A stretch of DNA of 64,000 nucleotides from Candidatus Blautia faecipullorum (GTDB lineage Bacteria > Bacillota > Clostridia > Lachnospirales > Lachnospiraceae): NCBI GenBank assembly GCA_019115125.1, contig DXEG01000008.1:21029-85028 (forward strand). The letters are read 5' to 3'. Positions 1-64,000 of the stretch are shown here, piece after piece (the stretch's first letter is position 1; each line of letters starts with the position of its first letter). The notes beneath the pieces are model-generated. The model searched no databases. It was not told where the DNA came from and saw nothing but the letters and a program-made list of their open reading frames with translations. The position numbers and the translations under genes are program-made.

Positions 1-43
1 TGATCCAAGAATTCGTCTGGCTGGCAGAGAGGGGGAGAAATAG
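1..43 (+). CDS. C-terminal end of an ABC transporter permease (partial)
   Basis: The window opens inside a reading frame whose last 13 codons read DPRIRLAGREGEK and stop at TAG 41-43. A DPRIRL-type ending is usual for the DppB/OppB permease of peptide/nickel-family importers, and the next gene is the partner DppC-type permease one base downstream. Only the tail is visible, so the call rests mostly on gene order. Confidence 0.55.
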   Translation, partial: DPRIRLAGREGEK

Positions 44-44
44 T

Positions 45-944
45 ATGAGCAAAAAAGAAATCTCCATGTCAAACAGCAAAAATTCACAGATGCGTACTTT
101 TTGGAGGACTTTTTTCAGCAGAGGAATTATTGTAAAGATTTCTCTGGTGATCGCAGTTGTTTTTGTACTGGTTTCTCTTTTAGCCAGCCCCATAAATACC
201 TATTTGCTTCATCAGGATCCTCTGGAAGTTGACCTTATGAATCTTTTTGCAGATTCTTCACGGGAGCATTTGCTGGGAACGGATCTTTACGGCAGGGATA
301 TCCTGGCCCGTATTGTCTCGGGCGCGCAAATGTCACTGATCTGCTCGGTGTTTTCCTGCCTTCTGGGAGCTGTGATAGGTATTATTTTAGGATTGATCGC
401 AGGGTATTTTGAGGGTGTTGTAGGTTCCGTGATCATGCGATATATCGATATTCAGATGTCAATACCGTCTCTGATATTTATTATTGTAATCAGTCTGATC
501 ACCGGGGAATCGCTATTTGGAGTGATTATGGCACTGGCTTTTGGACTGATCCCCAATTTTGTCAGAGTCATGTATGGACTTGTTCTCCAGCTCAAAGGAA
601 GCGATTATGTTACGGCGTCAAAACTGATAGGAGTATCTGAGGCAAAGATTATGATGAAGCATATCCTGCCAAATACGTTTCCGTCTATGATCGTCATGTT
701 TACGATGAGTCTGGGCAGTAATATCATGCTGGAATCTACATTGAGCTTTTTGAGCATAGGGATCAAAGTGCCCACGCCATCCTGGGGAAATATGATTTCG
801 GAGGGATACTCTTACATTATAAGAGGAGAATTGATGCTGTCTTTTGCGCCGGGCGTCTGCCTGATGCTGGTAGTGATCGCATTCAATATTTTAGGAGACG
901 CGCTGCGTGATTCGCTGGATCCAAGATTAAGGGGGAAGCTATGA
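45..944 (+). CDS. DppC/OppC-type ABC transporter permease
   Basis: This is the second membrane subunit of an ABC importer of the peptide/nickel family (299 aa). A hydrophobic segment lies at about residues 30-55. The extracellular region DLYGRDILARIVSGAQMS at about 78-95 is the hallmark that precedes the permease core of DppC/OppC proteins. Several further membrane segments follow, and the protein ends LDPRLRGKL as is usual for the family. GGGGGAG precedes ATG 45. It overlaps the next gene by 4 bases (ATGA), so the transporter genes are translationally coupled. No solute-binding protein is in the window; it probably lies to the left. The substrate cannot be read from sequence. The neighbours suggest it imports the substrate of the catabolic locus (inference). 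Confidence 0.9.
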   Translation: MSKKEISMSNSKNSQMRTFWRTFFSRGIIVKISLVIAVVFVLVSLLASPINTYLLHQDPLEVDLMNLFADSSREHLLGTDLYGRDILARIVSGAQMSLICSVFSCLLGAVIGIILGLIAGYFEGVVGSVIMRYIDIQMSIPSLIFIIVISLITGESLFGVIMALAFGLIPNFVRVMYGLVLQLKGSDYVTASKLIGVSEAKIMMKHILPNTFPSMIVMFTMSLGSNIMLESTLSFLSIGIKVPTPSWGNMISEGYSYIIRGELMLSFAPGVCLMLVVIAFNILGDALRDSLDPRLRGKL

Positions 945-1945
945 TGAGTGAAAGATTATTAGAGGTAAAAGATCTGTGCACATCCTTCTTTACTTATAAT
1001 GGAGAAGTGAAGGCGGTAAATCATGTAAGTTATTATCTGGATGAGCAGGAGATCATAGCGGTAGTTGGAGAATCCGGGTGCGGCAAATCGGTTACACAGA
1101 TGTCTGTCATGCAGATTATCCAGAGCCCTCCGGGAAGAATTATTGGAGGTGAAGTTCTATATAAAGGAAAAGATTTGCTGAAACTGACGACGGAGGAGAT
1201 GCGTTCTGTGCGCGGCGCAGAAATAGCAATGATTTTTCAGGAGCCTATGACAGCTCTGAATCCGGTAATCACGGTAGGAAAACAATTGACGGAAGTAATT
1301 CGGGCACATTCGTCTATGAATAAAAAACAGGCATGGGCCAAAGCGATAGAATCTTTGGAAGCGGTGGGAATACCGGATCCTGAAGCCCGAATGAAAAATT
1401 ATCCCTTTGAGATGTCGGGAGGAATGAGGCAGAGAGTATGTATTGCCATTGCTGTGGCCTGTAATTCAAAAATAATCATTGCAGATGAACCCACCACTGC
1501 TCTGGACGTGACGACACAGGCACAGGTTATGGAACTTCTGCAGGATGCAGTGGACAAATACAAAAAATCAGTACTTGTAGTAACTCATAATCTGGGGCTG
1601 GTGACCAGGTATGCCGGCAGGATCTATGTTATGTATGCGGGTCAGGTTGTAGAATCGGGTACAACGGAGGCATTGATGACCAATCCAAAACATCCGTACA
1701 CCGTGGGACTTTTGAAATCAGTTCCCAGTCTGGAAGATGAGAGAGGTAAAGCATTGGTTCCTATTGACGGAGCGCCGCCGAATCTGGCTGCTCTGCCGGA
1801 GACCTGTCCTTTCCTTCCAAGATGCAAATATGCCGCAGAAAAGTGCCGGAGCCGGAAAAAACCGGAATTGACTCTGATTGATGCGGAAACCCAGCATTAT
1901 ACTGCATGTTATGTTGAATTAAAGGAGGGTTTAAAAGATGAATAA
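941..1945 (+). CDS. DppD/OppD-type ABC transporter ATP-binding protein
   Basis: This is the first of two ATPase subunits that power the importer (334 aa). Walker A GESGCGKS lies at about residues 44-51 and the signature MSGGMRQR at about 151-158. Walker B follows as IIIADEPTTALDVT. The C-terminal oligopeptide/dipeptide cysteine motif CPFLPRCKYAAEKC is present; in this family it can bind an Fe-S cluster. The start overlaps the permease stop, and the 3' end overlaps the next ATPase by 8 bases. The position and both motifs make DppD/OppD the firm family call; the transported compound is unknown. Confidence 0.92.
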   Translation: MMSERLLEVKDLCTSFFTYNGEVKAVNHVSYYLDEQEIIAVVGESGCGKSVTQMSVMQIIQSPPGRIIGGEVLYKGKDLLKLTTEEMRSVRGAEIAMIFQEPMTALNPVITVGKQLTEVIRAHSSMNKKQAWAKAIESLEAVGIPDPEARMKNYPFEMSGGMRQRVCIAIAVACNSKIIIADEPTTALDVTTQAQVMELLQDAVDKYKKSVLVVTHNLGLVTRYAGRIYVMYAGQVVESGTTEALMTNPKHPYTVGLLKSVPSLEDERGKALVPIDGAPPNLAALPETCPFLPRCKYAAEKCRSRKKPELTLIDAETQHYTACYVELKEGLKDE

Positions 1946-2921
1946 TGAAATGAAAAATAATCCTCCTCTGCTGGAAGTTCGTGATTTAAAGATGTATTTT
2001 AGATCGGGAAAAGATTCGGTTGTAAAAGCTGTCGATGGTGTCAGCTTCAGAATTGACAAAGGAAAAGTGCTGGGATTGGTAGGAGAGTCGGGCTGCGGGA
2101 AAACCACCATAGGAAAGAGTGTTTTAAAAATCTATAATCCTACGGGTGGAGAAGTATTATACAAAGGTAAAGACATTCTGAAAATGTCGAAAGGCGAATT
2201 TAAAAAATACCGAAGATCATTGCAGATGATATTTCAGGATCCGTACAGCTCAATCGATCCAAGGCAGTCGGTGTTCAGTATTTTGAAAGAGGCGGTTTTG
2301 GCCGGCGGAGCTAAAATGAGTACAGGAGAGTTGAAAGATAAAGTCAATGGATATCTTGAAACGGTAGGGCTTCCTGTTGAAATGGGAAACAGGTATCCCC
2401 ATGAAATGTCCGGCGGTCAGAGACAGAGGCTGGGAATAGGAAGAGCTCTTGCCTGTGAACCGGAACTCATTGTCTGCGACGAACCGGTATCTGCTCTTGA
2501 CGTATCGATTCAGGCGCAGATCATCAACCTTTTTCAGCGAATCCAAAAAGATATGGGATATTTATTTATTGCCCATGATCTGGCTGTGGTGAGACATATT
2601 GCAGACGTGGTAGGCGTTATGTATCTGGGACATCTGGTAGAGATGATGGATTCAGAAGGGCTGTATGCAAATCCTATGCACCCATATACAATAGCCCTGC
2701 TTTCGGCAATACCGATCACAGATTACTATAAAGAAAAGCAAAGAAAGCGGATCATTCTCCAGGGAGAAGTTCCAAGCCCGCTGCATGCTCCGTCAGGCTG
2801 TCCGTTTCATCCGCGCTGCAGATATGCTACGGAAGAATGCCGACGGATATTGCCGGAATTAAAGGATATGGGGGCGGGACATATGGTAGCCTGTCATAAT
2901 GTTGAAAAAATAGCAGATTAG
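1938..2921 (+). CDS. DppF/OppF-type ABC transporter ATP-binding protein
   Basis: This is the second ATPase subunit (327 aa). It has Walker A GESGCGKT at about residues 51-58, Q-loop FQDPYSSIDPR, signature MSGGQRQR, Walker B LIVCDEPVSALD and the C-terminal cysteine motif CPFHPRCRYATEEC. It pairs with the preceding ATPase as a heterodimer, as in Dpp/Opp systems. GGAGG sits before ATG 1938, inside the end of the upstream gene. The gap to the following lyase gene is only 16 bases, so transporter and first catabolic enzyme are probably on one transcript. That links uptake to the pathway (inference). Confidence 0.92.
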   Translation: MNNEMKNNPPLLEVRDLKMYFRSGKDSVVKAVDGVSFRIDKGKVLGLVGESGCGKTTIGKSVLKIYNPTGGEVLYKGKDILKMSKGEFKKYRRSLQMIFQDPYSSIDPRQSVFSILKEAVLAGGAKMSTGELKDKVNGYLETVGLPVEMGNRYPHEMSGGQRQRLGIGRALACEPELIVCDEPVSALDVSIQAQIINLFQRIQKDMGYLFIAHDLAVVRHIADVVGVMYLGHLVEMMDSEGLYANPMHPYTIALLSAIPITDYYKEKQRKRIILQGEVPSPLHAPSGCPFHPRCRYATEECRRILPELKDMGAGHMVACHNVEKIAD

Positions 2922-2937
2922 AGAAAAGAGGGATGAT

Positions 2938-3900
2938 ATGTCGGCAAAAAAAACAATAAGACAATTACTTGAGAGAGGGGAATTTATCTGGGCTCCCTGT
3001 GTTTATGACTGTGTAAGCGCCAAATGTGCGGAAATTGCAGGATATAATGCCTGCCTGATCAGCAGTTGTGAGCTGGAATTCAGTATGAACGGGACGGTAG
3101 CCGGAGTGTTTAACTGGGAAGAATTTATTGGCGCTGCCTACAGGATTGCTCATGCAGTAAATATTCCTGTGATTATGGACGGGGAGAATGGCGGCGGTAC
3201 GCCGTCCAGAGTTTATCGAAACGTGAAACGGCTTGCTGAGGCTGGAATTATGGCAATTTCCATTGAAGACAGTAATACGGGAGGTATCTCCGGGGGATAC
3301 CACTATGGTTCAAGCAGGGGATTTATGAGCCGTGAGCTTTTTGCGGCAAACATTAAGGCTGCATGTGAGGCGGTAAAGGGTACGGACTGCATGATCATTG
3401 CCAGAACAGACTGCAAAGGAGGGGGAGCTCCCCAGATCGGCGCGATTGGTCAGGTAGGCGGTATGGGCCTGGATGAGGCCATTGCCCGGGTGAAGCTTGG
3501 GATAGAAGCCGGAGCGGAGATCACCATGATCCAAAATATCTGCCATGCAGACTGTGAGGAGGAATGTTTGAAAATAAAGGAGGAGGTGCCGGGATACAGA
3601 TTCTATCCTGATGTCCATGCGACAGATGAAAAACCGGATTGTACCTTCGAGCAAATGCAGGAATGGGGCTTCCACCTTGTATCAAATCATGTGTCCATGA
3701 AATCAGCCTGCAATGGGATGCTGGATGCCATGAGAAAAAATTATGAGGCTAAAAATAGCGTATACAGCGAAATTAATGATGTGCCGGGGATCATTCCACA
3801 TGAATTTCAGCCCTTTGCATTTGAGGAAGAGATTGCCCGGGACAAAATGTTTATACAGTATGAAAAAGATATGGCGGCAAAAGTACATGGATGCCGATAG
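2938..3900 (+). CDS. Isocitrate lyase/PEP mutase superfamily protein, substrate unknown
   Basis: A TIM-barrel protein of 320 aa in the superfamily that makes or breaks C-C or C-P bonds next to a 2-oxo acid carboxylate: methylisocitrate lyase, oxaloacetate decarboxylase, PEP mutase. The core reads IPVIMDGENGGG at about residues 77-88 where metal-binding members have a DxDxGxG motif, so the second acidic ligand is Glu. The sequence AISIEDS at about 105-111 matches the conserved ED motif. The KKCGH loop with the catalytic cysteine of true isocitrate lyases is absent; the region reads GSSRGFMSRELF. A non-isocitrate substrate is therefore likely. It is tightly linked to the ABC importer and followed by a strong terminator. 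2,3-dimethylmalate-lyase-like or decarboxylase activity are alternatives. Confidence 0.75.
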   Translation: MSAKKTIRQLLERGEFIWAPCVYDCVSAKCAEIAGYNACLISSCELEFSMNGTVAGVFNWEEFIGAAYRIAHAVNIPVIMDGENGGGTPSRVYRNVKRLAEAGIMAISIEDSNTGGISGGYHYGSSRGFMSRELFAANIKAACEAVKGTDCMIIARTDCKGGGAPQIGAIGQVGGMGLDEAIARVKLGIEAGAEITMIQNICHADCEEECLKIKEEVPGYRFYPDVHATDEKPDCTFEQMQEWGFHLVSNHVSMKSACNGMLDAMRKNYEAKNSVYSEINDVPGIIPHEFQPFAFEEEIARDKMFIQYEKDMAAKVHGCR

Positions 3901-3916
3901 GATGGCTTACCCAGGA

Positions 3917-3948
3917 AAACCTGACGGGATGATTTCCTGTCAGGTTTT
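3917..3948. terminator. Intrinsic terminator, probably bidirectional
   Basis: A perfect 10-bp stem AAAACCTGAC/GTCAGGTTTT encloses a 12-base loop. The A-rich left arm and T-rich right arm let it serve both the lyase gene on the plus strand and the convergent methyltransferase gene on the minus strand. Confidence 0.85.
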
Positions 3949-3983
3949 CGATTATGTGTTTTCATAAGTTGTTTTCTAGGAAC

Positions 3984-4952
3984 TTACCGAGTGCCGGGTG
4001 AGGAAATGCCGGAAATTTTTCTCCAGTATTCGCACAGTGCGGATATACGCGGATCATTTGGATCAGGAGTTACAATAATAGGAAAAAGTATATAATTATA
4101 TTCTTTTCCGTATTCGGACAGACACCGGTCGGCTTCTTTGAGAATCTGCTCCGTTGTCGCGTCAGGATATCCTGCGGGTCCGAAAGAATCCCAGCCGCCT
4201 TCGATGATCAGACGTCCTTTGTATTTCTTTTCCAGGAACGGTATATCGTTCATAACCTGGGCGGAGCTCCAGATCTGAACGCCCATTTCAACAAAGTCAT
4301 CCAGCACCTCCTCGCATTTGCCGCAGAGATGTTCGGCAACAATCACTCCTTTTGCCGAAATGGAGTGCAGAATGCGGGCCTGGTGAGGTTTGATGAGTTT
4401 TCGGTAAACCTGGGGGGACATGAACAGGCTTTGGGAGGTGGCAAAGTCGTCAAAATAAGTGACAACGTCCGGTTTATAAGCGTCGATCATTTTTTCAATA
4501 CATCGAATATTAAAATCAGCCATTTCACCGAAAAATTCATCGCAGGCTTCAGGGTCTTCAATAAGAGAGCATAAAGTGTTTTCAAAACCCATAAATGCAA
4601 CCATCCGCTGATAAAGTCCAACGGCAAAGTTTACATTAATTACTTTATCGCTGCGGTCGGTTCCCGCAAGATCTGTTTCGGCGGCTGCTTTAAAATCATA
4701 CATTGAGAGATCTGGAAAATGAACATACTGTTTCCAGTCAGCAATATCGTCAAACAGGATACACCCGGGCTTTGTGATTGCTCCTTCGGGAGTGATCACC
4801 CATTCTACCCCAAAAGCATCAGGTCCGTTTTTTTTCGGATGATTTACGAGACTGTCAGCAAGACCGCAGGTCTTATACAACTCATAATAAATAGGACGGA
4901 ATTCGGGAATTTTGCCATCGAGTAACAACTGAAAATTTTTTCTTTGGGTCAT
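3984..4952 (-). CDS. MtaA/CmuA-type (URO-D fold) corrinoid methyltransferase
   Basis: A 322-aa protein of the uroporphyrinogen decarboxylase fold. It carries the zinc-ligand pattern of cobamide:coenzyme methyltransferases rather than of HemE: H208-L-C210, with C213 nearby and C307 near the C-terminus. FDDF at 167-170 lies in the barrel region where family members bind substrate. Known relatives (MtaA, MtbA, CmuA) move a methyl group between a corrinoid protein and a thiol or methyl donor. A corrinoid protein and a methyl-THF transferase lie 4-6 kb away, so a role in methyl transfer is plausible. AAGGAGA precedes ATG 4952. It is transcribed alone, divergent from the dehydrogenase gene. A haem-synthesis role is unlikely. 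Confidence 0.7.
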   Translation of the reverse strand: MTQRKNFQLLLDGKIPEFRPIYYELYKTCGLADSLVNHPKKNGPDAFGVEWVITPEGAITKPGCILFDDIADWKQYVHFPDLSMYDFKAAAETDLAGTDRSDKVINVNFAVGLYQRMVAFMGFENTLCSLIEDPEACDEFFGEMADFNIRCIEKMIDAYKPDVVTYFDDFATSQSLFMSPQVYRKLIKPHQARILHSISAKGVIVAEHLCGKCEEVLDDFVEMGVQIWSSAQVMNDIPFLEKKYKGRLIIEGGWDSFGPAGYPDATTEQILKEADRCLSEYGKEYNYILFPIIVTPDPNDPRISALCEYWRKISGISSPGTR

Positions 4953-4991
4953 GGTGATATCTCCTTTTCTAAATTTTTGTACAATTTAAGC

Positions 4992-4999
4992 AATCGATT
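4992..4999. promoter_or_regulatory. Candidate LacI-family operator core
   Basis: The gap between the divergent methyltransferase and dehydrogenase genes (4953-5111) contains AATCGATT, the AA-N-CG-N-TT core typical of LacI-family operators, in an AT-rich context. A related core is at 6224-6231. A LacI regulator at 24155 belongs to the same locus. The match is short and could be chance. Confidence 0.3.
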
Positions 5000-5111
5000 T
5001 CGTGAATTTATTATAGCAGCATTTTAATTATACTGTCAAGAATCTGCGGATGATAATAACTGTGAAAAAGATAGTAGTCTGATATTTCAGAAAAACAAAG
5101 GAGAAGTTTAT

Positions 5112-6113
5112 ATGGCAGATAAAGAATTATTAAAAGGAAAAGTAGCGATAGTAACGGGTTCCGGGCAGGGAGTGGGACGAGCTTTGGCAATCGCTTTAGC
5201 TGATCATGGAGCCATGGTGGTGACGAATAACCGCAGACCAGGGTCTACCGGAAATGCTATGCTCACAGAAGACCAGTATGACAGACTGTCCGATGAAAAA
5301 AAGGAATGGTATGACCGGGTACAGAAAGAGCTAAATGGAGATGCCGAGACTACAGCCCAGACTATCCGCCGTCGAGGCGGTGAGGCAACCGCATGTTTTG
5401 CGGATATTTCAAAATTTGACGAGGCCGACAGACTGATACAGACAGCGGTAAATACATACGGAGGGGTAGATATTCTATGTAATGTGGCGGGGGCATTTGG
5501 GATCTGCGACATTGACCAGATTAGCGAGGAACTATGGAATAAGGTTACAGATATCAAACCAAAAGGATACTTCCATACAATGCGTTTTGCTATTCCCCAT
5601 ATGAAAAAGAAGCATTTTGGGCGGATTATTAATTGTACCAGCCGAGCGTTTATGGGAGATGTAATTAAACACGCAGAATATTGCGCCGCGAATGCAGGAG
5701 TAGTGGGGCTGACCAGAGGAGCGGCTGTGGAGCTTAGGGAGTATGGGATCACATGCAATGCTTTTGGACCATTTGCCAAGACACGGGCAGCTTATGAGCT
5801 GGAAGCTCTGTCGCTTGCGTCAGAAAAGACGGTTCATTCCGAAGGAATGGGCAAGATTCCCACTTTTGAGCAGACTCCGGATCCATGCATGATTGTTCCT
5901 TTCCTTCTTTATCTGGCCTCGGACTACGGGGAGAAGATCAGTGGAAGTGTATTTACTCTTTCAGGAAATACGATACAGCTTCACCAGGAGCCTGTTGTGT
6001 GCCGGATGCTTGAAAAATTCGGAACAGAGCCCTGGACTGTGGAAGAAATAGTCAGGAGCGCGCCGCGGTCACTTTTGAAAAATTATCAGAGTATCGCCGA
6101 TGGAATCCTATAA
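5112..6113 (+). CDS. Short-chain dehydrogenase/reductase with altered catalytic lysine
   Basis: An NAD(P)-dependent oxidoreductase of the SDR superfamily (333 aa, longer than the usual 250). The nucleotide-binding motif TGSGQGVG is at residues 15-22, NVAG at 124-127 and the active-site serine region at about 177. The catalytic segment reads Y190-C-A-A-N194: Tyr is kept but the conserved Lys of YxxxK is Asn. About 30 extra charged residues (roughly 48-78) sit between the first strand and the second helix, and the C-terminus is extended. A good ribosome site (AAGGAG) precedes ATG 5112. It probably oxidises or reduces a hydroxyl/keto intermediate of the pathway, but loss of Lys may mean slow or different chemistry. 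Confidence 0.8.
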   Translation: MADKELLKGKVAIVTGSGQGVGRALAIALADHGAMVVTNNRRPGSTGNAMLTEDQYDRLSDEKKEWYDRVQKELNGDAETTAQTIRRRGGEATACFADISKFDEADRLIQTAVNTYGGVDILCNVAGAFGICDIDQISEELWNKVTDIKPKGYFHTMRFAIPHMKKKHFGRIINCTSRAFMGDVIKHAEYCAANAGVVGLTRGAAVELREYGITCNAFGPFAKTRAAYELEALSLASEKTVHSEGMGKIPTFEQTPDPCMIVPFLLYLASDYGEKISGSVFTLSGNTIQLHQEPVVCRMLEKFGTEPWTVEEIVRSAPRSLLKNYQSIADGIL

Positions 6114-6188
6114 TCACAAAATTGTATTAACAAATTAAAATTGTTTATATTGAAAATATTGGCCAATACACAACCTCTTTTTTCTTTT

Positions 6189-6231
6189 TTGTCAGAAAAA
6201 AGTATGGCATAATATAAGTGATAAAACGATT
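6189..6231 (+). promoter_or_regulatory. Candidate promoter and LacI-type operator core before the first GRE
   Basis: TTGTCA (6189-6194), an 18-base spacer and TATAAG (6213-6218) could form a promoter. AAACGATT at 6224-6231 immediately downstream matches the LacI AA-N-CG-N-TT core within the imperfect dyad TAAAACGATTTA. Placement just after the -10 suits repression. It would control the operon running from the first GRE to the alcohol dehydrogenase. Confidence 0.35.
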
Positions 6232-6272
6232 TACGGAGACTGCAAAAATAAAAAGGAAAAGGAGGAAATGAA

Positions 6273-8720
6273 ATGTATGCTTTTAAACCAGTAACAGCAC
6301 GGATTAACAAGATGCACATGTTAATTCGAGACAGAGTGATTCAGACAGATGCAGAACGGGCCATGATCACAACGGAGTTTGTGAAGGAAAATGAATATAT
6401 GGTTCCTTTTCTCCGCCGTCCCATGATCTTAAAATCCATATGTGAAAAAATGACGATTCGTGTGGAAGATTTTGAGCTTATTGTGGGGAATACTTCTAAG
6501 AATTTTTGCGGAGCAGGGATTCAGCCGGATTGGACGGGAAGTGGATGGATCCCGGAAGCGATAGAAGAGGGCAGATGGACGCTTAAAGAAGATGGACTGT
6601 ACCATAATCCGGAATCGGATGGACTGCCTATGTCCATGGCGCTGGAGGATTATAAAGCGCTGATATCTATCCGGGATTACTGGAAAGGACGCACATACAG
6701 TGACGTGGCGGCATCCTGGCAGCCCCAGGGATATGAGGAGCTATGTCGTGTCAACGTATCGGCTACCCGGACGGGGATGCCTTTGTTGAATATTCCTTCC
6801 GGACACCTGACCGCAGGTTTCAAAAAAATAATAAACAAAGGTTACCGTTCGATCAGAAGTGAAGCTCAGGACTGGCTGGACAGTCATGTAAATGATTTAA
6901 TGGGGGCAGATGCGGAAAAAGCAATGTTTTATACGGCGGCGGTGATCGTATGCGATGCGGCATCTGTTTATGTACGGCGTTATGGGGAAAAATGTCTGGA
7001 AAAATCAGAAAAATGTCAAAACGAAAACCGTAAAGAAGAATTGAAGACTATGGGAGAAAGTCTTTTGTGGATTTCAGAAAATCCGTGCAGAACCTTCTGG
7101 GAAGCCTGCCAGCAGGCAATTCTTTATCAGCATTTACTGAAAATGTCAAATCTGGGTGACGCAGGATCCTTTGGCAGGTTTGACCAATACACCTGGCCTT
7201 ATCTGAAAAAGGAGCTGGAGGAAGGCACATTGACAATGGAACAGGCTCAGGAGATCACAGACGCGTTTTTTTTGAAGATTAACTCCATGTATACAGGAGG
7301 AGATCCGAAGATCGTGCAGATTACTGGAATTGGAAATACATATCTCCATACCACGCTTGGAGGAACGGATCCGGAAACCGGGGAGGATGCGTCGAATCCC
7401 GTGACTTATATGGCCCTGGAAAGTGTCGGCCGTCTTGGGCTACATGATCCTACCATTTCTCTCAGGATCAACAAAGATACTCCGGATAGTCTTTGGAAAC
7501 TTGCCATTGAGACATCACGGCGTGTAGGCGGACTTCCATTGTTCCAGAATGATGATGTGATTGTGCCTGGGATAGTAAGAGAGATGGGATTTTCATTGAA
7601 GGATGCCAGAGACTATGCGATTATAGGATGCCAGGAAATCACTGGTTCTGGTAATGATTATTCTGCGGCGAATGGAGTAGTTCCTCCGCATGCCACTATT
7701 CATTATAGTATTGTCCTGGATATGGCGATCAATAATGGGATAAATCCAATGAATGGAGAACAGTGCTCCATTCATACAGGATATTTGTATGAAATGACTT
7801 CTTTTGAGGAAGTAAAAGCAGCATGGGCAAAACTGGCAGAGTATTTTCTCAGGGCGCAGGTTTCTTTAAATAACTGTATGGAATATTTTGTACAGTATCT
7901 GACTCCCCATGCAATTCTTTCCATTTCACTGGAAGGATGTATGGAGTCTGGAAAGGACTGCACTGCCGGAGGGGCAAAATATAATTCTTACGGCGGTACA
8001 GCTACCGGACTGGCTACCGTAGCGGATTCTCTGACTGCGATCAGATATATGTGTTTTGACAAAAAGCTTTGTACCACAAAGGAACTTTATGATGCAGTAA
8101 TGGCAAACTGGGAAGGGTATGAACCACTGCGCCAGCAGATTATCAATGAAGTGCCTCATTTCGGCAATAATGATCCCTATGCAGATGAGCAGATGCAGTG
8201 GGTTGTAACTGTTTATGCGGATATGTGCTGCAGGTGTTCTTCAAGCCGGACCCCAATTTTTAAAGCCGGATTGTACGGTGCGGCGGATCATGTGCATCAG
8301 GGGTACACGACATGGGCGACACCGGACGGGCGATTCGCGGGACAGCCTATTGCGGATGCGGCCAGTCCGGTACAGGGGCGTGATACTCATGGGCCAACGG
8401 CGGTTTTTTCATCTTCGCTGTGTTATGATCATTCGCGGTTTATGGATGGCGTGTGTCTGAATATCCGTATGCATCCCTCTGCCCTCAGTAATGAAGAAGG
8501 AATTTGCAAACTTCGGGATATGATCAAGACATATATGCAGGACGGCGGAGCGGAGGTACAGTTTAACGTAGTATCTACAGAGACAATGAAAAAAGCTCAG
8601 GAAAAACCTGAGGAATACCGCAATCTGGTCGTCCGGATAGCCGGGTACTCTGCTTATTTTGTGGAGCTGTCCAAAGATTGTCAGGATGACCTGATCGCGA
8701 GAAATGAGAATATGATCTGA
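6273..8720 (+). CDS. Glycyl radical enzyme 1 (C-x-E class, substrate unknown)
   Basis: A member of the pyruvate formate-lyase-like superfamily (815 aa, usual size). The C-terminal glycyl radical motif is VRIAGYSAY with Gly791. The thiyl-radical loop is IIGCQEITGSG with Cys453 and Glu455. A single Cys followed by x-Glu is the dehydratase/lyase arrangement (glycerol and propanediol dehydratases, choline lyase, hydroxyproline dehydratase), not the CC pair of pyruvate formate-lyase. Gln between Cys and Glu is less usual than Val. It is colinear without gaps with the GRE at 10369 and more distant from the one at 19113. Activation is expected from the radical SAM protein at 17122. No microcompartment-targeting extension or shell gene is present. 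The substrate is not predictable from sequence. Confidence 0.92.
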   Translation: MYAFKPVTARINKMHMLIRDRVIQTDAERAMITTEFVKENEYMVPFLRRPMILKSICEKMTIRVEDFELIVGNTSKNFCGAGIQPDWTGSGWIPEAIEEGRWTLKEDGLYHNPESDGLPMSMALEDYKALISIRDYWKGRTYSDVAASWQPQGYEELCRVNVSATRTGMPLLNIPSGHLTAGFKKIINKGYRSIRSEAQDWLDSHVNDLMGADAEKAMFYTAAVIVCDAASVYVRRYGEKCLEKSEKCQNENRKEELKTMGESLLWISENPCRTFWEACQQAILYQHLLKMSNLGDAGSFGRFDQYTWPYLKKELEEGTLTMEQAQEITDAFFLKINSMYTGGDPKIVQITGIGNTYLHTTLGGTDPETGEDASNPVTYMALESVGRLGLHDPTISLRINKDTPDSLWKLAIETSRRVGGLPLFQNDDVIVPGIVREMGFSLKDARDYAIIGCQEITGSGNDYSAANGVVPPHATIHYSIVLDMAINNGINPMNGEQCSIHTGYLYEMTSFEEVKAAWAKLAEYFLRAQVSLNNCMEYFVQYLTPHAILSISLEGCMESGKDCTAGGAKYNSYGGTATGLATVADSLTAIRYMCFDKKLCTTKELYDAVMANWEGYEPLRQQIINEVPHFGNNDPYADEQMQWVVTVYADMCCRCSSSRTPIFKAGLYGAADHVHQGYTTWATPDGRFAGQPIADAASPVQGRDTHGPTAVFSSSLCYDHSRFMDGVCLNIRMHPSALSNEEGICKLRDMIKTYMQDGGAEVQFNVVSTETMKKAQEKPEEYRNLVVRIAGYSAYFVELSKDCQDDLIARNENMI

Positions 8721-8808
8721 CAGGCAAGATCAAAAATATGAACAGCAGGAGGAAACCCTCAGAAGGGTACCTGTATGCAAAAAAACATGGCAGTAAGGAG
8801 GTAACAAG

Positions 8809-9612
8809 ATGATTATTATCGGTGAAAAAATAAACGGCTCCATCCCGGTGGTGGCGGATGCTATCGCTGCCAGGGACGCGGAATTTATCAAAAACCGGGC
8901 CAGAATGCAGGCGGAGGCAGGGGCAACATATATTGACTGCTGTGCCTCTGTACCGGAGGAGACGGAAGCGGAGACCCTCAAGTGGATGATCGACTGCATC
9001 CAGGAGGCGACGGATCTCCCTATCTCCGTGGACAGCCCCAGCGCCAAGGTTCTGGCTGAGGTGATTCCTTATTGTAAGAGACCAGGGCTTGTAAATTCTG
9101 TATCCGGCGAGGGAGACAAGATGGACGTGATCTTCCCATTGATCGCGGATACCAAATGGGAAGTGATCTGTCTTCTGTCCGACGACACGGGGATCCCCAA
9201 GAGTGCCGAGGACAGGCTGAAGGTTTTCGACAAAGTGATGGAAAAGGCGAAGGACTACGGGATCAGCCCCTCCAGGATGCATATCGATCCCCTGGTGGAA
9301 ATGCTCTGTACATCCGAGGACGGGATCGCCATGAATGTGGAGGTGATCAGCACCGTTCGAGAACGCTATCCAAGCATCCATATCACGGCGGCGGTCAGCA
9401 ATATTTCCTTTAATCTTCCAGTGCGGAAAATGATTAATCTGGGATTTACCGTTCTGGCTATGAACGCGGGGCTGGACAGCGCGATCCTGGATCCGACCAA
9501 CAGAGACATGATGGGAGTGATCTACGCCACGGAGGCACTGTTGGGAGAGGACGAGTACTGCATGGAGTATATCAGCGCGTATCGAGAAGGGATCTTCGGC
9601 CCGAGAAAGTAA
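8809..9612 (+). CDS. Methyltetrahydrofolate:corrinoid protein methyltransferase (MeTr/MtvA-like)
   Basis: A pterin-binding TIM barrel (267 aa) that moves a methyl group between tetrahydrofolate and a corrinoid protein. Conserved pterin residues of the MeTr family are present: SVDSP with D75, LVNSVSGEG with N96, HIDPL with D160, and AVSNISF with N198. The length matches MeTr of the Wood-Ljungdahl pathway and the methyltransferase II of O-demethylase systems. The partner corrinoid protein gene follows directly. No acetyl-CoA synthase genes are near, so catabolic demethylation is favoured (inference). AAGGAGG precedes ATG 8809. By eye, G+C and codon choice (many GCC, GAC, ATC codons) look richer than in the flanking GRE genes, as if this module had its own history. 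Confidence 0.88.
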   Translation: MIIIGEKINGSIPVVADAIAARDAEFIKNRARMQAEAGATYIDCCASVPEETEAETLKWMIDCIQEATDLPISVDSPSAKVLAEVIPYCKRPGLVNSVSGEGDKMDVIFPLIADTKWEVICLLSDDTGIPKSAEDRLKVFDKVMEKAKDYGISPSRMHIDPLVEMLCTSEDGIAMNVEVISTVRERYPSIHITAAVSNISFNLPVRKMINLGFTVLAMNAGLDSAILDPTNRDMMGVIYATEALLGEDEYCMEYISAYREGIFGPRK

Positions 9613-9703
9613 TGAAAACATCAAACAGTATAAAAATATCTGGGATGAAATTGCGGAAGCTATCCCACAGTTAGAAAAAGACGAATCAAAAAATAGGAGG
9701 TAG
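9611..9703 (+). pseudogene. Possible remnant of a lost coding region
   Basis: The gap between the methyltransferase and corrinoid genes stays open in a frame shifted from the upstream gene. It reads NENIKQYKNIWDEIAEAIPQ and ends shortly after at TAG 9701-9703. The composition looks like the amphipathic C-terminal tail of a protein, but there is no own start or ribosome site. It may be the tail of a deleted gene or chance. Confidence 0.25.
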
Positions 9704-9709
9704 ACAAAA

Positions 9710-10345
9710 ATGGCAGGAATTCAGGAAGTTTATGATCTGGTGGCAAAAGGAAGGGCAAAAAAGGTGGCTGCGGCAGTAAACGAAGCGCTGGACGCAGGCT
9801 GCGATCCCACTGAGATCTTGAATCAGGGCATGATCGCGGCTATGGACGAGGTAGGCGCCAAGTTTAAAAACGGGGAAATTTTTGTTCCCGAAATGCTGGT
9901 AGCCGCGAAAGCCATGAAAAACGGAGTGGAGGTTCTGAAGCCCCACCTTGCGTCCGGCGTGGCGGGAGCGGCCGGAAAGGTGATCATTGGAACTGTATCC
10001 GGCGACCTTCATGACATCGGAAAGAACCTGGTAGCTATGATGCTGGAATCCTCAGGCTTTGAGGTGATCGATCTGGGCGTGGATGTGCCCAAGGAAAAAT
10101 TTGTGGAGGCATATGAGGCCAATCCTGACACGAAGCTAATCTGTTGCTCCGCTCTTCTGACGACGACCATGAACGCCATGAAAGAGACGGTGGCGCTTCT
10201 GAACAGCGCGCCTTTCCGGGGCTGTATTAAGGTCATGGTAGGCGGCGCGCCTATCAGCCAGGAATTCGCGGATGAGATCGGAGCGGACGCTTACACAGAG
10301 GACGCGGCGTCCTGCGCCCAGAGAGCAAAGGAACTGGTTTCATAG
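9710..10345 (+). CDS. Corrinoid (B12-binding) methyl carrier protein
   Basis: A 211-aa corrinoid protein of the MtaC/MtbC/MtvC type. An N-terminal helical cap domain covers about residues 1-85. The Rossmann-like B12 domain has the base-off motif D99-L-H101-D-I-G104, the SxLLT segment at 147-151 and the GG of VGGAPIS at 178-179. His101 would coordinate cobalt from below. It carries the methyl group between a substrate-specific methyltransferase and the MeTr encoded just upstream. GGAGG precedes ATG 9710. A reductive activator (RACo/RamA type) for the inactive Co(II) form is not in this window and must be elsewhere. Confidence 0.93.
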   Translation: MAGIQEVYDLVAKGRAKKVAAAVNEALDAGCDPTEILNQGMIAAMDEVGAKFKNGEIFVPEMLVAAKAMKNGVEVLKPHLASGVAGAAGKVIIGTVSGDLHDIGKNLVAMMLESSGFEVIDLGVDVPKEKFVEAYEANPDTKLICCSALLTTTMNAMKETVALLNSAPFRGCIKVMVGGAPISQEFADEIGADAYTEDAASCAQRAKELVS

Positions 10346-10368
10346 CAAAATGAAAGGAGGCCGCAGGA

Positions 10369-12816
10369 ATGTTTGAATTGAAACCTGTATCGGAACGAAT
10401 GAAGCTTATGCACCGCACGATTCGGAACCGGGTAATCCAGAATGACGCAGAACGTGCCCTGATCATCACGGATGTATTTCAGAAAAATGAGAATCTGGTT
10501 CCCATGCTGCGGCAGCCCCTTGTACTAAAAACCATTTGCCAGCGAATGACCGTACGGGTGGAGGACTTCGAGATGCTGGTGGGGAACAGTGCGAAGAATT
10601 TCTGTGGGAACGGCATAGAACCGGACTGGATCGGAATAGGCTGGATTCCTGAGGCCATAAGTTCAGGAAAGTGGACTATGCATAAAGACGGCCTTTACCA
10701 CAATCCACCGGGAGAGGAACTGAGGCTTTCCATGGCGCCGGAGGATTATGAAGCGCTGCTGTCGATTAAGGACTATTGGGAAAATCATACTTATGACGAT
10801 CTGATTAAACCCTGGACTCCTCCGGGATATGAGGAGCTGGCAAGAATAGAATGTTCTCCTGCGGGAAAGGGGAAACCATTCTTTCGGACAGCATCCGGAC
10901 ATTTGACGCCAGGATTTTCAAAAATCATTCACAGAGGGTATGCGAGCATACGGAAAGAAGCACAGGATTGGCTGGACGCTCATGTGAATAATCTGATGGG
11001 GGAGGATGCAGAGAAGGTTTTGTTTTATACAGCAGTTGTAATGAGCTGTGACGCAGCTTCCATATACGCGCGAAGATATAGCGCCAAATGTCTCGAAAAA
11101 GCTGCTGAATGTAACGACCCTCATCGAAAGGCAGAGCTGGAGAGTATGGCGGAAAGTCTGGAGTGGATTTCAGAAAAACCGTGCCGTACTTTCAGGGAGG
11201 CATGCCAGCAGACTCTTTTGTATCAGTATCTGCTTAAAATGTCCCATCTCAGCGACAGCGGGTCATATGGAAGATTTGATCAGTATACATGGCCGTTCCT
11301 GAAAAAAGATCTTGAAGAGGGACGCCTGACAATGGAAGAAGCACAGGAAATCGTAGATTGCTTCTTCCTGAAGGTAAATGCCAGCTATTCCGGCAGTGAT
11401 CCTTATTTTGCTCAAATTATCGGAATTGGGAATACATATCTGCATACTACCATTGGAGGCGTGGATCCGAAAACAGGAAAAGATGCAACGAATCCTGTCA
11501 CTTATATGGTGCTGGAAAGCCTGGGCAGGATGAAACTGCATGATCCGACGATTTCTCTCAGGGTGCACAAAGATACGCCGGATGATCTGTGGGTAACTGC
11601 CATTGAGACGTCCAAGCTGGTGGGCGGCCTTCCTTTGTTCCAAAATGACGAGGTGATCATACCGGGAATGATGAGAGAAATGGGCTTTACGTTGGAGGAC
11701 GCCAGGGATTATGCCATTATAGGATGTCAGGAGATTACTGGTTCCGGAAATAATTATTCCTGTGCAAACGGCACCTGCCCGCCGCATTCTTATATGCATT
11801 ACAGTACACTTTTGGATATAGCTGTCAATGATGGACGAAATCCCAGAAATGGTGAACAGGGTTCTCTGCACACAGGATTTTTGTATGATATGAAGTCCAT
11901 TGATGAAGTGAAGGAGGCATGGAAACAAACCGCACGCTATTACTTAAAAGCCCAGGTCTCTATGAATAATTATGTAGAGTATTTTATTAAATATCATACC
12001 CCCTATCCGATTCTTTCTTTATCCCTGGACGGCTGTATGGAATCGGGAAAGGATTGCACTTCAGGCGGGGCAAAATATAATTCCTATGGTGGGACGGCCA
12101 CGGGTCTTGCTACAGTTGCGGATTCTCTTACCACGATCAAATATATGTGCTTCGATAAAAAGCTTTGTACAACAAGAGAGCTGTATGACGCAGTGATGGC
12201 AAACTGGGAAGGCTATGAGCCGCTGCGCCAGCAGATTATTAACCAGGTTCCCCATTTTGGGAATAATGATCCTTATGCGGACGAGCAAATGCGTTGGGTA
12301 ACACACACATATCACGAGCTCTGCAGGGAATGTTATTCTGCCCGTACCCATATTTATAAGGCGGGGCTGTACGGAGCGGCGGATCATGTTGGACAGGGAT
12401 ATACCACCTGGGCTACCCCGGACGGGCGTTTTGCCGGAAAACCTATTGCAGACGCGGCCAGTCCGGTACAGGGGCGTGATACCCATGGACCTACAGCGGT
12501 GTTTGCTTCGTCCCTTTGCTATGATCATTCCCGTTTTATGGATGGCGTATGTCTGAATCTCCGCATACATCCGTCAGCGGTCAGCAATTCAGAGGGGATG
12601 ATCAAACTCGCCAGTATGGTAAAAACATATATGGCTAATGGAGGAGCGGAAGTACAGTTTAATATTGTGTCCACGGAAACAATGAGAGCGGCCCAGGAAA
12701 ATCCCGAGGAATACCGGGATCTGGTAGTTCGTATTGCAGGATACTCCGTATATTTTGTGGAGCTTTCCAGAGACTGTCAGGATGATCTGATCAGCCGTAC
12801 GGAAAATATGATTTAG
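10369..12816 (+). CDS. Glycyl radical enzyme 2 (paralogue of GRE 1)
   Basis: An 815-aa glycyl radical enzyme, gap-free against the GRE at 6273 and clearly its paralogue; by eye about two-thirds of residues match, more in the C-terminal half. Cys453, Glu455 (IIGCQEITGSG) and Gly791 (VRIAGYSVY) are all kept, so both copies should be active. Differences cluster in the first 200 residues and in the segment after the catalytic loop (NNYSCANGTCPPHSYMHYS against NDYSAANGVVPPHATIHYS), where substrate contacts lie in related enzymes. This suggests two related substrates or two steps. AAAGGAGG precedes ATG 10369. It lies 23 bases after the corrinoid gene and 16 before the flavin enzyme, in the same operon. 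Confidence 0.92.
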   Translation: MFELKPVSERMKLMHRTIRNRVIQNDAERALIITDVFQKNENLVPMLRQPLVLKTICQRMTVRVEDFEMLVGNSAKNFCGNGIEPDWIGIGWIPEAISSGKWTMHKDGLYHNPPGEELRLSMAPEDYEALLSIKDYWENHTYDDLIKPWTPPGYEELARIECSPAGKGKPFFRTASGHLTPGFSKIIHRGYASIRKEAQDWLDAHVNNLMGEDAEKVLFYTAVVMSCDAASIYARRYSAKCLEKAAECNDPHRKAELESMAESLEWISEKPCRTFREACQQTLLYQYLLKMSHLSDSGSYGRFDQYTWPFLKKDLEEGRLTMEEAQEIVDCFFLKVNASYSGSDPYFAQIIGIGNTYLHTTIGGVDPKTGKDATNPVTYMVLESLGRMKLHDPTISLRVHKDTPDDLWVTAIETSKLVGGLPLFQNDEVIIPGMMREMGFTLEDARDYAIIGCQEITGSGNNYSCANGTCPPHSYMHYSTLLDIAVNDGRNPRNGEQGSLHTGFLYDMKSIDEVKEAWKQTARYYLKAQVSMNNYVEYFIKYHTPYPILSLSLDGCMESGKDCTSGGAKYNSYGGTATGLATVADSLTTIKYMCFDKKLCTTRELYDAVMANWEGYEPLRQQIINQVPHFGNNDPYADEQMRWVTHTYHELCRECYSARTHIYKAGLYGAADHVGQGYTTWATPDGRFAGKPIADAASPVQGRDTHGPTAVFASSLCYDHSRFMDGVCLNLRIHPSAVSNSEGMIKLASMVKTYMANGGAEVQFNIVSTETMRAAQENPEEYRDLVVRIAGYSVYFVELSRDCQDDLISRTENMI

Positions 12817-12832
12817 AGGACAGGAGGACAGA

Positions 12833-14809
12833 ATGTATAACCGATTGTTTTCAAAATTGAATATAGGAAAAATGACCGTTCCCAACCGTATTGTGATGAC
12901 TGCAATGGGAAACCACCTGGCAAATCCGGACGGAACAGTATCCGAAGCGGATTTGGCATTTTATGGAGCAAGAGCCAGGGGCGGAGTGGGACTGGTTATT
13001 ACAGAATGTGCATGTGTTGATTTTGATACAGGAAAGGGAAATCTAAGACAGCTCGCGGCAGATGATGATAAACATGTGGAAGGACTTGCCAGGCTGGCAC
13101 GGGAAATACATAAATATGGTTCCAGGATCGCCGTTCAGCTTTATCATCCTGGGAGACAGGGAATAGCGGCCCTGAATCAGGTTGACAGCATGAAATCCTC
13201 CAGTAAAACAGAGTGTCAGTGTGTGCATCAGCCAACCCATGAAATGAGCAAAGCAGAAATCCGTGAGATGGTAGAAAAGTTTGCAGAAGGGGCGGAAAGA
13301 CTGAAAAAAGCGGGTATAGATGCGGTAGAGCTTCATGGTGCCCATGGATATCTGATCGGCCAATTCCTAAGTCCTTACACAAATAAGCGGACAGATGAAT
13401 ATGGCGGCTCTTTTGAGAACCGTATGCGTTTTCTGGATGAGATCATAGACGCAGTCCGCAGGGCGTGCGGGCCGGACTATCCGATTATTGTGAGATATTC
13501 GGTTGACGAGCATATGGACTATGCCGGACTGCCGGAGGAAGGCCTGCATTTACAGGATGGGATTGAGATAGCGGTTCATCTGGAAGATAAAGGAATCGAT
13601 GCATTGGATATAAGCGCAGGTATTTATGAGACGATGAATACAGCCTGGGAGCCGGTGGGATTTGAGCAGGGATGGAAAGCGGAAGGTCCGGCAGAGGTAA
13701 AAAAAGCTGTGCATATTCCTGTGATCGGGGCGGCTGTAATACGGGAGCCGGATTTTGCGGAAAAACTTCTCGAAGAGAAAAAAATGGATTTTATTGGATC
13801 CGCCAGAACATTTTTCGCGGACCCGGAATGGTCCAGAAAAACCCGCGAGGGAAAGGAGAAGGAAATACGAAAGTGCATCTCCTGTCTGTATTGTATGGAA
13901 ACACTGATGCAGGCAGACACAAGTTCTGTCGCCATGGGATGCGCTGTGAATTTTGAGGGCTGCAGAGAGACACAATACTCGTCAGAAAAGTTGAAAAAAG
14001 ATGGAAACGGGCGCAGGGTCGCAGTAATAGGGGCAGGGCCTTCGGGCATGGAGGCGGCGAGGATATTGGCAAAACGCGGATTCTGTCCTGTCGTTTTTGA
14101 GAAACAGGAGGAACCCGGCGGTCAGATTATACTTGCAGAAAAACCACCTGGAAAGAAGAAAACAGGATGGTTGTCACAATATCTTTATGGGGAACTGAAA
14201 AGACATAAAGTGGAGATGCATTTTGGACAGCCTGCCGATTTGGAGAAATTAAAGATGATAAATCCGTACGCAGTTTTTATAGCGCAGGGTTCGCTTCCGG
14301 CTTTGCCCAAGTCTATTCCCGGACTCGACGGGGAGCATGTGTATACGCCGGACAAAATACTGTCTGGAGAGGTACAGCTCAGAGGAATAAGGATTGCGGT
14401 AATAGGATCAGGTATGACAGGGATTGAGACAGCAGAATTTCTTGAGGCGCAGGGGAACAACGTATCTGTATTTGAAATGGAAAAAGAGATCGGACCGGGA
14501 ATATTTTTTCAGAATCTGGTTGATGTAATGAAACGGATTCAGGAGTCGGGAACGGCTCTCTACCCTCAGCACCGTCTGATAAGAATTGAAGAAAGAACTG
14601 CCATATTTGAACATACATGTACAGGTGAGAAACTCTGTTACGATTTTGATGCTTTTGTCGTATCGCTGGGAACAAGGCCAAATGAAGAACATGTGCGGGA
14701 AATAGAACAAAGTTTTGACAGAGTGGTTCTCCTGGGAGACGCTGGAAAACCAGGGAGGATCGAGCAGGCTATTCGGACAGGATATCTTGCTGCCGCAGAG
14801 CTGAGATAG
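12833..14809 (+). CDS. Old-yellow-enzyme-type FMN/4Fe-4S/FAD oxidoreductase
   Basis: A 658-aa enzyme of the 2,4-dienoyl-CoA reductase / trimethylamine dehydrogenase / BaiCD group. The FMN barrel covers about residues 1-340 with the active-site stretch HGAHGYLIGQFLSPYTNKR (H168, H171). A 4Fe-4S site follows: C348-x2-C351-x2-C354-x15-C370. The C-terminal half is a pyridine nucleotide reductase with VIGAGPSG at about 398-405 and a second GSGMTG motif. Family members reduce activated C=C bonds or demethylate amines; an ene-reductase role on an unsaturated product of the GRE step is the simplest idea (inference). GGAGG precedes ATG 12833. Confidence 0.85.
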   Translation: MYNRLFSKLNIGKMTVPNRIVMTAMGNHLANPDGTVSEADLAFYGARARGGVGLVITECACVDFDTGKGNLRQLAADDDKHVEGLARLAREIHKYGSRIAVQLYHPGRQGIAALNQVDSMKSSSKTECQCVHQPTHEMSKAEIREMVEKFAEGAERLKKAGIDAVELHGAHGYLIGQFLSPYTNKRTDEYGGSFENRMRFLDEIIDAVRRACGPDYPIIVRYSVDEHMDYAGLPEEGLHLQDGIEIAVHLEDKGIDALDISAGIYETMNTAWEPVGFEQGWKAEGPAEVKKAVHIPVIGAAVIREPDFAEKLLEEKKMDFIGSARTFFADPEWSRKTREGKEKEIRKCISCLYCMETLMQADTSSVAMGCAVNFEGCRETQYSSEKLKKDGNGRRVAVIGAGPSGMEAARILAKRGFCPVVFEKQEEPGGQIILAEKPPGKKKTGWLSQYLYGELKRHKVEMHFGQPADLEKLKMINPYAVFIAQGSLPALPKSIPGLDGEHVYTPDKILSGEVQLRGIRIAVIGSGMTGIETAEFLEAQGNNVSVFEMEKEIGPGIFFQNLVDVMKRIQESGTALYPQHRLIRIEERTAIFEHTCTGEKLCYDFDAFVVSLGTRPNEEHVREIEQSFDRVVLLGDAGKPGRIEQAIRTGYLAAAELR

Positions 14810-14836
14810 GATCAGGAAGCAGAGGAGGAAAAGGGC

Positions 14837-16006
14837 ATGTTGAAAGCAGGAGTATATTTACAGTTGGCGCCAGTTCTCTTTGGGAAAGGCACATCTGAGC
14901 AGGCCGGTGCAAAGGCCAGGGAATTAGGGATAAGTAAGGCGATGCTGATCAGCGATAAGGGGGTCCTGGAGGCGGGAATAACGAAGCGGATAGCTTCAAT
15001 TGTAGAAAATGCTGGTATAGAAACAGTCGTCTGGACAGAGGCTGAGACGGACTGTCCGGATGATACAGTATCCACGGCCGCGAAGCTGGCAAAAGATGAA
15101 CATACGGACGGAGTGATCGGTATCGGAGGCGGCAGTGTATTGGATACAGCTAAAGCGGTTGCGGCTGTAGCGGCCAACGACGATACAGTACTTGAGGAGA
15201 TCCCGCTTTATCTGACCGGACAGAAGCAGTATGGAAAGCATCCTCTTCCAATATTGGAGATTCCTACCACGGCGGGAACAGGATCGGAGAGCACTTTTGT
15301 TTCGGTAGTCACATCTTCAAAATTAGACTGCAAGATTGGCCTTCCTGTCGCACCGGATTATGGGATTGTGGACCCGGAGTTGACTAAAACAGTGCCAGCG
15401 GATATCACGGCCTACACCGGCATGGACGCGCTGGCTCACGCAGTAGAAGCGCTTGTAGAGAAAAAAGCCACGCCGCACTCAGATCTGCTTGCGTATGAAG
15501 CCATCCGGCTGATCTGTAAGTATCTGCCCAGGGCGGTGGAGAATGGTGCGGATGAAGAGGCCAGAGAGCATTTGGCATTTGCCAGTAATCTGGCGGGGAT
15601 TTCTTTTAATGAATCGGGAACGAACATCGGACATTCGGCCGCGCATGCGGTAGGCCATGTGCAACATATACCACATGGCATATGCTGCTCCAATATGACT
15701 CCGCCGGTGATTCGTTTCGCATCGAAAACATATCCTGATAAAATGAAAAAAATTGCCCTGCTTTTCGGCATGAATATTTCTTCGGAAAAGATCTCCGAAA
15801 TAGGAAATATGACGGCAGAAGCTGTTAGAAAGTTTGCTGCTGACCTTGGAATAAAGACATTCAGAGAGCTAGGTGTGTCCAGAGAGGAGCTCGTCTCCTT
15901 GAAAAATATAATCTACAAGGATGCGCTCTGCCATGCCTATGGAGGAGCAGTGACAGAGCAGGATATCGAAGAACTGCTGATAAGTGCATACATGGACGGA
16001 GAATAA
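14837..16006 (+). CDS. Iron-containing alcohol dehydrogenase
   Basis: A group III (Fe-dependent) NAD(P)-linked alcohol dehydrogenase, 389 aa. The nucleotide-binding GGGS is at 97-100 in GIGGGSVLDTAK. Metal ligands are D197 and H201 (GMDALAHAVEA), H266 in the GHSAAHAVGH stretch, and H280 (IPHG). Substrates in this family range from short alcohols and diols to hydroxy acids. At the end of the GRE operon it probably reduces an aldehyde released by a radical lyase or oxidises an alcohol intermediate (inference). It has AGAGGAGG before ATG 14837. The gene ends 28 bases before the convergent LysR gene. Confidence 0.88.
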   Translation: MLKAGVYLQLAPVLFGKGTSEQAGAKARELGISKAMLISDKGVLEAGITKRIASIVENAGIETVVWTEAETDCPDDTVSTAAKLAKDEHTDGVIGIGGGSVLDTAKAVAAVAANDDTVLEEIPLYLTGQKQYGKHPLPILEIPTTAGTGSESTFVSVVTSSKLDCKIGLPVAPDYGIVDPELTKTVPADITAYTGMDALAHAVEALVEKKATPHSDLLAYEAIRLICKYLPRAVENGADEEAREHLAFASNLAGISFNESGTNIGHSAAHAVGHVQHIPHGICCSNMTPPVIRFASKTYPDKMKKIALLFGMNISSEKISEIGNMTAEAVRKFAADLGIKTFRELGVSREELVSLKNIIYKDALCHAYGGAVTEQDIEELLISAYMDGE

Positions 16007-16034
16007 ATGAAGTCGTCGCATATGTGGACAAGGG

Positions 16035-16928
16035 TTATTTAAAAATTCCCTGTACAGCTTTTGCCATACGGCGGAGCAGGGCGTTGTTTTCTCCGTCTGC
16101 ATAGCAGCAGATTGTATCCGAGCACGCGTCGGCGAAGGGAAGATCATAAAAACAAAACTGAGAGGTATCTGAAAGCCCTTCCAGTTCTTCTGTCAGGTAG
16201 GCGAAGCCCCGGTGCATTTTCAGATAAACAAGCAGGGTGGTCATATCAGGAAGATGCAGATAGTCCTTTCGGGGAAGCTGCTGCCTCCATAAAGGCATAT
16301 TCTTGATGGAAATCTCAGAGTTATACTGGCTGGGCTGTTCGTTAGTCAGAAGAGTCAGATCCGCCAGACCGCTCAGTACAAATTCAGTACTTACCAGCGG
16401 ATGATCCGACGCAAGGACAGCTTTAAAAGGATAGCGCCGGAGGACAATGGAATGGACCATTCCCCAGGAGCGCCAGGTGTATGAAGTTGTGATAATGAGA
16501 TCTAATTTATTGTCAAGAAGCCGATTCCTGAGTTCCCCCAGTCCCAGGAGCTGGAAGTCAAAATATATATCCGGCCATGTCTGTGTAAGAATCTGCATGA
16601 CAGGAAGGATAATGGTTTTATGTGAAAAAGATTCATAAATTCCTACTTTAATGGTAGAACGGTTTGTTTTGCCGATACTTTGAGCCTGATTGATGCAAAG
16701 AGAAATATCGTCATTGATGCGGCTGAACTGGTCACGGAGATAGATGCCTGTCTCGGTAAGCTGGACAGAACGCGTAGTGCGTATAAACAATTTAACGCCC
16801 AGTTCCTCTTCAAGACTGGATATATGCCACGTCATGGCCTGTTGGGAAATGAAGCATCGTTTTGCGGCCTCAGTAAAATTCAGGCATCTTGCAGCTTCAA
16901 GAAAGTATCCGATACGCTTATATAACAT
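16035..16928 (-). CDS. LysR-family transcriptional regulator
   Basis: A 297-aa LysR-type regulator. The N-terminal helix-turn-helix reads NFTEAAKRCFISQQAMTWHI at about residues 17-36, with Trp where a Ser or Arg is common. The C-terminal effector domain is of normal length. GGAGG stands before ATG 16928. It is convergent with the alcohol dehydrogenase gene and divergent from the GRE activase gene. LysR proteins usually act on the adjacent divergent promoter, so the activase/GRE3 operon is the likely target, perhaps with a pathway intermediate as effector (inference). Confidence 0.88.
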   Translation of the reverse strand: MLYKRIGYFLEAARCLNFTEAAKRCFISQQAMTWHISSLEEELGVKLFIRTTRSVQLTETGIYLRDQFSRINDDISLCINQAQSIGKTNRSTIKVGIYESFSHKTIILPVMQILTQTWPDIYFDFQLLGLGELRNRLLDNKLDLIITTSYTWRSWGMVHSIVLRRYPFKAVLASDHPLVSTEFVLSGLADLTLLTNEQPSQYNSEISIKNMPLWRQQLPRKDYLHLPDMTTLLVYLKMHRGFAYLTEELEGLSDTSQFCFYDLPFADACSDTICCYADGENNALLRRMAKAVQGIFK

Positions 16929-17121
16929 GCTGTCGCCCTCCTTTAAATCTTTTTATGATGAAAGTATAAAAAAAGTCGAGAGAAATTACAAGCTTATTTA
17001 GTTGATATTATTAAAATATGTCTGTTAATAAAAGGGCGAAAGGATATGAGAAATACCAGAAGATGCCACGGGATAAAAAATGCAGTATAGATACAGCGAT
17101 GCAAAAAACGGAGGAAAAGAT

Positions 17122-18081
17122 ATGCCAGAAAAACCGATTATAGGACATATTTATGATATTCAGGGCTATTCTGTACATGATGGTCCTGGTATAAGAACAA
17201 CTGTCTACACGAAGGGATGTCCGCTGCGCTGCCTGTGGTGCCATAGTCCGGAATCACAGACATTTAAAGACGAACTGTCCTGTATGCTGATGAGATGTGT
17301 CGGTACTGAAAAATGCGGCCTTTGCCTGAAGGCGTGCCCGCGAAATGCAGTTCTGCCGTCAAAGCCAGAAAAGTCCCTTTTAGACGAAGGAGAACTGATC
17401 ACAAAAGTACATATTGACAGAGAAAAGTGCGACAACTGCCTTGCATGTACGAAGGCATGTCCCGCTCAGGCGCTTATGTCAAGCGGATATGACATTTCAG
17501 TAGAGGACGCACTGCAGAGAGTACTCCAGGATAAAGCCTTTTTTGGTGAGGATGGCGGAATTACAATTTCCGGTGGGGAGCCAATGGCACAGTTTGAATT
17601 TACCTATGAACTTGCCAGAAAAAGTAAGCTGGCGGGAATTTCTGTATGTATTGATACGACAGGATGCTGTGAGGGAACACTTTTTGATCAAATGATCCCT
17701 GTTACAGATTTGTTTTTGTATGATCTGAAACATATGGATTCACAGAAAAGCAGGCGGCTGACCGGAGTTGGAAATGAAAAAATTCTTGATAATGCCCGAA
17801 GAATTGCTGCGGGAGGGGGAAAACTTCAGATTCGTGTTCCTACAATACCGAAGCTGAACGCGGATATGGAGAATATGAGGCGTACCGCGGAGTTTTGTAA
17901 AGAATTGGGAGACGCGGTGACCCTTGTGCAGATTCTTCCGTATCATAGGATGGGAATTCCTAAATATGAGAGACTGGACCGCAAATACCCGGTTCCGAAT
18001 ATTGACGCGCCGTCAGACAATTTTATGGAAGAAAGACTTGCGGTATTCCGGGAGCTGGGTCTACCGGTTCAATTACATTAA
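17122..18081 (+). CDS. Glycyl radical enzyme activase (radical SAM)
   Basis: A radical SAM enzyme (319 aa) that installs the glycyl radical. The SAM cluster motif is C33-x3-C37-x2-C40 in KGCPLRCLWCHSPES. A ferredoxin-like insert with two further cysteine clusters follows (C54-C72 region; C103-x2-C106-x2-C109-x3-C113), as in activases of dehydratase-type GREs. SAM-binding GGE is in ISGGEP. The frame is open upstream to an ATG at 17080, but GGAGG at 17110-17114 is well placed for ATG 17122, which also begins the conserved domain. It is the only activase in the window, so it probably serves all three GREs. Confidence 0.92.
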   Translation: MPEKPIIGHIYDIQGYSVHDGPGIRTTVYTKGCPLRCLWCHSPESQTFKDELSCMLMRCVGTEKCGLCLKACPRNAVLPSKPEKSLLDEGELITKVHIDREKCDNCLACTKACPAQALMSSGYDISVEDALQRVLQDKAFFGEDGGITISGGEPMAQFEFTYELARKSKLAGISVCIDTTGCCEGTLFDQMIPVTDLFLYDLKHMDSQKSRRLTGVGNEKILDNARRIAAGGGKLQIRVPTIPKLNADMENMRRTAEFCKELGDAVTLVQILPYHRMGIPKYERLDRKYPVPNIDAPSDNFMEERLAVFRELGLPVQLH

Positions 18082-18107
18082 ATATAGCGGAGAAAAGGAG
18101 TCAGAAT

Positions 18108-19085
18108 ATGAAAAAAATGGTGTCTTTATTTGCAAAAAGAAATGAGCTCTACACAATGCTGAATGAGAAAGCGCGGATTTATGCGGCGGAAAAGGGAATT
18201 GATTTTGAATGGAAGCCAATGGAACCCTACACAGTTGAGGCTTGTATTGATGCCCTAAAGGATGCGGACTGCGGCCTGATCGATGTAGAGCCTTATGATG
18301 CGAAGATTTTTTCCCGAATATGTGAAAGGAACAAGCTGCTGATCCGTTTTGGCGTGGGATTCGACGCGGTGAATCTTGAGGATGCCGCAAAATATGGGAT
18401 CCGGATCGCCCGGACTCAGGGGGCAAATGCTTCGGCGGTTGCGGAGTACGCGTTGTTAATGATTCTCACTCTCCGGCGGAAGCTTATGGCTGGTATCCAA
18501 AGCGTAAGATGCGGAAGCTGGGAAAAGGAAGTGGGAAATGAAACAATTGGCGCAACGGTGGGAATTCTTGGATTTGGCGCGGTGGGAAAGGCATTCGCGA
18601 GACTTTTGGGAGGATTTGGCTGCCGTATTTTGGCTTATGATACTTACCAGGATCAAATTGCTGCTAAAGAGCTTGGAGTGGAATTTACAGATGCAGAAAC
18701 CATATTTCGTGAATGTGATTCCATCACTGTTCATTTGGCGTTAAATGAAAATACAAGGGGATTTGTAAATGAGGAAAGACTGGCGCTGATGAAAAAAGAC
18801 GCGGTGATCGTGAATACGTCCCGCGGTCCGGTGATCGATGATGCGGCATTATTGGCTGTCTTGAAGAACCATCAGATTGGCGGCGCGGGACTGGATGTCT
18901 TTGCCCAGGAACCGCTTCCGCTGGATTCAGAATATCTGACACTGGACAATATGATCTATTCTCCCCATGCGGCAAGCCAGTCCGTTCAGTCCCTATGGAA
19001 TATATATAAAACGGCGATAGATATTGCGGATGGATTTTTCACAGGTAATGAATCAGAGTTTGTAAAGAGATGCTGGCTGAACTGA
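18108..19085 (+). CDS. D-2-hydroxyacid dehydrogenase (NAD-dependent)
   Basis: A 325-aa member of the D-isomer-specific 2-hydroxyacid dehydrogenase family (phosphoglycerate, glycerate and hydroxypyruvate dehydrogenases). The NAD-binding motif GFGAVG is at 155-160. The catalytic Arg lies in VNTSRGPVIDD, the Glu in the DVFAQEPLP segment and the catalytic His in SPHAASQS. An Asp (AYD178) at the end of the second strand favours NAD over NADP. It would interconvert a 2-oxo and a D-2-hydroxy acid, linking the pathway to the 2-oxo acid chemistry of the lyase at 2938 (inference). AAAGGAG precedes ATG 18108. Confidence 0.87.
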   Translation: MKKMVSLFAKRNELYTMLNEKARIYAAEKGIDFEWKPMEPYTVEACIDALKDADCGLIDVEPYDAKIFSRICERNKLLIRFGVGFDAVNLEDAAKYGIRIARTQGANASAVAEYALLMILTLRRKLMAGIQSVRCGSWEKEVGNETIGATVGILGFGAVGKAFARLLGGFGCRILAYDTYQDQIAAKELGVEFTDAETIFRECDSITVHLALNENTRGFVNEERLALMKKDAVIVNTSRGPVIDDAALLAVLKNHQIGGAGLDVFAQEPLPLDSEYLTLDNMIYSPHAASQSVQSLWNIYKTAIDIADGFFTGNESEFVKRCWLN

Positions 19086-19112
19086 TACCTTAGCTGAAGA
19101 AAGGAGTTTATT

Positions 19113-21512
19113 ATGTATGAATTTAAACCATTGACAGACCGCATAAAAAAACTCAGAGAACGCTACAGGACGACGCCCGTAGTGCTGGACTCAGAGCATG
19201 CCCGTCTGGTAACAGAGGCATATAAGAAATATTCACATGAATGTGCAATTTTGAAGCGCGCCAAAATGATGTACTATATCTGCGAAAACCGGACGCTGAG
19301 GGTGGAAGAAGACGAACTGATCGTTGGAAACATGGGACTCCATTACCGTGGAACCAGTATCAACCCGGATTATGGAATGGAGTGGCTGATTGATGAATTG
19401 GATACCGGAGAATTTGATAAACGCGGCGTGCAGTTGGAGCACATGGAGCTGTCCCGGGAGGACCGGGAAGTTTTTCGGGAGATAGCTCCATTCTGGAAAG
19501 AAAACAGCGCTTCCGCTTTTATTGATAAGGCTTTTCCGCCGGGGTTTGAAACAGTTTTAGATGCCGGTGTTTTATCTCACAGAGTTAAAGGCAATGCAGA
19601 TATGCCCACAGGACATTTTTCTGCGAATTATGAAAAGCTTTTGTCCAAAGGCCTGTCCGCAATCCGCCAGGAAGCCACGGATAAACTGGACGCCATGTTT
19701 GGAAATATTCAGGCCGAAGATCCGGAGAAATATCTGTTCTACGAGGCTATGGTAATCATCTGCGACGCAATGATTCTGCTTGCAAAGCGTTATGCATCAC
19801 TTTGTTTAAGAAAAGCGGAGCAGGCGGAGGGAAAAAGGAAGAAGGAACTGCTGATCATGGCGGACTCTCTTAACCGTATTATGGCAAATCCCTGCGTCAC
19901 ATTTCAGGATGCAGTGCAGGCAACCTTTTTATACCAGCTTGTTCTGGCGCTGGATGGAAATCTTCATGGTCTTACATTCGGACGCTTTGACCAATATGCA
20001 TATCCATATCTTGAAAAAGATCTTCGCGAGAAACGCATTTCAGAAGAGTATGCCCAGGAACTCGTAGACTGCTTTTTTATTAAAATATGCGACATGTTCA
20101 AAGGCCGCTCGCATTTTGTTTCCCAGGGAGCGGGCGGATACACCTCGGGACAGCAGATGAGTCTGGGCGGAGTGGATAAGGAGGGAAAGGATGCTACCAA
20201 TAAACTTTCGTATATGCTTTTAGAAGCAAGCGCCCGTCTGGTACTGCATTCTCCGCCCCTTTCGCTGCGTATTCATAAAAATACGCCAAAAAAATTATGG
20301 GAATGTGCTACAGAATGTACCAAACGTGTCGGGGGGATCCCTACATTTCAAAATGACGATATCATTATTCCAATGATGGTTAGAGAAGGGTATACTCTTG
20401 AGGACGCCAGAGATTACTGTATCGTAGGCTGTGTAGAACCCTCGGGATCGGGAAATGATTTTCCTGCCTGCGGCGGGCCTCATGCAAAGTGCTACTTGAA
20501 TATGACAAATTGTTTGATCGTTGCCCTGAACGACGGAATAAATCCATTGAATGGAAAACAGAGTGGCCTTCATACAGGCAAGCTGTTAGAAATGACCAGC
20601 TTTGAGCAGGTGCTTGAGGCATATAAACGTCAGAATGATTATTTTGTTCAGTGGCATATCTCGCTTAATAATATGGCTGAGTATTTTACGCAAAAGCTTT
20701 TGCCATTGCCAGCGCTGTCTGTAACCCTGGATCATTGTATGGAATCCGGAAAGGACGCGACGGCAGGCGGGGCAAAATATAATGGCTGCGGAAGCGCGGT
20801 TATAGGCTGCGGAACAGTTGCAAACAGTCTTGCGGCGATAAAATGGGCAGTTTTTGATAAGAAAATCTGTACAGCACAGGAATTCTATCATGCGTGGATG
20901 GCGAATTGGAAAGGCCATGAGGAACTGCGGCAGAGAATCATTACTCAGGCACCCCACTATGGAAACGGATCCGAGGAGGCAGATCGTCTGGCTGCCTGGG
21001 CGATGGATATTTACGCACAGAAGTATAACAGCGGATCATTTATCAGAGGAAATCTCAAAGCAGGGCTTTTCTCGGTTTCCGGGCATATCCCGATGGGGAA
21101 AAGCACTTTTGCGTCCCCGGATGGCCGCCTGTCCGGAGAACCAGTATCTGACGGTATTTCACCCTCCCAGGCTACGGATAAAAAAGGTCCGACGGCAGTT
21201 CTTACAGGAGTTGCAAAGCTTAAACAAAGCCATTGTCCGAATGGAACGTTGCTGAATATGAAATTTCATCCGAAATCTGTAGAAGGCCAGGAGGGAATGG
21301 AAAAACTGATCCGTTTAGTGCAGACCTATTTTGCAGAGGGCGGTATGCATATCCAATATAATGTTATTGGATCGGATACTTTGAGAGCCGCCCAGAAAGA
21401 GCCTGACAGGTACAGGGATCTGGTGATCAGAGTGGCTGGATTTTCCGCCTATTTTGTTGAACTTTACAAGGATCTCCAGGATGATTTGATCAGTCGTACG
21501 GATCAGATATAA
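19113..21512 (+). CDS. Glycyl radical enzyme 3 (dehydratase/lyase class)
   Basis: A third glycyl radical enzyme, 799 aa. The catalytic loop is IVGCVEPSGSGNDF with Cys440 and Glu442, the GCVEP form typical of dehydratases and lyases. The radical motif is IRVAGFSAY with Gly776; the usual Tyr after Gly is Phe. It is related to the other two GREs along its whole length but has gaps against them in the N-terminal half and around residues 330-350, so it is a separate lineage rather than a recent copy. It sits in the operon with the activase and hydroxyacid dehydrogenase. AAAGGAG precedes ATG 19113. The substrate is unknown. Confidence 0.92.
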   Translation: MYEFKPLTDRIKKLRERYRTTPVVLDSEHARLVTEAYKKYSHECAILKRAKMMYYICENRTLRVEEDELIVGNMGLHYRGTSINPDYGMEWLIDELDTGEFDKRGVQLEHMELSREDREVFREIAPFWKENSASAFIDKAFPPGFETVLDAGVLSHRVKGNADMPTGHFSANYEKLLSKGLSAIRQEATDKLDAMFGNIQAEDPEKYLFYEAMVIICDAMILLAKRYASLCLRKAEQAEGKRKKELLIMADSLNRIMANPCVTFQDAVQATFLYQLVLALDGNLHGLTFGRFDQYAYPYLEKDLREKRISEEYAQELVDCFFIKICDMFKGRSHFVSQGAGGYTSGQQMSLGGVDKEGKDATNKLSYMLLEASARLVLHSPPLSLRIHKNTPKKLWECATECTKRVGGIPTFQNDDIIIPMMVREGYTLEDARDYCIVGCVEPSGSGNDFPACGGPHAKCYLNMTNCLIVALNDGINPLNGKQSGLHTGKLLEMTSFEQVLEAYKRQNDYFVQWHISLNNMAEYFTQKLLPLPALSVTLDHCMESGKDATAGGAKYNGCGSAVIGCGTVANSLAAIKWAVFDKKICTAQEFYHAWMANWKGHEELRQRIITQAPHYGNGSEEADRLAAWAMDIYAQKYNSGSFIRGNLKAGLFSVSGHIPMGKSTFASPDGRLSGEPVSDGISPSQATDKKGPTAVLTGVAKLKQSHCPNGTLLNMKFHPKSVEGQEGMEKLIRLVQTYFAEGGMHIQYNVIGSDTLRAAQKEPDRYRDLVIRVAGFSAYFVELYKDLQDDLISRTDQI

Positions 21513-21546
21513 AGAGAGGTGACCTGCTATAACTGAAAAAGGGCCG

Positions 21547-22896
21547 TTGCAGCATGAAGAAAATAAAATGGGAGTAAGGCCCGTTCCAAGACTGCTGATC
21601 ACTATGGCCGTGCCCATTATGATTTCCATGTTGGTACAGGCTTTATATAATATTGTGGACAGTATTTTTGTCGGGCATCTTTCGTCAGAGGCTTTGACAG
21701 CAGTTTCTATGTCCTATCCCTTTCAGACGCTTATTGTAGCAGTCGGCAGCGGCCTCTCCATCGGTATCAATGCATATTTATCCAGAAGCCTCGGAGAAGG
21801 AGAGCTAAAAAAAGCCAATGCGGCAGCAGTAAATGGAATATTTCTCAGCTTTGTGGTTTATGTGCTGTTTGCAATATTTGGAATATTTGGAAGCCATTTT
21901 TATTTTGCCGCCCAGACTGGTCAGAAAGAAATCATAAAATATGGAACAGACTATCTTTCGGTTTGCCTTACCTTTTCGTTAGGAGCTTTTATGCAGATGA
22001 CAATGGAAAGATTGCTGCAGTCTACCGGAAATACAGTGCACTGTATGGTCTGTCAGGGTGTCGGGGCGGTTATGAATATTGTTTTAGATCCGCTGCTGAT
22101 TTATGGATTGCTGGGATTTCCAAGACTGGAGGTTATGGGAGCTGCCGCCGCTACTGTGATCAGCCAATTTGTAGGCGCGTGTACGGGCTTGTACCTGAAT
22201 ATACGTAAAAACAGAGAAATCAGGTTTTACTTTAGGGGATTCAGGCCGGATTTTCCTATTATCTGGGAAATCTGTAAAGTAGGAATACCGACAATGATTA
22301 CACAGTCTTTGGCATCTGTCATGACTTTTTCGCTGAATCAGATCATGCTCATGTTTTCGTCGGTGGCAGTTTCAGTGCTTGGTGTGTATTTCAAACTTCA
22401 GAGTTTTGTATTTCTGCCGGTTTCCGGTATTACAGACAGCATGGTTCCTATCGTTGCCTATAACTATGGAGCAAAAAGAAAAAAGAGGATCACGGATGCC
22501 CTGTTTTTTGCCACGCTTGTTTCAACAATCATTCTATGTTTGGGTTCTGTGATGTTCCATATTGTACCGGAAACATTGATTGGGCTGTTCAGCACGGATA
22601 TACGGATGCTGAAGCTGGGAGTTCCTGCTGTGAAAGCAATTAGCCTGAGTTATGTATTTGCCGGGGTAACGGCGATTTTTCCGGCGTTCTTCCAGGCGCT
22701 TGGATATGCGGTATACAGTACATTGTTATCGGCAATACGCAGAATCGGCATTATCGTTCCGGTCTCCTGGATTCTGGCGTCGCAGTTTGGGCTTGGAGCT
22801 GTGTGGTACGCTTTTCCTATTGCCGAGTTTGTTACCATGACATTATGTTTCCTTTTGTACAGAAGGATTTACCGTTCAGTAATTAAAAAGATATAA
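21547..22896 (+). CDS. MATE-family efflux transporter (non-ATG start)
   Basis: A 12-helix multidrug and toxin extrusion protein of about 449 aa, with the family N-terminal pattern KMGVRPVPRLL then ISMLVQALYNIVDSIFVGHL. It exports organic cations or metabolites using Na+ or H+ gradients, here perhaps pathway side products. The start is unclear. In this frame 21547 is TTG with only a weak AAAGGG before it, and the first ATG (21568) has no ribosome site. A strong AGAGGTGA at 21514-21521 is ideally spaced for ATA at 21529, which would give xTEKGPLQHEENKMG. The last gene of the GRE3 operon. Confidence 0.85.
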   Translation: MQHEENKMGVRPVPRLLITMAVPIMISMLVQALYNIVDSIFVGHLSSEALTAVSMSYPFQTLIVAVGSGLSIGINAYLSRSLGEGELKKANAAAVNGIFLSFVVYVLFAIFGIFGSHFYFAAQTGQKEIIKYGTDYLSVCLTFSLGAFMQMTMERLLQSTGNTVHCMVCQGVGAVMNIVLDPLLIYGLLGFPRLEVMGAAAATVISQFVGACTGLYLNIRKNREIRFYFRGFRPDFPIIWEICKVGIPTMITQSLASVMTFSLNQIMLMFSSVAVSVLGVYFKLQSFVFLPVSGITDSMVPIVAYNYGAKRKKRITDALFFATLVSTIILCLGSVMFHIVPETLIGLFSTDIRMLKLGVPAVKAISLSYVFAGVTAIFPAFFQALGYAVYSTLLSAIRRIGIIVPVSWILASQFGLGAVWYAFPIAEFVTMTLCFLLYRRIYRSVIKKI

Positions 22897-22983
22897 AGCG
22901 CGGAAGAAAATACAGCCGATATATATCATAATTTTTAGTATTACCTATAAATGAAAAGGGGAAATTTTAAGGAGGAAAAAGCT

Positions 22984-23973
22984 ATGCTGACAAAAAGAGA
23001 AAATCTTATGGAAACCATTCAGGGAGGTCATCCAGACAGATATGTGAATCAGTACGAGGCGTTTCATATAGTTTCTAAGAATCCATATTCCGCTAATAAT
23101 CCGAACCCTGAATATGGCGGTAAGCCAGTTGTGAATGCATGGGGAATTATGAGAGCCTGGCCGGAAGGCACACCGGGAGTATTTCCGGTTCATGATGAGG
23201 AGCATACTGTCTGCAAAGATATTACAGAGTGGAAAAAATATGTAAAAGCGCCTTCCGTTCAATATACAGCCGAAGAATGGGAGCCTTACATCAAGATGGC
23301 AGAGGAAGTGGACCGCCGTGAATATTTTGTTACACATTTCTGCGCGCCGGGAATATTCGAACAGCTTCACAATCTTCAGGGGATGCAGGACTGTCTGATC
23401 AATTTTTATGAAGAACCGGAGGCGACGCAGGAATTAATTGATTATCTTGTTCAATGGGAACTGGAGTATGCAGAGGTGATCTGCAGATATCTGAAGCCGG
23501 ATGCTGTACTGCACCATGACGATTGGGGGAGCCAGATATCTACGTTTATGTCACCGGAAATGTTTAAGGAATTTTTATATCCCGGGTATAAGAAAATATA
23601 TAGTTATTATAAGAGCCATGGCGTACAGGTAATCGTTCATCATTCGGACTCTTATGGCGAAACCTTGGTTCCTTACATGATCGACATGGGGATCGATATA
23701 TGGCAGGGAGTTATGACCAGCAATGATATTCCCGGGATTATCGAGAAATATGGCGGAAAAATTACATTGATGGGCGGAATCGACAGTGCTTCCGTAGACC
23801 GGGAGGATTGGAACCAGGAACTGATTGCCCGGGAAGTGCGTAAATCCTGTCTGTCTTACGGTACAAGATATTATATCCCGTGCTGTACACAGGGACTTCC
23901 AATGAGTATTTATCCGGGAGTACATGAGGCGGTTACAGCGGAAATTGATAAAATGAGTAAGGAAGTTTTCTGA
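22984..23973 (+). CDS. URO-D-fold protein, candidate substrate:corrinoid methyltransferase
   Basis: A 329-aa protein of the uroporphyrinogen decarboxylase fold. The metal-site region differs from the gene at 3984: VHHSDSYGE (H219, H220, D222) replaces HxC, and a CC pair occurs at 300-301. HHDDWGS at 177-183 is the conserved barrel motif. URO-D-fold proteins of this kind occur as methyltransferase I of O-demethylase systems, which take a methyl group from the substrate to the corrinoid protein. That role would complete the set with the proteins at 8809 and 9710 (inference). The frame extends upstream to ATG 22951, but AAGGAGG at 22969-22975 points to ATG 22984. Confidence 0.7.
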   Translation: MLTKRENLMETIQGGHPDRYVNQYEAFHIVSKNPYSANNPNPEYGGKPVVNAWGIMRAWPEGTPGVFPVHDEEHTVCKDITEWKKYVKAPSVQYTAEEWEPYIKMAEEVDRREYFVTHFCAPGIFEQLHNLQGMQDCLINFYEEPEATQELIDYLVQWELEYAEVICRYLKPDAVLHHDDWGSQISTFMSPEMFKEFLYPGYKKIYSYYKSHGVQVIVHHSDSYGETLVPYMIDMGIDIWQGVMTSNDIPGIIEKYGGKITLMGGIDSASVDREDWNQELIAREVRKSCLSYGTRYYIPCCTQGLPMSIYPGVHEAVTAEIDKMSKEVF

Positions 23974-24154
23974 TTGTTTTTGATTTATTTCCGCGTAATA
24001 TGACTAAATGAATGAGAGGAAGTTTGTCATATGTGAGCAGGCGGCAGTTTTTTTGGCATAAAATGACAGAAATTTTTGGAAAACAAGTTGCATTTCAATT
24101 TGTAATTGGCTAAGATAAAGTATAAGCATTTTTTGGAAATAATTGGAGATCAGC

Positions 24155-25150
24155 ATGACTATATATGATATTGCCAAACTAGCTGGAGTATCCGCCAGTA
24201 CAGTGTCCAGAGTGATCAATAATAAGAAGGGCGTAGGAGAAAAAAAGCGCAGGGAAATAGAAGAGCTGCTCGAAAAACTTCATTACATACCGGACGAAAA
24301 CGCCCGTAACCTTGTGACACAGAAAACACATATGATCGGAATACTCATGGATGACCTTCAGTCGCGCCATATGAATACAGGTACCGTTGATATTCAGAAT
24401 GTAATTCTGCGGGCCGGCTATTATTGCTTCATCAAATATATTGGTCAGGGGGAGAACGCCCTGGAGGAATCAATTAAAGATATGGCAATGAAAAGAGTGG
24501 AGGGTGTTTTGTTGATGGGAGTTACTTTCCATAATCACCAACTTCTGGAAAAGGCTCTGAGGAAATATCTGAGAGATATCCCGGTTATTCTTGTACACCA
24601 GACGAAACGCCCGCAGATGGACAATGTCTATGCGGTAGGCGCGGATGAGAGCGAAGGTATCAGAAGATGTGTGAGGAAACTTGCTGACCGTGGAAGAAGA
24701 AATCTGGTACTTGTGATCGATAAAGGCAGAACCAGTAAGAAATTGATCAGAGATTCATTTATGGAAGCAGTCAGGAATATACCGGGTATAGAGGGACATG
24801 TTTATATGGAGGTGGACGCCACAAGATCCGGAGGGGAAGGTATTGTAGAAACAATTTTAGAAGATACCCCCGGCGTTGACGGAATGCTTTGTGTAAACGA
24901 CAGTATTGCGATTGGGACAATTTATGGTATGCAGAGCAAAGGTAAAAGAGTACCGGAAGACATTTCTGTAATAGGCGAGGATAATTCGGAATTGTGTGAA
25001 GCTTGTAAACCGCGGCTGACATCTATGGATACTATGCTGAGATTATCCACCGTTTTGTCCGCCCATCTTCTTACAGATATTCTTGATGGAAGAACCCGTA
25101 ACCATCAGACCACAATGGAAATGGAAATTATAGACCGGGAAACGGTATGA
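24155..25150 (+). CDS. LacI-family transcriptional regulator
   Basis: A 331-aa regulator. The LacI helix-turn-helix reads YDIAKLAGVSASTVSRVIN from residue 3 and the hinge NARNLVTQKT follows. The periplasmic-binding-protein-like effector domain fills the rest. A TTG-initiated longer frame exists from 24143, but GGAG at 24145-24148 fits ATG 24155. LacI proteins usually sense a sugar or related small molecule and repress nearby operons. AA-N-CG-N-TT cores before the dehydrogenase (4992) and first GRE (6224) are candidate targets. It is followed by a strong hairpin, so it closes the catabolic locus. Confidence 0.9.
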   Translation: MTIYDIAKLAGVSASTVSRVINNKKGVGEKKRREIEELLEKLHYIPDENARNLVTQKTHMIGILMDDLQSRHMNTGTVDIQNVILRAGYYCFIKYIGQGENALEESIKDMAMKRVEGVLLMGVTFHNHQLLEKALRKYLRDIPVILVHQTKRPQMDNVYAVGADESEGIRRCVRKLADRGRRNLVLVIDKGRTSKKLIRDSFMEAVRNIPGIEGHVYMEVDATRSGGEGIVETILEDTPGVDGMLCVNDSIAIGTIYGMQSKGKRVPEDISVIGEDNSELCEACKPRLTSMDTMLRLSTVLSAHLLTDILDGRTRNHQTTMEMEIIDRETV

Positions 25151-25219
25151 GTCAGATGTGACAGCGGAGAGCAAAACGGAATCCCATACATTCTATATAA
25201 GGATCATGAAACATTTTTC

Positions 25220-25266
25220 AGCTAAGGCCGGCAAACTGCCTATTCTGCAGTCTGCCGGCCTTAGCT
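25220..25266 (+). terminator. Strong hairpin closing the catabolic locus
   Basis: A perfect 14-bp stem AGCTAAGGCCGGCA/TGCCGGCCTTAGCT with a short inner ACTGC/GCAGT stem. The following sequence is AT-rich but not a clean T run, so termination may be only partly intrinsic. Confidence 0.7.
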
Positions 25267-25321
25267 TGTAATTATAAATTTGATAAATGATAATATTTCT
25301 ATATTGTAAGAAAATTGAATT

Positions 25322-25378
25322 GGTTAATATATTGTCTAGTTCTTGATAAAATCTTAAGAATAAGATAATATATTATCT
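25322..25378 (+). promoter_or_regulatory. HipB promoter with overlapping palindromic operators
   Basis: TTGATA (25343-25348), a 17-base spacer and TAATAT (25366-25371) form the promoter. A perfect 16-bp palindrome AGATAATATATTATCT (25363-25378) overlaps the -10, and a second copy with 13 of 16 matches lies at 25322-25337. The start codon comes 8 bases after the -10 with no ribosome site, so the transcript may be leaderless. The layout fits autorepression by the HipB-like protein. Confidence 0.6.
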
Positions 25379-25663
25379 ATGAATAGTTATATTTTAAATA
25401 AGAAAACACCAAAAGAAATAGATATGCAGATTGCAGAACGAATTCGTAATATTCGCAGGCGAAGAAAAATTTCCCAGCAAAGGCTGAGTGAAAAATCGGG
25501 TGTCAGTCTGGGATCTTTAAAACGATTTGAGAGTACGGGGGAGATTTCGTTAATTTCGCTGACAAAAATAGCAGTGGCGTTGGAATTGGAGAATGAGCTG
25601 GAAGATCTGTTTGAAAATGTTCCGTTTTTTTCTATCGAGGAGATATTAAATGAAGGAAAGTAA
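25379..25663 (+). CDS. hipB: HipB-like XRE-family antitoxin/repressor
   Basis: A 94-aa Cro/C1-type DNA-binding protein. The helix-turn-helix reads ISQQRLSEKSGVSLGSLKRF at about residues 31-50, followed by an acidic ELENELEDLF segment. The pattern AERIRNIRRRRKISQQ...GSLKRFE is that of HipB-type antitoxins that precede hipA. HipB proteins bind HipA kinase and repress their own operon. Here the frame is intact while the downstream hipA is deleted, and the operators are kept, so it may survive as a free-standing autorepressor. The 3' end overlaps the hipA start codon by 14 bases. Confidence 0.8.
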   Translation: MNSYILNKKTPKEIDMQIAERIRNIRRRRKISQQRLSEKSGVSLGSLKRFESTGEISLISLTKIAVALELENELEDLFENVPFFSIEEILNEGK

Positions 25664-25993
25664 AAAATTAAATGTAACTTACCGTGAGAGAAACTTCTCA
25701 TAGGATTCCAAATTTGGATTATGATATATTGATGAAGCTGACTCTGGAGCTGACAAAAGACTTTTCTGAAGCGCTGGGTATTATCGCCTGCGTATGACCT
25801 CACTTACAGTTATTCTTTGGGTGGAGAGCATGCAGCTACAATACATGGAAATGGAAAGAATCCAGGCATAGAAGATCTTTTGAATACGGCGGAAGCTATA
25901 GGTATGGACAGAAAGAAGGCCAGGATCCTTGCCGTCAGGATCAGAGATTGCGTGGAGGAAAGACTTGGCAGGTATTTGCGAAGCGGCGAATGA
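25650..25993 (+). pseudogene. hipA: hipA kinase toxin remnant with two internal deletions
   Basis: Three HipA pieces survive in three frames. ATG 25650 begins MKESKKLNVTYRE. From 25693 another frame reads TSHRIPNLDYDILMKLTLEL and continues to about 25773. From about 25778 a third frame reads VLSPAYDLTYSYSLGGEH, continues through HGNGKNPGIEDLL and ends RLGRYLRSGE at stop 25991-25993. The order matches HipA from N- to C-terminus, but most of the N-terminal half and the catalytic H-N-R-D-D-H segment between the last two pieces are missing. The kinase cannot be active. Confidence 0.85.
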
Positions 25994-26063
25994 GCAGTGT
26001 TTCTGTTTATGGATCTCTGAAAATTGTACAGACAGGGAATGTTCCAATGATTAAAATTTTGTG

Positions 26064-26094
26064 TTGACCTAAACCTGACTTCAGGTTATATAAT
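26064..26094 (+). promoter_or_regulatory. MerR-type promoter with 19-bp spacer and central dyad
   Basis: TTGACC (26064-26069) and TATAAT (26089-26094) are 19 bases apart. A perfect dyad AACCTGA-CT-TCAGGTT fills 26072-26087 between them. An over-long spacer with a central dyad is the hallmark of promoters that MerR-family activators untwist. It drives the aldo/keto reductase gene. No MerR gene is adjacent; the one at 50215 is 24 kb away. Confidence 0.75.
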
Positions 26095-26161
26095 AGATTT
26101 AACCGCCGGGCACGGCCGCAGAAGTCCGGGCGGGTAAATAGAAGAAATGGAGGTAAGCACA

Positions 26162-27292
26162 ATGATTTACAGAGATTTTCAGGATATAAAGCTTTCTGCA
26201 TTGGGAATGGGAGCTATGCGTCTTCCGGTAATAGATGGAGACGATTCCAGGATTGATGAAAAAAGAACGGAAGAGATGGTTGCTTACGCAATGGAACAGG
26301 GCGTGAATTATTATGATACCGCCTGGGGATACCACGGCGGGAATTCAGAGCTCGCCATGGGAAAAGCTCTGAAGAATTATCCCAGGGAGAGCTTTTATCT
26401 GGCGTCAAAATTCCCGGGTTACGACCTTTCCAATATGGATAAGGTAGAGGAGATTTTTGAGAAGCAGCTTGAAAAATGTCAGGTGGAATATTTTGATTTC
26501 TATCTTTTCCATAATGTGTGTGAAATGAATATCGACGCATATCTGGATCCGAAGTTTGGTATCTTTGAGTATCTGATGAAGCAGAAGGAGAACGGACGTA
26601 TCCGCCATCTGGGATTTTCCGCCCATGGGGGAGAGGATGTCCTGAAGCGTTTTCTGGATGCCTACGGAGAGCATATGGAATTCTGTCAGCTTCAGTTGAA
26701 TTATCTGGACTGGACCTTCCAGAACGGTAAGGAAAAAGTAGAGCTGATGAAAGAACATCAGATTCCTGTGTGGGTGATGGAACCGGTGCGCGGCGGCAAG
26801 CTGGCGTCGCTTCCCGAAAAATATGCGGAGCAGTTAAAGGCGCTTAGGCCGGAGGAGAGCACGGTTGCCTGGGCTTTCCGCTTCCTGCAGTCTGTGCCGG
26901 AGGTGAAGGTGGTTCTTTCCGGAATGTCCGATATGGAACAGATGAAGGAGAACATTCGTACATATGAAGAGGACAGGCCGCTGAATCAGGAAGAGATGGA
27001 CACGCTGATGGGAATCGCGCAGGATATGGTGAAAAAGGCCTCCGTTCCCTGCACCGCCTGTCACTACTGTGTGGATCACTGCCCGCAGGAACTGGATATT
27101 CCAAGACTTCTGGAGCTTTATAACGAGCATGTTCTTACAGAAGGCGGTTTTATCGCGCCAATGGCATTATCCGCGATCCCTGCGGAAAAGCATCCTGACG
27201 CATGTATCGGATGCAGAAGCTGCGAGGCGGTCTGCCCGCAGCAGATTAAGATTTCTGAGGCAATGGCGGATTTCGCTGAGAAACTAAAATAA
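26162..27292 (+). CDS. Aldo/keto reductase with C-terminal 2x[4Fe-4S] ferredoxin domain
   Basis: A 376-aa protein. The N-terminal aldo/keto reductase barrel has the catalytic Asp52 and Tyr57 (YYDTAWGYHGG), a Lys in LASKFPG and a His in FHNV. The C-terminal domain holds two cysteine sets, CTACHYCVDHCP and CIGCRSCEAVCP, each suited to a 4Fe-4S cluster. Such fusions are common in anaerobes and are thought to pass electrons between NAD(P)H or ferredoxin and a carbonyl substrate. GGAGG at 26149-26153 favours ATG 26162 over the upstream in-frame ATG 26147. The MerR-type promoter suggests induction by a stress or toxic compound. Confidence 0.88.
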   Translation: MIYRDFQDIKLSALGMGAMRLPVIDGDDSRIDEKRTEEMVAYAMEQGVNYYDTAWGYHGGNSELAMGKALKNYPRESFYLASKFPGYDLSNMDKVEEIFEKQLEKCQVEYFDFYLFHNVCEMNIDAYLDPKFGIFEYLMKQKENGRIRHLGFSAHGGEDVLKRFLDAYGEHMEFCQLQLNYLDWTFQNGKEKVELMKEHQIPVWVMEPVRGGKLASLPEKYAEQLKALRPEESTVAWAFRFLQSVPEVKVVLSGMSDMEQMKENIRTYEEDRPLNQEEMDTLMGIAQDMVKKASVPCTACHYCVDHCPQELDIPRLLELYNEHVLTEGGFIAPMALSAIPAEKHPDACIGCRSCEAVCPQQIKISEAMADFAEKLK

Positions 27293-27304
27293 ACGACTTT
27301 CTTA

Positions 27305-27358
27305 ACCCTCTCTGTACAAAGACCGTACGTGGTTTTGTACAGAGAGGGTATTCTTTTT
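27305..27358 (+). terminator. Intrinsic terminator after the aldo/keto reductase
   Basis: A perfect 16-bp stem ACCCTCTCTGTACAAA/TTTGTACAGAGAGGGT (27305-27320 and 27334-27349) is followed by TTCTTTTT. Confidence 0.92.
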
Positions 27359-27409
27359 ATAGAAGGGCCCCGGCATAGAGCATATAAAACAGCCTCCGGC
27401 TGTATGAGC

Positions 27410-27901
27410 TTACTCCTTTACACCGGAATGCAGAGTCCCGCTGAGAAACAGGCAGAAGTAGACTGCGGCGCCCATGAGAAGGAAGAGGATTCCCTCTGTA
27501 AGGTCCGGCATGGACGAAAGCTTTTTGGTGAAAAGAACGGGAAGTCCGAAATAAAGGACAAGGCAGCCTGCGGTGAGGATGAGCTGGTATCTGGCCATGA
27601 TCCACCCGCAGGAACGCAGGCAGCTTCCCAGCGAAAGAGGAACGGCGGCATACTTTTTCAGTCTGCTGCTGCGTGCTCCCAGCTCCCGGACAAAAAATAG
27701 CTGCTCATACAGAGCCTGCATGAGACTGAGAGAGCCAAAGAAATAAAAAAACCCATACATGGCACTGTCCGGCGAAGAACTTTGGCGCTGTATGCAGCCG
27801 TTAATGAGAAACAGTCCCCACACAACGCCGATGTGGATAAAATAGCGGTAGTTCTTTTCTTTGATACGGGAATTTTCTCTGATATAAAACAATGATCTCA
27901 T
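27410..27901 (-). CDS. Small integral membrane protein of the ABC operon
   Basis: About 163 aa with four hydrophobic segments: FIHIGVVWGLFLING, MYGFFYFFGSLSL, ILTAGCLVLYFGLPVLF and ILFLLMGAAVYFCLFL. No conserved family is recognised. It is the last gene of the minus-strand operon, 19 bases after an ABC ATPase, so a reduced permease or accessory subunit is likely. An ATG upstream in frame (28060) lies inside the ATPase gene; AAGGAGG fits ATG 27901, chosen here. Confidence 0.65.
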   Translation of the reverse strand: MRSLFYIRENSRIKEKNYRYFIHIGVVWGLFLINGCIQRQSSSPDSAMYGFFYFFGSLSLMQALYEQLFFVRELGARSSRLKKYAAVPLSLGSCLRSCGWIMARYQLILTAGCLVLYFGLPVLFTKKLSSMPDLTEGILFLLMGAAVYFCLFLSGTLHSGVKE

Positions 27902-27920
27902 AGCTTGTCGCCTCCTTGGT

Positions 27921-28640
27921 TCAGAGCAGATCGTGGATATGGACAGAGCCGGGGAAAAGCTCAGCGAGCTTTTTTCCGGGAAAACGGTCATGGAAATCTT
28001 CAATGCTTTCATATTGAACCAGGCGGCCGTTTTCCAGGCGCAGAAGATAATCGGCCGCATGATCCAGATCCTCTGTGATATGAGAGGTCATAAGGACGGA
28101 AACACCCTGATCAGTGAGCTCACGGAGCAGGCTGAGAAATTCCCTGCGGAAAACAGGATCAAATCCGGCCGCCGGCTCGTCCAGCAGAAGCAGCTTTGGT
28201 TTGTGAGAGAGAGCCATGCAGCAGTAAAATTTCATGGTATCGCCCTTGGAGAGCCCGTGCACCGGGAGATTCCCGGGAACTCCCAGACGATCCAGCCATT
28301 GCTTCAGACATGACTTTTCATAGTTTTCAAAATAGGAGCCAATGAGATCTCCATTTTCCAGCGCTGTTTTTTCCCAGAACGGCTGAAGATTCTCAGACAC
28401 ATATCCGGTCAGCTCCCGTGCTTTCAGGGGAGCTTCCCTGACAGAGATTCCTCCAATAAAAACCTCTCCCCGGAATCTTAAGTCCAGTCCCGCCAATATG
28501 CGCAGCAGGGTGGTTTTTCCGGCGCCGTTTCCGCCGATCAGCCCGGTGAGATAACCTTCTTCCAGAGAAACATCAATGTCCTTCAGGGAGAAATGATCAA
28601 AATTTCTTGTGAGATTCCGGCAGGTCAGTATTTTCGCCAC
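27921..28640 (-). CDS. ABC transporter ATP-binding protein (GntR-linked)
   Basis: A 239-aa single-domain ABC ATPase. Walker A is GGNGAGKTT at about residues 36-44, and Walker B with the catalytic Glu is LLLLDEPAAGFD. The signature region reads HGLSKGDTMKF in place of LSGGQ, a form typical of the YtrB/EcsA-like ATPases linked to GntR regulators. The start is GTG at 28640 with GGGAGG upstream; it overlaps the end of the GntR gene by 44 bases. It would energise the membrane protein at 27410 or the one at 29024, in drug or cell-envelope stress export (family inference). Confidence 0.85.
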   Translation of the reverse strand: MAKILTCRNLTRNFDHFSLKDIDVSLEEGYLTGLIGGNGAGKTTLLRILAGLDLRFRGEVFIGGISVREAPLKARELTGYVSENLQPFWEKTALENGDLIGSYFENYEKSCLKQWLDRLGVPGNLPVHGLSKGDTMKFYCCMALSHKPKLLLLDEPAAGFDPVFRREFLSLLRELTDQGVSVLMTSHITEDLDHAADYLLRLENGRLVQYESIEDFHDRFPGKKLAELFPGSVHIHDLL

Positions 28641-29019
28641 AGCCTTTCCTCCCTTCTGTAAAAAAATCCACCATTGCCAGGATGTCTTCCCGGGTCAGTC
28701 CGATCCCCCGGGCGTCGTCCAGCCACTGGGACAGACGCTGTTCCAGATTTTTAAGCTGCTGTTCCCGCAAAAAATCCTGATTTGTTTCTTTTACATAAAA
28801 TCCCTTTCCCGGCACGGAGTAAATCAGCCCCTCCTTTTCCAGCTCCTCATATGCCCGCTTGGTGGTGATGACGCTGATCTCAAGTTCTCTGGCAAGGGAG
28901 CGTATAGAGGGGAGCATTTCTCCGGGCTGGATGGTCTTGTTCACCAGCCCCTCTTTTACAGCCTTTATGATCTGCTCGTAGATGGGAAGACTGCTTTCTT
29001 CTTTTAAAATGATATACAC
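28597..29019 (-). CDS. GntR-family (YtrA-type) regulator
   Basis: A 140-aa regulator: a winged helix (IRSLARELEISVITTKRAYE) followed by a short helical tail, the YtrA subfamily size. YtrA-type proteins repress ABC-transporter operons and are released by cell-wall-active antibiotics in known cases. The start is GTG 29019, preceded by GAGGGTGA; the frame continues upstream but into the neighbouring permease gene. It sits in the middle of the operon it probably controls. The likely operator is the CCTATACTGT/ACAGTATAGG repeat at 30654-30698. Confidence 0.87.
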   Translation of the reverse strand: MYIILKEESSLPIYEQIIKAVKEGLVNKTIQPGEMLPSIRSLARELEISVITTKRAYEELEKEGLIYSVPGKGFYVKETNQDFLREQQLKNLEQRLSQWLDDARGIGLTREDILAMVDFFTEGRKGCGENTDLPESHKKF

Positions 29020-29023
29020 AAAT

Positions 29024-29788
29024 TCACCCTCTTTGTTTCTGGCAATAGATCTGTTCAAAATCAGAGGCCTTCTCCAGACATTCCTTTGTGGCGGCCGCCG
29101 CGGCACAGCCCTGCAGTACCAGCAGGATGATCCATGGAGCGTAGAGAAGGGGAAAACGGCTGTAAAGCTGCTGTCCGTGGCCGATACCCAGAGCGAGCTG
29201 CTGTGCCAGCAAAAACAGGATCCAGTAAAAGTTTACGAATTTTTCCAGCGGCGACGTACTCTCCTCCAGAGATTTTCCGTTGACGCCGCGGAAGCCTGTT
29301 TTCAGAAGCAGGCTCCATACAGTAAGCAGATACAGGCCCGTCTGTGTCAGAACACCCGGCAGTGATTTTTCATAAAAAAATCCTCCCAGGGTGATATGGT
29401 GGAACAGGACGATGGCCATGAAAAGCCACATAAGCCGCAGGAGAAAAAGCTTCAAAAGACTGTCTTTCCGCTGCTTGGCTGTTACGGGAAGGAGGAAGGC
29501 CATCCGGGGAAGCGCCAAAGGCTTTTCCCGGGCAAAAAGCGCCGTCATACCCGTGCTCAGCAGAAGAACTGCCATGGATGCATAGGAGGCGGCCGGCCAT
29601 TTAGAAACGTAGGAGGCCAGCTCCAGGGAATTGAGACCGCCGTAAATGCTTCTCGCGGCCAGAGAGACGCCGACAGTGGAAACTAGAAGCAGGATCTCCG
29701 CAAAAAGCCAGAAAATAAGATACAGCAGATTTTTCAGACTGCTTTTAAGCGAAAAACAGGCGCTGGTTTTAAGCAGAAGCTTCAGCAT
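29024..29788 (-). CDS. ABC-2-like membrane permease
   Basis: A 254-aa protein with about six membrane segments, including ILLLVSTVGVSLAA, YASMAVLLLSTGMTALF, LLRLMWLFMAIVLF and YLLTVWSLLL. A short loop LPVTAKQRKDSLLKL separates two of them, similar to ABC-2 permeases that work with small ATPases. It overlaps the upstream ATPase gene by 7 bases and precedes the GntR gene by 4. It is the membrane partner of the 285-aa ATPase; exported substrate unknown. Confidence 0.75.
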   Translation of the reverse strand: MLKLLLKTSACFSLKSSLKNLLYLIFWLFAEILLLVSTVGVSLAARSIYGGLNSLELASYVSKWPAASYASMAVLLLSTGMTALFAREKPLALPRMAFLLPVTAKQRKDSLLKLFLLRLMWLFMAIVLFHHITLGGFFYEKSLPGVLTQTGLYLLTVWSLLLKTGFRGVNGKSLEESTSPLEKFVNFYWILFLLAQQLALGIGHGQQLYSRFPLLYAPWIILLVLQGCAAAAATKECLEKASDFEQIYCQKQRG

Positions 29789-30639
29789 GATACAGTCCCC
29801 CTTTCCAGATAATAAAAGACAGTGGAAAGATCCGGATGAGGAACCCTTTGAAAATGGCGGCGGTTTTCTTCGGTGATCAGGATCAGGGCTTCGCTGTGGT
29901 ATTCTCCGTGCTTTTGCCCCATGATCCAGGCCTCTGGAAGGGCGTTCAGTTCCTCTCTTGTGCCTCTGAGGAGACAGAAACGGCTGCAGAGAGATTCCTT
30001 GTCCAAAAAGAACTGCATCCTCCCATCCTTCAGCATCAGGATATAATCAGCGATCCTGTCCAGGTCACTGATGAGGTGCGTAGAAAAGACAACACTTCGC
30101 TGACCGGATTCCACAATCTCCTGCATACAGCTTAGAAGGCTGCGCCGAAAACCGGGATCCAGACCGTCCGCAGGCTCGTCCATAAGATAAAGACTGGGAC
30201 GGCAGGCCAGGGCGAAGGCGAACTGCAGCTTCCGCCGGGCTCCCCTGGACAGATTTTTTACCTTCTGGTCAGGAGAAATTTCAAAGCGTCTGCAGGACTC
30301 CTGAAAAACGGAAAAACGAAAGTCAGGATAAAATTTCCCGAAGCAGGCGGCGTTTTTGGCGGCTGACCAGCGGTCTTCAAAAAAGTCCTGTTCCAATACA
30401 GCGCCGATTCTTTGCCGGACGAAAGGTTCATTGTCGGCTGCGGAGCTGCCGTCTACAGTTACTGTTCCGGCGTCCGGCCGGTACAGATGAAGAAGAGTGC
30501 GGAGCAGGGTGGTTTTGCCTGAGCCGTTTTCGCCGATAATCCCCAGAATAAAGCCGGGCTCCAGAGAAAAGCTTATATTTTGCAGAGAAAATCCGCCGAA
30601 GGATTTGCAAATCCCCTTTACTTCCAGTAATGGCGTCAT
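29782..30639 (-). CDS. ABC transporter ATP-binding protein
   Basis: A 285-aa ABC ATPase, first gene of the five-gene operon. Walker A is GENGSGKTT at about residues 36-44; the signature is degenerate (NLSRGARRKL); Walker B LYLMDEPADGLD is followed by H-loop STHLISD. A C-terminal extension of about 70 residues follows the nucleotide-binding domain. The strong promoter and operator just upstream and AAGGAGG before ATG 30639 mark it as the operon start. Confidence 0.87.
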   Translation of the reverse strand: MTPLLEVKGICKSFGGFSLQNISFSLEPGFILGIIGENGSGKTTLLRTLLHLYRPDAGTVTVDGSSAADNEPFVRQRIGAVLEQDFFEDRWSAAKNAACFGKFYPDFRFSVFQESCRRFEISPDQKVKNLSRGARRKLQFAFALACRPSLYLMDEPADGLDPGFRRSLLSCMQEIVESGQRSVVFSTHLISDLDRIADYILMLKDGRMQFFLDKESLCSRFCLLRGTREELNALPEAWIMGQKHGEYHSEALILITEENRRHFQRVPHPDLSTVFYYLERGTVSC

Positions 30640-30653
30640 AGGATACCTCCTTT

Positions 30654-30719
30654 CCTATACTGTGTATTAACTGTTTATGCCTATATATACAGTATAGGCA
30701 AAAACCATTACGGTGTCAA
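30654..30719 (-). promoter_or_regulatory. Promoter and inverted-repeat operator of the GntR/ABC operon
   Basis: On the minus strand TTGACA (30719-30714), a 17-base spacer and TATACT (30696-30691) form a near-consensus promoter. The perfect 10-bp inverted repeat CCTATACTGT (30654-30663) and ACAGTATAGG (30689-30698) overlaps the -10 and the start region. TACTGTATATATA between them resembles YtrA-type sites. Repression by the operon's GntR protein is likely. Confidence 0.75.
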
Positions 30720-30779
30720 TAGAAAATGAAACTTTCCTATATAAGACATTCTGTCTTGAGAGAGGGCGTATTTATTTCG

Positions 30780-31145
30780 TTATCTCCTTTTTGGACAGAT
30801 GATTTTTACAATCTGTTCGATGGCGTGATGAAGCAGCTCCGCGGTTTCGGTGTCCGCCGCTTTATAGTAAACTTCCTTTCCGTCCCGGCGGCTGACGATC
30901 AGGCCGCTGGCCTTTAGCTGACGCAGATGATGGGAGACCGCCGGGCTGCTCATTTCCATCAGCGAGGAAATATTTATGACACATTCCTCGCAGTGGCAGA
31001 GAAGCCAGAAAATCCGGAGGCGGTTTCCGTCGCCAAGCTGCTTGAAAATTTCCGCGGCGCACTGGAAATCCTCCTGCGCGGGCATCTGGTTCAGGGAATG
31101 TTCGATTTCCTGACCGTGGTCATGTGGTAAAACTGTTTTTGGCAT
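30780..31145 (-). CDS. ArsR/SmtB-family metal-sensing repressor
   Basis: A 121-aa winged-helix repressor. The recognition helix lies in SSPAVSHHLRQLKASGL and the wing in RRDGKEVYY. Likely metal ligands are CHCEEC before the recognition helices and the C-terminal helix DTETAELLHHAIEQ, which resembles the alpha-5 zinc site of SmtB/CzrA. Apo-repressors of this family leave DNA on binding Zn, Cd or Pb. Start ATG 31145 has GGAGG; a longer frame to 31232 has none. It is divergent from the HMA/P-ATPase genes, which it should control through the palindrome at 31319. Confidence 0.88.
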   Translation of the reverse strand: MPKTVLPHDHGQEIEHSLNQMPAQEDFQCAAEIFKQLGDGNRLRIFWLLCHCEECVINISSLMEMSSPAVSHHLRQLKASGLIVSRRDGKEVYYKAADTETAELLHHAIEQIVKIICPKRR

Positions 31146-31208
31146 ATGGCTCCCTCCTGCTGTGCAATAATTAATTCGATGATACCATTCCCGAAAAAGC
31201 ATGTCAAA

Positions 31209-31245
31209 TTCAAATGAAAAACTTCTGTTCAAATGAGAACTTCTT
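31209..31245. repeat. Direct repeat TTCAAATGA..ACTTCT in the arsR upstream region
   Basis: TTCAAATGA followed by AAAACTTCT at 31209-31226 recurs as TTCAAATGA GAACTTCT at 31228-31244, a period of 19 bases. It lies on the arsR side of the intergenic region and may be a second regulator site. No palindrome is formed. Confidence 0.4.
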
Positions 31246-31280
31246 CCCAGAGCAATTTCTACAAAAACAAAATATTTCTC

Positions 31281-31338
31281 TTGACACCGCCTTTAGAAAG
31301 GTGTATATTACAAACAAGAATTAAACATATGTTTAATT
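31281..31338 (+). promoter_or_regulatory. Promoter and 20-bp palindromic operator of the metal-export operon
   Basis: TTGACA (31281-31286), 17 bases, TATATT (31304-31309). Just downstream is the perfect 20-bp palindrome AATTAAACATATGTTTAATT (31319-31338), whose centre ACATATGT matches ArsR/SmtB-family operators. Its position over the transcription start fits metal-relieved repression. Confidence 0.85.
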
Positions 31339-31379
31339 GATTGCGATAAAATAAGTACAAAGAGAAAGGAAACCGAAAA

Positions 31380-31598
31380 ATGAAAAAGACGTATAAAATC
31401 GAAGTAGACTGTGCAAACTGTGCCAACAAAATGGAGGAGGCAGCGAAGCGTACCGACGGTGTAAAGGATGCCAGCGTGAATTTCATGATGCTGAAGATGC
31501 ATGTGGAGTTTGAAGAAGGCAGGAACCCCAGGGAAGTGATGCAGGAGGTTCTCAAAAACTGCAGGAAGGTAGAAGACGACTGTGAAATTTATATCTGA
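31380..31598 (+). CDS. Stand-alone heavy-metal-associated (HMA) domain protein
   Basis: A 72-aa ferredoxin-like HMA domain. The metal site is VDCANCANK near residue 11 (CxxC), and the fold's acidic C-terminus VEDDCEIYI is present. In most P1B-ATPases this domain is fused at the N-terminus; here the following ATPase lacks it. It probably delivers Zn2+/Cd2+ (less likely Cu+) to the pump as a soluble chaperone. AAAGGAAACC precedes the ATG, and the ATPase follows 65 bases later. Confidence 0.88.
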   Translation: MKKTYKIEVDCANCANKMEEAAKRTDGVKDASVNFMMLKMHVEFEEGRNPREVMQEVLKNCRKVEDDCEIYI

Positions 31599-31663
31599 CG
31601 CGTTCCGCGCCGGCGCGAGGAGGGTTCCGGCGGCAGAGCGATCATATGGTGAGGAGAATTGCT

Positions 31664-33550
31664 ATGAATAAGAAACAGAAAAAAATGCTGGCGCGTATTC
31701 TGATCGCCGCGGCCTTACTGGTGTTCCTGAATTTTATTCCGGCAAAGGGCTGGCTCAGATTTCTTCTGTATCTGGCGCCGTACCTGGTCATCGGCTATGA
31801 TATTCTTCTGAAAGCCGCCAGGGGAGTCAAAAACCGTCAGGTGTTTGACGAGTGCTTTTTGATGGCGGTGGCTACGGTAGGCGCCATTGCTCTGGCTCTC
31901 TATGAAAAAAGCGGCGATTATACAGAGGCCATCGCCGTTATGCTGTTTTACCAGATCGGAGAATGGTTCCAGAGTTACGCGGTAGGCAAAAGCCGCCGTA
32001 ATATCAGCGAGCTTATGGATATCCGCCCGGACTATGCCAATGTGGAGACTGACGGACGTCTGGAAAAAACAGATCCGGACGAGATAGAGATCGGCACTGT
32101 GATCGTAGTGCAGCCCGGAGAAAAGGTTCCCATCGACGGTATCGTGCTGGAAGGCGCCTCATCGCTGAACACAAGCGCCCTTACCGGGGAAAGTCTTCCC
32201 AGAGATGTGAAGGCCGGAGACGAGATCATCAGCGGCTGCATCAATATGACAGGCGTGCTGAAGATACGCACAACGAAAGAATTTGGGGAATCTACAGTGT
32301 CGAAGATTCTGGATCTGGTAGAGAACGCGACCTCGCGCAAATCCAGATCGGAGGACTTTATTTCTAAATTTGCCCGGGTGTATACCCCGGCGGTCTGCTG
32401 CGCGGCGCTGGCCTTGGCTTTTCTTCCGCCTCTTGTCAGAATGACTGCTCTGGGGATGAATCCTGCATGGGGAAGCTGGATTTACCGGGCTCTTACCTTC
32501 CTGGTGATCAGTTGTCCCTGCGCGCTGGTGATCAGTATCCCGCTGAGCTTTTTCGCCGGGATCGGAGGAGCCAGCAACGCGGGAGTACTGGTGAAGGGCT
32601 CCAATTATCTGGAAACACTTTCTCAGACAAGGATCGTTGTTTTTGACAAGACAGGAACCCTTACTCAGGGAGTATTTGAGGTAAACGGTATCCATCATAA
32701 TGAAATGGAAAATGAGAAGCTGATTGAATACGCGGCATTGGCGGAGAGCGCTTCCTCCCATCCTATCAGCAAAAGCCTGCAGCGCGCTTACGGGAAGGAA
32801 ATCGACCGCAGCCGCGTGGAGGATATCCGCGAGATCAGCGGAAACGGAGTGATCGCCAGAGTAGACGGAAGGGAAGTGGCCGCAGGAAACGACAAGCTGA
32901 TGGCCAGTTTGGGAATCCCCTATAAAAACTGCCGCAGCGTAGGAACCATCATTCACATGGCGGTTGACGGAAGCTACGCGGGACATATCGTGATCTCCGA
33001 CGTGGTGAAGCCGCGGGCAGGAGAGGCTGTAAAGGCTCTGAAAAAGGCGGGTGTCCAAAAGGTTGTTATGCTCACCGGAGATGCGAAAAGGGTAGCGGAT
33101 CAGGTATCGGCTTCCCTGGGGATAGACGAGGTGTACAGCGAGCTGCTTCCGGGAGATAAAGTTCAGAAGGTAGAAGAACTTCTTAAGGATAAGACGGATA
33201 ACGCCAGGCTTGCTTTCGTAGGAGACGGGATCAACGACGCTCCGGTTCTGGGCCGGGCGGATATCGGCATCGCCATGGGAGCTATGGGATCCGACGCCGC
33301 GATCGAGGCTGCGGACGTGGTATTGATGGACGACGATCCGGTGAAGATTGCCAAGGCGATCAAAATTTCCCGGAAATGTCTCGGGATCGTATACCAGAAT
33401 ATTGTGTTCGCCATCGGCATCAAGCTGATCTGTCTGGCTCTGGGAGCGCTGGGGCTTGCCAATATGTGGCTGGCGATCTTCGCCGACGTAGGCGTTATGG
33501 TCATCGCCGTGCTGAATGCCATCCGCGCCCTTTTCGTAAAAAAACTATAG
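31664..33550 (+). CDS. P1B-type heavy-metal-translocating ATPase without HMA domain
   Basis: A 628-aa metal-exporting P-type ATPase. Actuator motif TGES is at 174-177, the membrane metal site CPC at 284-286, the phosphorylation motif DKTGT at 328-332, SSHP in the nucleotide domain, and GDGINDAP later. The last membrane helix has ADVGVMVIAVLNAIR; an Asp there marks the Zn/Cd/Pb (P1B-2) class. No N-terminal CxxC domain is present; it is supplied by the separate 72-aa gene upstream. GAGGAG fits ATG 31664; an in-frame ATG at 31646 is less well placed. Induced through the ArsR operator. Confidence 0.92.
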   Translation: MNKKQKKMLARILIAAALLVFLNFIPAKGWLRFLLYLAPYLVIGYDILLKAARGVKNRQVFDECFLMAVATVGAIALALYEKSGDYTEAIAVMLFYQIGEWFQSYAVGKSRRNISELMDIRPDYANVETDGRLEKTDPDEIEIGTVIVVQPGEKVPIDGIVLEGASSLNTSALTGESLPRDVKAGDEIISGCINMTGVLKIRTTKEFGESTVSKILDLVENATSRKSRSEDFISKFARVYTPAVCCAALALAFLPPLVRMTALGMNPAWGSWIYRALTFLVISCPCALVISIPLSFFAGIGGASNAGVLVKGSNYLETLSQTRIVVFDKTGTLTQGVFEVNGIHHNEMENEKLIEYAALAESASSHPISKSLQRAYGKEIDRSRVEDIREISGNGVIARVDGREVAAGNDKLMASLGIPYKNCRSVGTIIHMAVDGSYAGHIVISDVVKPRAGEAVKALKKAGVQKVVMLTGDAKRVADQVSASLGIDEVYSELLPGDKVQKVEELLKDKTDNARLAFVGDGINDAPVLGRADIGIAMGAMGSDAAIEAADVVLMDDDPVKIAKAIKISRKCLGIVYQNIVFAIGIKLICLALGALGLANMWLAIFADVGVMVIAVLNAIRALFVKKL

Positions 33551-33629
33551 TAACAGTTCAACCATACAGTGGCGTCAGCCACAGTAAGCACGCAGTGCGG
33601 TTTTACGAATGGCGCAAACTGAACTGTTA
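33551..33629. repeat. Interspersed structured repeat, copy A, bounded by inverted repeats
   Basis: A 50-base unit (33566-33615) recurs at 54413-54462 with six differences, all transitions. It can form two small hairpins, GTGGC-GTCA-GCCAC and GCAC-GCA-GTGC. In this copy it is framed by a perfect 10-bp inverted repeat TAACAGTTCA (33551-33560)/TGAACTGTTA (33620-33629). It follows the P-ATPase stop directly, so the outer stem may act as a terminator. Confidence 0.7.
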
Positions 33630-33658
33630 AGTGTTTAGATTTGTATCCCCGGAGTCTT

Positions 33659-33687
33659 TTGACATCTGGATTAAAAGGTGTTATAAT
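33659..33687 (+). promoter_or_regulatory. Consensus promoter for the dehydratase/activase pair
   Basis: TTGACA (33659-33664), 17-base spacer, TATAAT (33682-33687). It lies 86 bases before ATG 33773, with a hairpin (33718-33742) in the leader. Confidence 0.8.
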
Positions 33688-33717
33688 TCCCACGAAATCA
33701 ACGGATAAGTACCGAAT

Positions 33718-33750
33718 AGCAGTCTGGCTTTGCCGGACTGCTGTTTCCTT
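33718..33750 (+). terminator. Leader hairpin, possible attenuator
   Basis: AGCAGTCTGG/CCGGACTGCT with a 5-base loop, one G-U pair, followed by GTTTCCTTT. It lies between the promoter at 33659 and ATG 33773, so it could attenuate the operon. Confidence 0.5.
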
Positions 33751-33772
33751 TATAAGATATCTGGAGGTATGT

Positions 33773-35077
33773 ATGTGGATCGCAGATAAGTATATTGATT
33801 ATGTAAAAGAAAAAACCGTGGAAAATCCCGGAGAGAGCTGGGACAAAATGCTCCTTGGCTTCAAGGCCAATAAGCTCCGGGCAAAGCTTCTTCCCAAAAA
33901 AGGAATCTCAAAGGGCTACCAGAGGCTGGAAGCGATGATGATGTCCTTTGTGGCGGATTCCCTGGGCCGTTCCGACAGCTATGTGTGGGGAAATATATTT
34001 TCGCCCTGCGAGATCATTGGCTGCTTCGGGCTCAGCACTCTTTCCATCGAGTGTCTCTCCTGCTATTTCAGCGGGTATCATCTGGAGGATTTTTTTATTG
34101 ATTACGCCCAGAATACAGGGATTGCGCCCACCCTCTGCTCCTACCACAAAACCTTTGTAGGGGCCATTGACAGCGGTTCGGTTCCGGTTCCCAGGTACGC
34201 GGTTACGACATCTCTTTCCTGCGACGGAAATCTGAACACCTTCCGTTACCTGGAGAAAAAGAAGGGAGTGCCGTTTACCTTCCTGGACGTTCCTTACCGG
34301 GATGACGAGGCTTCGGTGGATTATCTGGCAGAGCAGCTAAAGAATTTCGCGGGGGAGCTGGAAGGACAGTTCGGCCGTTCCTTTGATGAGGCGAAGCTGC
34401 GGAAGGCCATCCGTATTGAGAATGAGACCAGAAGAGCGCTGATGGAATTTTTCCGGCTTCAGAGCGAACGGTATTATCCCGGGGAGCTGATCAGTCATCT
34501 GTACATGATGATGGGAATGCATCTTCTGATCGGAACGCAGGAATTTCTGGATCTGATCCGGTTTATGATCGAGGATATCAGGACCTATCCGAAATTTGAG
34601 GGCAAAAAGATCCTGTGGATCCATCTGCTTCCCTTCTATCAGGAAACTCTGCAGAACTATTTTAACAGCAGCCGGGAGTATCAGATCATCGCAAGCGATA
34701 TTATTATGGACTCCATGGAAGAAATGGACGAGACCAGGCCCTTCCACGCCCTGTCCAAAAAGATCATCCGTAATCTGTACAACGGCTCCTATTCTCACAA
34801 GGCGGAGATGGTGGGCTGTCTGGCGGAGACTCTCCGGCCGGACGCTGTGATCCAGTTCTGTCACTGGGGCTGTAAGCAGTCCTCAGGGGGAAGTATCCTT
34901 CTGAAGGAGGAGCTGAAAAAAATGGACATACCCATGCTGATCCTGGACGGAGACGGGATCGACCGGAGGAACAGCCATGACGGACAGATCAAGACGCGGC
35001 TGGAAGCGTTTCTGGAGATGCTGGAATCAGAAGAAAAGAAGGACGTGTCAGAGAGGGAAGAAAGAATCATATGTTAG
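33773..35077 (+). CDS. 2-hydroxyacyl-CoA dehydratase D-component family protein
   Basis: A 434-aa protein of the HgdB/BcrC/DCCP family, iron-sulfur proteins that perform ATP-driven low-potential reductions. Conserved Cys-rich stretches are SPCEIIGCFGLSTLSIECLSC and, late in the protein, FCHWGCKQSSG. Family members include 2-hydroxyacyl-CoA dehydratases, benzoyl-CoA reductase subunits and double-cubane-cluster reductases. No CoA-transferase or acyl-CoA dehydrogenase is nearby, so a CoA substrate is not certain. GGAGG at 33763-33767 sets ATG 33773; the frame is open further upstream through promoter DNA. The 3' end overlaps the next gene by 7 bases. Confidence 0.82.
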   Translation: MWIADKYIDYVKEKTVENPGESWDKMLLGFKANKLRAKLLPKKGISKGYQRLEAMMMSFVADSLGRSDSYVWGNIFSPCEIIGCFGLSTLSIECLSCYFSGYHLEDFFIDYAQNTGIAPTLCSYHKTFVGAIDSGSVPVPRYAVTTSLSCDGNLNTFRYLEKKKGVPFTFLDVPYRDDEASVDYLAEQLKNFAGELEGQFGRSFDEAKLRKAIRIENETRRALMEFFRLQSERYYPGELISHLYMMMGMHLLIGTQEFLDLIRFMIEDIRTYPKFEGKKILWIHLLPFYQETLQNYFNSSREYQIIASDIIMDSMEEMDETRPFHALSKKIIRNLYNGSYSHKAEMVGCLAETLRPDAVIQFCHWGCKQSSGGSILLKEELKKMDIPMLILDGDGIDRRNSHDGQIKTRLEAFLEMLESEEKKDVSEREERIIC

Positions 35078-36738
35078 GATATATCTGTAAGTACGCTCCA
35101 GTGGAAGTGTTTGAATCCATGGGGACAGAAATGAAAAGAATTGAGCCGGATGTGACGAATTTTAACCAGGCGGAGATCCGGATGCACCCGAACATCTGCA
35201 GCTTCGCCAAGGGCGTGCTGGAGGAGATGATGAGCGCGGATTATGAGGGCGTGATCCTGACGACCTGCTGCGACAGCATCCGCCGTCTTTATGACGTCTT
35301 AAAGGAAGAATTTCCGGACAAATTTATTTATATGCTGGATACGCCCAGGATTACCAGGGAGGCGGGAATCCGGCTTTATGAGCAGAGGATCCGCCTGATG
35401 CTCCAGGATTACGAGAAGTTTTCCGGGCAGAAATTCAGCGAAAGCCGTTTCCTCGCGTATCTCAGGGAAAAGCAGGAGGAACAGCAGCTTTCTGTGAAAG
35501 AGGGCGCTCTGAATATCGGCGTCATCGGCGCAAGGGCAAACGACAGCATAAAGAAGATCCTGAAGGAGCGGGACGCCAACGTGGCCTTTGATCTGACCTG
35601 CACCGGCCTCGGCAGGAAGCTCCTTGTGGAAGAGGAAAATGTAATGGAAGGCTACGCCCGGGGACTTTTGAGCCAGTTTCCATGTATGAGGATGGAGCAG
35701 GCATCCAACCGGGACGAGCTGATCCGGCGCTTCGCGGGAAGCGCGGACGGCGTGATCTACCATACGGTACAGTTCTGTGATAATTATGCCTACGAATACG
35801 CGTGGCTGAAAAACTGGCTGGACCGCCCCATGCTTTTGCTTGAAACAGATTATACCCGGCAGAGTGAAGGACAGGTGAGGACCAGGATCGAGGCTTTTCT
35901 GGAGTCTCTGTCTGTCTCCAGGCCCAGGCCGGAAAAGAAAAGGAGAGAAGACGGAAAAATGTATGTAATGGGAATAGACAGCGGCTCTACATCCACCAAC
36001 GCGGTGATCATGGATCAGGACAAAAAGATAACGGCCTTTTCCGTGGTGCGCACAGGAGCGAAATCCGGCGTCAGCGCGGACAGAGCGCTGAAAGAGGTTC
36101 TTGAAAAAGCCGGACTTTCCAGGGAGGATATTTCCTGGATCGTTTCTACCGGATACGGCCGCGTGAGCATCGCTTTTGCGGACGAGAATGTAACGGAGAT
36201 AAGCTGCCACGGAAAAGGAGCCCATTATTTTAACCCGGAGATCCGTACGATCCTGGATATCGGAGGCCAGGACAGCAAGGCCATTCATCTTAATGAAAAC
36301 GGAGAGGTTAAGGATTTTGTCATGAATGATAAATGCGCGGCGGGAACAGGACGTTTCCTGGAAATGATCGCCCGCACCCTGGAGGTCAGCCTGGACGAGC
36401 TGGGAGCCATTGCCCTCACCTCAAAGGAAAAGATCGAGATTACCAGTATGTGCTCTGTCTTTGCGGAATCCGAGGTGATCTCCCTTATTGCCAATAATAA
36501 GGAAAAGGCGGACATTGCCGACGGCGTCTGCCATGCCATTTCCAATAAGGCCTTCGGCCTTCTCAGAAGAGTAGGACTGGAGCCGGGCTTTATGATGACA
36601 GGAGGCGTGGCGAAAAATCCCGGCGTGGTAAGAGCTGTGGAAGAAAAGCTGGGCGAAAGCCTTTACATCTGCCAGGAGCCGGAAATTGTAGGCGCCACGG
36701 GAGCGGCGCTGTACGCCCTGGAAAAATACGGGATCTGA
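35071..36738 (+). CDS. Fusion of a dehydratase-family subunit with its ATPase activator
   Basis: A 555-aa protein. Residues 1 to about 285 form a second HgdB-like domain (ILTTCCDSIRRLYDVL, VIGARANDS). From about residue 290 a complete BadF/BadG/BcrA/HgdC ATPase follows: phosphate motif GIDSGSTSTNAV, DIGGQDSKAI, and the two Cys-containing motifs NDKCAAGTGRF and SMCSVFAESEV that hold the bridging 4Fe-4S cluster. The activator is usually a separate homodimer that docks on the dehydratase; covalent fusion to one subunit is unusual. The upstream 434-aa protein is the likely partner subunit. Confidence 0.87.
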   Translation: MLGYICKYAPVEVFESMGTEMKRIEPDVTNFNQAEIRMHPNICSFAKGVLEEMMSADYEGVILTTCCDSIRRLYDVLKEEFPDKFIYMLDTPRITREAGIRLYEQRIRLMLQDYEKFSGQKFSESRFLAYLREKQEEQQLSVKEGALNIGVIGARANDSIKKILKERDANVAFDLTCTGLGRKLLVEEENVMEGYARGLLSQFPCMRMEQASNRDELIRRFAGSADGVIYHTVQFCDNYAYEYAWLKNWLDRPMLLLETDYTRQSEGQVRTRIEAFLESLSVSRPRPEKKRREDGKMYVMGIDSGSTSTNAVIMDQDKKITAFSVVRTGAKSGVSADRALKEVLEKAGLSREDISWIVSTGYGRVSIAFADENVTEISCHGKGAHYFNPEIRTILDIGGQDSKAIHLNENGEVKDFVMNDKCAAGTGRFLEMIARTLEVSLDELGAIALTSKEKIEITSMCSVFAESEVISLIANNKEKADIADGVCHAISNKAFGLLRRVGLEPGFMMTGGVAKNPGVVRAVEEKLGESLYICQEPEIVGATGAALYALEKYGI

Positions 36739-36749
36739 CAAAAGCGCTC

Positions 36750-37652
36750 TTATCCGCTGGCGTCCCGGTACTGGCCGGGCGTCATTCCCATGGTTTTTTT
36801 GAATACCTTAACGTAGTAGCTGAGGCTTTCAAAGCCGGATTGAAGAGCCGCGTCAGAGATACTGTATTTCCGGTCCTCCAAAAGGGAAAGGGACTGTTCT
36901 ACCCGGTAGGCGCTGACATATTCCGTGAAGGAGCGGCCGAACTGCTTCTTGAAATATCTGCTGAAATATTTCGGAGACAGATGCATGGCGGCGGCGATCT
37001 CATCCAAAAGGATTTTTTCCTGATAATGTTCCTGGATGTAGGAAACAATTTCCTTGATCTGGGCCGCCTGTCCTCTGGATATCTGCCGGGACCGCTGAGA
37101 TTCCGGCAGAAAAAGCTCTCTCCGGTACATATCCATCAGCATGGAAAGAAGAGAAATCTTTGTTTCCAACTGATAGCAGGCAGGCTGCCGGTCATTGGCG
37201 GATAGAATATCCAGCAGAGTTTTCTGGAGTCCGGCGGCTGCCGGATGTTTTTTTTCCAGCTTTTCAGGAAATTTTAGCTTTCCTGAAAGCAAAGGAGCCA
37301 GATAGTGGCTCTGTGCGTAGTCGTACACCTGGAAGGCCAGGAAGGTCAGGTCAAAGACAACGGCGCTGTAGACGGTATTTTTTCCCGGCTGGGCGTACAT
37401 CGTATGCAGAAAGCCGGAATTGACGAAAAAGAGATCGCCGGGCCGTCCGGTGTATTCTCTCCCCTCGATGGTAAGCGCCAGTTCTCCGCCTTCAATGATC
37501 AGAATTTCCAGCTCCGGATGCCAGTGGTAGGATACGCAGAGCTGTGGCTGATTTTTTTCCTCCAGGTTAAAATGAAAACGGTAGGTTTTTAAGGGATACA
37601 GATAACCGCCGTGCTCCGTCTGTTCCCTGTATTTTATTCTTAGATCATTCAT
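36750..37652 (-). CDS. AraC-family regulator with cupin sensor domain
   Basis: A 300-aa regulator. The N-terminal cupin region includes SYHWHPELEILIIEGGE and GRPGDLFFVNSGFLH. The C-terminal double helix-turn-helix includes LLDEIAAAMHLSPKYFSRYF and the ending GFESLSYYVKVFKKTMGMTP. It has the layout of sugar-responsive AraC activators. The frame continues 52 residues upstream, but AAAGGA and domain limits point to ATG 37652. Divergent from the alpha-glucosidase gene, which is the probable target. Confidence 0.9.
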   Translation of the reverse strand: MNDLRIKYREQTEHGGYLYPLKTYRFHFNLEEKNQPQLCVSYHWHPELEILIIEGGELALTIEGREYTGRPGDLFFVNSGFLHTMYAQPGKNTVYSAVVFDLTFLAFQVYDYAQSHYLAPLLSGKLKFPEKLEKKHPAAAGLQKTLLDILSANDRQPACYQLETKISLLSMLMDMYRRELFLPESQRSRQISRGQAAQIKEIVSYIQEHYQEKILLDEIAAAMHLSPKYFSRYFKKQFGRSFTEYVSAYRVEQSLSLLEDRKYSISDAALQSGFESLSYYVKVFKKTMGMTPGQYRDASG

Positions 37653-37775
37653 AAATATCCTTTCCCGGCAATGCTGTTTTCCGGAGAACGGCCATATCTG
37701 AGGTCCCCCTGGCGTGCATGGAGACAATGATTCCCTAAAAAGTAGAAATTTTACAAAAATATATAGATATAATAA

Positions 37776-37804
37776 AAGACAAATGGTTTCTATGACACTA
37801 TAAT
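37776..37804 (+). promoter_or_regulatory. Candidate promoter of the alpha-glucosidase gene
   Basis: AAGACA (37776-37781), a 17-base spacer and TATAAT (37799-37804). The weak -35 fits dependence on the divergent AraC-family activator. Confidence 0.45.
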
Positions 37805-37871
37805 ACAACTATGCTTCAAAGAACTCAAGCGAAAGATATGGGGCAAAAAAATTGGACTGGAGTGTATTGAG

Positions 37872-39548
37872 ATGAAAAAACAGTGGTGGCATGATAAAGT
37901 AGCGTATCAGATCTATCCAAAAAGCTTTTACGATTCCAACGGGGACGGCATCGGAGACCTTCCGGGAATTATTTCAAAGCTGGATTACCTGAAAGAGCTG
38001 GGAGTGGATATTGTCTGGCTGTCTCCTATTTATAAATCTCCTCTGGCGGACGAGGGATACGATATCGCGGATTACTACAGCATCGATCCCCGGTTCGGGA
38101 CTATGGAGGATATGGAACGGCTGATCGCGGAGGCGAAAAAGCGTGATATGTACATTCTTATGGATCTTGTAGTCAATCACTGCTCGGACGAGCACGAGTG
38201 GTTTCAGAAGGCGGTTCAGGATCCTGAGGGAGAATACGGGAATTTCTTTTATATCGAGGACAAAAAAGAGGGAGAGCTTCCCTGCAACTGGCGAAGCTAT
38301 TTCGGCGGCCCGGTGTGGGAAACCCTTCCGGGACGTCCTGATAAGCAGTACCTTCATGTATTCCACAAAAAGCAGCCGGATCTGAACTGGGAAAATCCGA
38401 AGGTCCGTCAGGAGGTATATAAAAATATCAACTGGTGGCTGGAGAAGGGGCTGGGCGGATTCCGCATCGACGCGATCATCAACATTAAGAAAAAGCTTCC
38501 GTTCTCTGATTATCCCGTGGACAGAGAAGACGGTCTTTCTTCTATAGACAACATGCTTGCGGAGGCAAAGGGCGTGGGAGAGTTCCTGGGAGAAATGGCG
38601 GAGCAAACCTTCCATCCCCACAACGCCTTTACCGTAGGCGAGGTGTTCAATGAGAAAAAAGAAGAGATCGCGGACTTTATCGGGGAAAACGGCTACTTTT
38701 CCACCATGTTCGACTTTGCGGAGACTGTTTACGGCAAAAGCGGCAAGGGCTGGTACGACAGCAAGGCGTACCTGACACCTGAGGAATATAAGGCCTGTAT
38801 TTTTGGCACCCAGGAAAAGATCGGAGATATCGGAATGATCTCCAATATCATAGAAAACCACGACGAGCCCAGGGGCGTCAGCCATTATATCCTGCCGGAG
38901 GATCTCTGCGAAGAGTCCAAGAAGCTTCTTGGCGGCGTCTGCTTTATGCTCCGGGGCCTGCCCTTTATCTATCAGGGACAGGAAATCGGCATGGAGAATA
39001 CCGTATTCCAAAGCATCCGTGACGTGGACGACGTAAGCACTCTGGACGAGTACCAGGTGGCTCTTGACGCCGGCCTCAGCGAGGAGGAGGCTCTGAAACG
39101 GGTGGCTGTTTTTTCCCGGGATAACGCCCGTACTCCAATGCAGTGGAACAGCACGGAAAACGGTGGATTCACGAAAGGCACGCCCTGGCTGCGGGTCAAT
39201 CCCAATTACCGACGCATCAATGTAGAAGCCCAGGAGAAGGATGAAAATTCTGTTCTCGCCTTTTACAAGAAGCTGACCGCTCTGAGAAAGTCAGAGGAGT
39301 ATAAAGAGACGGTGGTTTACGGGAAGCTGACTCCTTTTATGGAGGAGGAAAAAAATCTCATCGGATTTTTCAGGGAAGGAGAGAAACGTCTCCTGGTTCT
39401 GGCAAACTTCCAGAAAGAACCGAGAAATATCGCGGTTCCGGGCAGGATGGAGAAGGTGCTGCTGAACAATCTGGACGCCTTTGAAATGAACGGGGAAAGT
39501 CTCCTTTTGGAAGCATACCAGTTTGTGGTGGTCGAAATGAAACCGTGA
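37872..39548 (+). CDS. GH13 alpha-glucosidase (oligo-1,6-glucosidase type)
   Basis: A 558-aa cytoplasmic GH13 enzyme, no signal peptide. Conserved regions: DLVVNH at 98-103, GFRIDA with nucleophile Asp200, GEVFNE with acid/base Glu257, and ENHDEPR with Asp331. The start WWHDKVAYQIYPKSFYDSNGDG is typical of oligo-1,6-glucosidases, trehalose-6-phosphate hydrolases and sucrose isomerases. It releases glucose from short alpha-glucosides. The exact linkage is unknown. ATG 37872 has GGAG at 37859 only loosely spaced. Confidence 0.9.
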   Translation: MKKQWWHDKVAYQIYPKSFYDSNGDGIGDLPGIISKLDYLKELGVDIVWLSPIYKSPLADEGYDIADYYSIDPRFGTMEDMERLIAEAKKRDMYILMDLVVNHCSDEHEWFQKAVQDPEGEYGNFFYIEDKKEGELPCNWRSYFGGPVWETLPGRPDKQYLHVFHKKQPDLNWENPKVRQEVYKNINWWLEKGLGGFRIDAIINIKKKLPFSDYPVDREDGLSSIDNMLAEAKGVGEFLGEMAEQTFHPHNAFTVGEVFNEKKEEIADFIGENGYFSTMFDFAETVYGKSGKGWYDSKAYLTPEEYKACIFGTQEKIGDIGMISNIIENHDEPRGVSHYILPEDLCEESKKLLGGVCFMLRGLPFIYQGQEIGMENTVFQSIRDVDDVSTLDEYQVALDAGLSEEEALKRVAVFSRDNARTPMQWNSTENGGFTKGTPWLRVNPNYRRINVEAQEKDENSVLAFYKKLTALRKSEEYKETVVYGKLTPFMEEEKNLIGFFREGEKRLLVLANFQKEPRNIAVPGRMEKVLLNNLDAFEMNGESLLLEAYQFVVVEMKP

Positions 39549-39662
39549 CACCCGCATTCTGTTGACAGGAAAAGTGAAACCGAAGAGGCATGTTTGCTGC
39601 TACCCGCAAAACCTTTTCTATAATTGTGAAGAAAATATGAATGAGCCGCCGGAATTGTTTAC

Positions 39663-39691
39663 TTGTTTTTTCACCAAAGGAGAACTATAAT
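39663..39691 (+). promoter_or_regulatory. Candidate promoter of the NUDIX gene
   Basis: TTGTTT (39663-39668), 17 bases, TATAAT (39686-39691). It lies in the 212-base gap 39549-39760, which otherwise shows no coding signal. Confidence 0.5.
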
Positions 39692-39760
39692 GAAATTATA
39701 AAGCGGATGAGTATGTGTCTGTACAAATGAACGGAGAAGCCGTCTTTTGGAGGAAAAAAC

Positions 39761-40222
39761 ATGTATAGGATTTTCGGACGAAGGGAGAAAGGGAAGTACT
39801 ATAACAGAGAAGGGGCATATTTGATCGCGTTTTCAGGGAACCGGACCGCTGTGGTCCGCACCCCCAGGGGATATTTTCTTCTGGGAGGCGGGATCCAGGG
39901 AAATGAAAGCGATGTGGAATGTATAAAAAGAGAGTGTCTGGAGGAGTGCGGATATACCTGTACGCCCTGCGCGATGATCGCAGGGGCGGAGACTTATTGT
40001 ATCCATGAGACTAAGGGATTGTATCATCCCATTCAGCGGTATTATTACGGGACGCTGGACAGCAAGGTACAGTGCCCGGTGGAGAAGGATCACGAATTTC
40101 TCTGGGTGGAGTACGAGGATATCCGGGGAAAAATGTTCTCAGAAATGCAGAACTGGGCGCTGGATCAGTGCCGTGCCATGGAGCGGGAGGGCAGATTCGG
40201 ACTTCAGGATGAACGGAAATAA
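39761..40222 (+). CDS. NUDIX hydrolase
   Basis: A 153-aa NUDIX protein. The box reads GGIQGNESDVECIKRECLEE and continues CG, matching GX5EX7REUXEEXGU, with the metal-binding Glu residues intact. These enzymes hydrolyse nucleoside diphosphates linked to another group. The substrate (oxidised dNTPs, ADP-ribose, NDP-sugars) cannot be told. TTGGAGG precedes ATG 39761. Single gene between its own promoter and a strong terminator. Confidence 0.88.
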   Translation: MYRIFGRREKGKYYNREGAYLIAFSGNRTAVVRTPRGYFLLGGGIQGNESDVECIKRECLEECGYTCTPCAMIAGAETYCIHETKGLYHPIQRYYYGTLDSKVQCPVEKDHEFLWVEYEDIRGKMFSEMQNWALDQCRAMEREGRFGLQDERK

Positions 40223-40240
40223 GGACAGTTCCTCAGAACA

Positions 40241-40284
40241 AAAAAGGAAAGACGCATTGATAACCGAATGCGTCTTTCCTTTTT
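40241..40284. terminator. Bidirectional intrinsic terminator
   Basis: A perfect 18-bp stem AAAAAGGAAAGACGCATT/AATGCGTCTTTCCTTTTT (40241-40258, 40267-40284) with an 8-base loop, between convergent NUDIX and ABC exporter genes. Confidence 0.92.
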
Positions 40285-40293
40285 TATAGGATA

Positions 40294-42051
40294 TCACTCG
40301 CTGACCTTTACAAACTGGCTGTTATAAAGATTCTCATAGAATCCGCCCTTTTTCATCAGCTCGTCATGTGTCCCCTGTTCAATGATGCTGCCGTCCTTCA
40401 TGACCAGAATCTCATCGGCGTTGCGGATCGTGGAGAGCCGGTGGGCGACGATGAAGCTTGTGCGTCCCCGCATCATCTGGTCGAAGGCCTCCTGGATCAT
40501 CATTTCCGTTCGGGTATCAATGCTGGAGGTAGCCTCGTCCAGTATCAGCATAGGGGGCAGACAGAGCATGACCCGGGTAATACAGAGAAGCTGTTTCTGT
40601 CCCTGGCTGAGGCTGTCCTCTTTGAGAGGCGTATCCAGTCCTTTGGGAAGACGGCGGATGAATTCCCAGCTATGGGATTTTTTCGCGGCCTCAATGATCT
40701 CCTCCTCGGAAGCTTCCGGCTTGCCGATACAGATGTTTTCACGGACAGTTCCGTTTTTGATCCAGGTATCCTGAAGTACCATTCCGAAGCTCCTGCGGAG
40801 AGCATGACGGGACAGATTTTTAACAGGCTGTCCATCTACGGAAATCGTACCGCTGTTTACGTCGTAGAACCGCATCAGCAGATTGATGAAGGTGGTTTTT
40901 CCGCAGCCGGTAGGCCCTACAATGGCGATCCGTTTTCCGGGAGCGGCCTGGAGATTGAAATGCTCGATCAGCTTTTTGCCGGGCGTATAGCTGAAGCTTA
41001 CGTCTGAGATGTCTACCTTTCCCTTTACATCCGCGAGCGTGCCCGGGGCGTCGGGGCTTTCCGGGGCTTCCTCCAGAAGGTCGAAAATTCTTGCCGCGCA
41101 GGCGAGGGCGTTCTGGAGCTCTGTGATCACAGAGCTGATATCGTTAAAGGGCTTCATGTACTGGTTGGCGTAGGAGAGGAGAACAGAAAGGCCTCCTACG
41201 GTCAGATACCCTCCGGGGATCAGGAAAGCGCCTGCCAGAGCCACCGCCGCATAGATCACGTTGTTTACAAACCGTGTGGACGGGTTAGTGAGACTGCTGA
41301 AAAAGACTGCCTTCTGACTGTACTCCTTCAGTTCCTCATTGACCTGGGCAAAACGCCGGGAGGATTTCTCCTGGTAGCCGAAGGCCTGTACGATCTTCTG
41401 GTTTCCGATCATCTCCTCGATCAGAGCGGTCTGACGTCCCCGGGCCTCGCTCTGCTTCCGGAACATCTGGAAGGAGCGGGAAGAGATAAATTTTGCCACA
41501 AAGAAGCTTAAAGGCGTCAGCACGATCACCAGAAGCGTGATCCACAGGTTTTTGGACAGCATGAAAACAAGGGTGCCGATAATAGTCACAATGCCGGAAA
41601 AAAGCTGTGTGAAGCCAAGAAGGAGCCCGTCCGACAGAATATCGGTATCCGCGATCACCCGGCTGATGATATCTCCGGTGCTGTGCCGGTCCAGGTAGGA
41701 AAGGGGAAGCGCCTGGATATGGCGGATGGCTTTTGCCCGGATATCCTGTACGGTACGGTAGGTCATGCGGTTGTTGATGATATTCATGATCCAGGTAGCC
41801 GCGCCGGAGAGAAAAACCATCACCAGGATCCTGGAGAGATAATACCACATCTGCTGAAAATCCACATGGCCCGCGTCAATGATCTGGTCGATGGCGTTTC
41901 CGAAAAGAATCGGCACATAGAGCTGCAGGATTACGGAAAAGGAGGCCAGCACAATGCTGAGGATCAGAAGAAAACGGTATCTTCCGATGAAGCGGAGAAC
42001 CTTCCATAATATTTCCATATTATTGCCTGTTGTTTTTTTGTCGGAACTCAT
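40294..42051 (-). CDS. Heterodimeric ABC exporter, catalytic half
   Basis: A 585-aa ABC exporter half: six-helix membrane domain, then an ATPase domain with Walker A GPTGCGKTT, signature LSQGQKQ and Walker B LILDEATSSID with the catalytic Glu. The signature departs from LSGGQ, as expected for the half that pairs with a degenerate partner. Likely drug or lipid export. ATG 42051 overlaps the partner's stop by 4 bases. Confidence 0.9.
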   Translation of the reverse strand: MSSDKKTTGNNMEILWKVLRFIGRYRFLLILSIVLASFSVILQLYVPILFGNAIDQIIDAGHVDFQQMWYYLSRILVMVFLSGAATWIMNIINNRMTYRTVQDIRAKAIRHIQALPLSYLDRHSTGDIISRVIADTDILSDGLLLGFTQLFSGIVTIIGTLVFMLSKNLWITLLVIVLTPLSFFVAKFISSRSFQMFRKQSEARGRQTALIEEMIGNQKIVQAFGYQEKSSRRFAQVNEELKEYSQKAVFFSSLTNPSTRFVNNVIYAAVALAGAFLIPGGYLTVGGLSVLLSYANQYMKPFNDISSVITELQNALACAARIFDLLEEAPESPDAPGTLADVKGKVDISDVSFSYTPGKKLIEHFNLQAAPGKRIAIVGPTGCGKTTFINLLMRFYDVNSGTISVDGQPVKNLSRHALRRSFGMVLQDTWIKNGTVRENICIGKPEASEEEIIEAAKKSHSWEFIRRLPKGLDTPLKEDSLSQGQKQLLCITRVMLCLPPMLILDEATSSIDTRTEMMIQEAFDQMMRGRTSFIVAHRLSTIRNADEILVMKDGSIIEQGTHDELMKKGGFYENLYNSQFVKVSE

Positions 42052-43913
42052 GAGAACGCCTCCTTTCCGGCTTCCGCTGTATTTCTGTCCGCGGCGGAAT
42101 TTTTATCTCCGCGAGCTGAGAGCCGGGCAGACAGGCCCCCATGTTCCTTTGACAACTGCCGTGAGGATGTTTGATCTTTTGATTCAAATTTTATCCGTTC
42201 CTCCGGAAACTGAGAGAAATAGATCTCCCGGTAGGTTTCGCAGGACGCCAGAAGGGAGTCGTGGGTTCCGATCCCGGAAAGGCATCCGTCGTCCAGAACC
42301 AGGATCTGATCCGCCTGCCGTATGCTGGCCGCCCGCTGAGAGACAAGGAAGGTGGTGGTTTGTCCCTTTAATCCGGCAAGGGCCTTTCTGAGGGCGGCAT
42401 CCGTAGCGAAATCCAGAGCGCTGGCGCTGTCGTCGAGAATGAGGATTTCCGGTTTTTTTACCAGAGCCCGGGCAATTGTAAGACGCTGCCGCTGGCCCCC
42501 GGAGAGATTTTTTCCGTTCTGTTCCAGGGCGAAATCAAGCTGTCCGGGTTTTCCCTCAACGATTTCCTTTGCCTGGGCGGTGGAGAGGGCATCCCAGATT
42601 TCTTCATCCGAGGCGTCCTCCCGGCCCCATTTCATATTGTCCCGGATACTTCCCTTAAACAGAGCGGCTTTTTGCGGAACTACGCCGATCCTGTCACGAA
42701 GATCCTGGAGAGAATAGTCTGTCACGTCTCTTCCGTCCAGAAGCACCTTTCCGGAGGTGGCGTCATAAAAACGGGCGATAAGATTTACCAGGGTGGTTTT
42801 TCCGCTTCCGGTACCGCCGATGATTCCTATGGTCTGTCCTTTTTCCGCTGTAAAGCTGATATTGCTCAGACTGGGAGCGCCTGTTCCCGGATAGGAAAAG
42901 GTAACGTTTTCAAAGGCCACGGCGCTGTCTCCCTCTGGCCCGCCTGTGGTAACGGCGGCAAATTTCATGCTTGAATTTACATGAAGGACAGCGGCTACAC
43001 GCCCGGCGCAGGCAGCCGACTTGTTCAGGGTAATGATCAGAGAGGCCAGCTTGATCAGCTCAATGATCATCTGAGCCATATAGTTGTAGAGGGCTACGGC
43101 CTCGCCCTGCTGCATATTTCCAAGATTTACCTGAAGTCCGGCATGATTGATCAGAATCACGGTTGCAATGTTGATCATGACATAGGTCACAGGGTTCAGA
43201 AGAGCGGACAGCTTTCCTACAAATTCATTGAGCTTTGTCAGCTCCTGATTGCTGATATCGAATTCCTGCACAGCTTCCTTTTCCCGGCAGAAAGCGCGGA
43301 TCACACGGACGCCCGTCAGATTTTCTCTGGTCAGTCCGGTTACGGAGTCCAGTTTTCCCTGGACTCTGCGGAAAAGAGGGATACTGAGGTACATGATCAC
43401 AAAGACCACCAGAAAAAGCACCGGAATAGCGGCGGCGAAGATCAGGGCGCAGCGGACATTGATGGTAAACGCCATGACCATGGAGCCGATAACGATGAAG
43501 GGGCTGCGGAGCAGAAGACGGAGCCCCATATTCAGGCCGTTCTGCACCTGATTGATATCGTCGGTAAGCCGGGTGATCAGAGTGTCGGTGCCGAGAGTGT
43601 CCAGTTCAGAGTACGAAAGTCCCTGGACATGATCATACACAGCCTGTCTGAGCTCCGCGGAAAAGCCGACGCTTGCCTTTGCGGCAAAGAACTGTGCGGT
43701 GATGCTGACGGTCAGACCGGCTGCCGCCATCAGTATCAGAATAAAAAAGTTCTGAAGAATAAAGCCGCGGTCATCCTGGGCGACGCCTGTGTCGATGATC
43801 CTCGCGATCACGACGGGTACCAGAAGATCAAATACAACCTCCAGGAACTTAAAAAAGGGCGCCAAAATGCTTTCTTTTTTGTAATTCTTCAGAAAAGGCG
43901 CGAGAGTACGCAT
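42048..43913 (-). CDS. Heterodimeric ABC exporter, degenerate-site half
   Basis: A 621-aa ABC exporter half. Walker A GGTGSGKTT and signature LSGGQRQ are intact, but after Walker B the catalytic Glu is Asp (LILDDSASALD). Together with the partner's LSQGQ this gives one consensus and one degenerate ATP site, the pattern of heterodimeric exporters such as BmrCD and TM287/288. The C-terminal 50 residues are charged and outside the domain. The frame runs upstream to 44162, across the divergent LysR start; GGAGG favours ATG 43913. Confidence 0.9.
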   Translation of the reverse strand: MRTLAPFLKNYKKESILAPFFKFLEVVFDLLVPVVIARIIDTGVAQDDRGFILQNFFILILMAAAGLTVSITAQFFAAKASVGFSAELRQAVYDHVQGLSYSELDTLGTDTLITRLTDDINQVQNGLNMGLRLLLRSPFIVIGSMVMAFTINVRCALIFAAAIPVLFLVVFVIMYLSIPLFRRVQGKLDSVTGLTRENLTGVRVIRAFCREKEAVQEFDISNQELTKLNEFVGKLSALLNPVTYVMINIATVILINHAGLQVNLGNMQQGEAVALYNYMAQMIIELIKLASLIITLNKSAACAGRVAAVLHVNSSMKFAAVTTGGPEGDSAVAFENVTFSYPGTGAPSLSNISFTAEKGQTIGIIGGTGSGKTTLVNLIARFYDATSGKVLLDGRDVTDYSLQDLRDRIGVVPQKAALFKGSIRDNMKWGREDASDEEIWDALSTAQAKEIVEGKPGQLDFALEQNGKNLSGGQRQRLTIARALVKKPEILILDDSASALDFATDAALRKALAGLKGQTTTFLVSQRAASIRQADQILVLDDGCLSGIGTHDSLLASCETYREIYFSQFPEERIKFESKDQTSSRQLSKEHGGLSARLSARGDKNSAADRNTAEAGKEAFS

Positions 43914-43938
43914 ATCTCCTTCCTCCGTTTCTTTTGAA

Positions 43939-43968
43939 TTGACATTTCCTATTATATTCCTGTACAAT
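43939..43968 (+). promoter_or_regulatory. Candidate promoter for the LysR gene
   Basis: TTGACA (43939-43944), 18-base spacer, TACAAT (43963-43968), in the 196-base divergent gap between the ABC exporter and LysR genes. Confidence 0.5.
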
Positions 43969-44109
43969 ATGATATGTATAATATTGTTTTTGATGCAGAA
44001 TAATACATTTTCTGTATATGGATACGACAGAGTCAGTTTATACCGCCGCTGGGTTGCAGAATGATGAGAAAGCGCAGGCAGGATGCTGTCCGGCGAAAGA
44101 GAGGATATT

Positions 44110-44982
44110 ATGGAGATCAGGCAACTGGAGTATTTTCGCGAGATCGCGGCTACGGGAAGCATAAACGAGGCGGCCCGCCGGCTGAATATGTCCCAGCCTC
44201 CTCTGAGCTATCAGATGAAGCAGCTTGAAACAGAGCTGAATGTGAGGCTGTTCGAGAGAAACCGTACGGGCGTGACGCTCACAAAGGCCGGGAAGCTTTT
44301 GTACGAGCGCGCGGAGAGTCTTCTCACCTTTGTACGGTCCACAGAGCAGGAGGTGGCGAAGGCAGGCAGGAAGGAAGTGCTGCGGATCGGGATCACGCCT
44401 ACCACAGTCAGTACGGTGATGCCCTGTATTTCCGCTTTTTCCAGACAGAATCCCGATGTGAACTTTGAGGTCAGGGACGCGATCACGTTCACCCTGTTCA
44501 ATTATCTCATGGAGGACATTATTGACGTATCTGTGGTCAGAACTCCCATTAATCTTGGAAATGTAGAATTTATGGAAATGGGACAGGAGCCTATGATCGC
44601 CGTATTTCCTCCGGATAAAGCCCCGGAGGGAGAGCGTCTTTCTCTGGAAAGGCTGGCGGAAATACCGCTGATCCTTTACCGGAGATATGAGAAATTCATC
44701 ATGGACGCCTTTTCTCAGCGGGGACTGGAGCCGGACATATTCTGTATCTGCGACGATCCCAGAGACGCCATGCTCTGGGTGGAGGAGGGACTGGCGGCGG
44801 CAGTGTTTCCGCGGTCCATGAGCGGCATGTGCGGCGGACTGACCATAAAAACGCTGGGCGAAAAAGAACTGGAGACGAAGATCCTGCTGATATGGAAAAA
44901 GGGTAGCCGTCCATCAGGGCTGCTGAAAAAATTTTTAGATGTCTGCGGAGAGGTGCTCGGCAGCGCGAGGAGAGAGAGATGA
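44110..44982 (+). CDS. LysR-family transcriptional regulator
   Basis: A 290-aa LysR protein. The helix-turn-helix reads GSINEAARRLNMSQPPLSYQ at about residues 17-36; the effector domain follows. GAGAGG fits ATG 44110, which also starts the conserved MEIRQLEYFREI. It is divergent from the heterodimeric ABC exporter, a likely target, and overlaps the following YkgJ-type gene by 4 bases. Confidence 0.88.
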   Translation: MEIRQLEYFREIAATGSINEAARRLNMSQPPLSYQMKQLETELNVRLFERNRTGVTLTKAGKLLYERAESLLTFVRSTEQEVAKAGRKEVLRIGITPTTVSTVMPCISAFSRQNPDVNFEVRDAITFTLFNYLMEDIIDVSVVRTPINLGNVEFMEMGQEPMIAVFPPDKAPEGERLSLERLAEIPLILYRRYEKFIMDAFSQRGLEPDIFCICDDPRDAMLWVEEGLAAAVFPRSMSGMCGGLTIKTLGEKELETKILLIWKKGSRPSGLLKKFLDVCGEVLGSARRER

Positions 44983-45650
44983 GACGAGAAGTAACTCTGG
45001 AAGAGATTTCCGATGGGAATTTATACGAAGCAAACGATATGGTAAAAGCAGACTGTCAGGACTGTAAGGGCTGCTGTGACTGCTGCAAAGGCATGGGGGA
45101 CTCCGTCGTCCTGGATCCCTATGACGTATACCGCCTCTGCCGGGGACTGGGAAAAAGCGCGGATCAGCTTCTCTCAGGCGAGTTGGAGCTGGGCGTGGTG
45201 GACGGGAATATCCTTCCCCATCTTGCCATGAAAGGGGAGGAAGAGCGCTGCGTATATCTGAATGAGCGGGGACGCTGTTCCATCCACGGGATCCGCCCGG
45301 GATTCTGCCGTCTTTTTCCGTTGGGAAGGTATTATCAGGAGGACGGTTTCCGTTATATACTTCAGATCCATGAATGTACCAATCAGAAACGCACCAAGGT
45401 CAAGGTGAAGAAGTGGATCGACACGCCGGATCTGAAGCGCTACGAAAAATTTGTATATGACTGGCATGAATTTCTTCTGAAGGTACAGGAGGTTTTTTAC
45501 CAGTCTGAGGACGAGACCCTGGAAAAAAATCTGAATCTCTATGTCCTGAGCCGTTTTTACAGGAAGCCCTATGAAGAAAACAGAGATTTTTACGAGCAGT
45601 TTTATGAACGCCTGGAGGAGGCGGAAGGGCTTCTGAGCCTGGAATTATGA
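44979..45650 (+). CDS. YkgJ-family cysteine cluster protein
   Basis: A 223-aa protein of the zinc/iron-chelating CxxCxxCC family. The N-terminal cluster is CQDCKGCCDCCKG, with further conserved Cys in RCSIHGIRPGFCRLFP and in QIHECTN. The biochemical role of the family is not settled; metal or Fe-S binding is inferred from the cysteines. Translationally coupled to the LysR gene (ATGA) and followed by a terminator. Confidence 0.85.
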   Translation: MRREVTLEEISDGNLYEANDMVKADCQDCKGCCDCCKGMGDSVVLDPYDVYRLCRGLGKSADQLLSGELELGVVDGNILPHLAMKGEEERCVYLNERGRCSIHGIRPGFCRLFPLGRYYQEDGFRYILQIHECTNQKRTKVKVKKWIDTPDLKRYEKFVYDWHEFLLKVQEVFYQSEDETLEKNLNLYVLSRFYRKPYEENRDFYEQFYERLEEAEGLLSLEL

Positions 45651-45700
45651 AAAAACCTGCGTCATTTCTTATTTTAGAAAATAGGATGACGCGGGTTTTT
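45651..45700 (+). terminator. Intrinsic terminator
   Basis: AAAAACCTGCGTCAT (45651-45665) pairs with ATGACGCGGGTTTTT (45686-45700), 15 bp with one mismatch/wobble, ending in a T run. Confidence 0.88.
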
Positions 45701-45740
45701 ATATGTAAGTATCAGTAAAAAAATATCAGCAAAAAAACAG

Positions 45741-45791
45741 TTGACATATAAATTATTCATCTGTATAATATGCAAAGTTAGGACGCTAACT
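45741..45791 (+). promoter_or_regulatory. Consensus promoter with MarR-type operator
   Basis: TTGACA (45741-45746), 17 bases, TATAAT (45764-45769). The perfect dyad AGTTAG-GACG-CTAACT at 45776-45791 covers the expected transcription start. It suits autorepression by the MarR protein and ligand-induced expression of the ABC exporter. Confidence 0.8.
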
Positions 45792-45813
45792 AAAATAAAA
45801 AGAGGTGCGGAAA

Positions 45814-46302
45814 ATGCAGGATGCAGATGAAAAAGTCAGAAACATGCATATAGGTAGGATGATCCATACGCTGGCCAATCAGATGAAGCGGGCGGACGTG
45901 GATATAAAAGGCGCGGAAGATCTGACTCCGATACAAAAGCATGTTTTGAAGTATATTCTTCTGACAACGCTCTGTAAAGATGTGTATCAGAAGGATATTG
46001 AGGAAGAGTTTCAGATCCGTAAATCTACGGTGACGGGAATTCTTAAGCTCATGGAAAAGAACGGCTTTATCAAAAGGGAATGTGACAAAAAGGACGCCCG
46101 GCTTAAAAGACTTGTACCCACAGAGAAGGCGGAAGCGCTGAGACCCAGCATTATGAAGCATATCCAGGGGACGGAGGCCCGGCTGACCGAAGGCGTCAGC
46201 CAGGAGGAGCTGGATGTCTGCAGAAAAGTCATGTGCCGTATGTTCTGTAATCTTGCGGAAAAAAACAGGGAGAATAAGGAGGTAGACCAAAAAGATGAAT
46301 AA
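45814..46302 (+). CDS. MarR-family repressor of the ABC exporter operon
   Basis: A 162-aa winged-helix regulator. The recognition region is QKDIEEEFQIRKSTVTGILK and the wing KRECDKKDARLKRLVPT, the DxR signature of MarR proteins. AGAGGTG fits ATG 45814; a GTG in frame at 45805 is inside the ribosome site. It overlaps the next gene by 8 bases, a layout usual for repressors of multidrug exporters. Confidence 0.9.
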   Translation: MQDADEKVRNMHIGRMIHTLANQMKRADVDIKGAEDLTPIQKHVLKYILLTTLCKDVYQKDIEEEFQIRKSTVTGILKLMEKNGFIKRECDKKDARLKRLVPTEKAEALRPSIMKHIQGTEARLTEGVSQEELDVCRKVMCRMFCNLAEKNRENKEVDQKDE

Positions 46303-48028
46303 GACACTTTTGAGATCAGTCCGGGAATATAAGAAACAGTCTGTGCTGGCCCCGATCTTTGTAATCCTTGAAGTGCTGATGGAAGTTCTGATCCCCATGG
46401 AGATGGCAAAGATCATTGATGTCGGCATTGCCGGCGGCAATCTCGGATACATCGTGCAGCGGGGCGTGATCCTGGTGATCCTGGCGATGCTGGCGCTGAT
46501 TCTGGGAAGGGCGGCAGGAAATATGGCGGCCATTGCGGGAGCCGGATACGCGAAGAACCTGCGTCACGATATCTTTTACAAAATACAGGAATTTTCTTTT
46601 AAGAATATTGACCATTTTTCAACCTCAGGTCTTGTAACACGAATGACGACGGATATCACCAACGTGCAGATGGCTTATATGATGAGCATCCGTCTGCTGG
46701 CCAGAGCGCCTATCATGGTGGTGCTTTCCTGGATCATGACGCTTCTGATCAACAGAACCATCGCGCTTCTGTTCCTGGTGGTTGTTCCTCTGCTGGGCGG
46801 AGCGCTGATCTTTATCGCGAAAAAAGCCCACCCGCATTTTGTGAAGGTTTTTGATGAATACGACGTTCTGAATAACTCTGTCCAGGAAAATGTCAATGCC
46901 TCCAGAGTCGTGAAGGCGTTCGTAAGAGAGGATTTCGAGAACAGGAAGTTCCACGGGATCTCGCTTTATGTTTACGATCTGTTCACAAAGGCGGAGAAGA
47001 TCGTCGCATGGAACTCTCCGGTGATGCAGTTCACCATGTACACCGTTGTACTCCTGATGATCCTCATCGGAGGCAGAAGTATCGTATACGGAACTATGGA
47101 AACAGGAGAAATGACCAGTATTGTGGTATACGCCATGCAGATCCTTATGTCTCTGATGATGGTTACCTTTGTTTTTGTGCTGATCATGATCGCCGAGGCT
47201 TCCACAGACCGTATTACAGAGGTGCTTACAGAGGTGCCTGAAATGCAGGAAAAGGATGACGCGGTGAAGGTGGTTCCAAATGGGGACATCGTATTTGATC
47301 ATGTGGAGTTCAGCTACGCCGGCGAGGGCGGCAATCTCTCCCTGAAGGATGTGAGCCTTCATATTAAGTCCGGTCAGACTATCGGAATCATCGGCGGAAC
47401 AGGAAGCGCGAAATCCACCCTTGTTCAGATGATCCCCAGACTGTACGACGTGACGAAGGGCTCCGTAAAGGTGGGCGGCATCGACGTCCGCGATTATAAT
47501 CTGGAGGCTCTCAGGGATCAGGTTTCCATGGTGCTCCAGAAAAACGTGCTTTTCTCCGGCTCCATTTATGAAAATATCCGCTGGGGCGACGAAAACGCCA
47601 GCGACGAAGAGGTGCAGAGAGTCTGCAGGCTGGCTCAGGCCGATGGATTTGTCCGTGAATTCCCCGCGGGATATAATACGATGATCGTACAGGGCGGAAA
47701 TAATGTTTCCGGCGGACAGAAGCAGCGTCTGTGTATTGCCAGGGCTCTGCTGAAAAAGCCCAGGATCCTGATCCTTGACGATTCTACCAGCGCGGTGGAT
47801 ACCAAGACGGACGCTCTGATCCGTAAGGCCTTCCGGGAGGAGATCCCGGATACTACGAAGATCATTATCGCTCAGAGGGTTTCCTCCATCGAGGACGCGG
47901 ATCAGATCATTGTGCTTGATAAAGGTGAGATTTCCGGTATCGGAACATCCGAAGAACTGCTGAAGACAAACGAAATTTACAGAGAAGTATATGAATCACA
48001 GGTCAAAGGAGGTGGAGATGATGAATAA
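46295..48028 (+). CDS. Heterodimeric ABC exporter, degenerate-site half
   Basis: A 577-aa exporter half. Walker A reads GGTGSAKST: the Gly before Lys is Ala. The signature VSGGQKQR is intact and Walker B ends LILDDSTSAVD with Asp in place of the catalytic Glu. This is the non-hydrolytic site donor, paired with the next gene. Six membrane helices precede the ATPase domain. AATAAGGAGGT lies before ATG 46295. Confidence 0.92.
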   Translation: MNKTLLRSVREYKKQSVLAPIFVILEVLMEVLIPMEMAKIIDVGIAGGNLGYIVQRGVILVILAMLALILGRAAGNMAAIAGAGYAKNLRHDIFYKIQEFSFKNIDHFSTSGLVTRMTTDITNVQMAYMMSIRLLARAPIMVVLSWIMTLLINRTIALLFLVVVPLLGGALIFIAKKAHPHFVKVFDEYDVLNNSVQENVNASRVVKAFVREDFENRKFHGISLYVYDLFTKAEKIVAWNSPVMQFTMYTVVLLMILIGGRSIVYGTMETGEMTSIVVYAMQILMSLMMVTFVFVLIMIAEASTDRITEVLTEVPEMQEKDDAVKVVPNGDIVFDHVEFSYAGEGGNLSLKDVSLHIKSGQTIGIIGGTGSAKSTLVQMIPRLYDVTKGSVKVGGIDVRDYNLEALRDQVSMVLQKNVLFSGSIYENIRWGDENASDEEVQRVCRLAQADGFVREFPAGYNTMIVQGGNNVSGGQKQRLCIARALLKKPRILILDDSTSAVDTKTDALIRKAFREEIPDTTKIIIAQRVSSIEDADQIIVLDKGEISGIGTSEELLKTNEIYREVYESQVKGGGDDE

Positions 48029-49916
48029 AAAAGAGAAAAGACAGTCCAGAGTTACGAAGAATACGCTGGATACAGCCAAGCGGCTTCTGAAGTATACCAC
48101 CGAGACATATAAGGTCCAGTTTGTGATCGTGTTTATCTGTATTCTTGTCAGCTCCATAGCGACGATTTCCGTATCATTGTCTCTGAAATTTTTGCTGGAT
48201 GATTTTATTATTCCGCTGATCGGGCATCAGGCGCCGGACTTTTCAGAGCTTTATACCGCCATGGCGGTTCTTGGATGTATTTTCCTGGTGGGTGTGGCCG
48301 CCACCTTTACTTATACCCGGATGATGGTATTTATCGGACAGGGCGTGCTGAAAAGAGTCAGGGACGATATGTTCGAGCATATGCAGACATTGCCTATCCG
48401 GTATTTTGACCAGAGGACAAACGGCTCTATTATGAGTCTTTACACAAACGATACGGATACCCTGAGACAGATGATCAGCCAGTCTATCCCCCAGGCGCTG
48501 ATGTCCTTCTTCACGATCATCGTTACATTTATCTCCATGGTCGTGTTAAGTCCGCTTTTGACAATCCTGGCAGTCCTGATCATTTTTGTGATGCTGGGAG
48601 TTACAAGAGTGATCGGCGGCAACAGCGGAAAATATTTTGTCCGCCAGCAGATGTCTCTGGCAGACGTGACCGGCTTCGTGGAAGAGAGGATGAATGGCCA
48701 GAGAGTGGTCAAGGTATTTAACCATGAGCGGAAGTCGGAGCAGGAGTTTGACAGGCTGAACGACGCTCTGTTTGAGAGTGCTGCCAACGCCAACAAATAC
48801 GCCAATATGATGGGGCCTGTGATCGGAAACATCGGAAACCTGCAGTTCGTACTGACAGCCGTTCTGGGAGGATTCCTGTCCGTGGCCGGCGTAGGAGGGA
48901 TCACTCTTGGCGTTATGGCCTCCTATCTTCAGTTTACCAAGAGCTTTACCCAGCCTTTCATGCAGGTGGCCCAGCAGTTTAACTCTATTGTCATGGCTCT
49001 CGCGGGCGCTGAGCGTATCTTTGCCCTGATCGGCGAAAAGCCGGAGGTAGACGAGGGCTATGTAACTCTTGTCAACGCGAAAAAGGATGAGAAGGGGAAC
49101 ATTACGGAGTGTAAAGAACGCACAGGAATGTGGGCCTGGAAGCATCCTCATTCCGCGGACGGCTCTGTTTCTTATACAGAGCTGAAGGGAGACGTGGTTT
49201 TTGAGAACGTTACCTTTGGCTACAATGACGACAAGGTAATCCTCCATGATATCAGTCTTTACGCGAAGCCCGGACAGAAGCTGGCCTTTGTTGGCTCTAC
49301 AGGCGCAGGAAAGACGACGATCACCAACCTGATCAACCGTTTCTATGATATCCAGGAGGGTAAGATCCGCTATGACGGCATCAATATCACCAAGATCAGG
49401 AAGGATGATCTGAGACGTTCCCTGGGGATTGTTCTTCAGGATACCCACCTGTTTACGGGTACGATTATGGACAACATCCGCTACGGTAAGCTGGACGCTA
49501 CTGACGACGAGGTTTATGAGGCAGCCCGTCTGGCTCACGCGGATCATTTTATCAGAATGCTGCCGAATGGATATAATACCATGCTCAGCAGCGACGGCGA
49601 GGAGCTCTCTCAGGGACAGAGACAGCTTCTGTCTATCGCGAGGGCGGCGGTTGCTAATCCGCCTGTACTGATCTTGGATGAGGCCACATCAAGCATCGAT
49701 ACCCGTACAGAACAGATCGTGCAGCAGGGTATGGATAACCTGATGAAGGGGCGTACTGTTTTTGTCATCGCCCACAGACTTTCCACCATCCGCAACAGTG
49801 ACGCGATCATTGTTCTGGAGCATGGAAAGATCATTGAGAGAGGAGATCACGAGGATCTGATCAAGCAGAAGGGAACTTATTATCAGCTTTATACAGGAAA
49901 GCTTGAGCTTTCCTGA
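48018..49916 (+). CDS. Heterodimeric ABC exporter, catalytic half
   Basis: A 632-aa exporter half with Walker A GSTGAGKTT, signature LSQGQRQ and Walker B LILDEATSSID. An insertion of about 40 residues (KKDEKGNITECKERTGMWAW region) precedes the ATPase domain and is absent in the partner. AAGGAGG at 48006-48012 serves ATG 48018 or ATG 48021; the upstream gene ends at 48028. Together with the preceding gene it probably exports a drug or peptide sensed by the MarR protein. Confidence 0.92.
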   Translation: MMNKKEKRQSRVTKNTLDTAKRLLKYTTETYKVQFVIVFICILVSSIATISVSLSLKFLLDDFIIPLIGHQAPDFSELYTAMAVLGCIFLVGVAATFTYTRMMVFIGQGVLKRVRDDMFEHMQTLPIRYFDQRTNGSIMSLYTNDTDTLRQMISQSIPQALMSFFTIIVTFISMVVLSPLLTILAVLIIFVMLGVTRVIGGNSGKYFVRQQMSLADVTGFVEERMNGQRVVKVFNHERKSEQEFDRLNDALFESAANANKYANMMGPVIGNIGNLQFVLTAVLGGFLSVAGVGGITLGVMASYLQFTKSFTQPFMQVAQQFNSIVMALAGAERIFALIGEKPEVDEGYVTLVNAKKDEKGNITECKERTGMWAWKHPHSADGSVSYTELKGDVVFENVTFGYNDDKVILHDISLYAKPGQKLAFVGSTGAGKTTITNLINRFYDIQEGKIRYDGINITKIRKDDLRRSLGIVLQDTHLFTGTIMDNIRYGKLDATDDEVYEAARLAHADHFIRMLPNGYNTMLSSDGEELSQGQRQLLSIARAAVANPPVLILDEATSSIDTRTEQIVQQGMDNLMKGRTVFVIAHRLSTIRNSDAIIVLEHGKIIERGDHEDLIKQKGTYYQLYTGKLELS

Positions 49917-50058
49917 GAAGCGCAGAGAGAAAATAAGAAAAAACAAATTGCTTGTACTAATAAGGTAATAGTTGATAGAAATCATCTTCCATCAAAGATA
50001 TGGTGGGTTTATGGAGATGTAACAAAAGAAATCATATATAGTTGTGAATAAAAAGGAA

Positions 50059-50091
50059 AGGTCTTACGAGGAAAAGTAAGATCTTTTTTTT
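50059..50091 (+). terminator. Intrinsic terminator after the second ABC exporter operon
   Basis: AGGTCTTAC/GTAAGATCT stem with one G-U pair, followed by a run of eight T. The 298-base gap 49917-50214 also holds the dyad at 50160 but no gene. Confidence 0.8.
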
Positions 50092-50159
50092 ACAATAATT
50101 CGCGAAAATTACATGGCCTGTTATGAAACAGATTAACAAGAATTCCAAAAAGAGTATTG

Positions 50160-50179
50160 CTATCACGCAAACGTGATAG
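50160..50179. promoter_or_regulatory. Perfect dyad CTATCACG-CAAA-CGTGATAG
   Basis: An 8-4-8 perfect inverted repeat 36 bases before the preferred MerR start. It may be an operator. No clear -35/-10 pair surrounds it. Confidence 0.5.
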
Positions 50180-50214
50180 AGTATGCTCTTTATGTGGAGA
50201 AAGGAAAGGCCATA

Positions 50215-50613
50215 GTGAAGAAAACATGTGAAATAAGTAAAATTGTTGGAGTAAGTAAACGTACTTTACAGTTTTATGACGATGAAGGGATGATTTATGT
50301 AGAACGATCAGAGAATAATTACCGCTTATATGATGAAAGAACATTGAAAAATTTGTGGGAGATTCTGATATATAAGGAGATGGGAATGGAACTTAAAGAA
50401 ATTAAAAAAATATTGTTGATGCCGGAGGGCGAGAAAAAAATTTTTTATAAAAAATGTATTAAAAAAATAGAAGATAAAATTCAAGAATTAGAGGAACAAA
50501 AAAGGTTTATTTATTTAATTATAAGCAAAGGTTTGCCACCAATGCCAGAGGAAAGTGTTGGTATTACTTACAAGAGTAAGATTATTGAACTTAAAAAAGG
50601 GGGATGGTTATGA
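50215..50613 (+). CDS. MerR-family transcriptional regulator
   Basis: A 132-aa MerR protein. The winged helix is KTCEISKIVGVSKRTLQFYD followed by NNYRLYDERTL; a coiled-coil dimer helix (KKIEDKIQELEEQKRF) closes it. MerR proteins activate promoters with long spacers on ligand binding. The frame opens at GTG 50173, but GTG 50215 has a GGAAAGG upstream and matches the family's N-terminus; start uncertain. Strongly AT-rich with codons unlike the flanking ABC genes, a sign of transfer. Its downstream target appears truncated. Confidence 0.82.
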   Translation: MKKTCEISKIVGVSKRTLQFYDDEGMIYVERSENNYRLYDERTLKNLWEILIYKEMGMELKEIKKILLMPEGEKKIFYKKCIKKIEDKIQELEEQKRFIYLIISKGLPPMPEESVGITYKSKIIELKKGGWL

Positions 50614-50672
50614 TTCATACATTTCGTAAAGGCTTCATTGTTATGGTTGTAAATATTATTACCGCATTTTAA
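50610..50672 (+). pseudogene. Truncated 20-residue reading frame coupled to MerR
   Basis: ATG 50610 overlaps the MerR stop (ATGA) and encodes MIHTFRKGFIVMVVNIITAF then TAA. The hydrophobic start looks like the first helix of a transporter, the usual partner of such regulators, cut short. No continuation in other frames was recognised up to 50767. Confidence 0.4.
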
Positions 50673-50726
50673 ATAAATCCGTAGAAATGGTGCTTCATTA
50701 TAGTTCATTTTTAGATTGTGGCTAAG

Positions 50727-50761
50727 GGGATAGCCTAAAAGACTGATAACTTGGCTATCCC
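50727..50761. terminator. Hairpin downstream of the XRE gene
   Basis: Perfect 9-bp stem GGGATAGCC/GGCTATCCC with a 17-base loop, between the convergent MerR-side and XRE genes. No T run follows, so it may be a weak terminator. Confidence 0.5.
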
Positions 50762-50767
50762 ATGATC

Positions 50768-51034
50768 TTACATTATGGCTCTAAAATTGAATATGGTGTT
50801 CATATCACATTCCAGAATATGACAGCAGGTAAATAAGAAAGATACGGTGGGATTTTGCGTACCTTTTTCGATACGGTTATATGAGTAGATAGAAATATCT
50901 ATTCCATTAATCTGAAGTCTAGCAACCATATCTGTCTGCTTGATATTCATGGATTTCCTCAATTTTGCAATATTTTTTCCGATATCTATATCGTGTACTT
51001 GAATAATACGGTCAATACTTTCGTTGTTTTTCAT
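50768..51034 (-). CDS. XRE-family helix-turn-helix repressor
   Basis: An 88-aa Cro/C1-type protein: GKNIAKLRKSMNIKQTDMVARL then ISIYSYNRIEKGTQNPTVSF. The helix-turn-helix is complete. GGAGG lies 8 bases before ATG 51034, inside the loop of a palindrome, so binding of the repressor or mRNA folding could mask it. Two TTGC-N8-GCAA sites upstream suggest autoregulation. Partner genes are unclear. Confidence 0.82.
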   Translation of the reverse strand: MKNNESIDRIIQVHDIDIGKNIAKLRKSMNIKQTDMVARLQINGIDISIYSYNRIEKGTQNPTVSFLFTCCHILECDMNTIFNFRAIM

Positions 51035-51111
51035 AATATTGCACCTCCATGCAATATTTTATGTGGATTTAAAGGAAGATAATTGCACGAGAGCGCAATG
51101 AATGATATAAT
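51035..51111. promoter_or_regulatory. Paired TTGC-N8-GCAA operators with a plus-strand promoter
   Basis: Site 1: TTGC 51039-51042 and GCAA 51051-51054, within the longer palindrome AATATTGCA-CCTCCA-TGCAATATT that encloses the XRE ribosome site. Site 2: TTGC 51083-51086 and GCAA 51095-51098. Site 2 overlaps a plus-strand promoter TTGCAC (51083-51088), 17 bases, TATAAT (51106-51111). The XRE protein could thus repress itself and the rightward transcript. Confidence 0.65.
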
Positions 51112-51340
51112 GTAAATATCTATACAGAAAAAGGAGTTGATTGAATGAGCAGTAATGAAACCTTTGTATGAGAAAAAATGAGGAGGTATGGGTAAGGAGA
51201 TTTATTTGAATAAGTCAAATATAAACGGTGCCCTGAAACTTTTATTTTTGGCAAAATTATGAGTGTAAAAAAGCAGGTGAAACAAATGACTTTGGCAACA
51301 GATGTAAGCAAACAATAATTTTATGAAAGGGGAATATATT
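51112..51340 (+). other. Leader region with short frames, no recognised gene
   Basis: Between the promoter at 51083 and the secreted-protein gene are several short frames with ribosome sites: MSSNETFV from 51145 after AAAGGAG, MGKEIYLNKSNINGALKLLF from 51188, and MTLATDVSKQ nearer the gene. None resembles a known protein. They could be leader peptides or decayed coding DNA. Confidence 0.3.
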
Positions 51341-52456
51341 ATGAAAAAGAAATCCTTATTAGTTACTATATTATTTTTTGCGTTAATTTTAGGTGTTTAT
51401 GGTAACCAATTAACAAAAGATGCGAATGCACAGACAGAAGAGAATAGTATTTCGGAGGATGTGCAGAATACATCAAAAGCTGAACTGCAATCAGATGAAA
51501 TTAAAGTATCTACGATAGAAGAATTGAATGAACTGGTTCCACAAGAAATTGAAGCCAAAGTAGCTGCATTGAATGAAAAATATGAAAAACTACAGGCAGA
51601 AATAGATACATACGACAAATATATTGCGAACAAAGAAAGAATAGCCGCTTTTTATGATTCTGTATATCAGGATATGCAGGATACATGTATTTGCATGAGA
51701 GAATATTGTGTAAAATATGCTCAGATTATACTTGAGTCCGATAAAACTAATGATGAAAAATATGATGATTTGGAGGAAATGTATGATGAAGTTTATGATG
51801 ATGGAGGAGACGATATATACGATGAGTTCTATGATGGTATATTAGACGATATATACGATGTTTATTATGATGGTATATTAGATGATGCATATGATAGTGT
51901 GGCATATAAAGAGTGGTCCGATACACGGTCAGAAGAATATAAAAATTGGTCCGATACACGATCTGATACTTATGAACTTTGGTCCGATTTTCGCTCAGAT
52001 GTTTATGAATTTTGGTCAGATATGAGAGGCGAGTTTTGGGATAATGATCTCGAAAGAGCTAAAGAAAAAATTCAAGAGTTTCAAGATGATATTTTGAAAA
52101 TAAAAGAGGAGAGCGGAGAAAAATTATTAGAACAGATGGAAACAAATTCTGAAGTAGATGAAAAAAAAGACGATTCTGTATCAGACGTTGCGGAGATGCG
52201 TCCAGAGTTTATTCAAGCAATGGATAGCTATGAATCATTTATGAATGAATATTGCGATTTTATGAATAAATATGCAGAATCAGATGGAACAGATTTAAGT
52301 TTACTTGCTGAATACGCAAATTATATGAGCAAATATGCAGATGTGGTGAAAGATTTTGAAGCTTGGGATAGTGGGGAAATGAATACAGCAGAAGCAGCGT
52401 ACTATTTAGAAGTTCAGACACGCATCAGTAAAAAACTTATGGAAGTGGCTGAATAA
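51341..52456 (+). CDS. Secreted acidic repeat protein of unknown function
   Basis: A 371-aa protein with a signal peptide (MKKKSLLVTILFFALILGVY, cut probably after about residue 31). After a coiled-coil-like stretch (VAALNEKYEKLQAEIDTYDKY) come acidic Tyr-Asp repeats (DDIYDEFYDGILDDIYDVYY). Then four tandem units of 11 residues follow: WSDTRSEEYKN, WSDTRSDTYEL, WSDFRSDVYEF, WSDMRGEFWD. The C-terminal helical domain (MDSYESFMNEYCDFMNKY...LEVQTRISKKL) recalls a domain seen in clostridial secreted proteins (DUF6591-like, from memory). Very AT-rich and rich in GAT, TAT, GAA codons. Start at ATG 51341 after AAAGGGG. Function unknown. Confidence 0.75.
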   Translation: MKKKSLLVTILFFALILGVYGNQLTKDANAQTEENSISEDVQNTSKAELQSDEIKVSTIEELNELVPQEIEAKVAALNEKYEKLQAEIDTYDKYIANKERIAAFYDSVYQDMQDTCICMREYCVKYAQIILESDKTNDEKYDDLEEMYDEVYDDGGDDIYDEFYDGILDDIYDVYYDGILDDAYDSVAYKEWSDTRSEEYKNWSDTRSDTYELWSDFRSDVYEFWSDMRGEFWDNDLERAKEKIQEFQDDILKIKEESGEKLLEQMETNSEVDEKKDDSVSDVAEMRPEFIQAMDSYESFMNEYCDFMNKYAESDGTDLSLLAEYANYMSKYADVVKDFEAWDSGEMNTAEAAYYLEVQTRISKKLMEVAE

Positions 52457-52506
52457 CATACGCTGCAGGGCAATTCTGACGAAGAAGCAGGACACCAAAA
52501 TCGAAC

Positions 52507-52560
52507 TTGATTTTAATACGAATTCGTATTATAATAGCAAGCACAGTACGAATTCGTATT
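52507..52560 (+). promoter_or_regulatory. MarR promoter with two TACGAATTCGTA palindromes
   Basis: TTGATT (52507-52512), 17 bases, TATAAT (52530-52535). The perfect 16-bp palindrome AATACGAATTCGTATT (52515-52530) fills the spacer, and TACGAATTCGTA recurs at 52547-52558, 30 bases centre to centre. A dimeric repressor bound at both would block the promoter. Confidence 0.85.
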
Positions 52561-52581
52561 GAAAAAGAAGGAGGTATCCTG

Positions 52582-53043
52582 ATGAATGAAAAACGGGCAT
52601 ATATAGACAGGCTGAATCTTTGTATGAATCAGATAGACGGCCTCTACTATATGGCTGCCAGAAAACTGGGAATTAAGGACAATACGCTGGCGCTGTTTTA
52701 TGTCCTCAATGACGGGAAGCCCCATACCCAGAAGGAGATCTGCGAAGAATGGCTGATTCCCCGGACGACCATCAACACTATTGTCCGTGAAAACGTTCGC
52801 CGCGGATATATCCGCCTGGAGAATGACGGACATGGGAAGGAAAAGCAGATTTTTCTCACAGAGGAAGGCGGGAAATACGCCCGGGAGATCCTGAAAAGTG
52901 TATATGCGGCGGAGGAGACGGCCATGGAAAGAACCCTGGAGGAATTTTCCCCGAAGCTGCTTACCGGCCTGGAGGCCTTTACCAGATATCTGAAGGAAGC
53001 ATTTCATAAAGAATTATTAGACAAGGAGAAAAAGGAACAGTGA
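52582..53043 (+). CDS. MarR-family repressor of the MATE exporter
   Basis: A 153-aa winged-helix regulator: helix-turn-helix around HTQKEICEEWLIPRTTINTI and wing ENDGHGKEKQIFLTEEG. AAGGAGGT fits ATG 52582. Its last codons overlap the MATE gene start (GTGA). It most likely binds the two palindromes upstream and lets go when an exported compound is present. Confidence 0.9.
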   Translation: MNEKRAYIDRLNLCMNQIDGLYYMAARKLGIKDNTLALFYVLNDGKPHTQKEICEEWLIPRTTINTIVRENVRRGYIRLENDGHGKEKQIFLTEEGGKYAREILKSVYAAEETAMERTLEEFSPKLLTGLEAFTRYLKEAFHKELLDKEKKEQ

Positions 53044-54377
53044 GAACGCCGGAAACAGATACAAAGACTTTATTCACAAAAACTCCGGTGCTGAAGCTGT
53101 TTTTTATCGCGTCAGTTCCGGGAGCGGTCAGCATGCTGGCGTCGGCTCTGTACCAGTTGATCGACGGTATTTTGGTGGGGCAGATTTTGGGAGACGCGCC
53201 CTTTGCCGCTCTGAATCTTGCGATGCCCTTTGTGGTGATTAATTTTTCTCTGGCCGATCTGATCGGTGTAGGCTCTGCGGTTCCTATTTCCATCAGCCTG
53301 GGCAAAAAAGAGGAAAAGGAGGCGGATAATTATTTTACCTGCGCCTGCCTGATGATCGTAGCGGCGGGAATTCTTCTGGGCTCGGTTCTGTTTTTTCTGG
53401 CTTATCCTCTTCTGAGACTGATGGGCGCTCAGGGAGAGCTTCTGGAATTCGCGGTACAGTATCTCAGAGTGTATGCGCTCTGCGCGCCGGTGACCACGAT
53501 TATTTTCGCCGTGGATAATTATCTCAGGATCTGCGGAAGAATCCGGGCAAGTATGCTGCTGAATATATTTATGTCCGTTCTTACCGCCATTCTGGAATTT
53601 ACCTTTTTGTATATATTCCGGTGGGGAATCTGGGGAGCGGGACTTGCCACCTGCACAGGAATGTTCGTCTGCACAGTGATTGCTTTTTACCCGTTTTTCC
53701 GGGGAAAAATGCAGCTTCACTTCTGCAGGCCGAAATTCTCCGGGGAAATGATAAAGAAGATCGTAAGCTGCGGAAGCCCGAATTTCCTGAATAATATCGC
53801 GGGCAGGATCACGTCGATCCTGATGAATTTTCTTCTGATGAGAATGGGAGGAGCCCAGGCGGTATCCGTTTATGGGATCCTGATGTACGCGGACGGTTTT
53901 GTGCAGCCGCTGCTCTATGGAATGTGCGACTCTCTACAGCCGGCGGTAGGATATAATCTGGGCGCCGGGAACAAAGGGCGGATCAGGTCGATTGAGAAAT
54001 GCTGCTACACAGCCAGCGCCGCTGTCTCTCTGCTGTCCGCGGCGGCAATGCTGCTCTTCACAGATATAGTAGTCAGAATGTTTGTGAGCAGCCCGGACAG
54101 CGCCTTTATGGAAATGGCTCATACGGCGGTGCAGCTTTTTGCTTTTACATATCTGACCCGGTGGTTTTCCTTTGCAACCCAGAGCTATATGGTGGCTGTG
54201 GACAGGCCCAGAGAAGCTTCCATTATTTCGCTTTCCACTGCCCTTCTGTTTCCGGTGATTCTTGTAGGAGTTTTCTGGCCGCTCGGACTTACCGGGATCT
54301 GGCTGAATTTTGCCGGAACCTCGCTTCTGGCGGGAATCCTTTCGGCGGTGATCCTGAGGAGATACAGACATGTATAA
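53040..54377 (+). CDS. MATE-family efflux transporter
   Basis: A 445-aa MATE exporter with 12 hydrophobic helices; the N-terminal pattern is FIASVPGAVSMLASALYQLI then DGILVGQILG. The start is GTG 53040, overlapping the MarR stop by 4 bases, with AAAAGGAA upstream. MATE proteins export organic cations and drugs with Na+ or H+. Regulation by the linked MarR protein is expected. Confidence 0.9.
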   Translation: MRTPETDTKTLFTKTPVLKLFFIASVPGAVSMLASALYQLIDGILVGQILGDAPFAALNLAMPFVVINFSLADLIGVGSAVPISISLGKKEEKEADNYFTCACLMIVAAGILLGSVLFFLAYPLLRLMGAQGELLEFAVQYLRVYALCAPVTTIIFAVDNYLRICGRIRASMLLNIFMSVLTAILEFTFLYIFRWGIWGAGLATCTGMFVCTVIAFYPFFRGKMQLHFCRPKFSGEMIKKIVSCGSPNFLNNIAGRITSILMNFLLMRMGGAQAVSVYGILMYADGFVQPLLYGMCDSLQPAVGYNLGAGNKGRIRSIEKCCYTASAAVSLLSAAAMLLFTDIVVRMFVSSPDSAFMEMAHTAVQLFAFTYLTRWFSFATQSYMVAVDRPREASIISLSTALLFPVILVGVFWPLGLTGIWLNFAGTSLLAGILSAVILRRYRHV

Positions 54378-54412
54378 AAATGCGGGGGATCCAGTGGCCG
54401 TTTATGAGTAAA

Positions 54413-54462
54413 ACAGTGGCGTTAGTCACAGTAAGCGCGCAGTGCGGTCTTATGGATGGCGC
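54413..54462. repeat. Interspersed structured repeat, copy B
   Basis: Second copy of the 50-base unit at 33566-33615 with six transitions. The two hairpins are kept by G-U pairs: GTGGC-GTTA-GTCAC and GCGC-GCA-GTGC. It again follows the stop of a plus-strand transporter gene (35 bases), but the outer inverted repeat of copy A is absent. Confidence 0.7.
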
Positions 54463-54503
54463 GGGATAGATAGATACAATACGGGCGAAATTAAAATCAC
54501 AGG

Positions 54504-54559
54504 TTTACAAATCAGGGACTATGATTTATAATCGGAAGTACATAGTGAAAACGATTACA
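54504..54559 (+). promoter_or_regulatory. Promoter and LacI-type operator of the HAD phosphatase gene
   Basis: TTTACA (54504-54509), 17 bases, TATAAT (54527-54532). TGAAAACGATTACA at 54546-54559 is the exact reverse complement of the operator before the PTS gene and fits TGNAANCGNTTNCA. It lies 13 bases past the -10, a repressing position. Confidence 0.8.
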
Positions 54560-54618
54560 GAAAATGCGGATAAATTTTTATTCTACAGAAAAAGTACAGA
54601 GCAAAAGGAGTAATCAGT

Positions 54619-55449
54619 ATGAACCGTAAAATTATTTTCCTTGATATTGACGGGACGCTTACGGAACCCGGCAGCAACGTGCCCCCGCTCACGGCTCAGG
54701 AGGCGGTGAAGAGAGCGCGGCAGGCTGGAAACTATGTATTTCTTTGTACCGGGAGGAGCTACGGCATGATGTCTTCGCTTCTTTCCTATGGATTTGACGG
54801 TGTGATCGCCAGCGCCGGAGCGTATATCCTTTTTGGGGAAAAGGTGATCTACGACCATCCTCTGACAGAAGAGCAGAAAAGGAGGGCGATGGAGGTTCTC
54901 AGTGAAAACGGGATTTACCGTACCATTGAATGTCGGGACGGAGCCTATACAGACGAGGGCTTCAAGGATTTTCTCCGGCTTCACGCGTCTGAGGGAGGCG
55001 GCAGCGAAATGCTGCGCTGGAGGGAGCAGATTGAAAAATCCATGAATATTCTTCCGCTCAGCGAATATCAGGATCAGCCGGTATATAAAATGGTGGTGAT
55101 GAGCCCCTCTGTGGACGCTCTCCAAAAAGCCCAGGACGCTCTGAAGGAGGATTTTCAGATCTGTATCCAGGACAGCGGAGAGCGGGGATATGTAAACGGG
55201 GAAGTCATCAACCGGAAGATCAATAAAGGGACTGCGGTGGAATTTGTCTGCGATTATCTTCAGGTTCCTCTGAAGGATTCCGTGGGCTTCGGCGACAGCA
55301 TGAACGATAAGGAGATGCTGGAGACGGCGGGGCTGAGTATCTGTATGGAAAACGGCAACGACAGGCTGAAGGATATTGTGGATGATATCTGTCCTGGCGT
55401 AACAGAGGACGGAATCTGGAAAGCATTTCAAAAATATCATTTGATGTGA
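54619..55449 (+). CDS. HAD-superfamily (Cof type) sugar-phosphate phosphatase
   Basis: A 276-aa HAD hydrolase. Motif I is FLDIDGTLT (D9, D11), motif II CTGRS, motif III a Lys in INRKINKG, and motif IV FGDSMND. The large cap between motifs II and III is of the Cof (C2) type. Such enzymes dephosphorylate sugar phosphates or flavin/pyridoxal phosphates. The operator shared with the PTS gene suggests a sugar-phosphate role, for example relieving phosphosugar build-up (inference). AAAGGAG precedes ATG 54619. Confidence 0.87.
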   Translation: MNRKIIFLDIDGTLTEPGSNVPPLTAQEAVKRARQAGNYVFLCTGRSYGMMSSLLSYGFDGVIASAGAYILFGEKVIYDHPLTEEQKRRAMEVLSENGIYRTIECRDGAYTDEGFKDFLRLHASEGGGSEMLRWREQIEKSMNILPLSEYQDQPVYKMVVMSPSVDALQKAQDALKEDFQICIQDSGERGYVNGEVINRKINKGTAVEFVCDYLQVPLKDSVGFGDSMNDKEMLETAGLSICMENGNDRLKDIVDDICPGVTEDGIWKAFQKYHLM

Positions 55450-55453
55450 GGGA

Positions 55454-55498
55454 AACGGCGGAAAACGGCCCGTGAGGGCGGTTTATCCGCCGTTTTTT
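55454..55498 (+). terminator. Intrinsic terminator after the HAD gene
   Basis: AACGGCGGA (55454-55462) pairs with TCCGCCGTT (55486-55494) around an inner GC-rich region, followed by a T run. Confidence 0.85.
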
Positions 55499-55502
55499 AT
55501 TA

Positions 55503-55548
55503 TAGGAAATACCTTGCACATTAATGTGTGAAAGTATTGAGTTTCCTA
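55503..55548. other. Imperfect dyad in the HAD-PTS gap
   Basis: In the 310-base gap 55450-55759, outer arms TAGGAAA/TTTCCTA (55503-55509, 55542-55548) enclose the palindrome CACATTAATGTG. The rest of the gap to the promoter at 55671 shows no coding or further structural signal. Role unknown. Confidence 0.35.
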
Positions 55549-55670
55549 CGATGATTAAGATGTCTTCTTATGATGCAAAAGCGCTCCGCTGTGGATGCGT
55601 CCAAACGGATGTGAAATTGATTACATAAAATTGCACAAAATTGGCATCTCATATTTATAGGATTTGTCAA

Positions 55671-55725
55671 TTTACTTTTTTATAAAAAAGGACTATATTT
55701 ATAACATCAAATGTAATCGTTTTCA
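55671..55725 (+). promoter_or_regulatory. PTS promoter with LacI-type operator
   Basis: TTTACT (55671-55676), 17 bases, TATATT (55694-55699). TGTAATCGTTTTCA at 55712-55725 matches TGNAANCGNTTNCA and lies 12 bases after the -10. This consensus also describes CcpA cre sites, so either the linked LacI regulator or CcpA could bind. Confidence 0.75.
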
Positions 55726-55759
55726 CATGTGAGACAAATCAAAGGAAAGAGGGAAAACT

Positions 55760-57685
55760 ATGGCACTGGATTACGCAAAATGCGCAAAAGAGATCTTCGA
55801 GACTGTAGGCGGAAGATCTAATCTTGTAAGCGCCGCGCACTGCGCTACAAGGCTCCGCCTGGTTACAGTGGACAATGGCAAAATCGACATGAAGAAGCTG
55901 GAAAACATCGACGGAGTAAAGGGTGTTTTCAGCAACAACGGACAGCTTCAGTTAATTATCGGAACCGGAACAGTAAACAAGGTTTATGAAGAATTTCTGA
56001 AGGTCAGCGGAATGTCCGCCGCTACAAAAGAAGATGTAAAGGCCGCGGCGGCAGCTCAGCAGCCTTTGCCTAAGAGAATGATCAAGGCTCTGGGAGATGT
56101 GTTCGTACCGATTCTTCCCGCTATCGTGGCTTCAGGTCTGATGATGGGACTGGTAGAAGCCCTGGGAAAAGCGATCCCGGCTTTTGCCGGCAGTGACTGG
56201 TACGGAATCCTTGATCTGCTGGCGAATACGGCGTTTACCTTCCTGCCGGTACTGATCGCCGTATCGGCGTCGAGAGTGTTCGGCGGAAATATTTTCCTGG
56301 GCGCGGTAATCGGTATGATCATGATCCATCCCAATCTGATCAACGCATGGTCGGTAAGCTCCATGGAAGCTTCTGAGATTCCTGTATGGAATCTCTTCGG
56401 ATTCACCATCCGTCAGGTTGGCTATCAGGGACATGTGATCCCGGTGGTGATCGCGATCTGGATCATGTGCAAGCTGGAAAAATGGCTTCACAAGCATGTG
56501 CCGGAAATGATCGATCTTTTTGTAACGCCCCTTTGTACGGTTATGATCACCGCGTTCCTGACTCTGGGTATTATCGGTCCGGTATTCTCCACAGCGGAAA
56601 CCTATGTGCTGAATTTCGCGTCATGGATCATTACAGTCGGACACGGTATCGGGGCGATGATCATGGGAGCGCTTTATCCCCTTACGGTGGTGTGCGGTAT
56701 TCATCACATGTACAATGTCATCGAGGCGGGTATGCTTGCCTCCGACGGGCTGAATATCTGGATGCCTATCGCGTCGGCGGCAAACTTCGCCCAGGGCGCC
56801 GCATGTCTGGCAGTCGGTATTAAGGCTCTCAGCCACAAAACAAAATCCGTAGCGATTCCTTCCGCGCTGTCCGCGGCCCTGGGAATCACAGAGCCGGCAA
56901 TTTTCGGTGTGAACCTCCGGTTTATGAAACCACTGGTATGCGGTATGGCAGGCGGCGCTGTGGGAGCTCTCCTGGGTTCGCTGTTCCATATCGGAGCCAC
57001 TTCTTATGGAGTGACTGGTATTCCTGGATTCCTGACCACCCTGGATTACAGCGTACAGTACGCGATCATGCTGGCGGTATCCTTTGCGGTAGCTTTTGTT
57101 CTTACCTGGTTTACCTGGAAGGAAGATCCGGAGGATGTCAAAAACAGCCGTAAAAAAGGCGCTGAGACCGATGAAAAAGAACTGGTGCAGGAGGCTGCGG
57201 CTCCTGCTGACGGAAAGGAAGAAGCGGCGCCGGAAAAATCTTTGTTTGCTCCGGTCAGAGGAAATGTGATCCCCCGCTCTGAGATACCGGACGAGACCTT
57301 TGCCTCAGGCGTTCTTGGGGACGGAGTAGGAATTGATCCAGAGGAGGGAATCGTATACGCTCCCTTTGACGGCGAAATCTCCTCTGTCACAGATACCAGA
57401 CACGCGGTGGGAATTACCGGACCCGGGGAGATGGAGGTTCTGATCCATGTAGGAGTGGACACGGTGAACATGAAGGGAGACGGCTTTGCTCTCCTTGTGA
57501 ACGAAGGCGACAAGGTGAAAAAGGGACAGCGGCTGCTCACCTTTGATATCGAAAAGATCAGAGCGGCCGGCTACAGCCCGGTGACAGCCGTGCTCCTGAC
57601 AAACAGCGACGATTATCCTGATTTCAAAGTAGTGAAAACGGGAAAAACGGATAAAATGGAAAAGCTTTATACGATTGAACCATAA
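55760..57685 (+). CDS. PTS beta-glucoside/sucrose-family EIIBCA permease
   Basis: A 641-aa fusion in the order EIIB-EIIC-EIIA. EIIB phospho-Cys is C28 (AAHCATRLRL). The EIIC membrane part includes MIMIHPNLINAW and VGYQGHVIPV, close to sucrose/trehalose-type transporters. A charged linker (about residues 455-495) leads to EIIA with the phospho-His near 563 (LIHVGVDTV). It imports and phosphorylates a glucoside; sucrose or a beta-glucoside are the best guesses. No phospho-glucosidase lies beside it. AAAGGAAAGAGGG precedes ATG 55760. Confidence 0.9.
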   Translation: MALDYAKCAKEIFETVGGRSNLVSAAHCATRLRLVTVDNGKIDMKKLENIDGVKGVFSNNGQLQLIIGTGTVNKVYEEFLKVSGMSAATKEDVKAAAAAQQPLPKRMIKALGDVFVPILPAIVASGLMMGLVEALGKAIPAFAGSDWYGILDLLANTAFTFLPVLIAVSASRVFGGNIFLGAVIGMIMIHPNLINAWSVSSMEASEIPVWNLFGFTIRQVGYQGHVIPVVIAIWIMCKLEKWLHKHVPEMIDLFVTPLCTVMITAFLTLGIIGPVFSTAETYVLNFASWIITVGHGIGAMIMGALYPLTVVCGIHHMYNVIEAGMLASDGLNIWMPIASAANFAQGAACLAVGIKALSHKTKSVAIPSALSAALGITEPAIFGVNLRFMKPLVCGMAGGAVGALLGSLFHIGATSYGVTGIPGFLTTLDYSVQYAIMLAVSFAVAFVLTWFTWKEDPEDVKNSRKKGAETDEKELVQEAAAPADGKEEAAPEKSLFAPVRGNVIPRSEIPDETFASGVLGDGVGIDPEEGIVYAPFDGEISSVTDTRHAVGITGPGEMEVLIHVGVDTVNMKGDGFALLVNEGDKVKKGQRLLTFDIEKIRAAGYSPVTAVLLTNSDDYPDFKVVKTGKTDKMEKLYTIEP

Positions 57686-57742
57686 AACAGGATGGAAACT
57701 GCCGGTCACTTATGATATATTAGGAAGAAAAGGGGAATCTGT

Positions 57743-58717
57743 ATGAATATAGGAGAGATCGCCAAATTAGCGGGAGTTTCCAGCGCCGCTGTTTCCCGCT
57801 ATTTCAACCATGGATATATATCAGAGGAAAAAAAAGAGGCCATCCGCAAAGTGGTGGAGGAGACCGGCTACCGCCCTTCGCTCCAGGCGCAGACGCTCCG
57901 CACAAAAAAAACAAGAATGATCGGCGTGATCGTGCCGAAGATTGCTTCGGCGTCCATCGGAAAGGTTGTGGAGGGAATCCTCTCCGTTCTGAATAACAGT
58001 GAATATCAGACCTTGATGGCTGTAACCCAGAACAATCCGGAGAAAGAGCTGGAATACCTGGAGACCTTCAGCGACAGGCAGGTGGACGGCGTGATCCTGG
58101 TGGCGACCGTCCTGACCAAAAAGCATAAAAAGGTCCTGAAACAGTCCGGTGTTCCGGTGGTTCTGGTAGGACAGCAGTTTCCGGGGCTGTATTGTGTGTA
58201 CCATGACGATTATCACGCGTCCTATGAACTTACCAGCGCGGTTATCGGCAAGGGGCGGAGAAGACTGGGATATATCAGCGCGATTCTGGAGGACCGCGCG
58301 GTAGGAGAGGAACGGTACCGGGGTTTCTGTGACGCGGCGCGGGAAGCCGGGTGTGAAAACGCCGCGGAGCAGTATGTGATCTCCGATTTTACCATGGAGG
58401 GCGGCTACAGGAAAGCAGGACAGCTTTTGAAGGCCTATCCTGATCTGGACGGGATACTCTGCGCCACGGACACGATTGCCCTCGGGACAGTCCGGTATTT
58501 AAAAGAGCAGGGAGGAAACGCACTGTCGCGGATCCTTGTGGCGGGACATGGCGATTCGGATATGTCGAGGATCGCTGCGGCCCCTCTGATGACCGTACAT
58601 TATTCCTATAAAAAAAGCGGAGAACTGGCAGTACAGATGATGCTGGATATTCTGGAGGGAGAGGATCCGGCAGTGAGGGAAATGAAGCTGGGATTTTCTC
58701 TTGTAGATCCGGAATAA
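57743..58717 (+). CDS. LacI-family sugar repressor (ScrR-like)
   Basis: A 324-aa LacI-type regulator with GEIAKLAGVSSAAVSRYFN at the N-terminus, a hinge region at about 45-58 and a sugar-binding domain. AAGGGGAA precedes ATG 57743. It follows the PTS gene by 57 bases and is the natural candidate to bind the identical 14-bp operators before the HAD and PTS genes. Confidence 0.9.
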   Translation: MNIGEIAKLAGVSSAAVSRYFNHGYISEEKKEAIRKVVEETGYRPSLQAQTLRTKKTRMIGVIVPKIASASIGKVVEGILSVLNNSEYQTLMAVTQNNPEKELEYLETFSDRQVDGVILVATVLTKKHKKVLKQSGVPVVLVGQQFPGLYCVYHDDYHASYELTSAVIGKGRRRLGYISAILEDRAVGEERYRGFCDAAREAGCENAAEQYVISDFTMEGGYRKAGQLLKAYPDLDGILCATDTIALGTVRYLKEQGGNALSRILVAGHGDSDMSRIAAAPLMTVHYSYKKSGELAVQMMLDILEGEDPAVREMKLGFSLVDPE

Positions 58718-58725
58718 CTGACAAT

Positions 58726-58776
58726 AGAAAAGGAGAATGGAAATGCAAAGAAATTTCCATTCTCCTTTTCTTTTTT
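58726..58776 (+). terminator. Intrinsic terminator
   Basis: A perfect 18-bp stem AGAAAAGGAGAATGGAAA/TTTCCATTCTCCTTTTCT (58726-58743, 58754-58771) followed by T6. Confidence 0.93.
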
Positions 58777-58800
58777 GTGGAAATTGTCAGAAAACCATGC

Positions 58801-58876
58801 TATAATGATTCTACTAAAGCAGACTTCACGCCGGCTGGCGCCAACGTGCCGCCGCAGACGCTGCGCATGGTATAAT
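58801..58876 (+). promoter_or_regulatory. Two TATAAT boxes around a GC-rich 56-base insert
   Basis: TATAAT occurs at 58801-58806 (ATGCTATAATGAT) and again at 58871-58876 (ATGGTATAATCTG). The DNA between, about 58815-58870, is GC-rich and unlike its surroundings. Neither box has a good -35. One of them probably serves the PPK2 gene. Confidence 0.35.
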
Positions 58877-58920
58877 CTGAGGAAATAAGAAATTATCAAA
58901 AGAAATGAGGTGGCTGTGCT

Positions 58921-60393
58921 ATGTTAAAAAGTTGGAATCCTCCGGAAACTCCCGACAAAGAAGAGATTGCCGGACGTCTGGAAAAGGCAAAGGGTAAGCT
59001 TTATGAGCTTCAGATGAAGATCAAGGAGCATAAGGTTCCGGTGCTGGTTCTGTTTGAGGGATGGAGCTCGGCCGGCAAGGGCAGTATGATCGGCCGGGTG
59101 ATCAAAAATATTGATCCCAGATTTTTTAAGGTGGCGACGATGTCCGCGCCCACTGAGGACGAGCTCCGCCGTCCGTTCCTGTACCGTTATATGCGTCAGA
59201 TCCCGGAGCAGGGCAAATTTACCTTCCTGGATTCCGGTTGGATGGAAGAGACCACAAAAGCGGTGCTGGAGGGAAAGCTTTCAGGAGAGGATTACGAGAA
59301 GCGGATCGACAGCATTAAGCGTTTCGAGAGACAGCTTACAGATAACGGCTATCTGGTGGTAAAATACTTCATGCATATAGATAAAAACCAGCAGGCGAAA
59401 CGAATGAAAGGGCTGCTTTCCGGTGAGGATACCCAGTGGAGGGTACAGAAATTCGACCAGTGGCAGAACGAGCATTACGGAAAATGCGAGAAGGTTTATG
59501 ACCGATATCTGAAGGATACCAATATGTCTACGTCTCCCTGGTATATCGTGGACGCTGAGAACAAGAAATGGGCGGAGCTTCAGGTGCTTGAGACTCTGGT
59601 AAGCAATATTGAGGTGGCCCTTCAGAATCAGATGCATTCCGTTCCGATCCTGCAGAATGTATTTCCGCTTGTCAAGATGCCGAAGCTTCAGGATGTGGAG
59701 CTGGAAGGCAAGGTGATCGAGGAGGAAGCGTACAGAAAAGAGCTGAAAGAGCTTCAGAAACGTCTGAGAGAGCTGCACAACCGCGTATACCGGAAACGTG
59801 TTCCTGTGATCATTACCTATGAGGGCTGGGACGCCGCGGGCAAGGGCGGCAACATCAAAAGAATTACCGGCGCGCTGGATCCCAGGGGCTATGAGGTGCA
59901 TCCCATCGCAAGTCCTGAACCTCATGAAAAAGCCCGCCATTATCTGTGGAGATTCTGGACGAGACTTCCCAAGGACGGACATATCGCTATTTTTGACCGG
60001 ACCTGGTATGGCCGCGTGATGGTGGAGCGTCTGGAGGGCTTCTGCTCGGAAAACGACTGGAAGCGGGCATATAATGAAATGAATGAGTTTGAGAAGGAGC
60101 TTCACGACTGGGGCGCCGTGATCATTAAATTCTGGGTGCAGATCGACAAGGACACACAGCTTGAGCGTTTTACGGACCGTCAGAACAATCCGGAAAAGCA
60201 GTGGAAGATTACAGATGAGGACTGGCGCAACAGAGAAAAATGGGATCTGTATGAGGACGCGGTAAACGAGATGCTGAAAAAGACCAGCACAACCTTCGCC
60301 CCCTGGCATATTCTTGAATCTGTAGATAAAAAATACGCCCGTATCAAGGCGCTGAAAATTGTAATTGAAGAATTGGAAAAGGCTCTGGAGTAA
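58921..60393 (+). CDS. Two-domain PPK2 family polyphosphate kinase/phosphotransferase
   Basis: A 490-aa protein with two tandem PPK2 domains. The first has Walker A GWSSAGKG at 47-54; the second has GWDAAGKGG at about 301-309, followed by FWTRLPKDGHIAIFDRTWYG, the lid and Walker B region. The double-domain class II enzymes (Pap) move phosphate from polyphosphate to AMP, giving ADP; only the second domain is usually fully active. Here the first domain has a shorter motif set (FLDSGWMEET for FDRTWYG), in line with that. AGGTGG precedes ATG 58921. Monocistronic. Confidence 0.9.
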   Translation: MLKSWNPPETPDKEEIAGRLEKAKGKLYELQMKIKEHKVPVLVLFEGWSSAGKGSMIGRVIKNIDPRFFKVATMSAPTEDELRRPFLYRYMRQIPEQGKFTFLDSGWMEETTKAVLEGKLSGEDYEKRIDSIKRFERQLTDNGYLVVKYFMHIDKNQQAKRMKGLLSGEDTQWRVQKFDQWQNEHYGKCEKVYDRYLKDTNMSTSPWYIVDAENKKWAELQVLETLVSNIEVALQNQMHSVPILQNVFPLVKMPKLQDVELEGKVIEEEAYRKELKELQKRLRELHNRVYRKRVPVIITYEGWDAAGKGGNIKRITGALDPRGYEVHPIASPEPHEKARHYLWRFWTRLPKDGHIAIFDRTWYGRVMVERLEGFCSENDWKRAYNEMNEFEKELHDWGAVIIKFWVQIDKDTQLERFTDRQNNPEKQWKITDEDWRNREKWDLYEDAVNEMLKKTSTTFAPWHILESVDKKYARIKALKIVIEELEKALE

Positions 60394-60412
60394 GAGCCCT
60401 CTGCCCAGAGCC

Positions 60413-60451
60413 AAAGGAGCGCCGGGGACGATCCCCGGCGCTCCTTTTTTT
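60413..60451. terminator. Intrinsic terminator
   Basis: A perfect 16-bp stem AAAGGAGCGCCGGGGA/TCCCCGGCGCTCCTTT (60413-60428, 60432-60447) with a T run, between convergent PPK2 and nrdR genes. Confidence 0.93.
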
Positions 60452-60516
60452 CTGGCGTCAAAGCCGGCCGACGGAAATGGCTGCCAGGAGCGCTCCCGCC
60501 GTATGCCGGAATATGG

Positions 60517-60969
60517 TCAGGGTTCCATAAATTTCTTCAGCTCGTCCATAAAGGTACTGACATCCTTAAATTCCCGGTAAACAGAGGCAAAACGAACATA
60601 TGCCACCGCGTCCAGATGCTGAAGATGCTCCATGACGATCTCCCCGATCTGGCTGCTGGAGATTTCTCTGTCGGCGCGGTCAAAAATGGCGCCTTCTATG
60701 GAATCTATCATTGTTTCAATCGTTTCTACAGGAATCGGTCTTTTGTAGCAGGCTCTCAAAATTCCATCCTGGATCTTGCTCCGGTCATACTGTTCTCTGG
60801 TCTGATCCTTTTTAATTACGCTCAGCGGAATGGTCTCAACTTTTTCGTAGGTGGTAAAACGCTTCCCGCAGGATTCGCACATCCGCCTTCTCCGGATGGA
60901 ATTCGTATCGTCCACAGGCCTGGAATCAACGACTCTGGTATTATCCTGACCGCAAAACGGGCATTTCAT
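60517..60969 (-). CDS. nrdR: Transcriptional repressor NrdR
   Basis: A 150-aa regulator of ribonucleotide reductase genes. The N-terminal zinc ribbon is CPFCGQDNTRVVDSR...CESCGKRF, and the ATP-cone domain (IPLSVIKKDQTREQYDRSKI) follows. It binds NrdR boxes when ATP/dATP occupancy changes. The frame extends upstream to 61005, but the conserved MKCPFC start is at 60969 with AGGGGAG before it. Length is normal. Clustering with sigG and ylmC is common in Clostridia. Confidence 0.95.
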   Translation of the reverse strand: MKCPFCGQDNTRVVDSRPVDDTNSIRRRRMCESCGKRFTTYEKVETIPLSVIKKDQTREQYDRSKIQDGILRACYKRPIPVETIETMIDSIEGAIFDRADREISSSQIGEIVMEHLQHLDAVAYVRFASVYREFKDVSTFMDELKKFMEP

Positions 60970-61112
60970 GGCGCACTCCCCTTTCTCGCCTTTATATGGG
61001 CACATTATACTATAAATTTTCTTTTTATGTCAACAAATCTTCCCCCTGAGTTACTGATTTTTCGTATATTCCTGATTTTTTTGAATAGAAATAAACAAAA
61101 ACAGGTATCGCC

Positions 61113-61376
61113 ATGCGTTTATGCGAGCTGAAACAAAAAGAAGTGATAAATACCTGCACCTGCCGCAGTCTTGGATGCCCCATAGATGTGGAATTTGACT
61201 GCGCGACCGGAAGGCTTACAGCTCTGATCGTGCCGGGGCCGGGCAGATTTTTCTGTTTTTTCGGCAGAGAGAGCGAGTATGTGATCCCCTGGAAATGCAT
61301 CTGCCAGATCGGAGACGACATTATCCTGGTGGAGATCCAGGAAGAAAAATGCTTCCATAAGGACCGTCTGCCGTAA
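61113..61376 (+). CDS. YlmC/YmxH-family PRC-barrel sporulation protein
   Basis: An 87-aa PRC-barrel-like protein of the YlmC/YmxH family. Conserved features are the start MRLCELKQKEVINTC, GCPIDVEFD and VIPWKCICQIGDDIILVE. The family is limited to endospore formers and lies near sigG or spoIIR genes; its exact role is unclear. It is followed 104 bases later by sigG. Confidence 0.85.
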   Translation: MRLCELKQKEVINTCTCRSLGCPIDVEFDCATGRLTALIVPGPGRFFCFFGRESEYVIPWKCICQIGDDIILVEIQEEKCFHKDRLP

Positions 61377-61480
61377 ATTTGTCAAGGGCTTTTATTTTTT
61401 ATATTTTTCCGAAAAAAGTATATTTCTCCTTCAGTCTGAGAATCATTTTTAGTACCAAAAGATTGAAGGAGGATGGTTCG

Positions 61481-62260
61481 ATGACACTTAATAAAGTAGA
61501 AATCTGCGGGGTCAACACCTCTAAACTTCCTGTACTGAAGCCTGAGGAAAAAGATGAGCTGTTCCGCAGGATCAAGGAGGGGGATATGGAGGCGAGAGAT
61601 ATCTACATCAAGGGAAATCTCCGGCTCGTGTTAAGTGTTATCAAGCGTTTTCAGAACAGCAGTGAAAACGCGGACGATCTTTTTCAGATTGGCTGCATTG
61701 GGCTTATGAAGGCCATCGACAATTTTGACACTACGCTGAACGTGAAGTTTTCTACTTACGCAGTGCCTATGATCATTGGGGAGATCAGAAGGTATCTGCG
61801 GGATAACAACAGTATCCGGGTCAGCAGATCGCTGAGAGATATCGCTTACAAGGCCATTTACGCCAAAGAAAGCTATACGAAGGAGCATTTGAAGGAACCG
61901 ACTCTGGCTGAGATTTCGGAGGAGATCGGTATTGAAAAAGAGTTGATCGTCTATGCCATGGACGCGATCCAGAATCCTGTAAGCCTTTTTGAGCCGGTGT
62001 ATTCAGAGGGAGGAGATACCCTCTATGTCATGGATCAGATCAGCGATAAAAAAAACCGTGAGGATCACTGGATAGAGAACCTTTCATTGAAGGAGGCCAT
62101 GCAGAGACTTACGGACAGAGAGAAACATATTATTGAAATGAGATTTTATGAGGGAAAAACCCAGATGGAGGTGGCCCAGGAAGTAGGAATTTCCCAGGCA
62201 CAGGTCAGCCGTCTGGAAAAAAATGCCCTGAAAAGCATGAGGAATTTTCTCAGAACATAA
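61481..62260 (+). CDS. sigG: Forespore-specific RNA polymerase sigma factor SigG
   Basis: A 259-aa sigma-70-family factor. The N-terminus MTLNKVEICGVNTSKLPVL is the SigG signature. Region 2 includes NADDLFQIGCIGLMKAIDNFD and region 4 the helix-turn-helix EVAQEVGISQAQVSRLEK. SigG runs late forespore gene expression in sporulation, so the host forms or once formed endospores. AAGGAGG precedes ATG 61481; the longer frame from 61379 includes leader DNA. Confidence 0.95.
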   Translation: MTLNKVEICGVNTSKLPVLKPEEKDELFRRIKEGDMEARDIYIKGNLRLVLSVIKRFQNSSENADDLFQIGCIGLMKAIDNFDTTLNVKFSTYAVPMIIGEIRRYLRDNNSIRVSRSLRDIAYKAIYAKESYTKEHLKEPTLAEISEEIGIEKELIVYAMDAIQNPVSLFEPVYSEGGDTLYVMDQISDKKNREDHWIENLSLKEAMQRLTDREKHIIEMRFYEGKTQMEVAQEVGISQAQVSRLEKNALKSMRNFLRT

Positions 62261-62270
62261 ATATAAAAAA

Positions 62271-62306
62271 CATCTGCGCCGGAACCATCAGGTTCCGGCG
62301 CAGATG
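62271..62306 (-). terminator. Intrinsic terminator of gdhA
   Basis: A perfect 16-bp stem CATCTGCGCCGGAACC/GGTTCCGGCGCAGATG with a 4-base loop. On the minus strand it is followed by TTTTTTATATTT, so it mainly ends gdhA; the convergent sigG transcript may also stop here. Confidence 0.9.
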
Positions 62307-62328
62307 CGGCAGGGATCTGTATGAAAAA

Positions 62329-63675
<1,347 letters not shown>

Positions 63676-63717
63676 TCATCCAAATTGTAAATGCTGACCC
63701 TGTCAGCGTCCAGGACT

Positions 63718-63746
63718 ATTATACACGAAAGTGGTAAAGTTGAAAA
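63718..63746 (-). promoter_or_regulatory. Candidate gdhA promoter
   Basis: On the minus strand TTTTCA (63746-63741), 17 bases, TATAAT (63723-63718). A small GCTGAC/GTCAGC hairpin (63693-63707) lies in the 5' leader. Confidence 0.55.
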
Positions 63747-63786
63747 GAGCCGGATGAAAAAAATTTATTGTCCCTTGAATGAAAAT

Positions 63787-63871
63787 CTAAATTCCACCTC
63801 TATGCTGAATTTAGTCTTACACTCCTACGACTGTTCTTAGGCTCCTGAGCCTGAGGCACCACATAAGCCAT
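63787..63871 (-). pseudogene. Possible insertion-sequence remnant with end hairpin
   Basis: On the minus strand a 23-codon frame from 63871 reads MAYVVPQAQEPKNSRRSVRL then NSA and stop (63802-63800). It looks like a protein C-terminus with no upstream body. A perfect 8-bp hairpin CTAAATTC/GAATTTAG (63787-63794, 63807-63814) overlaps its end. A short basic tail with a subterminal hairpin recalls the right end of IS200/IS605-type elements, but this is a guess. The rest of the 320-base gap 63664-63983 holds the gdhA promoter and the hairpin at 63904. Confidence 0.3.
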
Positions 63872-63903
63872 CTTAGAGTATAATTATCATTGGCAAAAAT
63901 AAA

Positions 63904-63927
63904 GGGAAGAGATCGAAACCTCTTCCC
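63904..63927. other. Hairpin GGGAAGAG/CTCTTCCC
   Basis: A perfect 8-bp stem with an 8-base loop lies 56 bases before the last start codon. No T run follows; it could be a leader structure. Confidence 0.4.
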
Positions 63928-63983
63928 AATCATACAGATTTATCTTATTGTTTAATTGACGAGAAAAAACATAAGGAGTCTGT

Positions 63984-64000
63984 ATGATGAGTTCAATGAT
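63984..64000 (+). CDS. Start of a gene running off the window
   Basis: AAGGAG at 63972-63977 precedes ATGATGAGTTCAATG. ATG 63984 or 63987 could start the gene, giving M(M)SSM. Too short to identify. Confidence 0.5.

Follow-up and report, generated by a model that had tools for sequence, protein, structure and literature searches.

Glycyl radical enzymes and corrinoid methyl-transfer genes in one gene island of Candidatus Blautia faecipullorum: a possible route for methylated plant compounds

The window analysed here is a stretch of 64,000 nucleotides from Candidatus Blautia faecipullorum (contig DXEG01000008.1), and its positions 1 to 25150 hold an island in which three glycyl radical enzymes (GREs) stand together with corrinoid methyl-transfer genes. 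We regard it as an even call whether the island serves an acetogen in the catabolism of a methylated, probably methoxylated, plant-derived compound, through import, demethylation and GRE-catalysed C-O cleavage. To our knowledge, little has been established about the enzymes with which anaerobes degrade methoxylated plant aromatics, apart from those of simple demethylation. In the titles and abstract openings of the open-access papers searched we found no pathway linking GREs with corrinoid demethylation, nothing useful on the ether-cleaving enzymes of Acetobacterium and nothing on the metabolism of two DMB strains. Because the GRE relatives occur in bacteria living on methoxylated plant aromatics, the gene cluster may represent an undescribed route for the oxygen-free degradation of methylated plant compounds.

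Gene content of the island

All the open reading frames that the earlier note listed for this interval are present, with the families it stated (Table 1), and its starts 6273, 9710 and 12833 are exact for GRE1, the corrinoid gene and the OYE gene. The importer extends beyond the window: its binding protein (L005:18377-19981) and other permease occupy the start of the window and the DNA immediately upstream of it. The lyase that the note had placed in the ICL superfamily keeps that family and is refined to the PEP-mutase/ICL type by its PDB relatives, the best being petal death protein and 2,3-dimethylmalate lyase. Its relative in the sister contig L023 adjoins relatives of the SDR and of GRE1. 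A second PEP-mutase/ICL-type lyase is found upstream, alongside the binding protein (L005:17263-18231). No microcompartment shell family was detected in the 39 proteins scanned with Pfam (19 of the island in the window, 10 upstream and 10 downstream).

Table 1. Genes of the island, in window coordinates
Feature	Position	Strand	Remarks
Opp/Dpp-type ABC importer	45..2921	+	permease 45-944; ATPases 941-1945 and 1938-2921
ICL, PEP-mutase/isocitrate-lyase superfamily lyase	2938..3900	+	90% identical in L023
UROD1, URO-D family protein with HxCG motif	3984..4952	-	family match
SDR oxidoreductase	5112..6113	+	77% in L023, 63% in L077, 65% in L086
GRE1, glycyl radical enzyme, GCQE subfamily	6273..8720	+	PFL-like and Gly_radical matches
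MeTr, methyl-THF:corrinoid methyltransferase (MT2)	8809..9612	+	348.5 bits, NCBIfam cut-off 259
Corrinoid protein (CP), MtgC/MtbC-like	9710..10345	+	211.8 bits, slightly below generic-model cut-off 215.3
GRE2, second GCQE-subfamily GRE	10369..12816	+	72% identical to GRE1; PFL-like and Gly_radical matches
OYE/BaiCD-type flavoenzyme	12833..14809	+	455 bits, BaiCD cut-off 825
Fe-containing alcohol dehydrogenase (Fe-ADH)	14837..16006	+	
LysR regulator	16035..16928	-	
GRE activase, radical SAM with extra ferredoxin-type clusters	17080..18081	+	302.5 bits, TIGR02494 cut-off 174.35
D-2-hydroxyacid dehydrogenase	18108..19085	+	
GRE3, other GRE subfamily (GCVE)	19113..21512	+	44% identical to GRE1; PFL-like and Gly_radical matches
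MATE exporter	21547..22896	+	
UROD2, URO-D protein, probable methyltransferase I	22951..23973	+	family match
LacI regulator	24143..25150	+	

Glycyl radical enzymes

GRE1, GRE2 and GRE3 each have the PFL-like domain, the C-terminal glycyl-radical motif and the active-site cysteine of the superfamily, and with the active-site Cys/Glu also retained all three read as intact. None of the three attains any of the listed NCBIfam cut-offs for GREs (CutC, HypD, sulfopropanediol dehydratase, decarboxylases and PFL); GRE1, for instance, reaches 408 bits against the CutC model, whose cut-off is 1050. The residues at the active-site cysteine are GCQE in all 91 sequences of the GRE1/GRE2 subfamily, and Val takes the place of Gln in the 23 other GREs compared (23/23). 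Judged by these scores and this signature, GRE1 and GRE2 belong to a distinct subfamily outside the NCBIfam-characterised clusters, a prospect the earlier note had raised. The subfamily is probably best read as an uncharacterised C-O lyase family of demethylating anaerobes.

GRE1 and GRE2 resemble the B12-independent glycerol and 1,2-propanediol dehydratases in fold, Cys-x-Glu site and glycyl-radical loop. A His (His178) occupies the position of glycerol-dehydratase His164, and a Glu stands two residues past the Cys, both being marks of diol-dehydratase-like (C-O lyase) GREs. The retained His178 and Glu455 suggest C-O lyase chemistry for both enzymes. However, they are only about 31-32% identical to these dehydratases, carry GCQE instead of GCVE, and are altered at position 296 and in the stretch 466-472; the locus also differs in its lack of microcompartment genes among the scanned proteins. 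The positions aligned with glycerol dehydratase His281 and Asp447 are altered too, so the group recognised probably differs from glycerol.

The activase is the only one within the interval 1..25150 and would act on GRE1 and GRE2. Some 4 kb upstream of the window start, another radical-SAM protein is encoded (L005:15841-16824).

Methyl-transfer genes

The host has acetyl-CoA-synthase-type (CdhC-type) genes and is probably an acetogen, making acetate from one-carbon units. It also has three corrinoid reactivases, all on contigs other than that of the window, and a second row of reactivase, MeTr, corrinoid and URO-D genes on another contig (L131), the MeTr and corrinoid protein of which are 97% and 96% identical to those of the window. 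Given the acetyl-CoA-synthase-type genes, the three reactivases and the second row, the predicted transfer of methyl groups to THF, which the earlier note had proposed, is well supported. The MeTr-CP pair of the window is a second copy of the C5 pair, with 89.3% DNA identity over 1580 bp.

UROD2 lies 12.6 kb from CP in the window, and its relatives in L131, L142 and L126, all of the same genus, have reactivase, CP and MeTr genes no more than a few kb away. UROD2 is a candidate for methyltransferase I. A phmmer search found no PDB relatives of UROD2, CdmB included. UROD1 is absent between the ICL and SDR genes of L023 and looks like a later insertion. The zinc motif of O-demethylases is E-X14-E-X20-H. 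UROD2 contains one match, which was judged to be due to chance; the motif occurs in 1 of 25 related proteins from the loci, and in neither UROD1 nor the closest relatives of UROD2.

The corrinoid O-demethylases MtvABC, Odm and Vdm and the archaeal Mto (PMC8630106) share with the window the URO-D-type, corrinoid and MeTr-type proteins; the host has its reactivase elsewhere in the genome and carries acetogen marker genes. In contrast to them, the MeTr-CP pair of the window sits between two GREs. The chloromethane system CdmBCA of Acetobacterium has a URO-D methyltransferase I, a corrinoid protein and an MT2 in common with the window, and the word "glycyl" is absent from the text of that paper (PMC13222342). 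CdmB is related to a URO-D protein in a GRE operon of Alkalibacter, but does not match UROD2.

Related loci and genomes

The neighbourhoods of 80 related GRE loci were surveyed, many of them ending at contig ends; their genes were located by tblastn and a codon-bias caller. A corrinoid and MeTr pair near a GCQE GRE was found in one of the 80 (L035), and a conserved GRE-corrinoid operon was accordingly rejected. URO-D genes, on the other hand, cluster beside GCQE-type GREs in other lineages. The conserved neighbourhood on which the earlier note had let its reading depend is thus largely lacking for CP and MeTr, but not for URO-D.

The co-occurrence of GREs and corrinoid genes that the note expected is largely lacking at the level of the locus and holds at that of the genome. 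GRE1 is borne by 7 of 393 genomes, the host included, and all seven fall among the 19 that have three or more reactivases. Sporobacter termitidis is reported to grow solely on methoxylated aromatics (PMC4585845), and its genome encodes 13 GREs along with 30 URO-D proteins. This links a GRE subfamily that is marked by the GCQE signature and has no assigned NCBIfam function to degraders of methoxylated aromatics, S. termitidis among them. Three Sporobacter matches each carry a short DNA motif, which is too unspecific for counting.

Proposed pathway and alternatives

In the preferred reading, the importer would bring in a methylated plant-derived compound. A corrinoid demethylase made up of UROD2 (methyltransferase I), CP and MeTr (methyltransferase II), with a reactivase from elsewhere in the genome, would pass the methyl group to THF and so into acetyl-CoA synthesis. 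The activase would put a radical on GRE1 and GRE2, and these, with the 1,2-elimination chemistry known from diol dehydratases, would cut the C-O bond beside a carbinol carbon; water, or an alcohol or phenol, would leave and a carbonyl compound remain. The flavoenzyme, Fe-ADH, SDR, hydroxyacid dehydrogenase and ICL-type lyase could then convert this product, for which the earlier note had envisaged processing to 2-oxo or hydroxy acids. The order of the steps and the substrate class are what we infer from the genes. A Fe-ADH relative (42-43%) stands directly 3' of a GCQE GRE in L031. A scheme with the GRE as direct methyl donor to the corrinoid was dropped, there being no evidence for it.

That GRE1 and GRE2 are dehydratases that come into play once the methyl group is gone, with a polyol, sugar-like or ring-reduced (hydroaromatic) diol as substrate and the methyl ether present only on the imported compound, is a serious contender, somewhat short of an even chance; it overlaps the preferred reading, and the likelihoods given here do not sum to one. 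Their nearest folds are the glycerol and propanediol dehydratases, by a narrow margin, and genes near related GREs include a sugar-type MFS_2 transporter, SDRs, flavoenzymes and, in L039, a TPP enzyme. The L092 operon has a CoA transferase, a 3-hydroxyacyl-CoA dehydrogenase and a thiolase, and further on in L027 come 3HCDH, acyl-CoA dehydrogenase, enoyl-CoA hydratase and Etf genes, with orthologues in L028; the alterations at the His281 and Asp447 positions weigh against this version. It is rather unlikely that the GREs and the corrinoid pair are functionally unrelated, a spare MeTr-corrinoid copy having landed in a GRE operon and being merely co-expressed. The duplication of the pair, its presence in a single other locus and the apparent late insertion of UROD1 agree with such an origin, but the two copies encode proteins that are still 96-97% identical while the DNA is at 89%, which suggests selection, and a URO-D paralogue lies in the same island. 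Moreover, L035, which belongs to a different GRE lineage, has CP, a relative of UROD2 and MeTr pointing toward its GRE from the opposite strand, in G447 a MeTr relative (50%) and the GRE are about 4.5 kb apart, and the URO-D-GRE operon recurs outside the host lineage.

An N-methylated amine or betaine, as in the corrinoid pathways for glycine betaine and choline, is a very improbable substrate, although the earlier note had allowed for an amine. CP does get its highest scores from methylamine/betaine-type corrinoid models, and the choline-lyase GREs are related. Yet no MttB-type methyltransferase occurs among the 39 scanned proteins, in which the methyltransferase I candidates are of the URO-D type, and this makes such a substrate less likely. 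The choline TMA-lyase CutC, which cleaves C-N, also has Asp at the His178 position, and GRE1 is far below its cut-off.

A bolder proposal, which we think improbable, is that the GCQE GREs act as ether lyases on lignin-type compounds in the absence of oxygen, and that the family radiated in ruminant-gut bacteria and the termite-derived Sporobacter. A thiyl radical would abstract hydrogen from the carbinol carbon of an aryloxy alcohol, with loss of an aryloxide such as guaiacol, and the partner corrinoid methyltransferases would then demethylate the freed methoxyphenol. Cleavage of lignin-type ethers, or dehydroxylation of phenol-derived rings, by the GREs would, if real, be new chemistry for the oxygen-free breakdown of lignin and polyphenols. 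In sheep-gut lineages, genomes of about 2 Mb hold 16-29 GREs.

Function of the island

The best-supported reading is that the island serves an acetogen in the use of a methylated plant compound, probably a methoxylated one, through two arms, a corrinoid demethylase and a glycyl radical enzyme (GRE) acting as a C-O lyase. Judged from the protein families and the host, demethylation to methyl-THF is likely, and the active-site residues and fold are consistent with C-O lyase chemistry for the GREs. The GRE subfamily with the GCQE signature, to which GRE1 and GRE2 belong, has no assigned function in the libraries searched. The novelty is this subfamily in an unusual partnership, the kinds of protein themselves being known. 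No description joining GREs and O-demethylation in one pathway was found in the titles and abstract openings of the open-access literature searched.

Layout of the island

All genes of the earlier note were recovered by ORF and family profile scans, with the families it had claimed. Nineteen island genes lie inside the window, all on the + strand save UROD1 and the LysR gene. The island starts upstream of the window, where the binding protein and second permease of the importer, a second isocitrate-lyase-type (ICL) lyase and a radical-SAM gene are located. Two blocks each look like a single transcription unit because their intergenic gaps are short (see the table).

Both island flanks are common to the host and its sister genome, since one contig, assigned to the sister by its length (L023), holds OppF-ICL-SDR-GRE1 and another (L140) GRE3-UROD2-LacI-FeADH; these contigs end before the position of the corrinoid pair. 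UROD1 sits between ICL and SDR and is absent at that spot in L023, and was therefore probably inserted in the host or lost in the sister contig.

Features of the island, its surroundings and related loci
Feature	Location	Strand	Content	Intergenic gaps (bp)
GRE1 to Fe-ADH block	window	+		88, 97, 23, 16, 27
Activase to UROD2 block	window	+		26, 27, 34, 54
UROD1	window 3984-4952	-	URO-D protein	
Dehydratase-type genes, ~8.5 kb downstream of island	window 33641-36738		2-hydroxyacyl-CoA dehydratase / benzoyl-CoA-reductase-type proteins (HGD-D; BcrAD ATPase with HGD-D)	
Alkalibacter mobilis compact operon	L092:2361-12445		MFS_2 transporter, 3-hydroxyacyl-CoA dehydrogenase, thiolase, CoA transferase, SDR, URO-D, GCQE GRE	
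Sporobacter termitidis genes after its closest GRE1 relative	L026:10001-16382		RnfC-type and methylenetetrahydrofolate-reductase-like proteins (C1-pathway genes)	

The methyl arm in the host and its genus

The host is probably an acetogen, since its genome gives three matches to CdhC (acetyl-CoA synthase) and three to the corrinoid reactivase. Another host contig, C5, carries in a row a reactivase, a MeTr and a corrinoid protein (97% and 96% identical to those of the window) and, at 49%, a relative of UROD2. The MeTr-corrinoid block of the window, which shares 89.3% DNA identity with the C5 copy across 1580 bp, is a duplicated demethylase pair, now between GRE1 and GRE2. The same four components lie near one another in two genus mates; in one (G013) no GRE1 match was found at E<=1e-100, and in the other (G037) the sole match is a GRE with 31% identity. 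Of the 64 genomes of the genus, 28 contain UROD2 relatives (E<=1e-60), and 2, one of them the host, contain close GRE1 relatives (>=81%).

Association of GREs with demethylation genes

The earlier note had placed the GREs and the corrinoid genes in one pathway, and a direct linkage of the two proved not to be conserved across genomes. In 80 loci with GCQE GREs (1,134 kb of flank, many contigs stopping early), the corrinoid protein and MeTr each occur once, together in L035 with a UROD2 relative. A reactivase lies near the GRE in 1 of the 80 (L099), under the AcsV cut-off and above that of RACo. URO-D genes are commoner near these GREs than the corrinoid protein, MeTr or reactivase: 25 were found in 20 of the 80 loci, 15 of them no more than 3 kb from the GRE and the other 10 at 3-10 kb. 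The 15 of 25 within 3 kb compare with 37% expected (p 0.017), and 13 of 22 remain without the near-duplicates L071 and L060 (p 0.030). In the same loci, 12 of 16 activase genes lie within 1 kb of the GRE, and 18 of 24 additional GREs and 10 of 16 OYE flavoenzymes within 3 kb. Eight GRE loci from six genomes (L132-L139) have a URO-D gene at <=3 kb in three cases and ~7 kb away in two, with none found in three; a MeTr relative lies 4.5 kb from the GRE in G447, the single such case among them. A flavoprotein family is common to five GRE loci, and one member (L034) is similar to vinylphenol reductase and to fumarate-reductase-like enzymes, with scores far under their cut-offs.

At the genome level, GRE1-type genes (E<=1e-200; matches listed 52-100% identical) occur in 7 of 393 genomes of the class, from four genera and counting the host, and a corrinoid reactivase (E<=1e-20) in 167. 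All seven have at least three reactivases, as do 19 of the 393 genomes (by rows counted), 12 of them without GRE1 (nominal p 1.9e-10, kinship ignored). All four GRE1 genera fall among 11 of 219 genera (p 3.5e-6, kinship again ignored). The comparison GRE, HypD, occurs in 39 of 393 genomes, three of them in the 19.

Carriers and candidate substrates

Among the named carriers of GCQE GREs are Sporobacter termitidis, Acetobacterium paludosum, Sporomusa acidovorans, Alkalibaculum sporogenes M08DMB, Alkalibacter mobilis M17DMB and one MAG of Papillibacter, along with numerous MAGs of ruminant-gut and other origin. Sporobacter termitidis, reported to grow only on methoxylated aromatics (PMC4585845; see also PMC8359953), has 3 GCQE GREs among 13 GREs, and 30 URO-D genes. 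URO-D counts (E<=1e-5) run from 4 (the host, lowest) to 33 in 14 hand-picked GRE-bearing genomes. Three sheep-gut Oscillospiraceae MAGs (G459, G460 and G461, the genomes of loci L037, L038 and L050; 2.4, 2.0 and 1.8 Mb) show extreme GRE expansion, with 24, 29 and 16 GRE matches, contig-end fragments among them, and 20, 15 and 14 URO-D genes.

Among candidate substrates, aromatic ethers or alcohols would suit the carrier organisms, and polyols match the MFS_2 transporter as well as the nearest enzymes. Demethylation without cleavage of the ring is described for Sporomusa termitida and for Acetobacterium woodii, which are related to two of the carriers, and this speaks against ring breakdown as a universal role. 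The URO-D protein of the L092 operon matches CdmB of Acetobacterium (E 2.7e-21), a corrinoid methyltransferase I; according to PMC13222342, its relatives MtvB, OdmB and VdmB demethylate methoxylated aromatics and CdmB itself does not. The gene order of L092 recurs in G447 (L136) at 69-86% identity without the thiolase, a weak thiolase match (23%) lying past the GRE, and in G142 the URO-D gene adjoins the GRE too.

Downstream of the GCQE GRE in L027 and L028 are genes for 3HCDH, acyl-CoA dehydrogenase, enoyl-CoA hydratase and Etf (proteins scanned in L027 only). These butyrate-type genes, together with the CoA transferase, 3-hydroxyacyl-CoA dehydrogenase and thiolase of L092, suggest a product entering thiolysis.

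A MoaF-domain protein lies beyond the Etf genes in L027 and L028 (again scanned in L027 only), and a MoaF-related protein lies <=150 bp from the GCQE GRE in L037, L038 and L049. In Sporobacter termitidis L039, a tandem pair of GCQE GREs adjoins genes for a TPP-dependent enzyme and for an SDR, and this set could serve in the opening of a cyclic 1,2-dione.
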